A DNA stretch of 64,000 nt, from the NCBI GenBank assembly GCA_963965975.1, contig OZ014411.1, positions 27,080,249 through 27,144,248 of the forward strand. The letters are read 5' to 3'. Source of the DNA: Xestospongia bergquistia (Eukaryota; Porifera; Demospongiae; Haplosclerida; Petrosiidae). Both the position numbers and the translations under genes were made by a program. The notes beneath the pieces are model-generated. The model did no database searches, was not told the origin of the DNA, and was given only the letters and a program-made list of their open reading frames with translations. This document shows positions 1 through 64,000 of this stretch, piece after piece; within the stretch, counting starts at the first letter, position 1; every line of letters begins with the position of its first letter.

Positions 1-1062
1 CATAAAGTCTGAAATGTCCTTTCATATCTATTATCTCTCTTCTCTAAAACTTTTCAACAAAAGACAATTCTTTCATAAGAATAAGTAAATAAAATTAAAA
101 GTTGATTTAAAGATAATTTCTCATGTTTTAATCGTTCATTAGAACTTGTCATACATGTGATTCCTTAGAACCACTTGCTATGGAAAAGCTGAGAGAAGAA
201 ATTATGTTTGTGAGGAAAGTCTAAAGTAAAGAAACTCGAGTAAAATACACACAACTACTTTGTCTCAAATTAGACAAATACTTAATGATTAATGTGCATA
301 TTAAAACTTTGTAAAAATGATTTATGCTAGTAAACAAGTAATTAATTTAATTAATTCTCCTTCCACTAGTAGACTGAGTTTTTTGCTTTATTAATTTAGT
401 GTACAATGTTGCTTAGACTAGAGTGTATAAACATATTGAGGAACGTATAATTTTAGACTACTTATCAGGTGATATCATATTATCACCTCATCTTTGAAAG
501 TAGACCAATGCCCACTTACAAATAATTAAAACTATAAGAAAAATTCATAGCATTCAGTAAAGGAAATGATTATATATATCCAAAAATCATTAGTCTTTGG
601 GATAGTAACAAATGATCTATATATATTATATTTGATGAGTGTTTTTGTTGAAAGGATTCTCTAAGTAAAAATGCTAAACAAAAAACATCACTTTGCAAAG
701 TCAATATAATTGAAAAAATATTAATTTATAAGAAACATATGCATTGCAGCATACATAACTAAAATAAAATAGCATGGACAAAAAATCTACAAAAAGTAGT
801 TCTATATCAGTAAAAACAATAATAAGGTACAAGAAAAACCAAAAAAAAACAATATACAGTTAGAACAAAGCAGTCTTACTTTTTTCAAGTACAATTGTCT
901 ATACAATGATATAAAATTTTAAAAAAAATAAAGAAATCTCCTTTATATCATCATAATACTAAAGACAACTACAAGAACTAAAGACAACTACAAGAAGGTG
1001 TATAATGTAATTGTAAATGATTATGCAAAAGTGGCTAGAAATTAATAAAATGTTTACAAGAC
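1..1062. other. 3' flank of gene A
   Basis: This is non-coding AT-rich sequence downstream of the gene A stop codon. The first 66 bases match the right arm of the fold-back element at 54145-54357. The stretch 1-720 is closely repeated at about 54300-55010, next to the truncated gene copy D, so it belongs to the duplicated unit. A minus-strand AATAAA (plus TTTATT near 387-392) is a possible but distant poly(A) signal. I see no other gene here. Confidence 0.7.
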
Positions 1063-1568
1063 TTAATATTTCTTTCTTTTAGCTTCAGATGTCTGCTCAA
1101 CACGACTCTTGTGTTTTGATTTAGGACGGACCTGAAGTTTGGATGCTGGGGCAGCATCACTATAATGCTTGGATATTTGACCGACATCAATCATGCATTC
1201 ATGTTTAGGATGCACCTGATATTGGAATGTTTTTATGGCACCACTCATCTGTTCATACTTAAACTGCACCTCAGGCTTTGCTAAGAACATACGCATCTTA
1301 ACTGCAGTTGACTTATGTTTGACAATAGGGCTCTCAACTGCAGCAATGATAGCTTCCCATGTAACTTCACTAGTCATGCTAGTTGTCCAAGTTTTGATAA
1401 CTTTAAAAAGTTTGTAGCCATCATCTTTATTGCTTCTGTCACAACTCTCTAAAACACTATGTTTGACTTCAAGCGCAATACCAATCTTGTGCCATTCATG
1501 TTCAATATTAGCTAACAGAGTGAGGAGGTCAGTGAGATTGGGTTCTTTCTTCAGTAATCGAGGAATGT
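1063..1568 (-). CDS. Gene A last exon: death domain and basic tail
   Basis: The acceptor TTACAG at 1569-1574 joins in phase 1 to the GTPase exon and makes a split Asp codon. The exon encodes 168 residues. The death-domain-like fold spans roughly the first 105, with the pattern LTDLLTLLANIEHEWHKIG, then a K-T-W helix, an AAVESPIV segment and FLAKPEVQ. Death domains form homotypic complexes with adaptors in apoptosis and innate-immune signalling. Unlike genes B and C, which stop just after the domain, this copy continues for about 60 residues and ends in a Lys/Arg-rich tail that could be a nuclear localisation signal. It is only about half identical to the B domain although the preceding exons are nearly identical. 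Confidence 0.82.
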
Positions 1569-4500
1569 CTGTAATGAAACAATTCACACTTAATAACAAC
1601 ACAACTACTTCCAAACTGTACATGTCCAATAAAATTAATATAAATATATGATTAATTAGATCTGTTTAAGGTTATTTGAGGAAAGTACAATATAAAACTT
1701 GACATATACTCACAGTGGAACAGCTGCAGTTAGCAAGAAACTATTATTTCATGAAAAAATTAAATTATGGAAAAGCTTTATAGCCAGTTCCCAAACAGTT
1801 TTAAAATGCAATTTGGCTGTCTAAAATTATTGTGAAAACTCCCAACAATATTAAACTGGTATGGGAGAAAGAAGAGAACAAAACATTGCTAGTTCCAAAT
1901 TTAGGAACACTATTTAACATGATTGCAAGTTTTACTAGCTATGAAAAGACTCGATAATGGTAAGTAGGTGCTTCGATAAGCACAAGTCAACTTAGCAGTT
2001 ATTTGGAAGAATTATTGAGAAATTGATTAAATTCCTTGCCTGGCCCACCTTACATGTTAAGCATTATATGGTGTTTAATAATATTCAGGAGGGCTTAATA
2101 ATTGCTCAAAAGCAATTGTAGATGTTATTATACTTCGCAAAACAGAAAGTAATAGGCACTTTTATGACAAAGAGCTTGTAAAACTCAAAGTAGCTATCTT
2201 AAACTTTAGCTTCTGCATTAGTGTTTGACTCTATCTACTGTCAGAGCATTCACACTATGTCCTCAATTAGAATAATTACATCAGAGCTTCTAGAAAAAAA
2301 AGTAGTTAGATTGGAGTATGACCTCTCATTTGAAAGCTGTCACAGGAATACACACACACACACAAATGTCATCTGCTTATGACAGTAATTACTTTTAAAG
2401 CTTAAGCTTGTACTAACTAAGTCATGATTAATTTAACATTTTCTTATATGGGTATTCACAAAAAAAGTTTTTGCATGATGCTGTATTACATAGTTTCATG
2501 TCCCATCCTCCTATTAACTACAGTTTACACAAACAAGTACATTATTAGGTAATTACCTTTTAGTTTAGAATTTTCTCCAGCTATATGTTCAATCCAAGGA
2601 TATTGTCGGGTACGGTCGATTGCAACAACTGACATGCCATCTCGACAGCAAGTAAGCATCTCCTTCTCTTCATCTGGACGACAAAGATGATTTCTTGGAG
2701 GAGGACATATTGAGCAAAGAAAGCGTTCCTGAGGGATTGACAGAATGGGTTTATACTGGAACTTCTTCACGACTGCATCTATACCCTCTAAAATAGAGCA
2801 ACAAATAGAGGAGCAATTTAGTGAACGCCCAGAATAATAAATTTCCAGCCAATAAATAGCATCAACTAAGAGAATGGCACCTTCTAATTCAAGACACGTA
2901 AGTCTGATAGCATTACGATACTGCCAAGATTCTTCATTTGAGTCGAAGGATCGGTAAAGATCGAAAGTTGGTGAGATTTGTCGTTTAATAAGATTAACAA
3001 CAAGAGCAGGAAAGATACCTCGAGGAAGTGGTTTCATTTCCCACGTCAAAACAAGAGAATCAATATTTCTTAAGAATGGACGTCTAATATTATCTAAGTT
3101 GTCAGATGTAGGGAGGACACTGGGAAGAAAAAACTTTCCTTGTTCAGGTAGAGGTGCAATAATAAAGATATCTTCCATTAACTTTAAAAAATCATCTGCA
3201 GTAAAATCAGGCGTAAATCCTTCAGGTATACGATCGAAAAGATCTTGCTTGAAAGTGCCTTCATGTTTTAGTTGATGATGGACATTAGGTAGTAGAAAAA
3301 TTTTCATATTTCGCAAGTATTCTACTGCATCAGCAAAAGAGATACTGATTAATTCAGAGAGCTTATCGAAAAGTGGTTGTGGGTGTAAGAAGACAACATT
3401 AGGGAGAGTTTTGGGAAAATACAAAAAAACTGTCAGGTCATGGTAGTACATGAGTGCAGCCTCCACGTCCATTCTATCCATCATTAGATTCCCTCCAATC
3501 CTCATGCACTCTTTTTTGCTAACTATCATTGTCCCTTCAGTGTTTTGAAACTCCTCTAGATCTAGTTGAAATAAATACCATCGAGCTGGTATGTTTGCCT
3601 CGATATAAGAATTACAAACAATGCTACGAATTGACTCAGCCATTTCTCGTTCAGATTCACCTCGAGCAATTGTGTTGATAGGAAAAATTACTTTCTCTTT
3701 ACCATCACTATAATTGAGCCTCACATCAGAGAACTTGCTTAAAGTTGACCACAGAGTAGTGTTCTTGTTGTCTAAGGTCTCTCCAATGCACTCATGAACT
3801 TTATCATAGAATGTGCCAAGAATTAGAAGAGAAGGCTTGTCATAAGAACATGTGATATGGATATTGTGCAAATGTGGTTGATCCACTGACACTAGTGAAC
3901 GAAATGATGATTCAAGAAGTTGCATATTGGTGATTTGACGTTCCACTGGTTCTCCAATCTGCTTACCTTTGAAGCTGAAGTAAAATTTGGTTCGATCTTC
4001 AAGCTTCTCATTTAATTTGAGGGTGAGTATACTAACTGGGTTATATCGTAGCAATGCAGGTGCTATGTCTAGGAAGGCTGCTTGACCACCTGAATCTACT
4101 ACATAAACCCAATGAGACTGATGGAGCTCTGGGGATTCCTCTACAGTTGGTAAGATTCTCACAATTTCACTAGTAGCAGGAGATACAAGGTTAGGTGTTG
4201 ATTGTTGTGGTGATGTAGATGACTGTGACATAGGTATTTCTTCATCATTAGATGAGGATGAAAATTCATTGTCACCTCCACTTTTTGTTGCAGATGTTAT
4301 TGGAGAAGACTCAACTCCATGTTTTATTTGTTTGGCTATCATTTGTTTGACTGAGTGTGGGTTTACTTTATTCCATATTGGACAAGAAGAGTTGCCTGGT
4401 TCACCTCCTGTCACAAAACCGGTTGTCCCAACCCTCCTTACTTCTGGTGCAGTCACTGCTAAAGTACTATCATGCTCTTCTGGAGGAGGTTCATCTAGGA

Positions 4501-7500
4501 GAAGTTTTACAACTGAAGTTTTTCCAGTTGCTGGTGCTCCAGAGGTAGCAAGCTTTGACCACTTTACTTTGACATGGCCTTCCTTAAGTGCTTTATGCAT
4601 AACACCAGAATAATCTATTAAAAAAGAAAAGAAAATTAATATAAATAAATACAATCAACATGCTGGTATTCGTATTAAATGTAGTTATAATATATAAAGT
4701 TAGTATATGTGATTAATAAATTGGATAGAACACATAGTTATAATAATTGCAATTGACATTTTTTTAATTTATAAGAGAATCAATTTGAATGTAATATAAA
4801 TAAGTTTCTAATGCTGCCTGATAATACCTAATGAAAAGCCTATGAACTAATAAAGTAACGATGATGTATACTTTTACAAATATTACACAAATACAATACA
4901 ACTACAATGAAGTGATGTAAACAAAACACAAATTATTAACAACTTTTTTAGGAATAAAGTTATTACACTAAGTTATAATAATGAGTAATAATACTTTAAG
5001 AATAAGAGTATAACAATAAAAAATGACCAACTAATTGTTGTAATGTAAACATTGACAACATTTTAATCTCTTCACATATAGTGTTATGTTAGTTCTATGG
5101 CAGCTAAGGTCATACACAGGTTAAAGGTTAAACGGTTATCACATAATAAGCTTAGTTTCAAAGGGTGCCTAGAATGATCAGATTAAGGGTAAGTTAACAA
5201 GTAGAGTTACTGAATTAATATAATTACATTAATAACACACGTTTACAAAGTTTGATTTATGAGTTTATAAGCTGCCATGTGCAAGTGTACAAAGTAATTA
5301 CCTTGACAGTTACATACACTAGCATAATAAGCTTACATAAAATTATTGTCTAGTATAATTTAATACAACTGTTTTTAATGTATTACATAAAGATATAGTA
5401 GAATAGTACTGACACAAAGTGAAGTGTGGCTAAATTTAAACAAATTTTTAATATTTATAACATTTATTACAAATATTGCCAAAGGAGAGAATAAGTACAA
5501 GAACTAGTCGAGATTGTCCATTAAAAAAAGAAATTGTTCTTAATTTGGACTGAAATAGTGTCGCACATCCATAGCACACATAAATGCAATGTTGTAAACA
5601 TTGGCTACACTTACAATGAATGTTGGCTTAATGTATGCACAAATGCAATAAATGAATTGTACTTATTTACATCATTAGCATTATACAATGCTACAGTGAA
5701 GATATAGCTAATTATGTAGCTGAATTCAGACATGTTGCAACAAACTGTGAGTTTGGGAACTATTTACATGATGCTTTATGAAATTATTTCTTGTAAGTTA
5801 TGTAATAGATAGTCCTTCCATTGAAGGTCAAAAAAGATAACTATGTCAAGGTATTTGAAAGTCTTACTTTCTCAATGAACTTTTGAAAGATTTTTAAAGA
5901 CAAAGGAGGATGAGAATGTTTACATGGAATGGCCATGACTTAGGTCTCTTTACAGTTCAATTTAAGTCCTACTCTATTTATTTAGACACCAACTTCGAAT
6001 TGAAAATTATCAATATCTTCCAGATTATTTATAACCTTATACAATAATATGTCACCAACAAAAGTAACCACGTTGCAGCTCTTAGAGTAGAATATATGAC
6101 CAATACTGTTTGTCTACAAAATCAACAGCAGAGGACCAGAATAGAGTTGTGTATGACATGCAAACAAGCTGGAAAAGTTTCAGAGAAATCCATTGCTTGC
6201 TACCTTCTTTAGTCAATGAGTTAAATGTGTTTAAAACATAAAGTTGTGATCCAAAATATCAATCAATTCTAATGAATTAAAGAGTCAACATGTGTAACAG
6301 TATCAACCTTTATCAAGTCAAAAAAGACAGGTGACACAGAATTTCCACATTCAGTAAAGAGTCCCCAGTCAGTTGCCATTGAAAGAAGAGCATCATGAGT
6401 TGAGCAATTCAATAGGAAACTAAACTCTAATTCATTTAGGATTTTGTCCTCTTTCAAACATCATGTTAAAATATAAAGACAATTCTTTCAAACACTTCAG
6501 AGACAATAAGGAGAAGTGAAATATTGTGAGACCAAAGTATGAGAATCCTTCTTAGAACAGGAATTATGTTAGATATCTTCCAACATTTTAGGAAAAACAA
6601 TGGAGAAAGATAAAATAGGGAATTAAGTGATTGTCCAATAAATGTTTTCATCATGGTTGTACAGATTTCATTTGATCCACACTAGCTTTTGTCTTTAAGG
6701 AGCTAAGTAGACTAGAAATTCAGCACATCTAACAAATGAGAAGAAAACATTAGGGCTAGAAAATAGGGCAAGAATATTAGTATGAACCCAAGAGAGACTA
6801 GATATAAAAATCTATTAGGATATAAAATAACCCCAAGAAACAACAGGAGGGGTGGGTTGATCATTTGACCTAAACTACAGGTCAAGGACCAGACTGTTGC
6901 AGGTAGAGAGTGTTTCTCCAGATTATTTTGCATATGAGAATGTAGCTTAGGCTGTCGTCTCATTCCTGATGGAATTTGAACCTCCAATGGACTACTTTAG
7001 ACTTTGATTTTTTGACAGAGCTAAAGAACCTTTATTTCTTTTCAAGTTAATTTAGAAAGGCTGGAAGATAACCATGGAACACATTTTTAATGATATGCAA
7101 GTAGATGAAATACAGTGTGACATGACTGTAATGAAAAGATTGTCCAAAACTAATAAACATTATCTACAATGGATGAATTGTATGAATTTGGGTCTTCATT
7201 AAATAAAAGAGATTTGCAAAAGGAAAATTGGTATCTTGATATTGATTGATACATGTCACATTACCTTTTTTTAATAGATAAAGAAAAATTAAACTTCAAG
7301 TCTAGTTGGACAGAAAGGTGATCGGAGATTTATGGTGGTACACAAGCATCAATTCTGATTCACTGTATTTCTCCCATATATATATACAGAATATTATTTT
7401 TAAAATTACTTTTAAAAAGATTAGCATACTAATAAGCATAGTTGTACTAACTACAAGAAGATGACATGCAGTGGTGTGGCCTGACATTTAAATAACATGG

Positions 7501-10500
7501 AAAAAGCAATTAGTCATGAAGGGGTGTGGCTAAAATTATATCACCATTATTACCTATCAAAATTAAAGCCAAAATGATAAGAAAAGGGGCAGTTTCTAGC
7601 TTATTATGATTAAAATGCTGCACAGAATCTTGGGATGTTGTTGGCCCTTCTTTTAACTTTCATATACTTTTTATTACAACATGTAGGACATGTGAACAAG
7701 AATGTCCTCCTCACATAGCAGCTACAAGTGATTCTGTATTGGAAGTAACAAGTGTGTACATGTAATACAATCACAAGGTGTCCAAAATTATTAGTTTTGT
7801 GAAAAAAAGTATTAATGTAGATTTATAAAAATTTCCTTTTCTCTTTCAAGAGTTATTATTTAGCAATACTACACTAAAGCAGGTCTCCACAAGAAGCAAA
7901 GGAAGAGCCTCTCACCTTCTGGAAATGAATACCAACAAGAACATCACTCAATTGAGTTGTTCACTTGGAATCGGTGAGGGAAATCTTCTAAAATATCACT
8001 ATTACATTGAAACAATGAAGATCTTGTAATTGTATTGATGTTGATGTTGTTTTTGGCACTCTAATAAAGCAATATAATCAGAAGTGCAGAATATTACTTT
8101 GATATAATACTGTATTGATATAATGCATGTTTAGTGTTTCACTTCTTAATTTTTATATTTAGGAGCTCATGCAAACATTTACTCAGATGTTGATAAGAAC
8201 CTTAAGGGCTTCTTCATTTTAAGATTAACTGATGATGGATGCTTCTAAAGCCTATTCAGAAATTCTCTGTCTGACACTACCTACAGTTGCATGAATAGGG
8301 TCTTCCTGTACAAAATAAACATGTAAGGATTCCAATAGTCAAAGTGAAATTGCCAAAGTCTACGTTTATTAGTATCAAATGAAGGAGATTACATTGAATG
8401 GATGATCAATACATCAAAGAGCAAAACAGTAGTTGAAAAAAGGTTTGTGTTGTTTTGCTAACAAAGATATTGATGAGAGAAAGATCATAAAACACTGTTT
8501 AACAGTTCTGATATGTTTGTTCCATGCATTCAAAAGTTTCAGTCAGTGTGTCATCTTCTGGAATAACAGTGCCTAACAGTAAAGCCAAAGAAGGTATTGA
8601 ATGAGAGGCCATGCTTCATAGCAAAGAAGACAATATGCAAACATTAGTATTTAAGAGAAGACTCCTGATTGCCAACAAAGCAGCATATGGTATCATAGCC
8701 ACAGTTTGCTAATATGTTCAAATATTTAGTTACAAAACTAGTATGCACACATGAAAGAATGCTTATCTGACAAAATTGGAGAAATCACCTAAAGAAGCAA
8801 ATGATATGAGTGTTGACAAACTGCCCAAGAAGAAGAAAGTTTGACTACTACTTTTGGGTGAAAAAGTAGATAGATAACTTCAAGCATGTTTGACTTCCTG
8901 TGAAGTAGTGTTGCTCTTGTCAACACTTTTATTGGAATAGAGGGTCATTGTTAAAATATAAACAGAGCAACCTACTTTGCCTGCAATGGTAGTCTAGTCA
9001 TAAATAATTGACAAAGAACTTGGTAAAAACTTAATATGACAGGATTGGTGAAGCATGGCTAGCGCAAAAGCCTAAATGACACTTCTTTGTTTTGAAGAAG
9101 TCAAATTACAGATCTTGCTTGATACCAAGGCAGTTATAGAGAGACATAAAGTAACTTAAAACTAATCATTAACTGAGAACAGACTGAGATCAACTATATA
9201 TCAGTTTCATTCTGGACAATGAGAGAAGAAATATTCAGAAAGGGCTGAAATTATTGAAGGAGATGACAAGAGACAAATAACTACTTTTTGGTTTTTCTGT
9301 GTCTGGAGAATTTCTTTCCATTCAACTAACATACAAGGGCAAGACAATCAAGCATCTTCCTTTTATTAATTTTTGATATGATGGGACTTTAGTATCACTA
9401 ATATAATAACATCATAATGAAGTGATGTAAACCAAACAGAAATTATTAACAACTTTAGGCATAAAGTTCTTTCACTTTTTAAAAGTTCTGGTCAGGTAGA
9501 GCCAGATATAGTAGATGATTTTAGCAATATGGCTATAGCTACTAAGATACGAAATGTTGCTAACCAAAATTAATGTGTTTTACTCTGTTATATCTGGACT
9601 ATATTGATGACCTCCTTCAAGGAACTAGTAGTATCTAAACAGATTGTTACTGGTTTGCCCACTTCCTTTTTGCCTACTTTCATTACACCTACTAAGCAAC
9701 AGAAATTCTTGTTATGTCTACTCTTTGAGTTTCATAATTATGTAAAGTTTAAATATTATTTGAGCTATTTTACTGTTCAAAACAGAGTATATCTTTAACA
9801 TTGATTTTAAACAAATTTGTCAGCAAAAATTTCATTTACACCTGTTGGATTCGCTCAACTTGCCTTGCAAGCTAACAAGACTCATCAACCCAAAATAAAT
9901 TATCTTCCTCAATTTAATAAGCTATTTCAAGACACACAAATGGTTGGTAACTACAACATGTCAATGGCTACTAATGTTTTGTTGAAGCAATTGGCAACAG
10001 TAGCAGCCCTCTCCAAAGGACAAGGCCTCCCTTTATAAGAGATTAGAAAGAATAAGTACATTGAATATGTTATAGAAATCTTTAATGCAAAAATATGTTA
10101 TTTAATTACTTATTACTCAGTTTCATTAATTTAAACTGTAGGTAAAATTTAATTTAATCTTAGCAGACAAAATAGAGGCATGCAAAGTGGGAGTAGGCAA
10201 AGCGAGACATTAACACCCAAACATTAAGGCAAACAGGTTCAAATTCTTCATGCTCAGTTATACAACTTGTGATTGAATCTGCTCCATTTTCTAGATTTAG
10301 GATGTATCTCACAACAACATATTCACTAAACTGCAGTAGACATCACTATACAATGTATACACTTACACTACAGGTAAATATAATAGTATCTATAACACAA
10401 CGCAATTAATACAATAATCTGAGGTTAGCTCAAATAGCTCATGTGGTCTATCTATTCATTGTTATAACTGACTAACAGACAGATAGGACCTAAACATTCA

Positions 10501-13500
10501 CTATTTAGTAGCCTCTCATCACTCTGAGACTCTCCATCTGAAGATTCCACACTCATATCAAAGGAAAAATAATAGGTGAGGCTTAATGTGCTGGAATACT
10601 GACTAGATTCGTCACTTTCAAGGTCTTCAGCCAATGTGCACTTATTTTACCAGTGTAGCACTCCTTCCCCTTTAGACATCATGTAAGAGCCCAGTCATAC
10701 TAGGAAGAACATTGAAATTGCTGAAGAAGTTTTGAAAGAGAGCCAAAAAGAAGCTTGATTTTAACGGTGATAACAATTAGACAAAAAACAGGCCTTTTGC
10801 TAGTATTTGGTAAAACAATTCCACCAATACTTGTATAGCAGAAGCTGATGCCAGATTGTAAAGATCCAGCATCTTTCTATCCACCTATATTTATGATACT
10901 GAATATCATCTGAACCATCTGCATAATCCCAATGTCCTTTTGAGATTACCAATGACTTATAGTAAAGATTCTACAAGAGTTTCTTCAATCTAGGTCAAGT
11001 GCACGACAGTACTACTAGTTATATGTATGTGATCAGCTAACAGTAGCTGCTCATAATGATCCCATACTGTCAAAAGTGTTATGATACACTAAAGAGGGAT
11101 GGCCTGCTATAATTGAAGGGCTGAGAACCATAGTGGTTTAACTGCAGTGTTTAGTATTGCCTTAAGACCAAACCTATATTCCATTCTCACTGCTTTATGT
11201 ACTTGACAGTAATAAAGGCAGTACCAACTAATGATATTACAACAAGTTTGTCTATAGAGCTTGCTTTTCAGTTCTATTAGTAAAGTTACAGTGATCAACC
11301 AACACAAGCAATAGCAAGTACACTTATAACATCTGATAGTTTAAATCAATAATGAAAACAATATAATTGACAAGTAAGAAGGTACTGTAATTATCACATA
11401 TACAATATAGAACATAAATGATATACCTTGTATTGCATTCTGTAATGCTTCAAATATAACAGCATTATTCTTCTCACCTGGTTTGACATAATCAGCTGGT
11501 GTTTTGTTGTCTTTGTCTACTATGTTGGGATCTGCACCTTTAGATAGTAACAGCTTAATTGTATCAACATGACCACCATCACATGCATGGTGTAAAGGTG
11601 ACCGGCCATTCTATAAAACAAAATAAAATGAAAAGAGCTAATACAAACTGGTTATAAACAATTACAATATAAATAGTACAGTTATACTAATGATGTGATG
11701 ATTACAATTATTACAGTGCACTCAAAAATGTAGTATAATGATGTGTAGACCTTACCCACACTAAGATTTGTAAAAGTAATTAGATTATATTAACAACTGG
11801 TACATCATTTTAAGTACAAACAACAGTGAATGTTTGCAGTCATAAAAATGGAAGATACTATTACATCTATACAAGCAATATTTACTTGTCAGTATCAAAT
11901 CAGTCATGGCCCAAGTAATGTAGAAATATAACTGATAAATCTTTTGGTTATTGTTTGCAATATTGCTATTACCAAAAACTCAACACATAATACAAATACT
12001 GATTATATTATACACAGTGTACCATACATACTTATTATAAATACTGTTCCTACAATTTTAAAACAAACAATTATGTCATATTAATTTGCTATATCAACCT
12101 CTAATAATTCACTACTGAAATTACTATATCATGTGTTCTAATTTCCAGAAATTCCTCTAAATTTGACACTTGTACCTCATGATTTTATGTATCAATCTAA
12201 CAGTAACATTCAGTAGCCAAGTAAGAAATTCAATAGTCTTCAATGTTAATTTACTTGGGGTCCCAAACCCATTTAAAGATGTGTTATCCCCTCTAAATGC
12301 ACTATATAGAAACTTCACTGATGGCCTATTAATAATTGTAAATTGATTTAATCAGTTAACTCCCTCTTGAAACTATTTAAAAATAGTTTGCAACTTCCAA
12401 CCTATTTTGTTTACTTTAACCTCCAAAGTTGCCTATGAAATCACTATGGCAATGACTTAGCAATGCCATTCCTAAGAAATAATTATAGAATGATGTGCAT
12501 AACTGTCTTATATATTGGAGAAGCTGATGAGGTTAATAAATTTCCATAACTATTTCTAACTAGAACTTAGGGGTCTGCATAGAAGGTTCCTAGAGACCTA
12601 CTCAGCCTAATAGAGTGTGTTTTCACGACTGGGAGAAGACAGTTACCTTCATTATGATGTTACATACTAAGAGGAACTCGTCATTACAAGACATGATCAA
12701 GCGCTTGTGGCTTGAATATAATGAAATTCTAAAATAGTGATATTAAATTGAACTACTGATATTCACAGTATTGCTATAGTATATATTCAAATATAGTTAT
12801 TTGTCAAATAGTACCACTGAGCTTGCTAACTGATCAGGTTACAATAATTATCACATCATGTTTAGACTCATGATGATCTAAGAAAGTTTATTCTTGATAA
12901 CTGTCTACAGGTAATTTGTTAATGTTTCAGCGATCATGTGAAAGTGGTTTATAGTGTCTAAATATTATTTATAATATCAGCTGAAAATAAAGTCAAAAAA
13001 TATACTTTTGTTACTAAAGAAGGTTAAAGGGATTACGAAATTTAAAACCGTATTCTTTGTAATTGCTGCTATGCTTGACTTCACCCTAGATCATTCTCTA
13101 AAAATAGTAAAACAACTTAAGAGAATTTGATGTTACATTTAATCGATTGTGTGGGAGATTCTTGCTTCAAGCTTTTTTCCTTTTTTGGCATTTTGTGCTG
13201 TTGGTCAAAACTATAAAGCATCATTTGTAAACCACTAAAGACAAACAATAACATAGTAATACACATGTGTATTACAAGTGTCAGTCTCTGATTTAGAATG
13301 TATTAAAATTTTTCAAGTGGTTTTATCATACTATGCAATAACTGTATCAAAGACTATCACATTACTCATTTGAAATACATACATGTACAATGAGAGAAAG
13401 TTGATAAATATGATTTCTCTTTTTAAGACTTTTACAGGCTTAGGGTTTAGCCTTATTTGTTAAATAGTGTATTATACTGTAATGTACTGTGATAATACCA

Positions 13501-16305
13501 CAGTAATACTAAGAAAAGTAACTAAAGTCTATTAACTTTATTGATCTCTACTGTAATTACTGTATATTAACATGATTATTAATTGACTTTACACAACTCT
13601 ATGACTTCACACTATGATTGTTTTGTATAATACAGAAGACAATGAAATAATACCTTATTAATAGCATCAACAGTAGCTCCAGACTGGATTAAAAGATCAG
13701 CTACTTCAGTATATCCAAACACAGCAGCAAGGATCAAAGGTGTATTATTGTTCTAAATAATAATAATAATATAAGACATAACATTTAAATATAGTGGTAC
13801 ATAATAACATGTGACATACAGTAAAAATACATCATTACTCACTATAATTGCTACAACAGTTAATATACATTTATGTAATATATGACTTTATACTCAACTA
13901 TGTACCATTTGTCCTGATATTACAATATTAAGACAAAGTATCAAAGACGTACTAAACAATACATAGATATTATATAATGTAAACAATGACATTGAGGACA
14001 AAGTAACAGAATAACTGTATGTACATATAACGGATGAGGAGCCATCTATAAATTATATTAATGATAATATATTATTAATAGGAAAATGTCATTGTAAACA
14101 ATGTAATTAAAATATACCTCAAGTTATACATACATGAATTAGTATTAAAATGTAAAACAACTTGCAGACTATTTGTCACTAAAGACATTATAGATCATTG
14201 CTATATATATATATATATAGTAATGATTACAATATTATATAATGGAATAAATGATAAGGAGCTTACTACTCTACCTGTACATAGTACATTCAAAGCCTCA
14301 TACCCAGGCATTTGCAGAAAGGAAGGAACACCTGATAACTACTGTTTACACACATATATAATTTCTATAAATTTGGCGAAAATAGTATACTCTAGGAACC
14401 CTCTCTCAACTATGATGTGAAATTACTTTTACCACAATGTTCGACTATCTACAATGGCTACCTGTAGTGCTGATAGGAACTTCTCAGATGCTCTAAAGTA
14501 ACTAGGAAAACCAGATCTATCTCTTTATAAAGAGCAGTTCTTATTCATTGAAGTTATATATCCAGAGCAACTAACCAATACACTTCTCAAGAGACACGAA
14601 TAGAAGTTTGCACTTCATTTTGGATCCCAATTATACTGAAAAAGTGTATCACTCTTTTTGCAGGCAGTAACTATGAACAATCAACAACTCAGCTATTTCA
14701 AGCAATGTTTAAACTCATGTAGTAAATAAAACATCATCAGTATAAACTTAACTCATGGATTTATAAAATTATAATTATGATGTCGTTATATTGTGTAAAT
14801 TACAATAATTGCACGAAGTACTTACCAGGTATTCCTTCCTTTTGCCAAATACCTGGATATGAGGCTAATTCATAGTCTAAAAACTAGTTAAGAACAAAGA
14901 ACAACTTGTAACAACTCTAAGTTTGATCATCTATTGTTATCATAACATATATAATCTCCAATTGTTGCTGTCCTTAATTAAGCCCGTATTTATTATAGTA
15001 CATGCACATGTACTCTGGTATATAACTACAATGATGAAGACTATACTATTGACTGTTTCCATGTACTTGTACCTCATTACTAGTACTATGTACTTATTAA
15101 TGGAATAAACACAGAGGAAGTATTTATTATATAATATAGACTGGAGTAGTCAATAGACAACACTAACCATCTATCAATATATATCAAGTATCTACCTACA
15201 TTCATTCAGATATTCAAACATCCATTTATTAATCTATACTTCAATAGATCATATTAATTAACATATATACATTTCACAATGTAACCATATCATTGTCTTC
15301 TATAAACCATATTCCATCTTAATAACACCATAACTACCACTGTATAAGGTAAAGAGGTATCACTAATTGATATGACTGACCATTTTATGTTACATATGAC
15401 TTAATACTCCACCATTTGGCCTAGCATTGGAGAACTATGACAAATTATCTAAAGTATAGCTGGGCTAGTATATTTGAACATAACCGTAATATCACATGCC
15501 AAGTTTATGAGTACAGAAGTTTGATAGACATTGTAGACAGAAGAGTATGAGTTATGCTTTAGCTTAGTAACAATGATAACAGTGACAACATATCTCAGAG
15601 ATGGACATGAAAATAATCTAGTTCATTGAGGAAACAGAGTAAATCTATGTACAATATGGGTCCATCAAAAGCTTTATAAGCAACCATTTTTAGTAGGAGC
15701 ACTATTAAAATTGGATAAACAATGTCAGCACATTATCATTTCTGGTTAGTATATATCTATGGATGTCATAACACATTTAATTTCTTGCTGTACTTAGCTA
15801 GACTATTACTTGTGTTAGTACATGTAATCATGTACCTTTGTACTTGAGGGCAATCAAATGGGCTGTACATTAGATCCCTAACATGCTTAAATGAGAGTTT
15901 CATTTAGAAGAATGGGGAATTTTGCCATCCCCAGGAAAATTTCTGGCCCCTTGATGTAATTAATATTCTAATTTATGTGAATATAATCTGATTAGTATTT
16001 ATATATACACATATATGAGGCTATATGTTACACATAAACAAAAGTATAAACAAAGTCAAAAATCTATTCATCAGGTACATGTATGTAGTAGATGGTAAGT
16101 TATCCATCCTAACATTTTGAAAGTTGAAGTTGTCCTACTTGAAACATTATTTAAATGAAACCTTGTAAATGTATGATTTACTATCAGTGGTCACTAATAT
16201 TTACATTTGTTTCATTTAGAAGAATGGGAGCTTTGCCTCCCCTTGGGAAAATTCTGCCCCTTGATAATTGAATATCCAATTTTATGTAAATATAAAGTGA
16301 TTAGG

Positions 16306-16362
<57 letters not shown>

Positions 16363-17571
16363 CGAGGCTATATATTACACATATCCAAAAGTAAAAACAA
16401 AGTCAAACATCAATTCATCAGGTAAGTGTATGTAGTAGATCGTAGGTTGCCTACCCTAACATTTTCAAAGTTAAATGTTGATCCTCTTTGAAACATTATC
16501 TAAATGAAACCCTATAAATGTATGATTTGGTCACTAGGTGACTACTGACTGTACAATTTTACAGTCAAATATATAGTTATACCAGTTTAATGTACACATG
16601 TGTACATGTCAGTACTGATTTGATATATTATAAAGTACACATGTTAGTATTCAGTATTTTCTACTAATACATTTTAATAATCTTTACATATTATATGTTT
16701 AATGTAGTGATCTAAATAGATTATATCCACAATATAAGAGAAGTGTTAGTATTAACTAAAGTCAAGTGTATACATTATTACATAATGTTACATAATACAA
16801 TAGGTATATTCAAATAATAATTATTATTATCTAACACTTACTTCACTGGTTGAGTTTGGGTCTGCACCTGCTTTAATTAGCTCAGATGCCACATTATAAT
16901 GTCCATTACGAACTGCTGAGTGTAGAGGAGTCCATTCTTGCTAAATTAAGAGTAAGAGAGCAAGAGCTAATGTTATTTACTTATTACTCAATTACTACTA
17001 TATTACACACATGACAATAATCCATTAATCATACAGCTAATGTGATATCATAACTGAGACTATAAAGTTATGTTGATAACAAAAGAACAATAAATTAATA
17101 CTTAATACAAGATATATTATGATAGTACATTACTTAATATATAACATTAACTGAACTGTATCTGAGACAATCTGAGTTTATACATATTGTCTGTCTAATA
17201 GTTTATAAAATGTATGGGCCTCAGATGATATATTCTATGCATACCTCTGTTGGCAGGTTTATGTAACACATGTAGTATTTTGAGTTGTGACATATATAGC
17301 ACATACATAAGACTTAACAAATGGTCTAAAATGATATGATTTAAGGACTGCTATGTGCTTGATATTACTAATAATATAAGTCTATGCAATTTTTTCAATA
17401 TCAACTATTCATTTTTGTTTGCATGTCATGTTATAATACATATAATAATTACATAACATGGTTACCATAATAATGTCACTAGTAAAATTTTTATTGAAGA
17501 TTAGGTTGAGTTCATCAGTTAACAAATAGTTAGAGCTATCATTACGTGAAATATCTAGCTATTCAGAATCA

Positions 17572-17648
<77 letters not shown>

Positions 17649-20600
17649 TATTCATATACAAAGTTAATAAGATCTGCTGTTTACATCTTTTTATATTCAA
17701 TGAACACAAGTCTAAAGTATAATTATATAAAGCTATAACTTACTAACTATCATATTTTATAAATATTCATATATCATAATAGACCTCATGGTATCAGAAA
17801 CCCATAGCATTGCAAAGTAGAAAGGATCATATAAATGTGTGGTACAGCATTTGACAAAAACACCGTATATATTTGACCTTATAAGGAAAATATATTGTTG
17901 GCCAATTAAAAGTACTAAAAGCATTCATAGCCTAATGATAATGAATATAGTTTTATCATGTGAATGTAGTGAAGTGAAAAGTGAAGAAGGGATGCCACTT
18001 ATAATGTTGTTTGATATACCAACAATCAGATTCTTTAAGATAACTCAATTCACAAAGTTAGACATTAACAACACGAGGTCGCACTTAATCACGTGACCAA
18101 ATAATAATAACAATAATAATAAACATTACAACATCACCCTTTCTCTCAAAATAAAATAATAACTCAAATAACATAATGAAATATGTCACAAATACCAATG
18201 TAAATAACTCACACAAATTGTTATCAATAATCGTAAATGTTCTGTCCATATCGTTGAACACGTTTCCTGTTCCTCACAGGATACCTTGATTCATTTCCGT
18301 CTCTATCTTGTTCATTTCTGTCTTGCTCATCACTTTCTTGTTAATCTCTGTCATCTTCGATATCATAATCACTATCTTCATCATCTGTTACATTTCCACT
18401 GACTTTAACTTTCTTTAACATTGATATGTTTCTCGTAAGATACTTTCCATTTCGAGTTACTGTTATCATCGATCCTTTCACTCTCACTACTTTGAATGGA
18501 ACTGGATCAAACGTTGTTGAAAATTTATTGATTTTCCTCTGTTTCATTAGTACCACATCGTCTACTTTCAACTCCAACACTTTGGCTCTTCTTCTTCTAT
18601 CTGCATCTTCTTTCATTTGTACTTTCTTTCCTTTATCTCTCTTTCTAACTGGATGATCTTGTTGCTTTACCAATTCTGGAAGTTTTGTGTTTATGATTCT
18701 ATTAAACAACAATTTAGATGGAGGTTCGTTTGTCGTCAAGTGAGGTGTAGCTCTATAATTTAGTAAAAATACATTGACTTCTTTCTTCCAGTCCTTCTTC
18801 ATTACATGAGCACTTTTTATCGCTTTTGACAATGGCTTCATAAAATTTTCTGCTTCGGAATTTGCTTGTGGCCACAATGGTGTCACTCTTCTGTGATTGA
18901 TTCCATATTCTTGCATGAACACTTTAAAATCTTGACTGTTAAAAGGAGGTCCATTGTCGCTTTTCAAAATTCTTGGAATACCATGAGTACAAAATATTTT
19001 TTCTAATTTCACGATTGTACTTTTAGCAGAGGTCGTCTGGACAATTTCAACTACAGGAAATCGTGAATACGCATCTATGGCAACTAATAGGTATTCACCG
19101 GTGGGGAAAAGGTCCGCAAAAATCTACATGTACAGTATGCCATGGCCCTGATGGTAACTCTGACATCTGTAATGGACTTGGACATAAACTTGATGTGTTT
19201 GCTTGACATGGTGTACAATAGTCTATCACTTGTTTTACTTCTTTGTCAATTCCTGGGAACCATACTTTTTCTCTGATCAATTGCTTTGTCTTAACTAGTC
19301 CCTGATGTCCTTCATGAGCCAACTCCATTGCACGTTTTCTTAGTGCACTTGGTATCACAATTCGAGTTCCTCTGAGAATGATATTCGAATCACTGTGTAT
19401 CGTCAATTCATCACGAACTTTGTGAAATAGCTTGAGTTCCTTTACATTGACTTCACCAGAAAAATCCCATTTTCCTGATCTAACACTTTCTACCAACCTT
19501 TGTAATGTTTTATCCTCTTTTGTTGCTTTCTGTATGTCTGCTAGTGACATTGCCTTTGGAACTGCATTAATACTGATGAATTTGACATATTCTTCCGCAA
19601 CTTTAACTTCGTCTTCAGTAACATTCTGGCTCGGATGTCGCGATAAGTAATCAGATGGATTTTTCTCTCCCTTTATGTGTCTAACTGAAAAATCATATTC
19701 TTGTAATAACATGTTCCACCTCTCAATTCTTGCCGATGCTTTCAACTTTTTATTCTCAAAAATGAATTGAAGTGGCTTGCAATCTGTGACTAACGTGAAA
19801 TGACCACCAAACAAGTATATGTGTAGTCGCTTGATTGCCCAAACTATAGCAAGAGCTTCCTTTTCTGTCTGTGAATACTTCTGTTCTGTGGCTGATAACG
19901 ATCTGCTCACATAAGCAACTATCCTTCGGTCATCTGTACCTGGTGTCTTTTGTGACAATATGGCTGACAATCCCCATGGTGAGGCATCTGTAGTAAGCTC
20001 CGTTTGCTTCGTTCCATCAAAATAAGCCATCACTGTGTCACTAGTCAACATTTGCTTAACTTGCTCAAATGATTCTCTTTCTTTTTCTGTCCATTTAAAG
20101 TTGACATTTTTCTTTGTTAACTCTCGTAGTGGCTTTTTAATGTCACTGAAATTTGGAATAAACTTGGCACAGTAGGTTGCCATGCCGATAAAACTTCGTA
20201 CTTCTGTGGTTGATGATGGCGGTTTTGCTTCTTGTATTGTCTTGACCTTTCGAGGATCTGGAGAAATGCCCTTTCTTGAGAAGACAAACCCGAAAAATTC
20301 AAGTGACTTTTTGTTAAATTCGCATTTTTCTTTGTTTACTGTTAATCCTACTACGCTCAAGAGTCTTCTGAATACTGCTTCCAGTGCTTCATCATGTTTC
20401 TCTTGAGTTTCACCAAGCACAATAATATCATTAGTAATATTGATTACACCTTGAATGTCTCTGACTTGTTCATTAATAGCATTCTGGAAAATCTCACTGG
20501 CTGAATTAGTTCCAAAATTCAGTCGTTTATACCTTCGTAATCCTTTGTGTGTTGCAAAAGTCGTGATATATCTACTTTCAGAAGCTAAAGACAACTGGTG

Positions 20601-23600
20601 ATATCCCGATCTCAAATCTAACTTGGAAAATACAGTTGCACAATTAAGAGAGTGCATCAAATCATCTACTGTGGGACTGGGGTGCCATTCTCTAAGTATA
20701 GCTCTATTTGCCATCCGCATATCAATGCATAAACGAACTTCACCATTCCTTTTGGGAATAATTACTAATGGAGAAATCCATGGAGTAGGACCGTCTACCT
20801 TTTCGATGATGACTTGTTTCTCTAATCTCTCCAGCTCAATCTCAACCTGCTTCCTCATGTGAAATGGAATTCGTCGTGCCGGTTGTGCTACTGGAGTTAC
20901 CGACTCATCTATGTGCAACATTACTTCGTAGTCCTTTAGTTTACCAACTTCTTCAAATACTTCAGCATACTGTTCTGTCAACTGTTTGATGTTCATAGCA
21001 CAAACATTAACCTTAATTAGTCCAAGTTCTCGGGCTGTAATATAACTCATGAGAGAGCCATTTGTACCTTTAAGTACGTGGATTGTTGCGTTGATACTGC
21101 TATCTTTTGTTTGTACTTGTGCGTCAAATTGACCTAATACTTTTAAACACGACTGAGATCCATATGCACAAATTCGAGTGGATGAGTTTCGAAGGGTCAC
21201 CTGTTTCCTCTTGTTGATTGTCATCAATGCTGATTCATCAATAATGTTGATTGATGCTCCCGTGTCAATTGTGACTTTAATTGGCACTCCATTTATTTTG
21301 ACCATCATCTCTGGGACTTTGCCAGTATTATCACCAAGAGCATAAACGTATTCTTCCTCACTGCTACTTGGCGTTGACTTTTCATTAATTTTACGAACAC
21401 GAGATGGTTGTAGTTTGTTTCTAGTTTTATTATTTCCTCGACACATTTTGCGAAGTGATTGAATTTTAAACATTTGTGACACTGTTTACCTTTAGCAGGA
21501 CACATTCCTTTGTTGTGTGTTTTCCCACATCGAGTACATTCATAAAATGATAATTTAGGTTTCATTGACTGGGTTACTTTTGTTTTCGACTTAAACTGTT
21601 GATGTTTAATCACTCTTGCACTTTCGTAATTACTTGATTGTTCCATGCCACCGGCTAATCTCTCACTTTCTTCTAATGCTCTGGCTTTTGCTAGTAGTTT
21701 CTCAAGTGTGAGGTCATCTTCTCGTAATGCATATCGTCTTAGGTGTTTTGATTTGCAATTTTGAATAATCATTGACCTGAGTTCCCTGTCAATATCAGCA
21801 AATTCACAGTGGACAGCTAATTTTCTTAGCCTGGTTACAAATTGATCGATCGTTTCACCATCATGTTGTGTGATTTGTCGGAACTGGAAAACTTCATAAT
21901 CAATATTTTTCTTAGGTGTGAAATAATCATCTAGCTTCTTCATGGCGGACGCATAATCATTTCCTGCTTCTGGAATCGCTTCAAATATTTCTTGAGTTTC
22001 AGCTCCTGCCTGGTATAATAACAGAGTGCATTTGTGTTGATCATCTGTGACTCCCACAGCCACTAGATATGTCTCGAAGCGTCGTTTCCATATTTTCCAA
22101 CGTTGACTCAACGATGTCAGGTCCGAAATAGGATCAAACGGTGGAAGCGATACCAAATCAAGCTTAGTAGCCATTTGGACTTAAAATGACTATAAAATAT
22201 ATCCTCTCGTCGCCAATTATAATGTTGTTTGATATACCAACAATCAGATTCTTTAAGATAACTCAATTCACAAAGTTAGACATTAACAACACGAGGTCCC
22301 CTTTAATCACGTGACCAAATAATAATAACAATAATAATAAACATTACATCACTCTTCAATATTCAGTGAATAGCTATCACACTTATTCACCCGCTTTGAG
22401 GAAAATGAAATTCCATATTCTACTGTATCACACATTCCACACCCACTTAAATAGAGCATGTGTATTTAATTGTTCATGTAATGCCTAACAATTCATCTCT
22501 AAATACTGACAGTAACTTGCAATTGTGTTAAGATGTAATTCTATAAATATTTGCATATAAGAACACACTAAAAAGTATTATGACTTTTAATCAGTTACGG
22601 GTTTGATATTTAGTATTTCCATAAATACATTTCAACAAATAATTCCTACATAATGTTTGTCTGATGTAGTGATCTAAATAGATGCCACCCACAATATAAG
22701 AGAGGCATTAATATTAACTAATGTCAAGTGTATATCTATTATTACATTACACAACACAATAGGTATGTTCAATACAATAGGTAGATTCAATTATTATTAT
22801 TACTATCTAATTCTCACTTCATTAGTAGAGTTCGGATCACCACCAGCTTCAAGTAAGATATGTAAGATTTCAGAATATCCATCATAAGAAGCACTATGAA
22901 GAGGAGTCGATTGGTCCTATATTAAAAGGGGAAGATAATGTCATTGACCTCATTGAATTACCAGTTAATGACAATTATCTACTAACCACAATATTATAAC
23001 TGAGACTACAACAGTACATAAATAGTTAATACAAGACTTATCCTGATAGCATATTACCTTACCATGTATAACATTAACTGAGCTGTATCTAAGACAATGT
23101 GAATAATTTATAGAGATGATTTTAAGTTATTTTAAGTTATAACTGTAACTTATTGTCAAAATAGTATACTACAAACATTACATTCCACAAAGTCAACAGC
23201 TCACTAAGATGGGAAAAAATCAGGTTGCAATTAAAGTGAAATTTTTATGACAACAATATTATGTATCCAGACCATGTAATTGTTATAAAGTTGTATAGTT
23301 GTTAATGTTATTAAGTTAAGCTCATAGTTGCCAGTGTATTGTTTAACTTATGTCTTCAAAGAAATTCCCTTATGCAGTCAAAAATAATTTCAGAACAATC
23401 AGGCCACTTCTATAATTTGGAGAAATGAAAGACATAATTAATAGAGGCCACACACCTTCACAAAACATTGGTGGACATCAAAAAAGGTAAAAATAGTTAC
23501 AGAATGTCTTCTTGCTTAAATGTTTAGTTTGCCATTTACTTTTCCTTGAACTGCTTACAATTATTTTGGACCACTTGTTATGTATATGCATATACTAGCC

Positions 23601-25503
23601 TCGTACCCAGGAATTGATAAAAGAAAAGAACATTTGGTAACTACTGTTTCCACATGCACCTAATTTCCACAGATTTCTTGGAAAATAGTATACTCTAGGA
23701 ATCCTTCGTCTACTATGACATCAAAATTCCCTTTACCACAATAATCCACTATCAACAATGGTTACCTGTAGTGCAGATAACAACTTCTCTGCTGTTCTAC
23801 TCCATGATCTAAAGCAGCTAGGAAGACTAAACGTATCTCTTAAAAAAGCTTTATAATACGGAAAAAGATGTCTTCATGTGGTTACCAACTGGTTTTGTAA
23901 AGATATTGCATTTCCAAGTCCTCTCATTCACTATGGATCACAAGCTTGGTCCTGTTGGCACTGAGATCTGCTTTGTGCTGATAATAAGTCCTTTAGTAAC
24001 TCTAATGATGGATCAACCAGTTATTCGGGAAGCCCAATCATTTTGGATTTCAATTATACTGAACAAGTGTAATGCTCTTTGCTTGCACTGAACTCTAAAC
24101 ACCAAACCCCAAACCCCAAACCCCAAACACTAAACCCTAAACCCTAAAAAATAACCCTAAACTTTAAAAATTAGCAAACAAGTGATTAACATTTCACATA
24201 TTTTCGCTGCAGATCTATAAAAAGTTAGAAAACGAGGTTAAGATTTTGTGTATTTTCGGCACTAAAAAATAAAGAAACAAGGGAATAAATTTCTGCACAA
24301 ATGGCAAACATGACTGTTTGAAGCCAAGACTTAGCTTGTGATCCATAATGATGAGAGGACTAGTGTAGTGATAAAACATCATCAATATAAACTCAGCCTA
24401 TTGAGTCGTCATTTTCTATAAACAGTTATCATTATGATGTCAATATATTTAAATAATTATGCGCATGCACAAGCAGTAGTTACCAGGCGTTCTATTCTTT
24501 TGCGAACACCTGTGCATGAGGCTAATGTAATGTACTCACTATATATATTTCTATGTCCATTAACTTTGTTTAATTCACTTCTTGTATGTGACTGCAATTA
24601 AAAGCGATGAATGAAATTAAACCACATCCATACACTGCTGACACATACAGCATCCAATGAATTTGACTAATCCTAATTTCAAGAACTATGATGATGGTAA
24701 AACTGATCATGTTCAAGCTTCTTACTATTTATACTGTATAGCTTGTTCTCTGCCTATATTTCTAGCATTCTAGTCTTCCATAGACATTGCTGCTAATTAT
24801 ATAATCTATTAGTCAGTGTTTCACTGTAAAGACAGTATCTTAAAAAACAATGATTTCTTTCATTCTCTAATGTGATGTAATGTAATGTAATTTAGTTAGG
24901 CGGTCTAGAATTCAAGAATATTGAATCTTCATGATTTTTTATATTTAAAATTAATTATTTTTCCATCTTAGTGAGATAATAATGATGTATAGTAATTCCA
25001 GCTCTGTGTTTGATATATAGTTTGATATTAATCACATGTTTGATCAATATACTGGTATAACCTCTGTATAGCATGCTATCTTGTGTATGGTATCTCAAGT
25101 TACAGTTTGAGAATAACTCTGTTTTGATTGTGTTAATGATTTAATACAATTAATATTGGTTCATTAAATGTATACTGCTCTTCATTATGTAACATGTGTT
25201 TGTGTCACTATTGTATATGTATTATATGATATCACATTATACTGATATTGTTAACTTACAGAGCCAGGATGAGAATTAACATCTCCTCCTCTGCTCAGTG
25301 CAGTTCTTACACGATCAATATCTCTAAATAAAACTGCACCAAACAACTCCTCATTCTATTATAAAGATAATGATAATAATGATCATGTATTGTAGTAAAT
25401 AGTGATTATATAAATCAACTCTTACAATTATAACAATACTAAGTAGATATAAAGATAATGATATAAAAGATTATAGACCTACTAGTTTGTCTTGAGAGGA
25501 CAT
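1063..25503 (-). CDS. Gene A: ankyrin - Roc-like GTPase - COR-like - death domain protein (8 coding exons)
   Basis: Coding exons, 5' to 3': 25503-25483, 25355-25260, 22916-22818, 16940-16842, 13752-13654, 11610-11427, 4614-2557, 1568-1063. All junctions have AG acceptors and GT donors; the first five introns are phase 0 and the last two phase 1. The total is 3162 nt, giving 1053 aa plus stop. Protein layout: five ankyrin repeats (about residues 8-180), a P-loop (225-231), a serine/acidic linker, DSGGQ (373-377), a COR-like region (about 544-745), a Cys/His cluster (833-856), a death domain (about 897-990) and a basic tail. The known relative with this order is DAPK, which also has an N-terminal kinase; none is visible here. 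I infer a cytoplasmic signalling adaptor or receptor for cell death or immunity. An LTR element sits inside one intron. Gene B is its close tandem paralogue. Confidence 0.85.
1569..2556 (-). other. Gene A intron before the death-domain exon
   Basis: Intron of 988 bp, GT at 2556-2555 and AG at 1570-1569. Parts (about 1650-2500) match the gene B intron from about 32440 to 33600, but the end next to the death-domain exon does not match B. A short CA repeat lies at about 2350-2365. Nothing else is recognised. Confidence 0.7.
2557..4614 (-). CDS. Gene A large exon: Roc-like GTPase, COR-like region, Cys/His cluster
   Basis: Exon of 2058 nt, entered in phase 1 after ATAG and left at AAAG|GTAATT. 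It encodes residues 200-886. The G1/P-loop is GAPATGKTS (from residue 225), a Thr-containing G2-like segment [10 protein letters not shown] follows, the G3-like motif is [10 protein letters not shown] (373), and LGTFYDK (465-471) may stand for G4. About 140 residues separate G1 and G3, far more than the roughly 40-50 usual in Ras/Roc domains, because of a Ser/Glu/Asp-rich insert. The COR-like part contains the pattern [11 protein letters not shown] followed by [13 protein letters not shown], as in ROCO proteins. A CxxC...HxC...CC cluster lies before the exon end. The exon is about 90% identical in protein to gene B. Confidence 0.85.
4615..5859 (-). other. Gene A intron, segment next to GTPase exon
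   Basis: Non-coding AT-rich sequence. The part up to about 5250 is closely repeated at 55168-55795 beside the truncated copy D. No gene is seen. Confidence 0.65.
5860..7330 (-). mobile_element. Decayed non-LTR retrotransposon (LINE, Jockey/CR1-like)
   Basis: The minus strand carries pieces of a reverse transcriptase broken by stops and frameshifts. WKISNIIPV followed by an ISLL...SEVFERIV pattern (about 6600-6480) is the first RT block. LLNCSTHDALLSMATDW then VFFDLIKV (about 6420-6290) matches the STxDALL...FFDLxKAFD block. VGDILLY near 6060-6040 stands where YADDILLY is expected. An SDHLSVQLD-like end of the endonuclease lies near 7320-7290. The element sits in a gene A intron, in the same orientation as the gene, and is clearly dead. 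Related fragments occur in gene B at about 38370-38720. Confidence 0.7.
7331..9600. other. Gene A intron block shared with the gene C intron
   Basis: Several stretches, especially about 7480-7560 and 8930-9600, match the gene C region at about 62500-63900 at high identity and in the same order. This shows that the intron belongs to the duplicated unit. No open frame of convincing length is present. Between 7600 and 8900 I recognise nothing. Confidence 0.6.
9817..10038 (+). other. Unrecognised open frame of 73 codons in gene A intron
   Basis: A plus-strand frame begins MSAKISFTPVGFAQLALQ and ends SKGQGLPL. Its composition (Gln, Asn, Ala, Leu, few stops in the flanking 300 bases) is more protein-like than its surroundings. 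I do not recognise a family. It may be a relic of a retroelement or a captured exon inside the intron. It overlaps no exon of gene A and is antisense to it. No promoter or splice context could be fixed. Confidence 0.3.
10640..11426. other. Gene A intron block shared with gene B
   Basis: Sequence from about 10780 to 11200 is repeated at about 35805-36195 in gene B, where it lies directly upstream of the GTPase exon. In gene A it is 6 kb away from that exon because the LINE-containing region lies between. No coding function is seen. Confidence 0.65.
11427..11610 (-). CDS. Gene A exon: fifth ankyrin repeat plus linker
   Basis: 184 nt exon between TTTATAG and G|GTATATC. It encodes an ankyrin repeat beginning NGRSPLHHACDGGHVDTIKL and ending in [11 protein letters not shown]. 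About 28 more residues (TPADYVKP..., then an Ala/Asn/Gln helix) lead into the GTPase exon. Phase 0 entry and phase 1 exit match the paralogous exon in gene B exactly. Confidence 0.88.
11611..13653 (-). other. Gene A intron with LTR fragment
   Basis: Intron of 2043 bp. The flanks match the intron of gene B between 39031 and 45412, in which an LTR element and a hAT element are inserted. At about 12767-12842 it carries a short piece matching one end of the gene B LTR. Around 13430-13480 it holds the uninterrupted counterpart of the gene B hAT insertion site. Nothing else is recognised. Confidence 0.65.
12767..12842. mobile_element. Fragment of an old LTR (same family as the gene B element)
   Basis: About 75 bases match the terminal part of the LTRs at 39500-39754 and 42213-42437 and are followed by the same flanking sequence as the right LTR in gene B. 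It is a broken fossil remnant. It implies that the LTR element was present before the A/B duplication, or was copied by gene conversion. Confidence 0.55.
13654..13752 (-). CDS. Gene A exon: fourth ankyrin repeat
   Basis: 99 nt, phase 0 to phase 0, flanked by TTTAG and GTATTA. It encodes one 33-residue repeat: [20 protein letters not shown] then a GATVDAINK-type end. It is nearly identical to the gene B exon at 45413-45511. Confidence 0.88.
14295..14865. mobile_element. TIR element (GCCTCATACCCAGG family), copy 1
   Basis: The left end GCCTCATACCCAGG... and right end ...CCTGGATATGAGGC are inverted repeats of about 45-50 bases, with an AACACCTG(A/G)TAACTACT-type inner part. Sister copies lie at 46012-46364 (the paralogous position in gene B) and 23598-24522. 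No transposase is visible, so it is non-autonomous. Flanking TA or TAA suggests a short TA-type target duplication. Confidence 0.65.
15898..16161. mobile_element. Small TIR element (GTTTCATTTAGA family), first tandem copy
   Basis: It begins GTTTCATTTAGAAG and ends TAAATGAAAC, giving inverted ends of about 10-12 bases. It is non-coding. A second copy follows at 16209-16510, and a decayed copy lies at about 48118-48240 in gene B. Confidence 0.5.
16209..16510. mobile_element. Small TIR element (GTTTCATTTAGA family), second tandem copy
   Basis: It starts GTTTCATTTAGAAGAATGGG and ends CTAAATGAAAC. It matches the preceding copy along its length apart from an expanded AT run (16309-16358). No coding capacity. 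Confidence 0.5.
16309..16358. repeat. (AT)n microsatellite
   Basis: About 50 bases of uninterrupted AT dinucleotides inside the small TIR element. Confidence 0.95.
16842..16940 (-). CDS. Gene A exon: third ankyrin repeat
   Basis: 99 nt, phase 0, between TTTAG and GTAAGT. It encodes QEWTPLHSAVRNGHYNVASE then LIKAGADPNSTSE. The exon and its 3' flank resemble the exon at 22818-22916, which points to an internal exon duplication in gene A. The corresponding gene B exon is 50192-50290. Confidence 0.88.
16941..17999 (-). other. Gene A intron left of the LTR element
   Basis: AT-rich intron sequence with a 70-base AT run (17576-17645). No gene is seen. Confidence 0.7.
17576..17645. repeat. (AT)n microsatellite
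   Basis: About 70 bases of pure AT dinucleotides. Confidence 0.95.
18000..18130 (-). repeat. 3' LTR of the Ty3/gypsy element
   Basis: 131 bases, terminal repeat partner of 22218-22348; inverted ends of the TGTAATG/CATTATA type. Confidence 0.88.
18341..21482 (-). mobile_element. pol region of the Ty3/gypsy element
   Basis: On the minus strand this region encodes, in order, an aspartic protease with a DTGAS motif (about 21300-21000), a reverse transcriptase (about 20850-20250), RNase H (about 20070-19650), and an integrase with an HHCC zinc region (about 19350-19200), core and C-terminal chromatin/basic part (to about 18350). Order and sequence place it in Ty3/gypsy. It overlaps gag in another frame, as expected for the programmed frameshifting this family often uses. 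It is a fossil with about one break. Confidence 0.88.
21305..22174 (-). mobile_element. gag region of the Ty3/gypsy element
   Basis: The frame begins MATKLDLVSLPPFDP close behind the primer-binding site. It holds a capsid-like part with a WKRRFETYL block and two CCHC-type zinc knuckles (CTRCGKTHNKGMC and CHKCLKFNHFAKC) towards the C-terminus. This is the usual nucleocapsid arrangement of Ty3/gypsy gag. Confidence 0.85.
22218..22348 (-). repeat. 5' LTR of the Ty3/gypsy element
   Basis: 131 bases, partner of 18000-18130 with about three differences. Confidence 0.88.
22818..22916 (-). CDS. Gene A exon: second ankyrin repeat
   Basis: 99 nt, phase 0, between ATATAG and GTGAGA. It encodes DQSTPLHSASYDGYSEILHI then LLEAGGDPNSTNE, a complete ankyrin repeat with the TPLH signature. 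No separate partner exists in gene B, which has one exon fewer. Flanking intron similarity to 16600-16850 indicates an exon-plus-intron duplication. Confidence 0.88.
23598..24522. mobile_element. TIR element (GCCTCGTACCCAGG family), copy 2, with telomere-like repeats
   Basis: Inverted ends of about 50 bases: GCCTCGTACCCAGG... at the left, and ...CACCTGTGCATGAGGC at the right, with the shared inner block GGTAACTACTG. It is longer (925 bp) than the copies at 14295 and 46012. Its interior contains a tract of CCCTAAA/CCCCAAA-type units (24091-24164). The flanks are CTA and TAA. No transposase is recognised. Confidence 0.65.
24091..24164. repeat. Degenerate telomere-like repeat tract
   Basis: About ten 6-8 base units of AAACCCC, AAACCCT and AAACACT type in tandem inside a TIR element. 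It is interstitial and not a chromosome end, because genes and paralogous sequence continue on both sides. Confidence 0.8.
25260..25355 (-). CDS. Gene A exon: first ankyrin-like repeat
   Basis: 96 nt, phase 0, between ATAG and GTAAGT, encoding 32 residues: NEELFGAVLFRDIDRVRTAL then SRGGDVNSHPGS. This is a capping-type ankyrin repeat, with the helix pair and GGDVN turn but no TPLH. The gene B partner is 50948-51046 (33 residues). Confidence 0.85.
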
Positions 25504-25528
25504 CTTTAGAACTGTACTGTTTTAAAAC
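25483..25528 (-). CDS. Gene A first coding exon (MSSQDKL)
   Basis: The acceptor CTACAG precedes a short 5'UTR part (25528-25504). The ATG is at 25503-25501 and seven codons follow to the donor GTAGGT. The start is supported by the same layout in gene B (MSYQDEL, 51233-51213), including the position of ATG, acceptor and donor. Confidence 0.8.
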
Positions 25529-27502
25529 CTGTAGATAAACAAATATCGTGTGTCAAAGTTTATATTAATTATGAATTGAAATTATTAGAATGTATATTAA
25601 GTGTAATACTTTAGGGTTTTAATAAGATTTAGGATTGATCAAGGACCAGTATAAAAGTAATACAATAATGTTAATACAATACTCTTACTAATATTAGAAC
25701 ACTCTTGGTTGTCAAACTTTGAACATAGTATTCACATTAAATATAATGTAGAGTGTATTAATAGATACAATTTGATAGTTTTCAAAACACAGAGAAAGTA
25801 TAATTATAAATGAGCATACAAGTACTAAACATATTTATATTATGATGATTGGCTGACTACATGAAAGTCTGAAATGCATAAAACTTTTGCTGCACTATCA
25901 TTACACATACAGTACAAGAATGTATTGTAAGATATTACAGGAAATGAGAAAGAGCATGAACTCTAATACAATTAATTAAAATTCCAAGTAGAATTCTTAG
26001 GAGTCATGTTACATTGTTATATTTAGATCAATCACCTCCAAATATTTAATTTTCCAGTTAAGGGTAATGCCTGTATATGAACCAAAGGTTAAAAGCCGTG
26101 TTCTGACTTTATAACATGAACTATTTACAGCTGAATTCTCCATTATGCTGGTAAGTTATAAGTCTACTATATTAGACTAGACTAGTAAGTGCAATAACAC
26201 AACTCATGACAGCTTTATCTGGATTTCAATTAATTTCAAGGGAATTTAAAGGAATTATGCCATTATATAAAGGACAAAAATACTAATACCAAATAACTGG
26301 ATAACTGCTGATGTAGGTCTGTTTACTCAGTAATATTAGAACAAGACATATGCTACATATTTCTAATACATTGATACAATTCCTTTAACATTCTTTATCA
26401 CTTCCTGTCTATCCTTTTTTATGAGTTCCACCAGTACACTGTAAAAATTAAATTGTTATTTTAACAATTACTTTGTAGTTTACATTGGTGGATTACTATG
26501 ATATATAGAATTTTTGTGAATTACTCATTGTGTAATTTCTCGGTATGTTGTACTTTTACATGCCAACAAATTACACAATGAGTAATTCACAAAAATTCTA
26601 TATTCCATAGTAACCCACTGATGTAAACTACAAAGTAATTGTTAAAATAACAATTCAATTTTTATAGTGTACATGTTTACTGTAAGTGCACAAGTTACTA
26701 ATAATGTTCATAAAAAGAAGTTCATATTACTTATGACTTCAGTTAATTATCTTCATGATAGTATATTATTATATTAATGTTATATAAAGGCTAATAGAAT
26801 CTGTTAGAAAACAAGTACTGAATGTATTGAAACATCTAAAAATTTCACAAATTTATTTTTTCAGGTAGCAATTGTAAGAGCATATTTTAGAAATAATTAC
26901 AATATTAATACTTGATTAATAAATTATCATTAAAAATAAAGGATTGTCATCCCCTCAAAAAAACAAGTGTTTGGCTGAAGTAGTAAACTGAAAAGACAAT
27001 CTCTAATATGACAAAGTTATATTCTCAAGCTCACATGTCTGCTCTAGAGAAGAGCTTGCTTGTCAAATTTAGAAGAATTAAATTGCTCTTACACTCTAGA
27101 TAGTGAAGTCAATGTTTGAAAGATCACAGACCCCCAATAACTTATGTTCACTTTAGCACTGACACAATTGCTACAGAATTTTGTACACAGTAAGAATATT
27201 AACATTAATATATTGTAAACCCTCCTAGTTCTACCCTCACAAGGCAGCCATTTGTCAAAAGAACAAGGCAGAGCTAAAGCCAGCCTCTTAGGGATTAAGC
27301 CCCTCTATAATAGACTTGTCTCACCAGAGAACAAAACAGTTTAGTCACTTTAATAAAATAGTCACTATTTCAAAGCCCAACAATTTATAGATTCAAATGA
27401 ACATAGATCATTTGGTTACATTAAAACCCAGTACATATAGTAACATGTAATATTTCAATAAATACAGTTTATCAGGTACACTAACATATTAATAATACTT
27501 AC
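25529..27502 (-). other. Gene A first intron (5'UTR intron)
   Basis: It spans from the leader exon to the first coding exon. It contains the fold-back element at 26437-26669. The rest (25530-26430, 26670-27490) is AT-rich with nothing recognised. Confidence 0.6.
26437..26669. mobile_element. Fold-back MITE with about 100-base inverted arms
   Basis: The left arm (from CACTGTAAAAATTAAATTG) and right arm (to CAATTTTTATAGTG) are near-perfect inverted copies about 100 bases long around a spacer of about 25 bases. The element is flanked by TA on both sides (26435-26436 and 26670-26671), the target of Tc1/mariner-type elements. Non-coding. Confidence 0.85.
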
Positions 27503-27575
27503 CACGTTTTTTTGAGCAAGGAAGACTATACTGTAATGAATGATGTCCTAATCTTGAAGACTACTGTATGTAGCC
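27503..27575 (-). other. Gene A 5' leader exon (non-coding), 5' end estimated
   Basis: The sequence ends in the donor CGTG|GTAAGT at 27503/27502-27497. It is conserved with three copies upstream of gene B (52390, 52760, 53453). The 5' end is placed about 30 bases downstream of a TATA-like box. It contains no conserved frame, so it is taken as an untranslated exon spliced to 25528. Confidence 0.55.
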
Positions 27576-27598
27576 TTACAAAACTAGTTGTCGTCGTT

Positions 27599-27605
27599 CT
27601 TTATA
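27599..27605 (-). promoter_or_regulatory. TATA box candidate for gene A
   Basis: The minus strand reads TATAAAG about 100 bases upstream of the leader donor site. At the same spacing the gene B leader copies have GATAAAC (52491-52496) and GATAAAAG (53561-53568). Confidence 0.45.
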
Positions 27606-27939
27606 CTCCCACTAATTAAAACACAAGAAATTCCAATTAATCTGATGTGGCCACACCCTTATTCCATAGGTAAACAAGTAATAATTGTAGTAAGTAGGTG
27701 TATACTGTTTACATAACTATTACTAGAATTATGTTAGTACTTGAGTAATCTTATCTTCAGCTATCTATTCTATGAGAAAGGGTGTCTGGTACACTACATA
27801 AATATCTTGATATTACTACTGAAACTCAATATAGCAAATCTATTATTATGACATCATATGTTCAATTACAAAATTGGTTTTTTAGACAAAATACTAATAA
27901 AAAATCGCTCAATATTACTCATTGAAATAACTCAATAGT

Positions 27940-29983
27940 GAGTAAAAAAACTTGTCATTTACAAGATAAAATGTTATACAGAACATAACATATTTACTCA
28001 TGTAGTGACAGCAACACTCAATATGTCCAAACCACACCCATAATAATTGGTACACCAGTAATATTAAATAAGTGATGTATCTATCTATCCATGAGCCCTT
28101 TTTGTATCCTCTAAAATTACATATCCTGGATGTAACCATATGATTACTATAAATAGTAACACATGATCACATTTAAGTTTATTAGTAAATGTTTTGGATC
28201 TAGGGAATAATAAAAAGTGGAATGATGTAATCTCGATACTGGTTACATTCAGAAACAGGTAAATGTGACATAATTTACTTTCTCCTTTCCTTTCTTTTCT
28301 CTTACTACTACAAGGACTGTGTTTATCATTGTACAACAACTTGCAAGGTTTCAGTTGTATAATCTTGTTACAAGGCCTCTCAATCAAGTAGTCATGCCTT
28401 TCTCCTAACTCCTAGAAAACAGGCTGGTTACAAATTTAGACTACATTAGTGCTAAAGGTATGCCATATCAGACTTAATTTTCATTTCTATATAGGTATGG
28501 GGATGTGACTAGGGTTGGGTCTGGATCATGAGACTACTCTGTTCTATGTTAGTCTGATGTTGCTAACACTTCACTAAGAAAGGAAAAGTCTAAGGACAAA
28601 CACATACAGGATTAGTACAGCAGGAATATAGGTTATGAATACAAACACATATCAACCTTTACTAACTAGCATTGCCTCATGCAGGAGCGCATGAGCGTCA
28701 AACTGCCATTAATTTGTATTCTAACCATTGTCGAAACACTGTCAGGGATTATTCCATATAAGGAAAATACACTTAAGTAACATAAGTACTGTTAAGTACG
28801 TGACAGAGCAATGAATATAATTACAGTCATCAGTGATGAGTAAAATGAAAAAACTAAAAAAGAAAAAGTTATGTACATCGAGAAACGTTTAAAAGAATTA
28901 GACTTGGAGGTTATGGAGGCTTTTGTCATTAAAGAGGTGGAAACAGTTGAACAACATATATCTTTATTCACCTGTGTTATTAAAACCTCCTTTTGCTATT
29001 AAGGTTAATATTATCTGATATTACAACATTATTAATAGAATGAACAGTTACTACATCTTTCAGTTGATGGTTTACGTTTCAAATCAAGTTTTCATATAAA
29101 GAGTGGTGCATTTCTATAATCTCCACAGTGATGCCTCAGCTTGCCATGAACACTTCCTCTAGTTATAACTGCACGTCTGGCAATTCAGTGATGATAATTG
29201 ACCTGAGGTGGCGTGCTTCACTTGGCTAAAGAAAGTCTCAACTGCGCTACCATTGAGACGTACTGGATATATTGTGTACCCAGGGTGAGCAGAAGTGAAG
29301 TCAGCAAATAAGTTCTTAAAGCCATAATACATGAGCCAAATAAGTCCCAGGTTTGCCAGCAGTAACTCTGAAATGTCCCATTTGTTCAGCCATTCGTGGG
29401 TCCATTGACAGAGTCAGCCGCTGTTTTCATGTAGCAGGGACTTCCGTGTCTTCAGAAGGTCGCTTGGCCATCTTCTTGACTTCTCTTACATCTATCTATT
29501 TAAAGCACACCTAACTAAGAGATCATAGCCCAGAAGCTATCAAAATGCAAAACACTTCGCAGTTATGTCTATATATGGACATACATTTTAAGCCTTGATT
29601 CGACAACAAATGGTTAAGGGAGTTTGACGCTCCTTCGCGTCACTTCGCGACGCTCATGTGCTCCTGCCTCATGTCATGTACTATTTTAAGAGCAGACTTT
29701 ATTAGGCATTGCCTACTAACATGGAGTAGATGTTAAGTGAAAAGGAGGAGCTTGTAAGTGCATAAGACATTTCTGTGGTCTGAAAGATTTTTGAAGGCTG
29801 TACAAGTCCTATATGCACTTATCCCCAGATCCTTCCACTACTACTATATTTAGTATAGGTAATAAATGTACCATATAATGTATTAGTATTTAAACAGTAA
29901 TTTGAGTTATTGGACCCAGTACATATAGTAACATGTAACATTTCAGTAAATACAGTTTATCAGGTACACTGACATATTTAACT
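27940..29983. repeat. Upstream block duplicated between units A and B
   Basis: 27940-28681 and 29667-29983 match 51330-52385 almost base for base. The block is interrupted in A by the 985-base transposon at 28682. In B the block lies inside the first intron; in A it lies upstream of the leader exon. At about 29983 the match to B ends and sequence homologous to the 3' flank of gene C begins, so this is the junction between units A and B. Confidence 0.85.
28682..29666. mobile_element. DNA transposon remnant, P-element-like
   Basis: 985 bp with 18-base inverted ends CAGGAGCGCATGAGCGTC / GACGCTCATGTGCTCCTG (one mismatch). The repeat CCTCATG on both sides (28675-28681 and 29667-29673) is the target duplication. 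The empty site is intact in unit B at about 52070. The minus strand (about 29480-29090) encodes broken pieces such as LNGSAVETFFSQVKHATSGQ, which resembles the C-terminal part of P-like/THAP-associated transposases of invertebrates from memory. Stops and frameshifts show it is dead or non-autonomous. Confidence 0.75.
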
Positions 29984-30987
29984 ATATTTAAATTAGATGA
30001 TGAAAGGTATTTATAAATACAATAATAATATCAATTTCTAATATTGAAACCTTTTTTTGTATGTTAATAGTTTAAAAGCTTTTGACCCTTTTACAATGAT
30101 AAATTTTACATAGAGTATAACTCTTTCAACTTTGAGTTACAGCTGGATATTGCCTCTTGTGATGTAGAACAATAATGTCATTAATAAATTATTACAAACA
30201 CCTCTTCACCAAATGTAACAACTGAATTAGTTAAAATTGTTTTTAACCCTAAAACAACAACTAATACACCAAACATATAGTAAATATTACACTGATTATT
30301 GAATTAGAGTTTCATTAGTACCAGAGTACTGCTATAAAATCTAATCTGAGATGAAAACATAACCTTCAAAACATTCCCTCAATGCCTTTCATGCACATTC
30401 AACAAGATTGCTCTATAGATAGTGTGTACAAACTCAATAGTGTATTAGAGTGAACTTATGAAGTTACATGTATGGATAAATTTATAATCTGCAAATTTCA
30501 AATAGATGGCACTTAGAGTGTGCTCTTCATGCAAAAATAAAACATATGAAATTTATATACACAAAAAAATATTTAAAATATATACATTTTAAAATATGTA
30601 ATTATTTGTCCAAGACAAATAATTATATTTTAAGTATCATAGTATACGTTCTGCAGTACATCATGGCTTTTAACTTAAATCAGTAAATAAAATGCAATTG
30701 TGACTTCAAAGATATTCATGTTGCACAATAACTCCTTTCAACAAATGTACATTATATACATGTACAGTGTATAAATTGAAGTACAAATCACAAGTAAGTT
30801 TGCACAACAATTCAAACCTAATAAAAATTATTAAGGTTAAAGAAATCAATTAAAAGAACACAATTAAGTTGGAAAAATCTACCGGAAAATATTTAAATTA
30901 AAAATGCTTGTAGCACATAATCAAGATCAAAAACCAGAAAAAATCATGAAATAAACATTACAATATGACAGATTATAATTGCTTGTT
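29984..30987. other. Intergenic, downstream of gene B
   Basis: AT-rich sequence matching about 57530-58640 downstream of gene C. No gene is seen. Confidence 0.7.
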
Positions 30988-31286
30988 ACTTTAGTAGTTT
31001 ATAACTTGATTGTACTTGTGGTTTGGCTAACTAGTGTCATATTTTCATTAAAACCAGATGATTCACAATAAGTCCTTCCACTACTTCAATAACTATCAAC
31101 CATGAGAGTTCAGAGGAAATTGCATTAATCTAGCTTTAAACAATTCTGATAATTTTGATTTTGTCAAATTGACTACTGTAATATAAGCAACCAAAGACGC
31201 TTTGTACCTTTAAAACCACTCCAATTGTTTCCCATTCATAATTAATACCAGCTAGTAGACGAGAAATCTGTCATTATAATTGATAT
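30988..31286 (-). pseudogene. Decayed second death-domain exon behind gene B
   Basis: The minus strand matches the gene B death-domain exon from an AGATATC-type start (31286) to the SKYK-end stop region (30988). It includes recognisable TSWYEWE..., LSWLIVIEVVEGLI and KPQVQSSYK-like pieces, interrupted by stops and frameshifts. It lies 0.8 kb downstream of the intact death-domain exon. The same arrangement exists behind gene C, so the exon doubled before these units separated. Confidence 0.75.
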
Positions 31287-31800
31287 CTCTACAAAAAAAT
31301 TACTAATAACAGAGCTTTCTTTGTTAGTCATAAAAAAGGTTCAGTGTGCCTAATCAAACTATATTTAATCATGAAATATAATGTATTGTAGTAGTAATTA
31401 TATTCTACTTTATTCTTAAAATTAAAGCTGATACAAAAACATAAAACAATTAGAATTAAAAACACTTAAAATTGTAAAATTATCCTCCATAACTGGCTGA
31501 TTATCCCTTCAATTGCAAGCCACAATGTTTGGCATTCACAGTTAATATCTAGTAAATTAACAAAAAATTACTAGTAAATTAACAAAATATACTTCAAACC
31601 TTTTGAAATTAATTAAGGTTAAACAAATCAATTAAGAGATAAAACAATTAAGTAAGAAAAATTTACAGCAAAATATTAAAACTAATAAAACTTGCAGCAG
31701 ATAATAAAGCAAAAAAATTATGACTACTTTAAAGCCAAAAATAAGAGAAATACAGAAGTCATCAAAATAAGTATTGTAAAATAGCAGATTATATAGTACA
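31287..31800. other. 3' flank of gene B
   Basis: AT-rich. A minus-strand AATAAA (plus TTTATT at 31409-31414) conserved behind gene C (59067-59072) may be a poly(A) signal for gene B. Nothing else is recognised. Confidence 0.45.
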
Positions 31801-32129
31801 TTACTTTAGTAGTTTATATTTTGATTGTACTTCTGGTTTGGCTAAGTATTGTCGCATTTTCTTTGCTGTAGATGGATGATCTACAATAGGGCCCTCCACT
31901 GCTTCAATAACTGCCAGCCATGAAAATTTAGAGGGAATTGCATCGATCCAGGCTTCAACAACCCTCATCATTTTGACAGTGTTGCTTTCACAACTATAAC
32001 GTAAGCCACCAAGGACATCTTTTTGTACATTTAAAGCCACTCCAACTAGCTCCCATTCATAATTGATATCAGCTAGTAGACCTAGAAGATCAGTCAGTTC
32101 AGGCTTCATTGTCAATATACTTGAGATAT
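31801..32129 (-). CDS. Gene B last exon: death domain
   Basis: 329 nt, acceptor ATGTAG, phase 1, encoding 109 residues and a stop. It starts [20 protein letters not shown] and ends [15 protein letters not shown]. It is about 80% identical to the gene C domain but only about half identical to the gene A domain, although the preceding GTPase exon is much closer to A. Death domains assemble with partner death domains in cell-death and NF-kB type signalling. Confidence 0.88.
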
Positions 32130-35100
32130 CTACATAAAGAAAAGTATTTAATAACAGACCAACAGTCTGGTGAAGGTATGGCCTATAGCTATTTACACAG
32201 CTAAGAATGTCTCTGAATAAGGGATCAAACTATAATTAGACAGAGTATAGGAAGCCTTTATGTGTATAGTTAAACAGTAGGACAAATTGGACTTGTTTTA
32301 ATTCCATTTCTTGAGAATTTAGATGTAAAACAACAATTAATTAAGGAAGATGAAAGACTTATATGCATGCACAAGGATGGCTGGAAAAAACTTGGGAAAC
32401 ATGATCGCTAAAAATATTAGATGGACATATTGTTAATTACTTCTGTTAAAGTTGATTTGAGGAAAGCACAATAGAAACTTTACAAATGCTTAGGTATAAG
32501 AACAGTTGCTTAGTGCTGTGTTTAAACAAGCATTTCCAAAGAATAGATAAGCACAAAACATAATCACATGTAATGTACAAGCTCAAACACAATAATTTAA
32601 TATGAACATGTTTTGTTGCATGTATCAATATAACTGTGTCAATCAAGAAATCAGTGACAGTTGACTTTATATTGCTATCATGTGTTACTGCTATTAAATA
32701 AAATATGCAACTCATCTAATAATTATGAACAAACTATTTTAAGATATTCAAAGGCAATATATGAGATCATAATGAAGGTTTTTAGTAACAAGGTATGGAT
32801 GAAGCCACAAATGCATGTATGTCAAATTTGTACAGAAGTATAAAATCAGTGATAATGTTATATACCAGTCCTATGTATATGCTTAAATGACTCAGAATTA
32901 ACTCAGAATTTGCTGTTCAAGTTGTACTTAACAGTACTTTCTTGTTTAAGATTTGTCCAGTTGCTGTATACAGGGATTGTTGTATTAATTTGTGCATTCA
33001 TCCCTATATTGCTCATCTCGTAGTAGAGAAGTTGCAGTTTGCAAGAAACTATCATTCTATCAACAAACAATCTTAAAACTTTTTTCTGTTGTCCTAAAAC
33101 TATTCTGACAACTCTTAAATATATATAGCATAATATTATATTATTTTATATTATTATATATTCAGGAGGGATTTAATAATTGTTCAAACGTAACTATAGA
33201 TGTTGTTGTACTGAGAACAAGAGCATATAATAAGCATATTTAATGACAAAGACCTTGCAGAACTCAAAGCAGCTATCTTGAACTTTAGCTTCTGTTTTAG
33301 TCATTGGCTCTATCTATACTGTTAGAGCATTCACAGTAGGTTCTCAATTAGAATAATTATATCAGAGCTTCTAGAAAGAAAGGAGCTAGGGTGGAGCATG
33401 ATGTCTCACTTGAAAGTTGTTACGACATCACACAAACCACTGTAGTCAACTTATAATAATAATTATTTCAAAGCTAAGTTCATATTAACAATGCTATAAT
33501 TATAATTAACATTTTCTTATATGCTACCAAAAACGTTTTGCTGTAACAGTTGAACTAGTTGCATAGCACATCCTCCTAGGCCTATTGACTGCTGCTTACA
33601 CAAACAAGTATATTATTATTATGTATTTACCATCTAGTGTGAAATCTTCTGCTGCTATATACTTAATCCAAGGGTACTGTCGGATATGGTCAATCACAGC
33701 AACTGACGTGCGATCTCGACAGCAAGTAAGCATCTCCTTCTTTTCATCTGGATAACAAAGATGATAACTTGAAGGAAGGCAGACCGAGCAAAGAAAGCGC
33801 TCTTGAGGAATAGACAAAATGGGCTTATACTGGAACTTCTTCACCACCGCATCAATACCCTCTAAAATGGCAAAACGAATAGATGGGCAATTTAGTGAAC
33901 GCCCAGAATAATAAATTTCCAGCCAATAAATAGCATCAACTAAGAGAATGGCACCTTCTAATTCAAGACACGCAAGTCTAATAGCATTACGATACTGTTG
34001 AGATTCTTTATTTGAGTCAAAGGGTCGATAAAGATCAAAACTTGGTGAAATTTGTCGCTTAATGAGATTAACAACAAGAGCAGGAAATACACCTTGAGGA
34101 AGTGGTGTCATTTCCCATGTCAAAACAAGAGAATCCATATTTCTTAAGAATGGACTTCTGATATCATCTAAGTTATCAGATGTAAGAAGGACACTGGGAA
34201 GAAAAAATTTTCCTTTTTCAGGTAGAGGTGCAATAATAAAGATATCTTCCATTAACTTTAAAAAGTCATCTGCAGTAAAATCTGGTGTAAATCCCTCAGG
34301 TATACGATCGAAAAGATCTCGCTTGAAAGTGCCTTCATGTTTTAGTTGATGATGGACATTAGGTGGTAGAAAAATCTTCATATTTCGCAAGTATTCTACA
34401 GCATCAGCAAAAGAGATACTAATTAATTCAGAGAGCTTATTGAAAATTGGTTGTGGGTGTAAGAAGACAACATTAGGGAGAGTTTTTGGGAAATACAAAA
34501 AAACTGTCAAGTCATGATAGTACATGAGTGCAGCCTCCACGTCCATTCTATCCATCATTAGATTCCCTCCAATCCTCATGCATTCTTTTTTGCTAACAAT
34601 CATTGTCCCTTCAGTGTTTTGAAACTCCTCTAGATCTAGTTGAAATAAATACCATCGAGCTGGTATGTTTGCCTCAATATAAGAATTACAAACAATGCTA
34701 CGAATTGACTCAGCCATTTCTCGTTCAGACTCACCTCGAGCAATTGTGATGATAGGAAAAATTACTTTCTTTTTACCATCACTATAATTGAGTCTCACAT
34801 TACGGAACTTGCTTAAACTTGACCACAGAGCAGCATTTTTGTCATCTAAAGTCTCTCCAACGCACTCAACAACTTTATCATAGAATGTGCCAAGAATTAG
34901 AAGAGAAGGCTTGTCATAAGAACATGTGATATGGATATTGTGCAAATGTGGTTGATCCACTGACACTAGTGAACGAAATGATGATTCAAGAAGTTGCATA
35001 TTGGTTATTTGGCGTTCCACTGGTTCTCCAATCTGCTTACCTTTAAAGCTGAAATAAAATTTGGGTCGATCTTCAAGTTTCTCATTTAATTTGAGGGTGA

Positions 35101-37724
35101 GTATACTAACTGGGTTATATCGTAGCAATGCAGGTGCTATGTCTAGGAAGGCTGCTTGACCACCTGAATCTACCACGTAAACCCAATGTGACTGGTGGAG
35201 CTCGGGGGACTTCTCTACAGTTGGTAAGATTCTAATAATTTCACTAGTAGCAGGAGATACAAGGTTAGGTGTTGATTGCTGTGGAGAAGTAGATATACCT
35301 TTTGACTGTGACATGTCCTTTGTAGTACCGGATGGTATTCCATCACCATCAGATGAGGAGGAAGATTCATTATCATCTTTACTTATAGTCACAAATGGAG
35401 AAGAATCAATTCCATGTTTTATTTGTCTGGCGATCATATGTTTGACTGAGTATGGGTCTGCTTTATTCCATATTGGGCTAGAAGAATTGCCTGGTTCTCC
35501 TCCTGCCACAACACCAGTTGTGACAACCCTCCTTACTTCTGGTGCAGTGACTGCTAAGGTACTATTATGCTCATCTGGAGGAGGTTCGTTTAGGAGAAGT
35601 TTTATGACTGAAGTTTTTCCAGTTGCAGGTGCTCCTGAGGTAGCAAGCTTTGACCACTTTACTTTGACATGGCCTTCCTTAAGTGCTTTATGTACAACAC
35701 CAGAATAATCTATTAAAAAGAGCAGAAAATTAACATAAATAAATATAATAAACATGCTGGTATTTCTATTAAAGGTAGTTATATCCAGAAAAGAATTATT
35801 TTTAGACCAAAAAACAAGACCTTTCACTAGTATTTGGTGTAAACAATTTGATCAATACTTGTATAGCAGAAGTTGCTGCAGTATTGCAAAGATGTACCAT
35901 CTTTATATCAACCTATATTTATAACATTGAATATCATCTGACTCATCTGCATAATGCTAATGTCCTTTTGAGGTTACCAATGACTTATAGTAAAGATTCT
36001 ACAAGAGTTTGTTCAATCTAGGTCAAGTGACACCACTACCAGTCATTTGTGATCAATTAACAGTCAACAAGAGTGTTATGATACACTAAAAAGGGATGGC
36101 CTGCGATAAATGAAGGGCTGAGAACCATAGTGGTTTAACTGCAGTGTTAAGTACTGCCTTTTGACAAAACCTATATTCCATTCTCACTGCATATACTCTA
36201 TATATCACTAGGTATCAGAAGTGAGGCCAATGCATATCATTTAGATCAGTTGCTGTCATGTGGCAAGTGGCAGGCAAGGTAAAAGTTTTTCCAAGGTAGA
36301 ATGTTTTGTACAAATTTCACATAAACAAGACTGATTCTTATTGTTCTGTGGTTAACAAAACTTGTGAAACCATAGAGGTTCCTAAAAAGATGCATTCTTT
36401 TAACTGCATGAGGCTCTGTCATAAATGATGACAGCATTGAATTTTCTAGAAGGTTTTAGCCATTCACACTTGGAGGCTATCTTCAAAAATATATATATAT
36501 ATATATATATCACCAGAAAAAAAACAGTACAATGCAAGGTAATTATTTTAATACTTATATTGTTGTCAGCTTTCTGAAACAGTAAGTACTAGTAAAAATG
36601 TAGAAGGTATGTTATAAACTTCCTGCGGAAGCTAAAAATGGGGAGACTATTGACAATAAGCTTACAATATAATGTAATGACTAATCCTCTAAATACCTAG
36701 TATATGGGATGATGTACTCCCTCTTTATCAAGAGAATGTTTGGAAGAAAATAGGAGGTGTACCTGGAGACATGGATAAACATGATGCATTCAGTCTTGAT
36801 TTTAATTATATTGCTTGGAGAATTGTTTATAAGTTAAAATGTAATCTCTTTTTATGTAATTGTGTTAGTTCATTTGCATATTAAATAATAACATTGTAGT
36901 TTTGGGACAATGTGAAAATGATACTAAGCTGCTACCTTAATTATTCAGGTATGTCATCATATATTATTATATGGGGTGTCCAATAGTTGTAATGTTCTTC
37001 TGGATTATGTATTTGTTGGTCACTTATTGGATTATGAGCTTGCTTGGAAAACACCTAAATCCGTGTCTGATGACACTTTAGTCATGAAACCTATGGTTGC
37101 TAGACTTGATGGCTATTTTCCTCCAGAGGTCATGACAGGCAAAATATCTCCTTTATGTAAGTGTATATGGAGTTGTGAGTTAATGCATAAAATTTAACTA
37201 TGTTAAAGGTTCAATTAAGGTGATATTAGAAACATACACCAGAATGTTCAGCATATCTGATGCTGAACTGATGTGTTTCCAGTACATTGAAAAAGGTAGT
37301 TGCCTGAGTGATCAAAAGGTGAACTTTACCTATAAATTGTGAATTCTTCTCATTACAAGACACCAAAAGCACAAGACATCTGTTGTGATTATACAATTAT
37401 CATATTTACTTAATGTTAAAAAATATAGGACCTAAATATGTGGGATGCAAATGTTATGTCATGATTTTATCTAATCAAAAGTTGTAAGTGAGCACTTTTC
37501 AGTCATCAATTAAAGGAAATAATCATCAAGTTAACCATCAAGGTTTGTAATGAAGTGTTGTTCTTTTTACTTTATGATAGTCATTTCATAGAATGTAATC
37601 ATGTTATTTAATCATCAAAGCTTGAAAGTGAACATTGTTGATTATATGATAATCTTCTTTAACGATTGTAATATAGTTATCATTTGTATTATTAATTATT
37701 AATTCTAACAAATGTTCTCAACAA

Positions 37725-37759
<35 letters not shown>

Positions 37760-40700
37760 TGCCAATAAACTGCAATGTCCTTTTTGTTGCAATTTGAGAT
37801 TGTTGTGCAGCAAAAATGTGGTATACCCATACTTTCATTGACCATACAATGTAACCACAAAGTCTGGTCTACAGGTTATAGGTAATAGTCTGCACCTATA
37901 ATCTATATAAAAAAAGGTTTCAACATTTTCAGTATTAGTTTATAGTCTCTCCATAAGTAAAATAACTCCTTTTAGATGCTTGTCAAAATATCTGATATCA
38001 TCTAGTTTGTTGGTAATTACAGATTACCCGTAACTGTCAGAACCTTGACTTCTAACCAAGGTCCATTAATCAAAAGCATGCAATTAACATTAACTAGTGA
38101 TCTCTATGTGAAATATAAAATCAATGCTGTAATTTGTACATGGATAATAATAATTAATAATTAATTTGATATCAACATTAAATTGTCATATACGACAAGC
38201 TTCTAAAGTCATACACGATAATTTATTTTCGTATACAAGATACTTCTAACACTGTTTATAAGAATCAAAAGTCTTATATATGGAGATTTTTTTGGCAGCT
38301 CTGGTTGGGTTTTTAGTATTTTGATAATGTTATATTGTATTTTTATGTTTTAAACAAATGAAGGTCATTCAAATTTTATGTCTAGTTGGACAGAAAGGTG
38401 TTCAGAGATTTCTAGAGGTCCATAAACATCAAAAGAATATGCATTGTTCATGTCTGAGACAAAAATAAGGTCACTATTCGTTGAGAATATGGTAACTGAT
38501 GACTCAGTTTGGTTTCACACTGAGACAAACAATAAGATGACACTATACTAGTGACATTATATGATGATGTTGACAGATCATTAATATCAAAATGAAATAA
38601 TCTTTCAAAAAGTGAAGCTTTAGTGACAAGATTTAAGAATAGAAAAAGAAGAGTTGAAAGAACTCTAAAAACTGAACTAAAACAAATTTCCATCTTAAAT
38701 ACTACTGGGTTCATGGAGGTCAATAATGATTTTTTTAAAAATGTGTGTTGATGTCACAATAACTTCAACTATTGGGAACAATATAATTGACACATAAGAA
38801 GGAGCTGTAATTATTACTTATACAATATAGAACATAAATAACATACCTTGTAATGTATTCTGTATTGCTTCCAATATAATGTCTTTATTCTTGTCATCTG
38901 GTTTGACATAATCAGCTGGTGTTTTGTTGTCTTTGTCTACTATGTTGGGATCTGCACCTTTAGATAGTAACAGATAAATTATATCAACATGACCATTTCG
39001 ACACGCCCAGAGTAAAGGTGACCGGCCATACTATAAAAAATAAAATAAAATGAATAGAGTTAATATAAACTGATTGTAAACAATAATAATATAAACAGTA
39101 CACTTACATTAATAATGTGATGATTACAATATATTATATTACTATACATGATAACTATTATTACTGTACACTTAAAAATGTAGTATAATAATGTGTAGAC
39201 TATAGCCCTTACCCACACTATTAATGGTAAAAGTAATTAGATTATGTTAACAATTATAATAAGAGTGCTTGTGAGTATAGGTACTTTATTGTCTACATTG
39301 AACTCTTGGGAGTTATATTACTAATATTAGACAATCATTTATCATTTATTGTTATAATAGTTCAGGAATAAATACCAATAACCTGTCAATGAAACTACAT
39401 GAACTACATCAACTACATAAATTAAATAACCTTTATAAGCTATGTAATCAATGATGCCAGGAATTTCTAGTGATGTGTCAATTAAGAGATAGTAAAGATA
39501 TTGTTTTAATGTATAAATATGTTAATATAATATATGTCACGGTATGAATATGTCCTTGTATGAATTATTAATTGTAATTTACTGTTCTGTTTATGTTTAT
39601 ACTTCTGCTTACATAATTTTGTCATGTGTTGTTTGGTGTTTGTAGCATTGCTAGTCTTAATTGTCTTATTTTTTATATCATTTGTCTACTTATTCAAAGG
39701 TAGTTATTTGTCATATTGCTATCACTGAGCTTGGTAACTGATCTGGATACAACATATTTGGAGATGAGCACAACTGGATTTCAAGAGATTCAACTTGTAA
39801 GTCAAGATGGCTGCCATTCATGACACTTATCGACATTAGACTCAGCTATCAAAGACTGGTGAGGGTACATTGAGAGACTAGAACATTTCTTAGTTAATGG
39901 AATAAATGATTCCTGCAAAAAGCATGCAATTTTGCTCAATGGTGTGGTGTGGGACCGAGGACCTACCAGTTAATACGAAGCCTAATAGCACCAGTGAAGC
40001 CTGGAGAAATGTCATATGCCGTTTAAATCGAGTTATTTATCAAGTATTACTCACCTAAACCCTCCTGTATCGTGCATATGAGTAAAAGAGGAGTCCATAG
40101 CTACCTATATTACTACTTTAGAGAGCTCTGTGAAATTGTGAGTACAGTGACACATTAGAGACAATGCTGAGAGACAGATTAGTAAATGATAAGAGAATTC
40201 AAAGGAGACTTCTGGGGAGACAGACCTCATCTTTAAGGTTTTAGAGTTAGTACAAGCCATTGAAAGCATAGACAAGAATATGTTGCAATTAAGGACCACT
40301 CAAGATACTTCTTATCTTTTATATAATTGTAGCACACCAAGTAAGACAATTTCTTCAAAACAAATTGTTTCTACAAGACACAGAGCAATCACATGTCACC
40401 TAATTGTTGTTTTAAAGAGGCAGAATGTAGAATGTGTAATAAGAAAGGCAACTTAGCTCAAATGTGCTGGTCTAAACTTTAAAGACCTACACCTAAAAAC
40501 TCTCTGAGGCTAGATAGCAAGACACATTATGTGGAAGAGGATGATGAGTTGACTGATGATATTTCATATTCAATATTCACTTTAACTACTACCTCATCTG
40601 ATTCAATCATGGTAACAATAAGTCTTAATGGACCAGACATTCCTATGGCCTATGGACACTGGTGCATCAAAATCAATCATCAATTAAGAGACATTCTAGA

Positions 40701-43700
40701 GGAGACTAAGATCCCATTCTCGTTAGAAGAATCATCTATCATTTTAAGACTTATACAGGTAAGTTATTTTGTGTACTAAGTACTGTAATTGTTAATGTTA
40801 AGTAAAATCAACAGGAAAGGGAACTTCCTTTATTAGTAACAAAAGGGGCGGGACCAAACCTATTGTGTCAAGATTGGTTGGTCCACCTCAGAGTAGATTG
40901 GCATGAGATTCATCATGTGGACAGTCCAAATAAATTACATAATTTACTTACTGAGCATGTAGTCATTTTCATAAGGGCTTAGCTACACTAAAAGGAGTCC
41001 TCATAATGTACCATACATACTTAGAACTAAAATTAAGAAAGAGTTAGACCACACCACTTGCAAAAAGATGGTATTATCACCTCTGTACAATTCTTTGAAT
41101 GGACAAGCACCCGTATTGTGCCTTGGTTGAGTATCTGTGAGGATTTTAAACTCGCAGTTAATCAAGTGTCCTATGTAGAGTCACATCCTCTAAATGATAT
41201 ACTTTCAATGTTGTAGGGTGATAAGATTTTTTCTATAAGCTAGATTTGTTACAATCCTATTTACTGCTTGCTGTGGACAATGTCTCAAGTAATACTTAAA
41301 AATTAATATACCAAGAAAGTTTATTTCAGTACAACTGCTTGCCATTTAGCATTTTGTCTTGACCACATCCTTATCACTGCCTCTGATATAAAACTGCATA
41401 ATCAAAAGGACCCAATTTTATCATGTGTTAAACATTTGTCCTGTTTATCTTTTGTACTCATAGGTTATTGTGTACTATAGTCACTGACAATGACCCTTCT
41501 TTCACCAGTTTGGAGTTCAACTCTTTTCATCAAATCAGTGGCATCAGACATATCACATCTTCACAATGCTACCTAGCAACTAATGGGTTGGCCAAAGATC
41601 AGTTGAATCTTTCAAAAAGATTCAAAGAGGATGGAAGGTGGTTCTCTTTAGTCTAATTTGTCAAGATTTTTATTCCATTACAGACTTATCCCACACACGA
41701 CAACAATGTTATCACCTACTAAAATATGTTGTTGGAAAGAAGACCACAGACTCAGAACTCATAGATCCAGACATAGCTTCGAAGGTTGAAGGAACCCAGT
41801 TCAAAGTGAAGTCATCTAAAGTATCATGTTCTTTTAGTACAGGTGACAAAGTCTTTGTTAGAGATTTTAGTACAGTCAAATGCATACCTGGTACAATTAC
41901 TAAAATTAAAGCTCCCTTATCTTATAATGGCCAGGTATCTTCGGGTATTGTTTGTCATCATGTTGGGATATAGTGCTCTGAGTAGAATGACGTCAAATCT
42001 AATTCTTAGTTGATGATATGCTTGTTGACAATATTTCATCATCATTAGATCCAACAACAAAACTAATACCACATGAACGTCACTGAATTGAACCTCCAGA
42101 ACACGGACCATGAAGATTGACAAAACTTGTAACCCTTTGGATTGTTCTTTACTAGTACCTTGTACTTAATTCATGATTTTCTTTGTTATGTACAATGTTA
42201 AGAGGGAGGGAATGTTGTAAAGTATAAATATGCTGATGTAATCTGCTACTGTATGAATATGTTAATATTGTATATGAATTATTAATTGTTCTTGTAGTTC
42301 TGGTTCTGTAATTGGTCACATGTGGCTTTGCTAGTCTTTAACTTATTGTCTTTTTCATATATTATTTGTGTGTTTATTAAAATATAATTATTTGTCAAAT
42401 GCTACCACTGAGCTTACTAACTGAACAGGTTACAACAATTATCATATCAAAGTTTATTCTTGATAACTGTCTACAAGTAATTTATTAATGTTTATCAATG
42501 TGTATTACTATTTGTGTGTAGTAGTTTATAAATGAGGCTTTATAGTTTTGACCAAGAGTGCAAAAATGCTAAAAAAGGAAAAGGCTTGAAAAAAGAATCT
42601 CCCACACAATTGACTAAAATGTTACATCAACTTCTCTGAAGTTGTGTCACTATTTTTAGACAATGATCTAGAGTGAAGTCAAACATGGCAGCAATTACAA
42701 ATGTACTGTTGCAAATTTCATAATCCCTTTTACCTTCTTTAGTAACAAAGTATATATACTTTTTGACTTTATTTTCTCTTTAGCTGATATCATAAATGAT
42801 ATTTAGACACTATAAAGCTCTTTCTATCACATTACTTGACATACTGTAGATCAGGAAACTTTCAAGTTACAAAAGGTTCATGTGAAAAATTAAAATGTTA
42901 AAAAATTTCAGACACAAGAGGTGTGTAGTAAAATTTATTAACCTTTAAATTTGCAATGTGCAATACATTTGGCAGTATGGAAGAGTACAGTATAGATTAT
43001 TTTATTTGAGAATATCATATACATAATTAAAAAAAAATGTGAAGCTGCAGTAACACCATGATGACTAGCATATTTGACAATTTTAGTTTGTATGCCTGAA
43101 CTGTACAGCCAATAAGGTCCACATATTCTTGACATACTTTTCATAGCCTTCCTAATTCCTTCTTCATTTGCCTGTAGTTGTATGAAGGATGATGCAACCT
43201 TTTGGATCATCTGTAAGTTTCAGATATCTCAAAAGAGCCATCTTAGTCATATCTATACTCCACACTTTATACACTTTCAAAACCATGATGTAACATATCC
43301 ACTACATACTGTAAATATTTCAATATGTAATAATATTAGTGTATTTAATTTTTATACATCGTTCAATGTTCAAACTTTTTTTAACAACGAAACTTTCCCG
43401 ATCTACAGTATACAAATGTAGAATGAGAAAAAGTCAATAAATATGACTTCTCTTTTCAAGACTATCACAGGCTTATTTGTAGGGCTGGGCGGTATACCTA
43501 TATTTAGTAATTTCATAGTATTGTTTGCTTAGTTTAACAGTATATATTTCCATTTCCAATATAGGAATATAGCAATGCCTGAAAAATTTAAATTGTAACA
43601 CGGTATTTTATATATGGTATACCAGTGCCACGTGTACATGCTCATAAGTTGTGACACCTGGAATTACAAATGGCAGAGCTGGGTATGATCACTCATACTG

Positions 43701-46700
43701 AACTCGTAGCCAAACTAGGAACAAAAGCCCTAGTGTGGGATTACTTTGGATTAGAGCAGGACAAAAATGGAAAATTATTGACGTCGGTAATGTTGTATGC
43801 CGCATGTGTCGAAGAAAGGTCCTTGCAAGGAATGAAAACATGTCAAATCTTTTATTGCATTTGCAAGCAAATCATGCCAAAGTTCACGCCCAAATAAAAG
43901 AAAACATGAAGAAAGAGGAACAAACAGGAACAGCATCAAGCTTAGCTTGTCAGCCAACACTATCAGAATCAGTAGAAAAGTCCCAGGAGTAAGACAAGAA
44001 AGGAAACGTATTATATTGCTAAGATGGTCTCCAAGTGTATACAGTGGAAAAACCAGGTTTCAAAAATTATTGAAGGCATTTGACAAACGATACACATTAT
44101 CAAGCCAGAAATACTTCTCTCAAACATCACTCCCAAGGTTGTGTACATCATTAAAGGAGAAAGTCAAACAGGAACTTTCAGCTGCTAGCTTTTTCTCTGC
44201 CACTACTGATTTGTGGTCAAGCATAGGCTTGAAACCATTTATTAGCTACACTATTCACTTCATAAATTCCAACTGGGAACTGTGCAGTCACTGCATCCAG
44301 ATCCAATATATTCCTGAAGATCATACTGGTGATAATATTGGTGAAGCCCTGAAGTCAACATCACATTCTTGGGATCTTGACGTTTCTAATCAAGTTTGTC
44401 TGACAACAGTTAGTGGAACTAATATGATTAAGGCTGCTGAAGATCTGGGTTGGGTAAGATTGTCCTGTTTCAGTCACAATTTACACTTAGCAGATACAAA
44501 GGCAGAATCGGCAGACAGGATATCTGTAAGAGATGAAATTGGGGAAAGAGCTCTGTGTATTGACTGCAAGACATCAATATCTTGCCATGTTGGTATTACG
44601 TGCACAGCTTTATGATCAGAGCTTAATACTATTCTGATAGCTTCTTCTTGTTCCAAAATTCTGGATACCATCTTGGCCATGGACCCCCATCGTGTAGCAC
44701 AATCCGCAACTAGAGCATGTTGTTTGAGTCCAAGATTAATCTGTGATTTGATAAGCTCTCTCTTTCACTTCTAACTCATAGAGAAGGCACTGACAATTTT
44801 ACAGTTTCTCTTGTAAGTACTACTATGTTACAGTAGTATCTGTAATACTGCCAATCTTAAACTTAATCAATACTAAGTTTCTAAAAGGAACTGAAGATGA
44901 CACTACCCTCACAGTAGACATCAAAGAAAGTATCAAGACAGACCTGAACAGCTGCTATTCCACTGAACATGTTGGAGAAGCAATGAAAGTGGTTCTTCAA
45001 TTACTACAAACATCAACATTTCTTGATCCACGTTTTAAGTCCAAGTATATGGATTTAGAGGAGAGTACCAATATACAGACAATCTAATCACTTATTCCTA
45101 ATTGATTAATTTGATTTATGTTATCACAAAAATATGATATACTGAAGTATTTAACTATATTTTGCATAAAAATATAGTCATATGGTAACACTTAATACTG
45201 CCCAGCCCTACTTATTTGTAGCCTTACATAGTGTATTGTATTGTAATACACTATGTAATTGTAATATGTGACAATACCACAATAATATTAAGAAAGTAAC
45301 TAAAGCCTATTGGTCTCTACTGTAATTAATGTATATTAACATGATTATTAATTGAATTTACACAATTCTATGACTTCACACTATGGTTGTACATAAGACA
45401 ATGAAATATTACCTTATTAATAGCATCAATAATAGCTCCAGACTGGATTAAAAGATCAGCTACTTCAGTATATCCATTCATAGCAGCAAAGATCAAAGGT
45501 GTAGAATTGATCTAAATAATAATAATAATAAAAGACATAAGATTTAAATATAGTGGTACATAACAACATGTGACATACATTAAAAAGACATCATTACTCA
45601 CTATAATTACTACAACAGTTAATATACATTTATGTAATATATGACTTTATACTAAACTATGTACCATTTGTCCTGATATTACAATATTAAGACAAAGTAT
45701 CAAAGAAGTACTAAACAATATATAGGTGTTATATAATGTAAACAGTGACATAGAGGACAAAGTAACAGAATAACTGTATGTACATATAATGGATGAGGAA
45801 CCATCTATAAATTATATTAATGATAATTTGTTAGTATCAAAGAATTATTAAAAAAATGTTATATATACATGAATTATTAAATAACTTGCAGAATACTTGT
45901 CACTAAAGACATTTGCTATATATTCTAAGTATGACAACGTGTTTATATAATAAAATGGAATAGATGACAAGGAGCTTACTGTTATAACTGTACATAGTAA
46001 ATTCAAAGTTAGCCTTGTACCCAGGTGTTTGGCGAAAGGAAGGAACACCTGATAACTACTGCTTACACTTGTGTATAATTTCTATAAATTTGTTGAAAAT
46101 AATATACTCTAGGAACCCTCTCTCAATTATGATGTAAAATTCCTTTTAGATCATAGTTTGTTTGACTATCTACAATGGCTACCTGTAGTGCTGATATGAA
46201 CCTCTCAGATGCTCTAAAGCAACTAGGAAAACCAGATCTATTTCTTTATAAAGATCATCTCTTATTCATTACCAACTAACCAATAGACTTCTCAAAAGAC
46301 ACAAATAGAAGTTTGCAATTGAGACAGGCATTTCTTCCATTCACTGGACACCTGGGTATGAGGCTAATGAAAATTTTTAAAAGTGGTTAAGAGCAGAGAA
46401 CAACTTGTAACAACTCTAACTTTGATCATCTATTGATGTCATAGCATATTTAATTTCCAAATGTTGTAGTCCTTAGTTAAACCTATATTTGTTATAATAG
46501 TACATGCACATGTGTTCTGGTACATAACTAAAATGATGAAGACTATACTACTAACTGTTTCCTAAGTATATGTACTTACACCTCATTGTAGTGTAAACTA
46601 CTTAACTGTTATTATTAGTAGTTTCCTTATTTGGTGCTTTCTATATTTAGTATCTTTGTGACTTCTCATGCATTATTGTTATTAGATCTAGTTGAGGCAG

Positions 46701-49700
46701 ACAATTAGTTCTGTCCAGACAAATATATCTGTGATATTGTATGTGTGAGCTCTGTAGCTCACACTACATCATTACTAATATTATGTACTTATTAATGGAA
46801 TAAAACACAGGAAGTATTTTCTAATTTAGACTGGAGTAGTCAAGAGACAACACTAACCATCTATCCATATATGTTATGTATCTATCTACATTCATTCAGA
46901 TATTCAAACATCCATTAATACATCCATTTATTAATCTATCCTTCAATAGATCAATATATTAATCAACATATATACATTTCACAATACAATCATATCATTC
47001 TCTTCTATAAACCATATTCTATCTTAATAACACCATAACAACCCCTGCATGAGGTAAAGAGTTATCACTAATTGATATGACTGGCCATTTTATGTTGTAT
47101 ATGACTTAATACTCCACCATTTGTCCTGGTATTGGACAGACCTGGGGTCAATTACATTGCAATGTAATCTACTATTACTTCAAAATTTTTCTATTACTAT
47201 TATTATTACTGGCTGAATTCATAGTAATATATTACTATTACTATTACTTTGAAGTCTATTACTATTACTATTACTATTACTTCACAACAGGGTTAAGATT
47301 TTGTAATTTGTATTTGTAACATCACTAACATGTCCATTGCATTTTATGGTGATTAGTTTTTGAAATACAGAGTCACTCAGAGAGCACCTGTCAGGTCGGA
47401 AAATACCTTTCTATACCTTGCTAACTGATCAGAGAGTCAAAGAAATATGCTAAATTGCTAACTAACACAACATAGGACTAATAGAGATGTAATATGAAAT
47501 TACATATTACTTTCCCTTCTATTACTATTACTATTACTATTACTATTACACCACTTTTTTCAAACATATATTACTATTACTATTACTATTATTATGAAAA
47601 AATGCAATCGTTACTATTACTATTACTATTACATATAACTACTATTACCCCAGGCCTGGTATTGGAGTACAATGACAAATTATCCAAAGTATAGCTTGGC
47701 TAGTATATTTGAATGTAATCATGTTATCATATGTCATGTTTGTGAGCACAGACATTTGATAGTCAAGAGTACGAGTTTAGATTTAGCTAAGAAACAATGA
47801 TAACGGTGCCAACATGGCTCAGAGATGGACATGAAAATAATCTTAGATTAGTTCGTTGAGGAAACAGAGCAAGTCTATGCACAATAAAATTAAATTTAAA
47901 AGCTTTACAAGCAAACCATTTTTAGCAGGAGCACTATTAAAATTGGATAAACAATGTCAGCACTTTTTAATTTCAGGTCAATATATATCTATGTATGTCA
48001 TAACAATTTTAATTCCTAATTGTTGCTGTGTCTGGATAGACCATTTCTTGTACTAGTACATGTACTTGAGCACAATCAAAAGGGCTGTACATTTGACCAT
48101 TAACATGCTTGAATCAGGGCTTCTTTTAGAAGAATGGGAGCTTTTGCCTATTGACACATTTAATATCCATATTATATTTATGTAAATGTAAACTGATCAG
48201 TACATATATGAGGCTATATATTACATATAAACAAAAGCAGTTAGAGCTCTATTATGACATCATATTTTAAGCAGAGAGTTGCAAGATGGACTTAATATTA
48301 ATTACATGATATGTAACTCATAGTCATATTGGCAGATCAAAGAACAAGACACATTACATCTTTTACCATTAAGCTTTCTCCTTAAGGAAATCATAGAAAT
48401 AGATTTCTAGTTTACTATTTTCCTCACAGTTAGTGATCTATTATTATATAATATTTTAAGCAGAGAGTTGTAAGATGTACTAAATGTAACAAAATATTTT
48501 CTCTAGTTTGATATATAAATATAAGTCAGGTATCAAACTCAATTTAGACAAAGTAAAACTACCTCATACTAGTGTTGTTTTAGTTTACCTTTTTACAATT
48601 TTTGTTAGTTATAGTTAGTTTTTCTGTAAGAGAATTAATTTTAGTTAATTATAGTTAGTATTTCTACCAGTGAAATAATTTTAGTTAGTTATAGTTAGTT
48701 TTTCTGCAGGTGGAATAATTTTAGTTAGTTTCTCTGTTCTAAGAATAATTTTAGTTAATTAGAGTTGAGAAAGTTAAATTTAATACATTTATTATTAGAC
48801 TAAAGGTTTTAGCCTTTTTAGCCTTCTGGGACAACCTTTCACCTCTTAGCCCAATTACTAACTGTAAACAATCATGCATTGCTATAAATAGCTTGACTTT
48901 TTTTGCCTAGTTTCATACAGCTGATGAAGGCCTTTGGCCGAAACGTTCTGTACTTTTTTCAGAATATATTTCTATCACGTTCATAAAGCTCAAATAATCT
49001 TTTTCTTAAAAACATGAATAACGTGATAAATAAACTCCCAACTTCACTAAAGGTGTTGTTTGTTTGTCTTATGAAATATTTCATTCTCTAAGTTTGTATC
49101 TGCCAATTGGTTCTTCTACCACTTGATGCATACTCAATTTTTGAAAAAACTTTCAACTGGTGTTGATGAGGCAGGTATAACGAGAATATCATGAAACATA
49201 TGCGCTAAAGTTACATATAACTTTTCATTTTCTACCCAAAAATCTAATCAGGTAGCTGGTGTAAAATTACTCTTGTATAGCAGTAATAGCACTATAATTA
49301 TTATCTTCCTCTTCTAACCTATTATACATCCAAGGTGAAAGGTATACATGTGATCTTACTGCTCACTTGTATCATTATCGGCTGTATTATCTTCCTCTTC
49401 TAACCTATTATACACCCAAGGTGAAAAGTATACATGTGGTCTTACTGCTCACTGATACATGCCCTATATATGGTTGCATTGAATAGTACCATCTTTAGTT
49501 ATCAATTAACTTATCACTCACAAGTTATCATCTCACACCTTGCTTTATCTTTTACGCAGTTCTGACAGCTATTTATTGAGTATAGGTATCTGTTGTTTTA
49601 CTTCAATACTAAATATACTAGTTTAGTTTTTGCCATTATTACATTAATATAGTTAGTTTTAGTTTGTTTTCTTGGTGTCCAAAAACGTTTAGTTAGTTTT

Positions 49701-51233
49701 AGTTAGTTAATTGTCAGATGAAAAATATTTAGTTAGTTATAGTTAGTTAAGTAAAAGTCAAATATGCTAAACTAAATGGGTTTTAGTTTTAGTTATAGTT
49801 AACATAAACAACACTACCTCATACCTATACAAGAAAGGACATTTAGTGACTTAAATCCAATATCTTAATAATGATGACATGATATGTAACTCATAGTTAT
49901 AATGGCAGATCAAATAATAAGACACACTACAACATATACCTTTAAGTTCTCATATTAAGGAAATCAACATCTAATACAAGACTTTCTGATCAGTTTTAGG
50001 TTTAATATTCAGTATTTTCTACTAATACATTTTAATGACCTTTATATATTATCTGTCCAATGTAAATAGACAGTATCTACAATATCAGAGAAGTGGTAGT
50101 ATTAACTAAAGTCAAGTGTACATACTATTACATAATGTTACATAATACAATAGGTATATTCAAACAGTAATTATTTTTATCTAACACTTACATTATTAGT
50201 TAAGTTTGGGTCTGCATCTGCTTTTAGTAACTCAGACGTCACAATAGGATATCCCATACTAGCTGCTAAATGTAGAGGAGTCAATTGGTCCTAAATGAAA
50301 AATATAAGATAATGTTATTTACTTAATAATCAATTACTGCTATATTTATAATGTTATTTACTTAATAATCAATTACTGCTATATTTTACACATGATAATA
50401 ATCCATTAAAGATAAAATTAGTATGATATCATAACTGACACTATGTAGTCACATTATGATAGTACATTACTTCATTATAACATTAACTGAACTGTATCTG
50501 AGACAATGTGAGTTTATAGATGAACTTAGAGTCAACACAAGTACTAAGATCAGTTGTAACTAACAATTAACTGGTTTTTTATGTTTATGCGAAGATAATT
50601 AACTAGATCTATATTTCATTATATGATTATATCTTATTGTCTGTATACTATACTACAAATATTATAAACTGTTTGAGTTATAGAGTTATTATAATGAGAT
50701 ATTGTAAGTATTTGTTAACGTAGTTTGGTATTAATAACATATTCAATATACTAGTATAAACACTGTATAACATATTATTATGCATGATATATCTACTGAT
50801 AGTTTGATAGTAATTCTGTTAAGATTGTGTTGATGAGCTATTAATATTGGCTCATTACTTGTATACTATCTTCAAACGATACACTTATGTGTGTGTGTGT
50901 CACTACTATATATTATCAATATGATATGATTACTTTTATTAACTTACAATGTCAGGATTATGATAATTTGGATTTCCTCCTCTTTTTAATGCTCTTTTTA
51001 CATTATTAACATCTCCTTCATATGCTGCATACCACAACTCCACATTCTTTTATAAAGATAATGATCATATATATAACATATTGCAGCATATAATAATTAT
51101 ATAAATCAATTCTTACAATTATAACTCTACTAGGTAGATATCATATCTACAATAATAATACTGATATGTAAATAGTATCACATAATATGATATAACAATA
51201 GAAATGACTTACTAGCTCATCTTGATAGGACAT
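31801..51233 (-). CDS. Gene B: ankyrin - Roc-like GTPase - COR-like - death domain protein (7 coding exons)
   Basis: Coding exons, 5' to 3': 51233-51213, 51046-50948, 50290-50192, 45511-45413, 39030-38847, 35709-33631, 32129-31801. Phases agree at every junction and the sum is 2910 nt, or 969 aa plus stop. Layout: four ankyrin repeats (about residues 8-150), P-loop from residue 193, DSGGQ at about 348, COR-like region, Cys/His cluster and death domain. It is paralogous to gene A with one ankyrin exon fewer, and the death domain ends within a few residues. Introns are crowded with hAT and LTR insertions, yet all splice sites and the frame are intact, so it is probably functional. Role inferred as for gene A: a kinase-less DAPK-like signalling protein. 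Confidence 0.85.
32130..33630 (-). other. Gene B intron containing the A/C recombination switch
   Basis: The first few tens of bases next to the death-domain exon match gene C (59969 onward). From about 32440 to 33600 the intron matches gene A (1650-2500). The switch must lie at about 32160-32440. No gene is seen inside. Confidence 0.65.
33631..35709 (-). CDS. Gene B large exon: Roc-like GTPase, COR-like region, Cys/His cluster
   Basis: 2079 nt, phase 1 in and out (donor GATG|GTAAAT). It has the same elements as gene [37 protein letters not shown], the [24 protein letters not shown]-like block, and a cluster CSVC...HLC...CC. It is seven residues longer than A, in the serine/acidic insert between P-loop and DSGGQ (which includes [19 protein letters not shown]). 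Protein identity to A is about 90%, to C about 60-65%. Confidence 0.87.
36712..37157 (+). other. Unrecognised exon-like fragments on the plus strand
   Basis: Two open stretches look like neighbouring exons. One is at about 36712-36835 after an AG (encoding ...[20 protein letters not shown]... and [17 protein letters not shown]). The other is at about 36949-37157, between TTATTCAG and GTAAGTG, encoding [19 protein letters not shown] and [19 protein letters not shown]. The amino-acid composition is protein-like, but no family is recognised. It may be a piece of another host gene or transposon captured in the intron; it is antisense to gene B. Confidence 0.3.
37729..37757. repeat. (AT)n microsatellite
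   Basis: About 29 bases of AT dinucleotides in a gene B intron. Confidence 0.9.
38370..38723 (-). mobile_element. LINE debris
   Basis: A stretch matching the [11 protein letters not shown]-type end of the endonuclease (38410-38370) is shared with the LINE relic at 7290-7330 in gene A. The adjacent 90-codon frame is probably a further decayed part. Dead. Confidence 0.45.
38847..39030 (-). CDS. Gene B exon: fourth ankyrin repeat plus linker
   Basis: 184 nt, phase 0 in and phase 1 out, between TTATAG and G|GTATG. It encodes [31 protein letters not shown] and a 28-residue linker to the GTPase. Same length and phases as gene A 11427-11610. Confidence 0.88.
39031..39499 (-). other. Gene B intron, left of the LTR element
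   Basis: AT-rich intron sequence; the first 200 bases match gene A 11611-11800. No gene is seen. Confidence 0.65.
39500..39754 (+). repeat. 5' LTR of the old element
   Basis: About 255 bases, diverged partner of 42213-42437; both contain TATAAATATG near the start and end in TACAACA. Confidence 0.65.
42213..42437 (+). repeat. 3' LTR of the old element
   Basis: 225 bases from TGTTGTAAAG to GGTTACAACA. The last 75 bases and the following flank recur in gene A at 12767 onward. Confidence 0.68.
42438..43471 (-). other. Gene B intron between the two insertions
   Basis: Intron sequence matching gene A about 12840-13440, with one internal stretch (about 42820-43250) absent from A or strongly diverged. 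No gene is supported. Confidence 0.6.
43480..45210 (+). mobile_element. hAT (ZBED-type) DNA transposon with internal inversion
   Basis: The inverted ends TAGGGCTGGGCGGTAT (43480-43495) and ATACTGCCCAGCCCTA (45195-45210) differ by one base. An exact 8-base target duplication CTTATTTG flanks them (43472-43479, 45211-45218). Plus strand: a BED zinc finger (about 43720-43895, CRMC...HLQANH) is followed by the transposase core ([20 protein letters not shown], to about 44490). The next segment ([35 protein letters not shown], about 44495-44815) reads on the minus strand. The remainder ([27 protein letters not shown]) is again on the plus strand. Frameshifts and stops show it is inactive. Gene A has the empty site. 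Confidence 0.92.
45413..45511 (-). CDS. Gene B exon: third ankyrin repeat
   Basis: 99 nt, phase 0, between ATTTAG and GTAATA. It encodes [20 protein letters not shown] then [13 protein letters not shown]. It differs from the gene A exon 13654-13752 at only a few residues, mostly at the surface turn positions. Confidence 0.88.
45512..47136 (-). other. Gene B intron, segment shared with gene A
   Basis: Matches gene A about 13753-15420, including the TIR element at 46012. About 46590-46790 is not found in A. No gene is seen. Confidence 0.65.
46012..46364. mobile_element. TIR element (GCCTNGTACCCAGG family), copy 3
   Basis: Left end GCCTTGTACCCAGG, right end CCTGGGTATGAGGC, flanked by TTA and TAA. 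It is the positional counterpart of the gene A copy at 14295-14865 but shorter (353 bp). The insertion therefore predates the A/B duplication. Confidence 0.65.
47137..47658. mobile_element. hAT-type MITE built from ATTACT repeats
   Basis: 522 bp with ends CAGACCTGGGGT / ACCCCAGGCCTG and an exact 8-base target duplication GTATTGGA (47129-47136, 47659-47666). The interior is largely tandem CTATTA units in both halves. There is no coding capacity. Gene A carries the uninterrupted site at about 15420-15430. Confidence 0.88.
47667..48569 (-). other. Gene B intron
   Basis: Matches gene A 15435-15900. It contains a decayed copy of the GTTTCATTTAGA element at about 48118-48240 (AGAAGAATGGGAGC, GAGGCTATATATTACA). 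No gene is seen. Confidence 0.6.
48921..48977 (+). other. Hammerhead-ribozyme-like core motif (candidate)
   Basis: The plus strand reads CTGATGA, then AGGCC-TTT-GGCC (a four-pair hairpin), then GAAAC. This is the conserved hammerhead core order CUGAUGA - stem II - GAAA. The next bases GTTCTG...CAGAAT can form a stem III-like hairpin. One extra A lies before stem II, and I could not find a convincing stem I. Penelope-like elements and retrozymes of animals are known to carry such ribozymes; function here is unproven. Confidence 0.3.
49299..49455. repeat. Tandem duplication, about 87-base unit
   Basis: The unit TTATCTTCCTCTTCTAACC...ACTGCTCACT occurs twice in direct succession with few differences, inside the hAT-like element. 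Confidence 0.85.
49825..50191 (-). other. Gene B intron next to second ankyrin exon
   Basis: Matches gene A 16620-16841 in its last 250 bases. No gene is seen. Confidence 0.65.
50192..50290 (-). CDS. Gene B exon: second ankyrin repeat
   Basis: 99 nt, phase 0, between TTTAG and GTAAGT. It encodes [20 protein letters not shown] then [13 protein letters not shown]. It starts like gene A 22818-22916 (DQ-TPLH) and continues more like 16842-16940. It thus represents the single ancestral exon that doubled in A, or a fusion of the two. Confidence 0.87.
50291..50947 (-). other. Gene B intron
   Basis: 657 bp; a 40-base local duplication at about 50308-50385 and a short GT run near 50890. Nothing else is recognised. 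Confidence 0.65.
50948..51046 (-). CDS. Gene B exon: first ankyrin-like repeat
   Basis: 99 nt, phase 0, between AAAAG and GTAAGT. It encodes [20 protein letters not shown] then [13 protein letters not shown], a capping ankyrin repeat. Counterpart of gene A 25260-25355, with one extra codon. Confidence 0.86.
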
Positions 51234-51259
51234 ATTTAAGTCTGTACTGTTCTAAGGAC
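51213..51259 (-). CDS. Gene B first coding exon (MSYQDEL)
   Basis: The acceptor GTACAG is followed by a short 5'UTR part (51259-51234), ATG at 51233 and seven codons to the donor GTAAGT. The arrangement is identical to gene A. Confidence 0.8.
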
Positions 51260-51329
51260 CTGTACATAAACAAGAAATAATTGTAGTAATTAAGTGGGAA
51301 TGTACTGACTGTATAAACTATTACTATAT

Positions 51330-52385
51330 GTGAGTAACAAAACTTGTCAATTACAAGATAAAATGTTATACAGAACATAAAAATTGATTCATGTAGTTAC
51401 AGTAAAACTCAATATGTCCAAACCACAACCATAATAATTGGTACACCAGTAATATTAAATAAGTGATGTATCTATCTATCAATGAGCCCTTTTTGTATCC
51501 TCTAAAATTACATATCCTGGATGTAACCATATGATTACTATAAATAGTAACACATGATCACATTTAAGTTTATTAGTAAATGTTTAGGATATAGGGAATA
51601 ATGAAAAGTGGAATGATGTAATCTCGATACTGGTTACATTCAGAAACAGGTAAATGTGACATAATTTACTTTCTCCTTTCCTTTCTTTTCTCTTACTACT
51701 ACAAGGACTGTGTTTATCATTTTACAACAACTTGCAAGGCTTCAGTTGTATAATCTTGTTACAAGGCTACTCAATCAAGTAGTCATGCCTTTCTCCTAAC
51801 TCATACAAAACAGGCTTGTTACAAATTTAGACTACATTAGTGCTAAAGGTATGCCATATCAGACTTAATTTTCATTTATATATAGGTATGGGGATGTGAC
51901 TAGGGTTGGGTCTGGATCATGAGACTACTCTGTTCTATGTTAGTCTGATGTTGCTAACACTTCACTAAGAAAGGAAAAGTCTAAGGACAAACACATACAG
52001 GATTAGTACAGCAGGAATATAGGTTATGAATACAAACACATATCAACCTTTACTAACTAGCATTGCCTCATGTCATGTACTATTTTAAGAGCAGACTTTA
52101 TTAGGCATTGCCTACTAACATGGAGTAGATGTTAAGTGAAAAGGAGGAGCTTGTAAGTGCATAAGACATTTCTGTGGTCTGAAAGATTTTTGAAGGCTGT
52201 ACAAGTCCTATATGCACTTGTTCCCAGATCCTTCCACTACTACTATATTTAGTATAGGTAATAAATGTAACATATAATGTATTAGTATTTAAATAGTAAC
52301 TTGAGTTATTGGACCGAGTACATATAGTAACATGTAATGTTTCAGTAAATACAGTTTATCAGGTACACTGACATATTAATAATAC
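51330..52385. repeat. Gene B first-intron block duplicated in unit A
   Basis: Near-identical to 27940-28681 plus 29667-29983. It includes the empty target site (about 52069-52075) of the P-like element found in A. The short frames in it are not conserved as coding and are taken as non-genic. Confidence 0.85.
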
Positions 52386-52389
52386 TTAC

Positions 52390-52460
52390 CACGTTTTATT
52401 GAGTAAGGAAGACTATACTGTAATGAATAATGTCCTAATCTTGAAGACTACTGTATATCT
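52390..52460 (-). other. Gene B leader exon, copy 1
   Basis: Conserved untranslated exon ending CGTG|GTAAGT (donor 52389-52384), like gene A 27503-27575. A GATAAAC box lies about 100 bases upstream of the donor (52491-52496). Presumably spliced to 51259. The 5' end is estimated. Confidence 0.5.
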
Positions 52461-52610
52461 TAGCCTTGAGAAACTGGTTGTTTATCACAAAGAGATACGC
52501 CCACTGCTTAAAATGTAAGGAATTCTAATTAGCCTTGAGCAGCCCCACCTTTATCCTAATTAGAGGCGTTGTTCCAACATTGCCAGTAAAATTCCCCAAA
52601 TCATTAAACA

Positions 52611-52648
52611 TAATTGCAATTATGCAATTATGCAATTATGCAATTATT
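52611..52648. repeat. Four tandem TGCAATTAT units
   Basis: A 9-base unit repeated about four times upstream of gene B. Confidence 0.9.
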
Positions 52649-52761
52649 ATCATATTTGCATGTAATTGCATAGATGACATCTATACTTGGGGTATTAGAA
52701 ATAGGATATATAGTAACATGTGACAATTTACTTCATTCATTATACTGATATGTTAATAATA

Positions 52762-52835
52762 CTTATCAAGTTTTGTAAATAAGACTTATGTACTATGATA
52801 AATGATGTCCTAACCTTTAGCCTTAACAAACTGAT
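52762..52835 (-). other. Gene B leader exon, copy 2 (decayed)
   Basis: Matches the other leader copies (AAATGATGTCCTAACC on the plus strand), but the donor position reads ATAAGT instead of GTAAGT, so it is probably not spliced. A TATATAC box lies near 52842-52848. Confidence 0.45.
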
Positions 52836-53452
52836 TGTCAGTATATACTTTCTTCTAAAACATTAAGAGATATGCCCATTACTTAAATGCCAGTAATTCT
52901 AATTGTCTGGAGCAGCCCCACCCTTACTATGTTGAGTGGCCAAGAGTAAGTCCAGAGATGACATATTAACTTGGCATTTGAGTGGGCAGAAGTAAGTCCA
53001 TATTGTTGTTTAACCTCACACCACAATCAACATATTAATATCCCCTCCCTTCATGAATAGACATGATAAGTCTGTAAATACCTGTTGTGCCTAAACAGAA
53101 AATTAGTTTTTAACTGACCAGCATTTATTAATTGCCAATAATTGACAGTTTACTGTTAATTTACATCATGTTTATATGTACATAAAGGTTACATTAAATA
53201 GTAATTGTTTATTAGAATTCTTCATGAGATGACTCATATTGTCCTTAATATGGTAATATCTGGTATGTCTCCATTTCCACTTGTTCCCAGATCCTTCCAC
53301 TACTACTATATTTAGTATAGGTAATAAATGTAACATATAATATATTAGTATTTAAATAGTAACTTGAGTTATTGGACCGAGTACATATAGTAACATGTAA
53401 TGTTTCAGTAAATACAGTTTATCAGGTACACTGACATATTAATAATACTTAC

Positions 53453-53525
53453 CACGTTTTGTTGAGTAAGAAATACTATACTGTAATAAATAATGTCTTA
53501 ATCTTGAAGACTACTGTATATCCTT
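53453..53525 (-). other. Gene B leader exon, copy 3
   Basis: Intact donor CGTG|GTAAGT (53452-53447) with a GATAAAAG box at 53561-53568. The surrounding 200 bases (53281-53480) are nearly identical to 52206-52405, showing a tandem duplication of about 1.07 kb. It may act as an alternative, distal first exon. Confidence 0.5.
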
Positions 53526-53569
53526 CTAGCTTTGACTAACTGGTTGTCAGTACCTTCTTCCTTTTATCA

Positions 53570-54144
53570 CTAAGACTGCTCCTGATAATCACTTAATATG
53601 TTTATAATGGGTGTGTTCTTTCATTAATTATGATATGACATTTTTAAATATGAAGAGTGCAGTAAGAATTGTTATTGTCAATAACATAATGATATAAACA
53701 TACCCTTAGCTACATTATACTACATATGCTTGATAAAAGATTGAAGAGCCTCTGCATGCAGGAGGGGGCTATGGTGATACAGCAAACAGATATCTACAAT
53801 CAACTGAACTGCATTGACAAAACTAATATGAAACATAATTCATATTTTATAGAATTCATTCCACACTGGTCTCTAGGTGATCAGAAAGACGTCCAACAGC
53901 CAATGAGATAACTGGAATGGAGTCCTTGACAGATTACAATTGGTTGAAGTGAGCAAGGTTGTTTCAATATTCTAACTGGAGATCTCATCAGCCGACACAC
54001 AAAGTCCTAGATTACTGTATTCATCCTTCAGTAAGCTAGTAAGATAGGGCATCCCACTGTTAAAATTAACATGACAGCATGTCGATGGTAGCCATAGGTA
54101 GCCACACCTATGAGTATATAGCCGTATCTTTCCTTTAAATAATT
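53570..54144. other. Intergenic upstream of gene B
   Basis: No gene, repeat or signal recognised apart from a 61-codon plus-strand frame (53726-53911) without support. Confidence 0.6.
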
Positions 54145-54357
54145 GTTGAAATGTCTTAGGCAGAGGGTAATAGATATGAAAGCTAACTCATTGCAATTGG
54201 CTGTTGCTATGGACTACTTAGATATATTTTGATTGGTTGTTGTATTGTATATATAGCTTTGTTTTGTTTGTTGATTTTTAGTATTGGTAATTCTCCAGAC
54301 AAACAAAGTCTGAAATGTTCTTTCATATCTATTACCCCTCTGCCTAAGACTTTTCAG
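54145..54357. mobile_element. Fold-back element with about 37-base inverted arms
   Basis: The left arm (TCTTAGGCAGAGGGTAATAG then ATATGAAAG) and right arm (CTTTCATATCTATTACCCCT then CTGCCTAAG) are inverted copies about 140 bases apart. The right arm recurs at 1-66 behind gene A, where the left arm is beyond the window edge. Non-coding. Confidence 0.7.
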
Positions 54358-55795
54358 CAAAAGACAATTCTTTTATGTAAAATTAAAAGTTGATTTAAAG
54401 ATAATTTTTCCATGTTCTAATCGTTCATTAGAACTTGTCATACATGTGATTCTGCTATGGAAAAGCTGAGAGAAGAAATTATGTTTGTAAGGAACGTGTA
54501 AAGTAAAGGAACTCGAGTAAAATATCCACAGCTACTTTGTCTCAAATGAGACAAATAATTAATGATTAATGTGCATATTAAAACTATGTAATAATGATTT
54601 ATGCTAGTAAATAAGTAATTAATTCAATTAATTTCTCCTTCCACTAGTAGTTGCAATATGTATTTGCTTTATTAATTTTAATGTACAATGTTGCTTAGAC
54701 TATAGTGTATAAACATATTGAAGAATGTATAGTTTTAGACTACTTATTAGGTAATATTATCACCTCATCTTTGAAAGTAGACCAATGCCCACTTACAAAT
54801 TAAAGCCATAAGATGAATTCATAGCATTCAGTGAAGGAGATGATTATATATAGATTTTCCAAAAATCATTAATCTTTGGGATAGTAACAAATCATCTATA
54901 TATATTATATTTGATGAGTGCTTATGTTGAAAGCATTCTCTAAGTAAAAATGCTAAAATAAAAACATCACTTCGCAAAGAAAAGATAATTGAAAAAAAAA
55001 ATTAATTAATAAGAAACATCTCACCTCATCTTTGAAAGTAGACCAATGCCCACTTACAAATTAAAACCATAAGATGAATTCATAGCATTCAGTAAAGGAG
55101 ATGATTATATATTACTTTACTTTGACCTGGCCTTCCTTGATCGCTTTATGTATAACACCAGAATAATCTATTAAAAAAGAAAAGAAAATTAATTTAAATA
55201 AATACAATAAACATGTTGGTATTCCTATTAAATGTAGTTATAATATATAAAGTTAGTATGTGTGATTAGTAAATTGGATAGAACACATAGTTATAAGGAT
55301 TGCAGTTGACATTTCTTTTAATTTATAAGAGAATTAATTTGAATGTAATATAAGTAAGTTTCTAATGCTGCCTGATAATACCTAATGAAAAGCCTATGAA
55401 CTAATAAAGTAAGGGTGAAGTATACTTTTACAAATACTATACAAAATACATTACAATCATAATGAAATGATGTAAACCAAACACAAATTATTAACAATTT
55501 TAGATATAAAGATATTACATTAAGTTATAATAATGAGTAATAATACTTTAAGAATAAGAGTATAACAATAAAAAATAACCAACTAATTGTTGTAATGAAA
55601 ACATTGACAACATTTTAATGTCTTCACATATAATGTTATGTTAGCTCTATGTGGCAGGCAAAGGTCATGTCACAGGTTAAAGGTTAAACAATTATCACAT
55701 AATAAGCTTACTTTAAAAGTCTGCCTAGAATGATCCGATTAAGGGTAAGTTAACAAGTTGAATTACTGAATTAATATAATTACATTAATGACAGA
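54358..55795 (-). pseudogene. Gutted fourth gene copy (D)
   Basis: 54358-55010 matches the gene A 3' flank (66-720). 55113-55167 matches the first 55 bases of the GTPase exon (D-YSGVIHKAIKEGQVKVK), with its acceptor ATAG. 55168-55795 matches the intron upstream of that exon in gene A (4615-5250). Everything between, i.e. the rest of the GTPase exon, the intron and the death-domain exon, is gone. A block of about 90 bases (54764-54856) is repeated at 55020-55112, right at the joint. The frame stops immediately after the remnant, so this is a pseudogene. Confidence 0.8.
54764..55112. repeat. Direct repeat pair at the copy D deletion joint
   Basis: About 90 bases (starting TCACCTCATCTTTGAAAGTA) occur at 54764-54856 and again at 55020-55112, with few differences. 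The second copy abuts the exon remnant. Confidence 0.85.
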
Positions 55796-57530
55796 AGTTA
55801 ACAATTATATTCAGTCACTTTATATATTACCTTTTGATAGCTTCAATTTTAAAAAAAATTGAAATTCTTTTCTTTAATGTGTTTCTTCATGATTAAATAA
55901 AAAAAACACAGGACAAATATTGTGAGAATTACTTACAAAGACTTCAGACATTTCTTTTTTATTAATTGATTTGAATTATAATAAACAAGTCAACATGTTG
56001 TACTTGTTTAAAACAAAATGCATAATTCAAAACTAATAAAGACAATCTATGTGACTAAATGGTTGCAAAAGTTTCAGCCTTAGTTGGTATTGTCAGCAAA
56101 AAAAAGTGATTCTCATGATCATTTTCTAACTATGTTGTAATTGTATTACAATATATTGTGAACAAGTTGTAAATGTAGTTTTTTTTAGAATAGAAAGGAA
56201 TTATCATCTATATGTACAGTTTCTTTTATATTAATTGACTAATTCAAATAAAATATACTATAATTACAGCAACTAACTGAAGGTGTCATTTAAATTTTAT
56301 TACACCATGTTATAAGATAATCATAAAAATTGTGATATGATTATATTCAATTTGACTGACAATTACCATTTCTGTTATATTTATGGGTTCTTTCTTGAAT
56401 TATCCACTTTTTTGATCACTATGAGCGGGTGTGAGCATTAACAGCAAACAATAGCTCGTGGAACTTGAGGGTAAATTAATGATTTCATGACAACTTCAGA
56501 CATATTGACTTGAAGGAGAAACGATAAACAAACAAAAATAGTTGACAATTTTACAATTCATGATTCATAATACCATTGATATTTAGTAATATCTGATCTT
56601 CGGTTATTGTGAAATAATTTGTTACAAGTACTTCGTAAATATTATCAATACAATTATGATAATTGAATAATTTAGTTGTATTTAGACAATAACACACTAA
56701 CTCTGGGAACAAAAAGTTTACAATAATGACTACCATAAACCAAACAAGAATGAACTACGTGAATTAAGACATTGTCTAACACGTATATAGTAAGAAACTT
56801 TAGTTTATGGATAAATACTATATAGTAGCTGGGAAGCAGACATGATTTCATTTCATTAATAACAGGTGTTATATAATAAGGTGTAATACATGATGTTTAT
56901 AACATGAAATTGCAAATTGAAATTCTTCTTAACTTATTGTACATATATTGCTGGAACTGACATATTTGTAGCTTTGGAAATTGCCAAATAATTGATAGGA
57001 TGCTGTATATAAGAGCTAAGATAGCCTGTAATGCAAGTGACTATGTCCTTGTATACATGTGCACAGTACAGGTATTACATCATTTATTAAATTATAATAA
57101 TTATTACATTATGTATGTACATGTACAAACAGCTATATAGTAAGAACTTGGTACTTATCAAAATGTGTTATATTAAGTATACCTCTAACGTATATTTATG
57201 TATACCTCTAACTTATAAGAGGATGTATAGATAAAAGATTAATGGATCCTCATGTTATAATAAGTTAAGTCTTTATTGTATATTAATGCTGATTAATTAA
57301 TTCCATTTAATCTATGATTCATTGCTTTCATGTTTTCATATCAATACAAGACACATAGTGTTCCAAATACATCACCAACAGAGTAACAATTGGCAGACTT
57401 AGAAGTAATAAAGGCATCAAATCCTAAGAATGTACAAAGAATGTATAGAGACTTCGTGACATTTCATAATGAACATTTAACTGTACAAGGAGAGGATTTA
57501 TCCTTTACTTTTGTTCAATAATATTGAATA
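55796..57530. other. Intergenic region between D and C
   Basis: Very AT-rich sequence. The frame at 56736-56551 has no family resemblance or splice context. I see no gene, RNA or mobile element here. Confidence 0.6.
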
Positions 57531-58640
57531 GTATAACTGTGTTTAAATTAGATGATAAAAAGTATTTAGAAATGCCATAATAATATCAATTTCTAATAAT
57601 GAAACCTGTTTCTGAATAATGTCAACACTCAAAACATGCACTCAATGTGCATTATTATGTACACATTCAACATTTAGTGAAAGATTTGTATATATCTTAG
57701 AAAAGATCAATGTGTCCACTGTGTTATCTTGTTTGTATGGTCTAGCTTTTGACTCTTTTACAATGCTAAATCTTCTATAGAGTATAACTCTTTCAATTGT
57801 GAGTTACTGCTGCCTGGATATTGCCTCTTGTGATGTAGAGCAATACTATCCTTAGTACAAACACCTCTTCAAACAATATAACAACTGTTTTCCTTGAATT
57901 AGTTAAAATTGTTTTTAACCCTAAAACAACAACTAATACACCAAACACATAGTAAATATTACACTGATTATTGAATTAGAGTGTCATTAGTACCAGAGTA
58001 CTGCTATAAAATCTAATCTGAGATGAAAATATAACCTTCAAAACATGCCCTCAAAGCCTTTCATGTACATTCAACAAGGTCTATCTAGACAGTGTGTACA
58101 AAACAATACAATAGTGTATTTAGAGTGAACTTTTGAAGTTACACTTATGAATAAATTTATAACCTGCAAATCTTTAAATAGATGGCACTGAGAGCGTGCT
58201 CTTAATGCAAAAATAAACCATATGAAATATATACATTTAAAAATATGTAATTATTTATCCAAGACAAATAATTATATTTTAAGTATCATAGTACACCTTC
58301 TATAGTACATCATGGTTTTTAACTTTAAGGATCTTAAATTAGTGATTACAATGCAATTGTGACTTCAAAGATATTCATGTTGAGCAATAACTCATTTCAG
58401 CAAATGTACATTATATGCATGTACAGTACATAAATTGAAGTACAAATCGCTAGTAAGTTTGCACAACAGTTCAAACATAATAAGAATTATTAAAGTTAAA
58501 GAAATCAATTAAAAGAACACAATCAAGTTGGAAAAATCTACAGAAAAATATTAAAATTAAGAATGCTTGTAGCATATAATAAAACAAAAAGATCATAATA
58601 AGAAAACAAATATTGCAATATGAGAGATATAATATAGTTG
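57531..58640. other. 3' flank of gene C
   Basis: Homologous to 29984-30987 behind gene B. No gene is seen. Confidence 0.7.
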
Positions 58641-58941
58641 TTACTTTGGTAGTTTATAATTTGCTTGTACTTCTGGTTTGGTTAAGTACTGTTGCACTTT
58701 CATTGAAGAAGATGGATGATTGACAATAGGTCCTTCCACTACTTCAATAACTATATATCAACCATGAGAGTTCAGAGGAAAATGTATTGATCCAGCTTTG
58801 AACAATTCTGATCATCTTGATTTTGTCACTTTGACTACCGTAACATAAGCAACCAAAGACACCTTGTATCTTTAAAGCCACTCCTATTGTTTCCCACTCA
58901 TACCAGCTAGTAGACCAGAGATCTGTCACTATAATTGATAT
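58641..58941 (-). pseudogene. Decayed second death-domain exon behind gene C
   Basis: The minus strand retains SWYEWETIGVALKIQGVFG, MIRIVQSWINTFSSELSWL, then a frameshift, and further on the GPIVNH and LTKPEVQANYKLPK-like end. It lies 0.7-1.0 kb downstream of the intact death-domain exon 59640-59968. It is better preserved than the B relic (30988-31286) but is interrupted and lacks some residues near its start. Confidence 0.75.
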
Positions 58942-59639
58942 CTCTACGAAAGGAAAATTACTAATAACAGAGCATTCTTTGTTAGTCATAAAAAAGACTC
59001 AGCGTGCCTAGTCAAACTATATTCAATTATGAAATATAATGTATTGTAGCAGTAATTATATCCTATTTTATTCTTAAAATGAAAGCTAAATATAAAAACT
59101 TAAAACAATTAGAATTAAAAACACCTAAAAATGTAAAATTACACTCTATGACTATTCATCTCTTCAAGCCAAAGTGTCTGACATTTACAATTAATATCAA
59201 CAATTGTAATACTATGCCAAAAGCATCTTACTATTCTTTTAACATCATTGGACAACAGAGATTCTATCCTTCACATGTATAATATTGCTTTGAAATTACA
59301 AGATCTTTAGTCAGTAATTAAGATGCAATTGTGACTCCAAAGACATTCATTTTGTTAAAGTTTTTTAACAAGCATACAATATAATGAAGTACATAAATTT
59401 AAGTATAAATTACTAATAAATTAGCAAAACATATTTCAAACCTATTGAAGTTTATTAAGGTTAAACAAATCAATTAAAAGATAAAATTAAAGCAATTAAG
59501 TCAGAAAAATTTACAGCAAAATATTAAAACTAATAAAAGTTGTAACAGATAATAAGACAAAAATACCATTACTCAAAAAAACAGAGAAATTCAGAAGTTA
59601 TCAAAATAAGTATTGTAAAATAGGAGATTATATAGTAAG

Positions 59640-59968
59640 TTACTTTGATGTTTTATAACTTAATTGTACTTCTGGTTTGGCTAAGTACTGTCGTATTGTC
59701 ATTGCTGTAGATTGATGGTTCACAATTGGGCCCTCCACTGCTTTAATAACTGCCAGCCATGAGAATTTAGAGGGAAATGCATCAATCCAGGCTTCAATGA
59801 CCCTAAAGATCTTGATAGTGTTGCTTTCAGGACTGGAACGTAAGCCACCAAGGACATCTCTTCGCACTTTTAAAGCCACTCCAATTATCTCCCACTCATA
59901 GCTTATATCAGCTAGTAGACCTAGAAGATCAGTCAGTTCAGGCTTCATTGTCAATATACTTGAGATAT
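59640..59968 (-). CDS. Gene C last exon: death domain
   Basis: 329 nt encoding 109 residues, the same length as gene [21 protein letters not shown] at the start, [15 protein letters not shown] at the end. About 80% identical to gene B. A conserved plus TTTATT (59067-59072) downstream may be the poly(A) signal. Confidence 0.88.
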
Positions 59969-62190
59969 CTACAAAGAGAAAGTAATAATACAGAGTATCC
60001 TGTGTTAGTTATGATAAAGACTCAGTGTGCCTAGTAAGAATTTTTTATCATGGAAATATAATGTACTGTGGTAGTAACCACATAATTCTTTATACTTAAA
60101 ATAAAGGATGATATAACAACATGAAACAATTAGTACAACTAAAAGTGTAAAATTACCTTCTGTGACTGGTAATTTCGTCTCTTCAAGCCATGGTGTCTGA
60201 CGTTCATGATTAATATCAGCAATTGTAATGCCATCCCAACAGCATGTTAGTATTGTCTTAGCATCATCTGGACGACAAAGATGTTCTTCTTTATACGTAC
60301 AGAACGAACAGCGAAAACGTTGCTGTGGCATGGTCAGTATGGGCTTATATTGAAATTTCTTAACAACAACATCGATTCCATCATAAACTGCTTGTCGAAT
60401 CAATAGACATCGATCAGAACGGCCTGAGTAATGCACCTCCAACCAGTATACAGCATCAACTAATAGAACAGCACCAGCTAAGTCAAGAGATGATAATCGG
60501 ATGGCATTGCGATACTGCAACACTTGATCAGAACATCCTGAAGATTGGAAAATATCAAATTTTGGTGCTGTTTGGCGATTAATCATATTAACAACTAAAG
60601 CAGGAAACAAACCTTGAGGAATAGGGTGCATTTCCCATGTCAAAACAAGAGAATCCATATACTTTAAAAAAGGACTTCTAATTGTATCCAAGACGGAGGT
60701 AGTAGGAAGGACACAAGGAATAAAATATTTTCCTTCTTCAGACAAGCGAGCAACAACAAGGATATCCTCCATTAACAGCAAGAAATCATCTGCTGTAAAA
60801 TCAGAAGTAAATCCATCAGGAATACAATCTAAGAGCTCTCGTTTGAATGTGCCTTCATTCTTTAGTTGACAATGGGCATTTGGAGGTAAAACAATATTCA
60901 TTTTTCTCAAATGTGCAACAGCATCAGCAAAAGAAATACTTATTAACTCTGAGAGCTTATTGAATAATGGCTGTGGATGAAGGAATACCACATTAGGAAG
61001 GATATTAGGAAAGAACAAAAAGATTGTCAGATCATGGTAGTACATTAAACATGCTTCCACATCTCTTCTATTCATTTTAAGTGCATTTCCAATTCTAAGG
61101 CATTCATTTTTGCTAACTACCATTGACTCAGTAGATTTTTGGACTTCTTCAAGGTCAAGCTGAAACAAGAACCATCGAGCTGGAATTTCTGCCTCAATGT
61201 AAGATCGACAGACAACACCACGAATAAACTCAGCCATTTCCTTTTCATTCTTACCTCTTGCTGTTGTATTGATAGGAAAGATAACTTCTTTTTCATCTTC
61301 ACGATAACTGAGTCGCACATCTTTGAATTGCTTTAAATTTGACCACAGAGAAGCATTTTTGTCATCCAAAGACTCCCCAATGCATTCATTTATTTTATCA
61401 TAGAATGTGCCAAGAACAAGTAGAGTCGGTTTATCATAAGAACATCTCACGTGAATATTGTGTAAACGTGGTTGATCGATTGATGATAGTGAACGAAATG
61501 ATGATTCAAGAAGTTGCATGTTGGTGATCTGCCGTTCTACTGGTTCTCCAATCAGCTCACCTTTGAAACTAAAATAAAATTTTGGCCGATCTTTAAGTTT
61601 CTCATTTAATTTGAGAGTGAGTATACTAACTGGATTGCTTCGTAGCAATGCAGGCGAGATATCTAAAAAAGCTGCCTGACCACCTGAATCAACTGCATAG
61701 ACCCAGTGTGATTGATATAACTCAGGAGACTTCTCAACTCTTGGCATTATCTTAGCAATTTCTGTGGCTGCAGCAGAAAATGATTGAGAAACAGAGGACG
61801 CAGCCTTTGATTCTTTTGAAGTACCATCATCATCAGATGATGATGAAGACTCATTATCATCTTTATTATGTTTAGTGGACTTTGATGAAGCAGCTTTAAC
61901 TCCTTGTTTCATTCCTTTAGCAAGCATACGTTGAAGTGATTCACGACTCACTTTATTCCACTGTGGGCTAGAAAAATTGCCTCCTGCTACAAAGCCAGTG
62001 ATGTCTACCCTCCTTACTTCTGGTTTAGTACCAACTGCAGTACTATGGTGTTTTTCTGGAGGATTTTCATCTAGCAACAGCTTAATGATAGAAGATTTTC
62101 CTGTTCCAGGTGCTCCTGATGTAGCAAACTTGGACCACCTTGCTGTCACATGGCCTTCTTTCAATGCTTCATCAACAACACCAGAATAAT
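59640..62190 (-). CDS. Gene C, last two exons (partial): Roc-like GTPase - COR-like - death domain
   Basis: Exons 62190-60157 and 59968-59640 are joined by a 188 bp intron (donor GAAG|GTAATT, acceptor TTTGTAG), phase 1. The first exon begins in phase 1 (D-YSGVVDEALKEGH), so upstream ankyrin exons are expected beyond 64000. It has the same architecture as genes A and B, with more divergence in the GTPase exon. Conserved P-loop (GAPGTGKSS), [10 protein letters not shown] and the death domain indicate a functional gene. Role inferred as for genes A and B. Confidence 0.83.
60157..62190 (-). CDS. Gene C large exon: Roc-like GTPase, COR-like region, Cys/His cluster
   Basis: 2034 nt. The P-loop is GAPGTGKSSIIKLLLDE and the G2-like segment HHSTAVGTKPEV. 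A Ser/Asp/Lys-rich insert ([20 protein letters not shown]) follows, then [17 protein letters not shown] and LGTFYDK. The COR-like block is YYHDLTIFLFF / [13 protein letters not shown]. The cluster reads CSFC...HLC...CC. The acidic serine tract is in the same place as in A and B but differs in sequence and length. About 60-65% identical to A and B. If the following intron is retained, the frame runs on into a hydrophobic stretch. Confidence 0.86.
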
Positions 62191-64000
62191 CTATTAGAAA
62201 GGAAAAAGAAAAGTGTCTATGAGAACTCAATATATGTAAATGCATGTTTAAATAAAATATCAAGAACATATGTTACTATGTACAAATCTAAAGTAACAGT
62301 TTTTAAAGTTTAGGTTAACAATTGTTTGAACAAACAGTTTAAAAAGACAACCTATGATCATTATAGTGTAACTTTGCAAAAGAAACACAAAAACTTCAAT
62401 GATAAGACTCTTATCAGAATTAATGCTGACTCACTGCATTACCATCATACATAACAGAATGTTAAATTTTAAAAATGACTTAAGGAAAGTGATAATCATA
62501 GTGTGCACTATGCAAGGAGGTGATATGTAATGGTGTGGTCAACATTTATATAAGGGGGAGAGTGCTGAGACTGGCAAATTTTCATGAGGGGTGTGGCTAG
62601 ACATGAAATCATTATTATTGCCATCTTGGTGCCTTTGAGCAAAATATCAATTACTGAGTCACCTTTGTAAAGACAAGATTGGAACAAGTCACTTGAAAAA
62701 GGAGTCACACTCCTTACTAACTTGTGTTAACACCTATAGAGTATTAATGTATGGCTAATTATGACTGTTATTATGTTCTAAGTGCACAATTATTTATGAA
62801 TGAGATGTATCAGATGTCACATTGATATTCCCTTATTTTTCTGTCCTCTATTTGAGCATTTTCAGTTTATCACTATAAATACAATTTTTACTAAACCAAA
62901 GACATTATATTGGCTATAAGGATGATAAATTAAGATGTCTATTGTTGAAAAGATACAAGACTTTAAGCAATAGACAATTCTCTACTTACATTGATGCCTC
63001 AAGTCTTACTTTGACACAAACAGTGTGGCTGCTAAGAAAAATGTAGCCATGTTTTTGACTCTCATAGGATCAAAAAATTACGTTTTTTTCAATGACTTCT
63101 CTAAAATGTAGAGACTAGACCCTTAATGATATTATTTACACTTTGTGTCTCACATTGAGCTTGGGCTGGTTGTAATTGCTGAATGACAGATCTCATTTGC
63201 ATAAAAGAGACCAACATCTGGTGAAGGTATAGCCTTTTGTTATTTCTGTAGTTAAGAATGTCTCTCTGGTTTATTCATATACTGAGTTGTAACAATAGCA
63301 ACTTACTTGCCTGTAATGATAGTCATAAATGCATGGCAAAGGACTTGTTAAAACTTAGTAGGATGGGATTGGTGAAGCATGGTTAGCGCAAAAGCCTAAG
63401 TGACAATTCCTCATTTTGAAGAAGTCAAATTACAGATCTTGCTTGATACCAAGGCAGTTGTGAAGAGATATAAAGTGACTTAAAACTGATCATTAACTGG
63501 GAACAGACTGAGATCAAGACTTTAGTATCTTTAGGATTAACCATACGTGTACAGACTGTCTGCATTTTGTTGTAATGCAGATACTTCCATTGATAGAACA
63601 ATATCAATTTTAAAAATCAATCCAAACTTGACAATAGACAAGAACATAAAATAGTACTACACAATTACAATACAATAATAATGAAGTGATGCAAACCAAA
63701 CAGAAATTATTAACAAAAGTTCTTTCACTTTTTAAAAGTTCTGGTCAGGTAGAGGCAGATATAATAGATGATTTTAGCATTATGGCTATAGCTACTAAGA
63801 TATGAAGCTAACCAAAATTAATGTGTTTCATTTTGTTATATCAAGACTATATTGATGACCTTTTTTAAGCAACTGTGCATCTATGCACAAATCAAGGCAC
63901 TCAATCTTCATCTTCTAATGTTCCTGTAACTTTAAGCAGTACTTCAAATACCTGACAAAGCTTCAGCACTAGCTATCAAGAGCCATATAGAAGTCACTTC
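62191..64000 (-). other. Gene C intron (runs off the window)
   Basis: Stretches at about 62500-62640 and 63190-63900 match the gene A intron at 7480-7560 and 8930-9600. No ankyrin exon lies in this part; by analogy with gene A it should be several kb further on. The 60-66 codon frames here have no support. Confidence 0.65.

What the first reader, a model, noticed from the sequence alone, without database searches (positions are those of the whole stretch)
1063..62190. Tandem family of kinase-less DAPK-like proteins (ankyrin - Roc - COR - death)
Three intact genes and one remnant on one strand share the domain order of death-associated protein kinase from its ankyrin repeats onward, but no kinase exon is visible: the coding start lies directly before the first ankyrin exon in A and B. 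Seen directly: exon structure, P-loop, DSGGQ, COR-like pattern, death domain. Established: DAPK carries ankyrin, Roc, COR and death domains after its kinase, and ROCO proteins use the COR for dimerisation. Inference: these are stand-alone GTP-controlled death-domain platforms, possibly innate-immune receptors that expanded by tandem duplication.
Basis: partly seen in the sequence, partly recalled or inferred. Interest (0 to 1): 0.72.

Follow-up and report, generated by a model that had tools for sequence, protein, structure and literature searches.

The report
Swappable-sensor ROCO death-domain gene family
These are real animal genes that join ankyrin repeats to a GTP-binding switch and a death domain with no kinase, and they belong to a large family in this genome in which the front part is exchanged (ankyrin repeats in some clusters, a dead caspase in others), which looks like an inborn cell-death or immune sensor system, although nothing has been tested in the laboratory.

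Summary
Genes A and B read as clean exon chains (about 1053 and 969 aa): short ATG exon, 4-5 ankyrin exons, one Roc-COR exon of about 2.05 kb, terminal death exon. Gene D has only its last two exons in the window; the rest lies just outside. The fourth copy is a deletion remnant. No kinase is seen; in all three genes an in-frame stop lies 21 nt before the ATG. The window copies miss Pfam's Roc, COR and Death models, but paralogs pass COR-A (3.6e-11) and Death (1.7e-6), and a bridging paralog passes Roc and matches LRRK2.

The family is far bigger: 66 scored relatives. Its nearest relatives found are other ROCOs, not the genome's DAPK-like gene, so DAPK is matched by layout, not shown ancestry. 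In all 30 scored members on contigs C11 and C12, and none of the other 36, a caspase-like exon without catalytic residues sits just upstream of Roc-COR, where sister-clade members carry ankyrin. Roc-COR is under purifying selection; ankyrin exons change mostly non-synonymously; A, B and D are mosaics. Best reading: GTP-gated death-domain scaffolds with exchangeable sensors, probably immune. No transcript or laboratory evidence.

The parts
25483..25503 (-). Gene A start exon, coding part, MSSQDKL
   Evidence: GT donor; in-frame stop 21 nt upstream, inside the same candidate exon
25260..25355 (-). Gene A ankyrin-like exon 1
   Evidence: AG/GT borders; similar to gene B exon 50948-51046
22818..22916 (-). 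Gene A ankyrin exon 2 (phase 0, 99 nt)
   Evidence: Pfam Ank 1.2e-6
16842..16940 (-). Gene A ankyrin exon 3
   Evidence: Pfam Ank 1.4e-9
13654..13752 (-). Gene A ankyrin exon 4
   Evidence: Pfam Ank 1.2e-7
11427..11610 (-). Gene A ankyrin exon 5 plus linker, ends in phase 1
   Evidence: Pfam Ank 2.4e-11; splice phase fits the Roc-COR exon
2557..4614 (-). Gene A Roc-COR exon
   Evidence: Open frame; 85% identical to B; Roc/COR by relatives
1063..1568 (-). Gene A death exon, terminal, with extended C-terminal tail
   Evidence: Profile of 19 such exons matches PDB death domains; Pfam Death in 7 of 19
51213..51233 (-). Gene B start exon, coding part, MSYQDEL
   Evidence: In-frame stop 21 nt upstream
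50948..51046 (-). Gene B ankyrin-like exon 1
   Evidence: Splice borders; weak ankyrin score 5.4 bits
50192..50290 (-). Gene B ankyrin exon 2
   Evidence: Pfam Ank 2.5e-8
45413..45511 (-). Gene B ankyrin exon 3
   Evidence: Pfam Ank 7.8e-7
38847..39030 (-). Gene B ankyrin exon 4 plus linker, ends in phase 1
   Evidence: Pfam Ank 1.7e-10
33631..35709 (-). Gene B Roc-COR exon
31801..32129 (-). Gene B death exon, terminal (ends KLLK*)
   Evidence: low-confidence model resembles death domains
60157..62190 (-). Gene D Roc-COR exon (rest of gene D upstream, outside the window)
59640..59968 (-). Gene D death exon, terminal (ends KTSK*)
54305..55804 (-). Gene remnant: start of the Roc-COR exon joined to 3' flank, about 3.8 kb deleted
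   Evidence: BLASTN to gene A, 86-93% identity
31000..31300 (-). Degenerate second death exon 3' of gene B
   Evidence: Similar to the death exon, frame broken
58640..58945 (-). Degenerate second death exon 3' of gene D
   Evidence: Similar to the death exon, frame broken

Best explanation
The window carries three members (A, B, D) and one remnant of a large family of kinase-less ROCO proteins: a swappable N-terminal module, a Roc-COR GTPase switch with a long acidic/serine-rich insert between the P-loop and DSGGQ, and a C-terminal death domain. Shown here by sequence: open exon chains, domain identities through relatives, no visible kinase, family size, the exchange of ankyrin for a non-catalytic caspase-like module in a sister clade, constraint on Roc-COR versus little constraint on ankyrin, and mosaic genes. 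Inferred: the ankyrin (or pseudocaspase) part binds a ligand or partner; this alters GTP loading and dimer state of Roc-COR; the death domain then recruits other death-domain proteins and starts a death or inflammatory response. In logic it would be a GTPase-based counterpart of NLR receptors, kept diverse by tandem duplication and recombination between modules.
For: Exon chain and phases; phase-1 acceptor AG|AT at the Roc-COR exon in 27 of 27 fetched family loci. In-frame stop 21 nt before the ATG in 3 of 3 genes. COR-A over positions 1-143/143 in a 57%-identical paralog, 3.6e-11; 13 of 30 at E<=0.01. Bridge paralog L014: family profile E 3.8e-21, Roc 7.5e-11, LRRK2 3.4e-7 with P-loop, G3, G4 and COR in order. 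DSGGQ, GxPxxGK[ST] and T..D each in 30 of 30. Death profile: THOC1 death domain 1.5e-4, FADD 0.016; 18 of 19 listed PDB sequences are death domains. Family: 66 loci scored of 624 candidates. Caspase-like exon upstream in 30 of 30 scored C11/C12 members and 0 of 36 others, Pfam C14 5.5e-20. Tree of 30: caspase clade 0.958, ankyrin clade 0.999. Non-synonymous:synonymous changes, ankyrin versus Roc-COR exons: A-B 80.5:14.5 versus 83.2:84.8, Fisher p=6e-9. Mosaicism.
Against: No transcript or protein data. The window's own exons match no Pfam Roc, COR or Death model, and Pfam Roc matches 0 of 30 members at E<=0.01. AlphaFold of the large exon failed; the death-exon model is low confidence with no Foldseek match at E<=0.001. 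pN>pS inside the ankyrin exons is borderline (p=0.027, 0.033, 0.054 for A-B, A-D, B-D; 0.058, 0.11, 0.028 in the first count with one wrong codon and fewer exons), the pairs share sequences, and it is absent in the three comparisons with L026, so relaxed constraint explains it nearly as well. A death exon was found within 8 kb downstream in 38 of 66 members (11 of 66 upstream as control; hit lists capped), so for 28 it is not shown. GTP binding, ligand and signalling are inferred.
Confidence: 0.6

Rival explanations
1. They are DAPK genes that lost the kinase, doing DAPK-type apoptosis or autophagy control.
For: Same Ank-Roc-COR-Death order; a DAPK-like gene with ankyrin repeats, Roc (9e-12), weak COR-B (0.0012) and Death (1.2e-14) exists in the genome.
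Against: The family profile scores that gene's two pieces at E 0.13 and 0.19 but two other ROCOs at 2.7e-25 and 3.7e-22; the sister clade has a caspase-like module instead of ankyrin. The DAPK-like pieces are shorter than the others and no full tree was made.
Confidence: 0.12
2. Same architecture, but not immune: a lineage-expanded signalling, allorecognition or developmental family whose ankyrin exons are merely under relaxed constraint.
For: Ankyrin non-synonymous divergence A-D (0.095) is close to the 10% DNA divergence of the stretch around ankyrin exons 4 and 5, as neutrality predicts; no expression data.
Against: Frames and splice sites of the ankyrin exons stay intact in A, B and D; caspase-like and death modules point to death signalling.
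Confidence: 0.25
3. An N-terminal kinase or other domain is encoded by an alternative first exon that splices straight to ankyrin exon 1 and was missed.
For: Ankyrin exon 1 starts in phase 0, so such a splice is possible; only 127 of 1263 kinase candidates were scored.
Against: No listed kinase match near the window; TBLASTN with the kinase end of a ROCO kinase finds nothing below E 0.5 in the window plus 20 kb upstream, with its positive control working; ATG exon with upstream stop in all three genes.
Confidence: 0.04
4. The copies are decaying pseudogenes spread by retroelements and duplication.
For: One remnant and degenerate death exons lie in the window; 4 of 66 relatives carry in-frame stops.
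Against: 62 of 66 relatives have no stop inside the match; dN/dS 0.12-0.41 in 12 of 12 chosen pairs.
Confidence: 0.02

Closest known systems
DAPK1 (third ROCO group of PMC6337361, passages seen)
   Same: Ankyrin repeats, Roc, COR, C-terminal death domain; no LRR
   Different: No kinase seen; nearest relatives found are other ROCOs; long insert between G1 and G3 (142-162 residues from G1 to G3, versus about 51 in the LRRK2 alignment); large family instead of one gene
Brown algal LRR-ROC-COR genes (PMC11378527, abstract and passages seen)
   Same: Expanded ROCO family, one repeat per exon in a constant phase, variable repeat exons, proposed immune receptors
   Different: Ankyrin (or pseudocaspase) instead of LRR; C-terminal death domain; here whole N-terminal modules are exchanged
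Animal ROCO proteins with TIR or death domains in sea anemones and Aplysia (PMC5094078 and PMC9334734, passages seen)
   Same: Roc-COR combined with death-fold or TIR domains in putative immune proteins
   Different: Kinase-death-TIR or LRR/TIR types; no Ank-Roc-COR-Death or caspase-Roc-COR-Death family in the passages seen
AP-GTPase (Roc-COR) conflict systems of bacteria (PMC8195603, passages seen)
   Same: Roc-COR switch between a variable sensor and an effector
   Different: Bacterial, LRR sensors, many C-terminal effectors; here animal genes with a death-domain output
NLR / NACHT receptors (recalled)
   Same: Sensor repeats, NTP-driven switch, death-fold output, clustered expansion
   Different: Switch is a Roc-COR GTPase; no NACHT match at E<=0.01 in 30 members

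Membership tests
ROCO | Roc GTPase domain with G1, G3, G4 motifs | tested here: met
   By relatives: motifs in 30 of 30; bridge paralog L014 Roc 7.5e-11 and LRRK2 3.4e-7. Against: Pfam Roc on the members themselves 0 of 30 at E<=0.01
ROCO | COR domain directly after Roc | tested here: met
   COR-A 1-143/143 in a close paralog, 3.6e-11; 13 of 30; 31 of 66 loci overlap a COR-A hit; window copies themselves below reporting
ROCO | GTP binding/hydrolysis and nucleotide-dependent dimer cycle | not testable with these tools
   Needs protein
DAPK | N-terminal kinase | tested here: not met
   In-frame stop before the ATG in 3 of 3 genes; no kinase match; an alternative first exon is not excluded
DAPK | Calmodulin-binding autoregulatory segment | not tested
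   No search made for it
DAPK | Ankyrin, Roc, COR, death in this order | tested here: met
DAPK | The genome's DAPK-like gene is the nearest ROCO relative | tested here: not met
   Profile E 0.13/0.19 against its two pieces, 2.7e-25 and 3.7e-22 against two other ROCOs; no full tree made
Death-domain superfamily | Death fold by sequence or structure | tested here: met
Caspase (C11/C12 clade module) | Caspase fold by sequence | tested here: met
   Pfam C14 5.5e-20, caspase-3 1.9e-21
Caspase (C11/C12 clade module) | Catalytic His and Cys | tested here: not met
   No His at the SHG position in 8 of 8 readable loci, no Cys at the QAC position in 8 of 8 readable loci, of 10 distinct loci; in 3 of the 8 a Cys lies one residue earlier (positions recalled, alignment)
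NLR | NACHT ATPase domain | tested here: not met
   No NACHT at E<=0.01 in 30 members

The most novel reading that the evidence does not exclude
An early-branching animal has built an NLR-like immune system on a ROCO GTPase instead of a NACHT ATPase: dozens of cytosolic sensor-switch-death proteins in which a constrained Roc-COR-death core is combined, at one phase-1 splice boundary, with fast-changing ankyrin repeats or with a dead caspase, and in which tandem paralogs keep exchanging sensor, switch and death modules to renew their repertoire.
Probability: 0.35. Interest if true: 0.82.

Novelty: new variant of a known kind. Interest (0 to 1): 0.64.

Why it matters
ROCO proteins are known mainly through LRRK2 and DAPK1, where GTPase and kinase are in one chain; the review seen in passages (PMC6337361) lists three architectural groups, with the death domain only in the kinase-bearing DAPK1 group. 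A large kinase-less group with a death output would show what the Roc-COR switch does without a kinase and would parallel the brown algal ROCO candidates for immunity. The ankyrin-to-pseudocaspase exchange at one fixed splice boundary makes the sensor-swap idea directly testable. No description of Ank-Roc-COR-Death or caspase-Roc-COR-Death families turned up in the listings of nine searches of the held library, of which I opened passages of six papers; most subscription papers and all preprints are outside it.

Tried and rejected
AlphaFold of the Roc-COR exon from three window copies gave pLDDT 30 and is not used. Pfam and PDB searches with single window exons found no Roc, COR or Death; profiles and paralogs did. 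The PDB profile search with the 30-member alignment gave only weak G-alpha and ABC hits (best 0.039), not used. Death-exon relatives did not overlap the 150 listed Pfam Death hits (0 of 150); both lists are capped at 150, and single relatives do match Pfam Death. An ankyrin exon lies within the 1.5 kb upstream flank of 11 of 18 ankyrin-clade loci, not in 7 of 18, and in 0 of 9 caspase-clade loci (home-made ankyrin profile); in A and B the nearest lies 3-7 kb away. N-termini of the C3, C13, C7 and most C4 members were not seen. My first ankyrin dN/dS count included one intronic codon of A and missed exon 1 of D; one search corrects it (p-values moved, direction unchanged; odds not changed). A death-exon count was in the wrong frame and is not used. 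The host organism was not identified by any tool; many death domains, caspases and a DAPK-like gene point to an animal, and a demosponge is my guess. Caspase catalytic positions and ankyrin binding positions are recalled.
Full report
What is in the window. The window lies at 27.08-27.14 Mb of contig C1 (28.2 Mb) of a 146 Mb genome in 21 contigs. On the minus strand there are three open frames of 2.1-2.3 kb with 62-85% protein identity to each other. Their exon borders are AATAG|ATTATTC on the 5' side and G|GTAA on the 3' side. A death-like exon follows each, and one-repeat ankyrin exons (96-99 nt, phase 0; the last one 184 nt, ending in phase 1) precede it. D's five upstream exons lie outside the window at window-relative 65274-75582, so 'three intact genes' is right only with that sequence added. 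The remnant at 54305-55804 keeps upstream flank and about the first 18 codons of the Roc-COR exon joined to 3' flank.

Is it kinase-less? In A, B and D the ATG exon has an in-frame stop 21 nt upstream of the ATG, downstream of the candidate acceptor at 25-26 nt. A TBLASTN search with the kinase end of a ROCO kinase from the same genome found nothing below E 0.5 in the window plus 20 kb upstream, while the same query found its relatives. The kinase family search lists no match near the window, but only 127 of 1263 candidates were scored. An alternative first exon joined directly to ankyrin exon 1 remains possible.

What is the large exon? Alone it matches no Roc or COR model. A paralog at 57% identity matches COR-A over all 143 positions at 3.6e-11, and 13 of 30 members match at E<=0.01; none of the 30 matches Pfam Roc at that level. 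Two more distant ROCO paralogs, L012 and L014, match the family profile at 2.7e-25 and 3.7e-22 (best stretches 1.9e-22 over positions 178-555 and 3.8e-21 over 7-549 of 682; 11 sequences compared). They pass the Pfam Roc and COR-A cut-offs, and L014 aligns with LRRK2 from the P-loop through G3 and G4 into COR, E 3.4e-7. GxPxxGK[ST], DSGGQ and T..D are kept in 30 of 30 members. The G1-G3 distance is 142-162 residues in 30 of 30, against about 51 in the LRRK2 alignment, so the switch I region carries a long, variable, acidic and serine-rich insert. AlphaFold with three sequences failed. I conclude Roc-COR by transitive homology.

How big is the family? The Roc-COR exon of D finds 66 scored loci on 9 contigs, 47-100% identical, 62 of 66 without in-frame stops in the match, from 624 first-look candidates of which 66 were scored. 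With 115 other COR-A matches at E<=0.001 (part of them under Pfam's cut-off) this makes 181 Roc-COR places in capped lists. A death-type exon lies within 8 kb downstream of 38 of 66, against 11 of 66 upstream as control, using capped lists.

The front end is exchanged. Directly upstream of the Roc-COR exon on contigs C11 and C12 lies a caspase-like exon (Pfam C14 5.5e-20; caspase-3 1.9e-21). The C14 search scored all 103 candidates in the genome and listed 99 matches; 30 of 30 scored C11/C12 members have one 77-986 nt upstream, and 0 of 36 members elsewhere have one within 3 kb. Of 18 other family loci with 1.5 kb flanks, 11 show an ankyrin exon there, and 0 of 9 C11/C12 loci do. The Roc-COR acceptor is AG|AT (phase 1) in 27 of 27 loci; the caspase exon's donor was matched by my motif in 5 of 9 loci and is phase 1 in each. 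The caspase catalytic His and Cys positions are replaced in 8 of 8 readable loci each, of 10 distinct loci; in 3 a Cys lies one residue earlier, but the His is gone there too. A tree of 30 Roc-COR exons rooted on three other ROCOs gives a caspase clade (support 0.958) and an ankyrin clade (0.999), that is, one exchange between sister clades among the sampled members. The C3, C7 and C13 members and all but one of the C4 members are not in the tree.

Selection and mosaicism. Roc-COR dN/dS is 0.12-0.41 in 12 of 12 chosen pairs; the insert has the highest ratio of five segments in 9 of the 10 pairs where it is defined. Ankyrin exons of A and B show 80.5 non-synonymous and 14.5 synonymous differences, against 83.2 and 84.8 in Roc-COR (Fisher p=6e-9); A-D 35:4 (p=6e-6) and B-D 56:9 (p=4e-7) agree (Roc-COR counts), while comparisons with L026, one exon each, are weaker (p=0.21, 0.058, 0.033). 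pN>pS within the ankyrin exons gives p=0.027, 0.033 and 0.054, and is absent with L026. The pairs are not independent. Because the stretch around ankyrin exons 4 and 5 differs by 10% between A and D and ankyrin pN is 0.095, ankyrin codons change at about the neutral rate: relaxed constraint or diversifying selection. The genes are mosaics: A and D share 84-98% DNA identity over the main upstream stretches (0.8-5 kb each) but 73% in Roc-COR; A and B are 87% in Roc-COR; B and D share the death exon and 3' flank at 85%, while A's death exon is only 47% identical to B's in protein.

Relation to DAPK. A DAPK-like gene exists on C10 with several ankyrin repeats, Roc, a weak COR-B and Death; no kinase was found in the 9.9 kb fetched, and I did not look further upstream. 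The family profile does not see its two pieces (E 0.13 and 0.19), but these are shorter than the other sequences and two full ROCO exons also scored that low. So the window genes share DAPK's post-kinase layout but are not shown to be its descendants; they are ROCO proteins of a layout not among the three groups of the review seen.

How it likely works (inference). The N-terminal module senses or docks, Roc-COR switches state with GTP and dimerises as in other ROCOs, and the death domain recruits partners. A non-catalytic caspase module would act as a docking or decoy element. The immune reading rests on architecture, expansion, variable ankyrin exons and module exchange, not on any functional data.

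Noticed in passing
window 18341-22180, minus strand: A Ty3/gypsy-type retroelement (type recalled; reverse transcriptase 7.7e-21, RNase H 1.9e-34, integrase 1.8e-12) sits in gene A's intron between ankyrin exons 2 and 3, same strand as the gene.
   Followed up: partly
L061:4290-4574 and L062:1107-1451, minus strand: Upstream of the caspase-like exon lies another conserved exon that looks CAP-Gly-like to me; Pfam gives no CAP-Gly match for it and only a weak CAP_GLY tail (0.03) at the start of the caspase exon.
   Followed up: partly
L051:3629-4039, 4278-4610, 4887-5015: One C11 member is followed by three tandem death-type stretches (the third cut by the locus end), so the number of death domains per gene may vary.
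   Followed up: no
L056, L057, L058: Another ROCO group has ankyrin repeat, Roc and a COR-like region in a single exon of about 700 aa; one (L056) has a related death exon downstream. It is distant from the window family (E 0.0004-0.19) and may be a second, independent Ank-Roc-COR-Death group.
   Followed up: partly
window 27426-29978 and 51330-53519, and L060: The 5' flanks of A, B and D are 89-98% identical over hundreds of bases, more alike than most of the genes, which suggests recent conversion of the promoter regions.
   Followed up: partly
G000 contig C10, 1.40-1.70 Mb: A cluster of ROCO exons, some with Pfam-positive death domains just downstream, once two in a row.
   Followed up: no
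window 43836-44615, plus strand: A 259-aa open frame that reads like a hAT-type transposase to me, but Pfam gives no match.
   Followed up: partly
end of the Roc-COR exon, in gene A about 2640-2720: Conserved Cys/His cluster at the end of the COR part: C628, H637, C639, C650 and C651 (gene D exon numbering) are invariant in 30 of 30 members; possible metal site.
   Followed up: no
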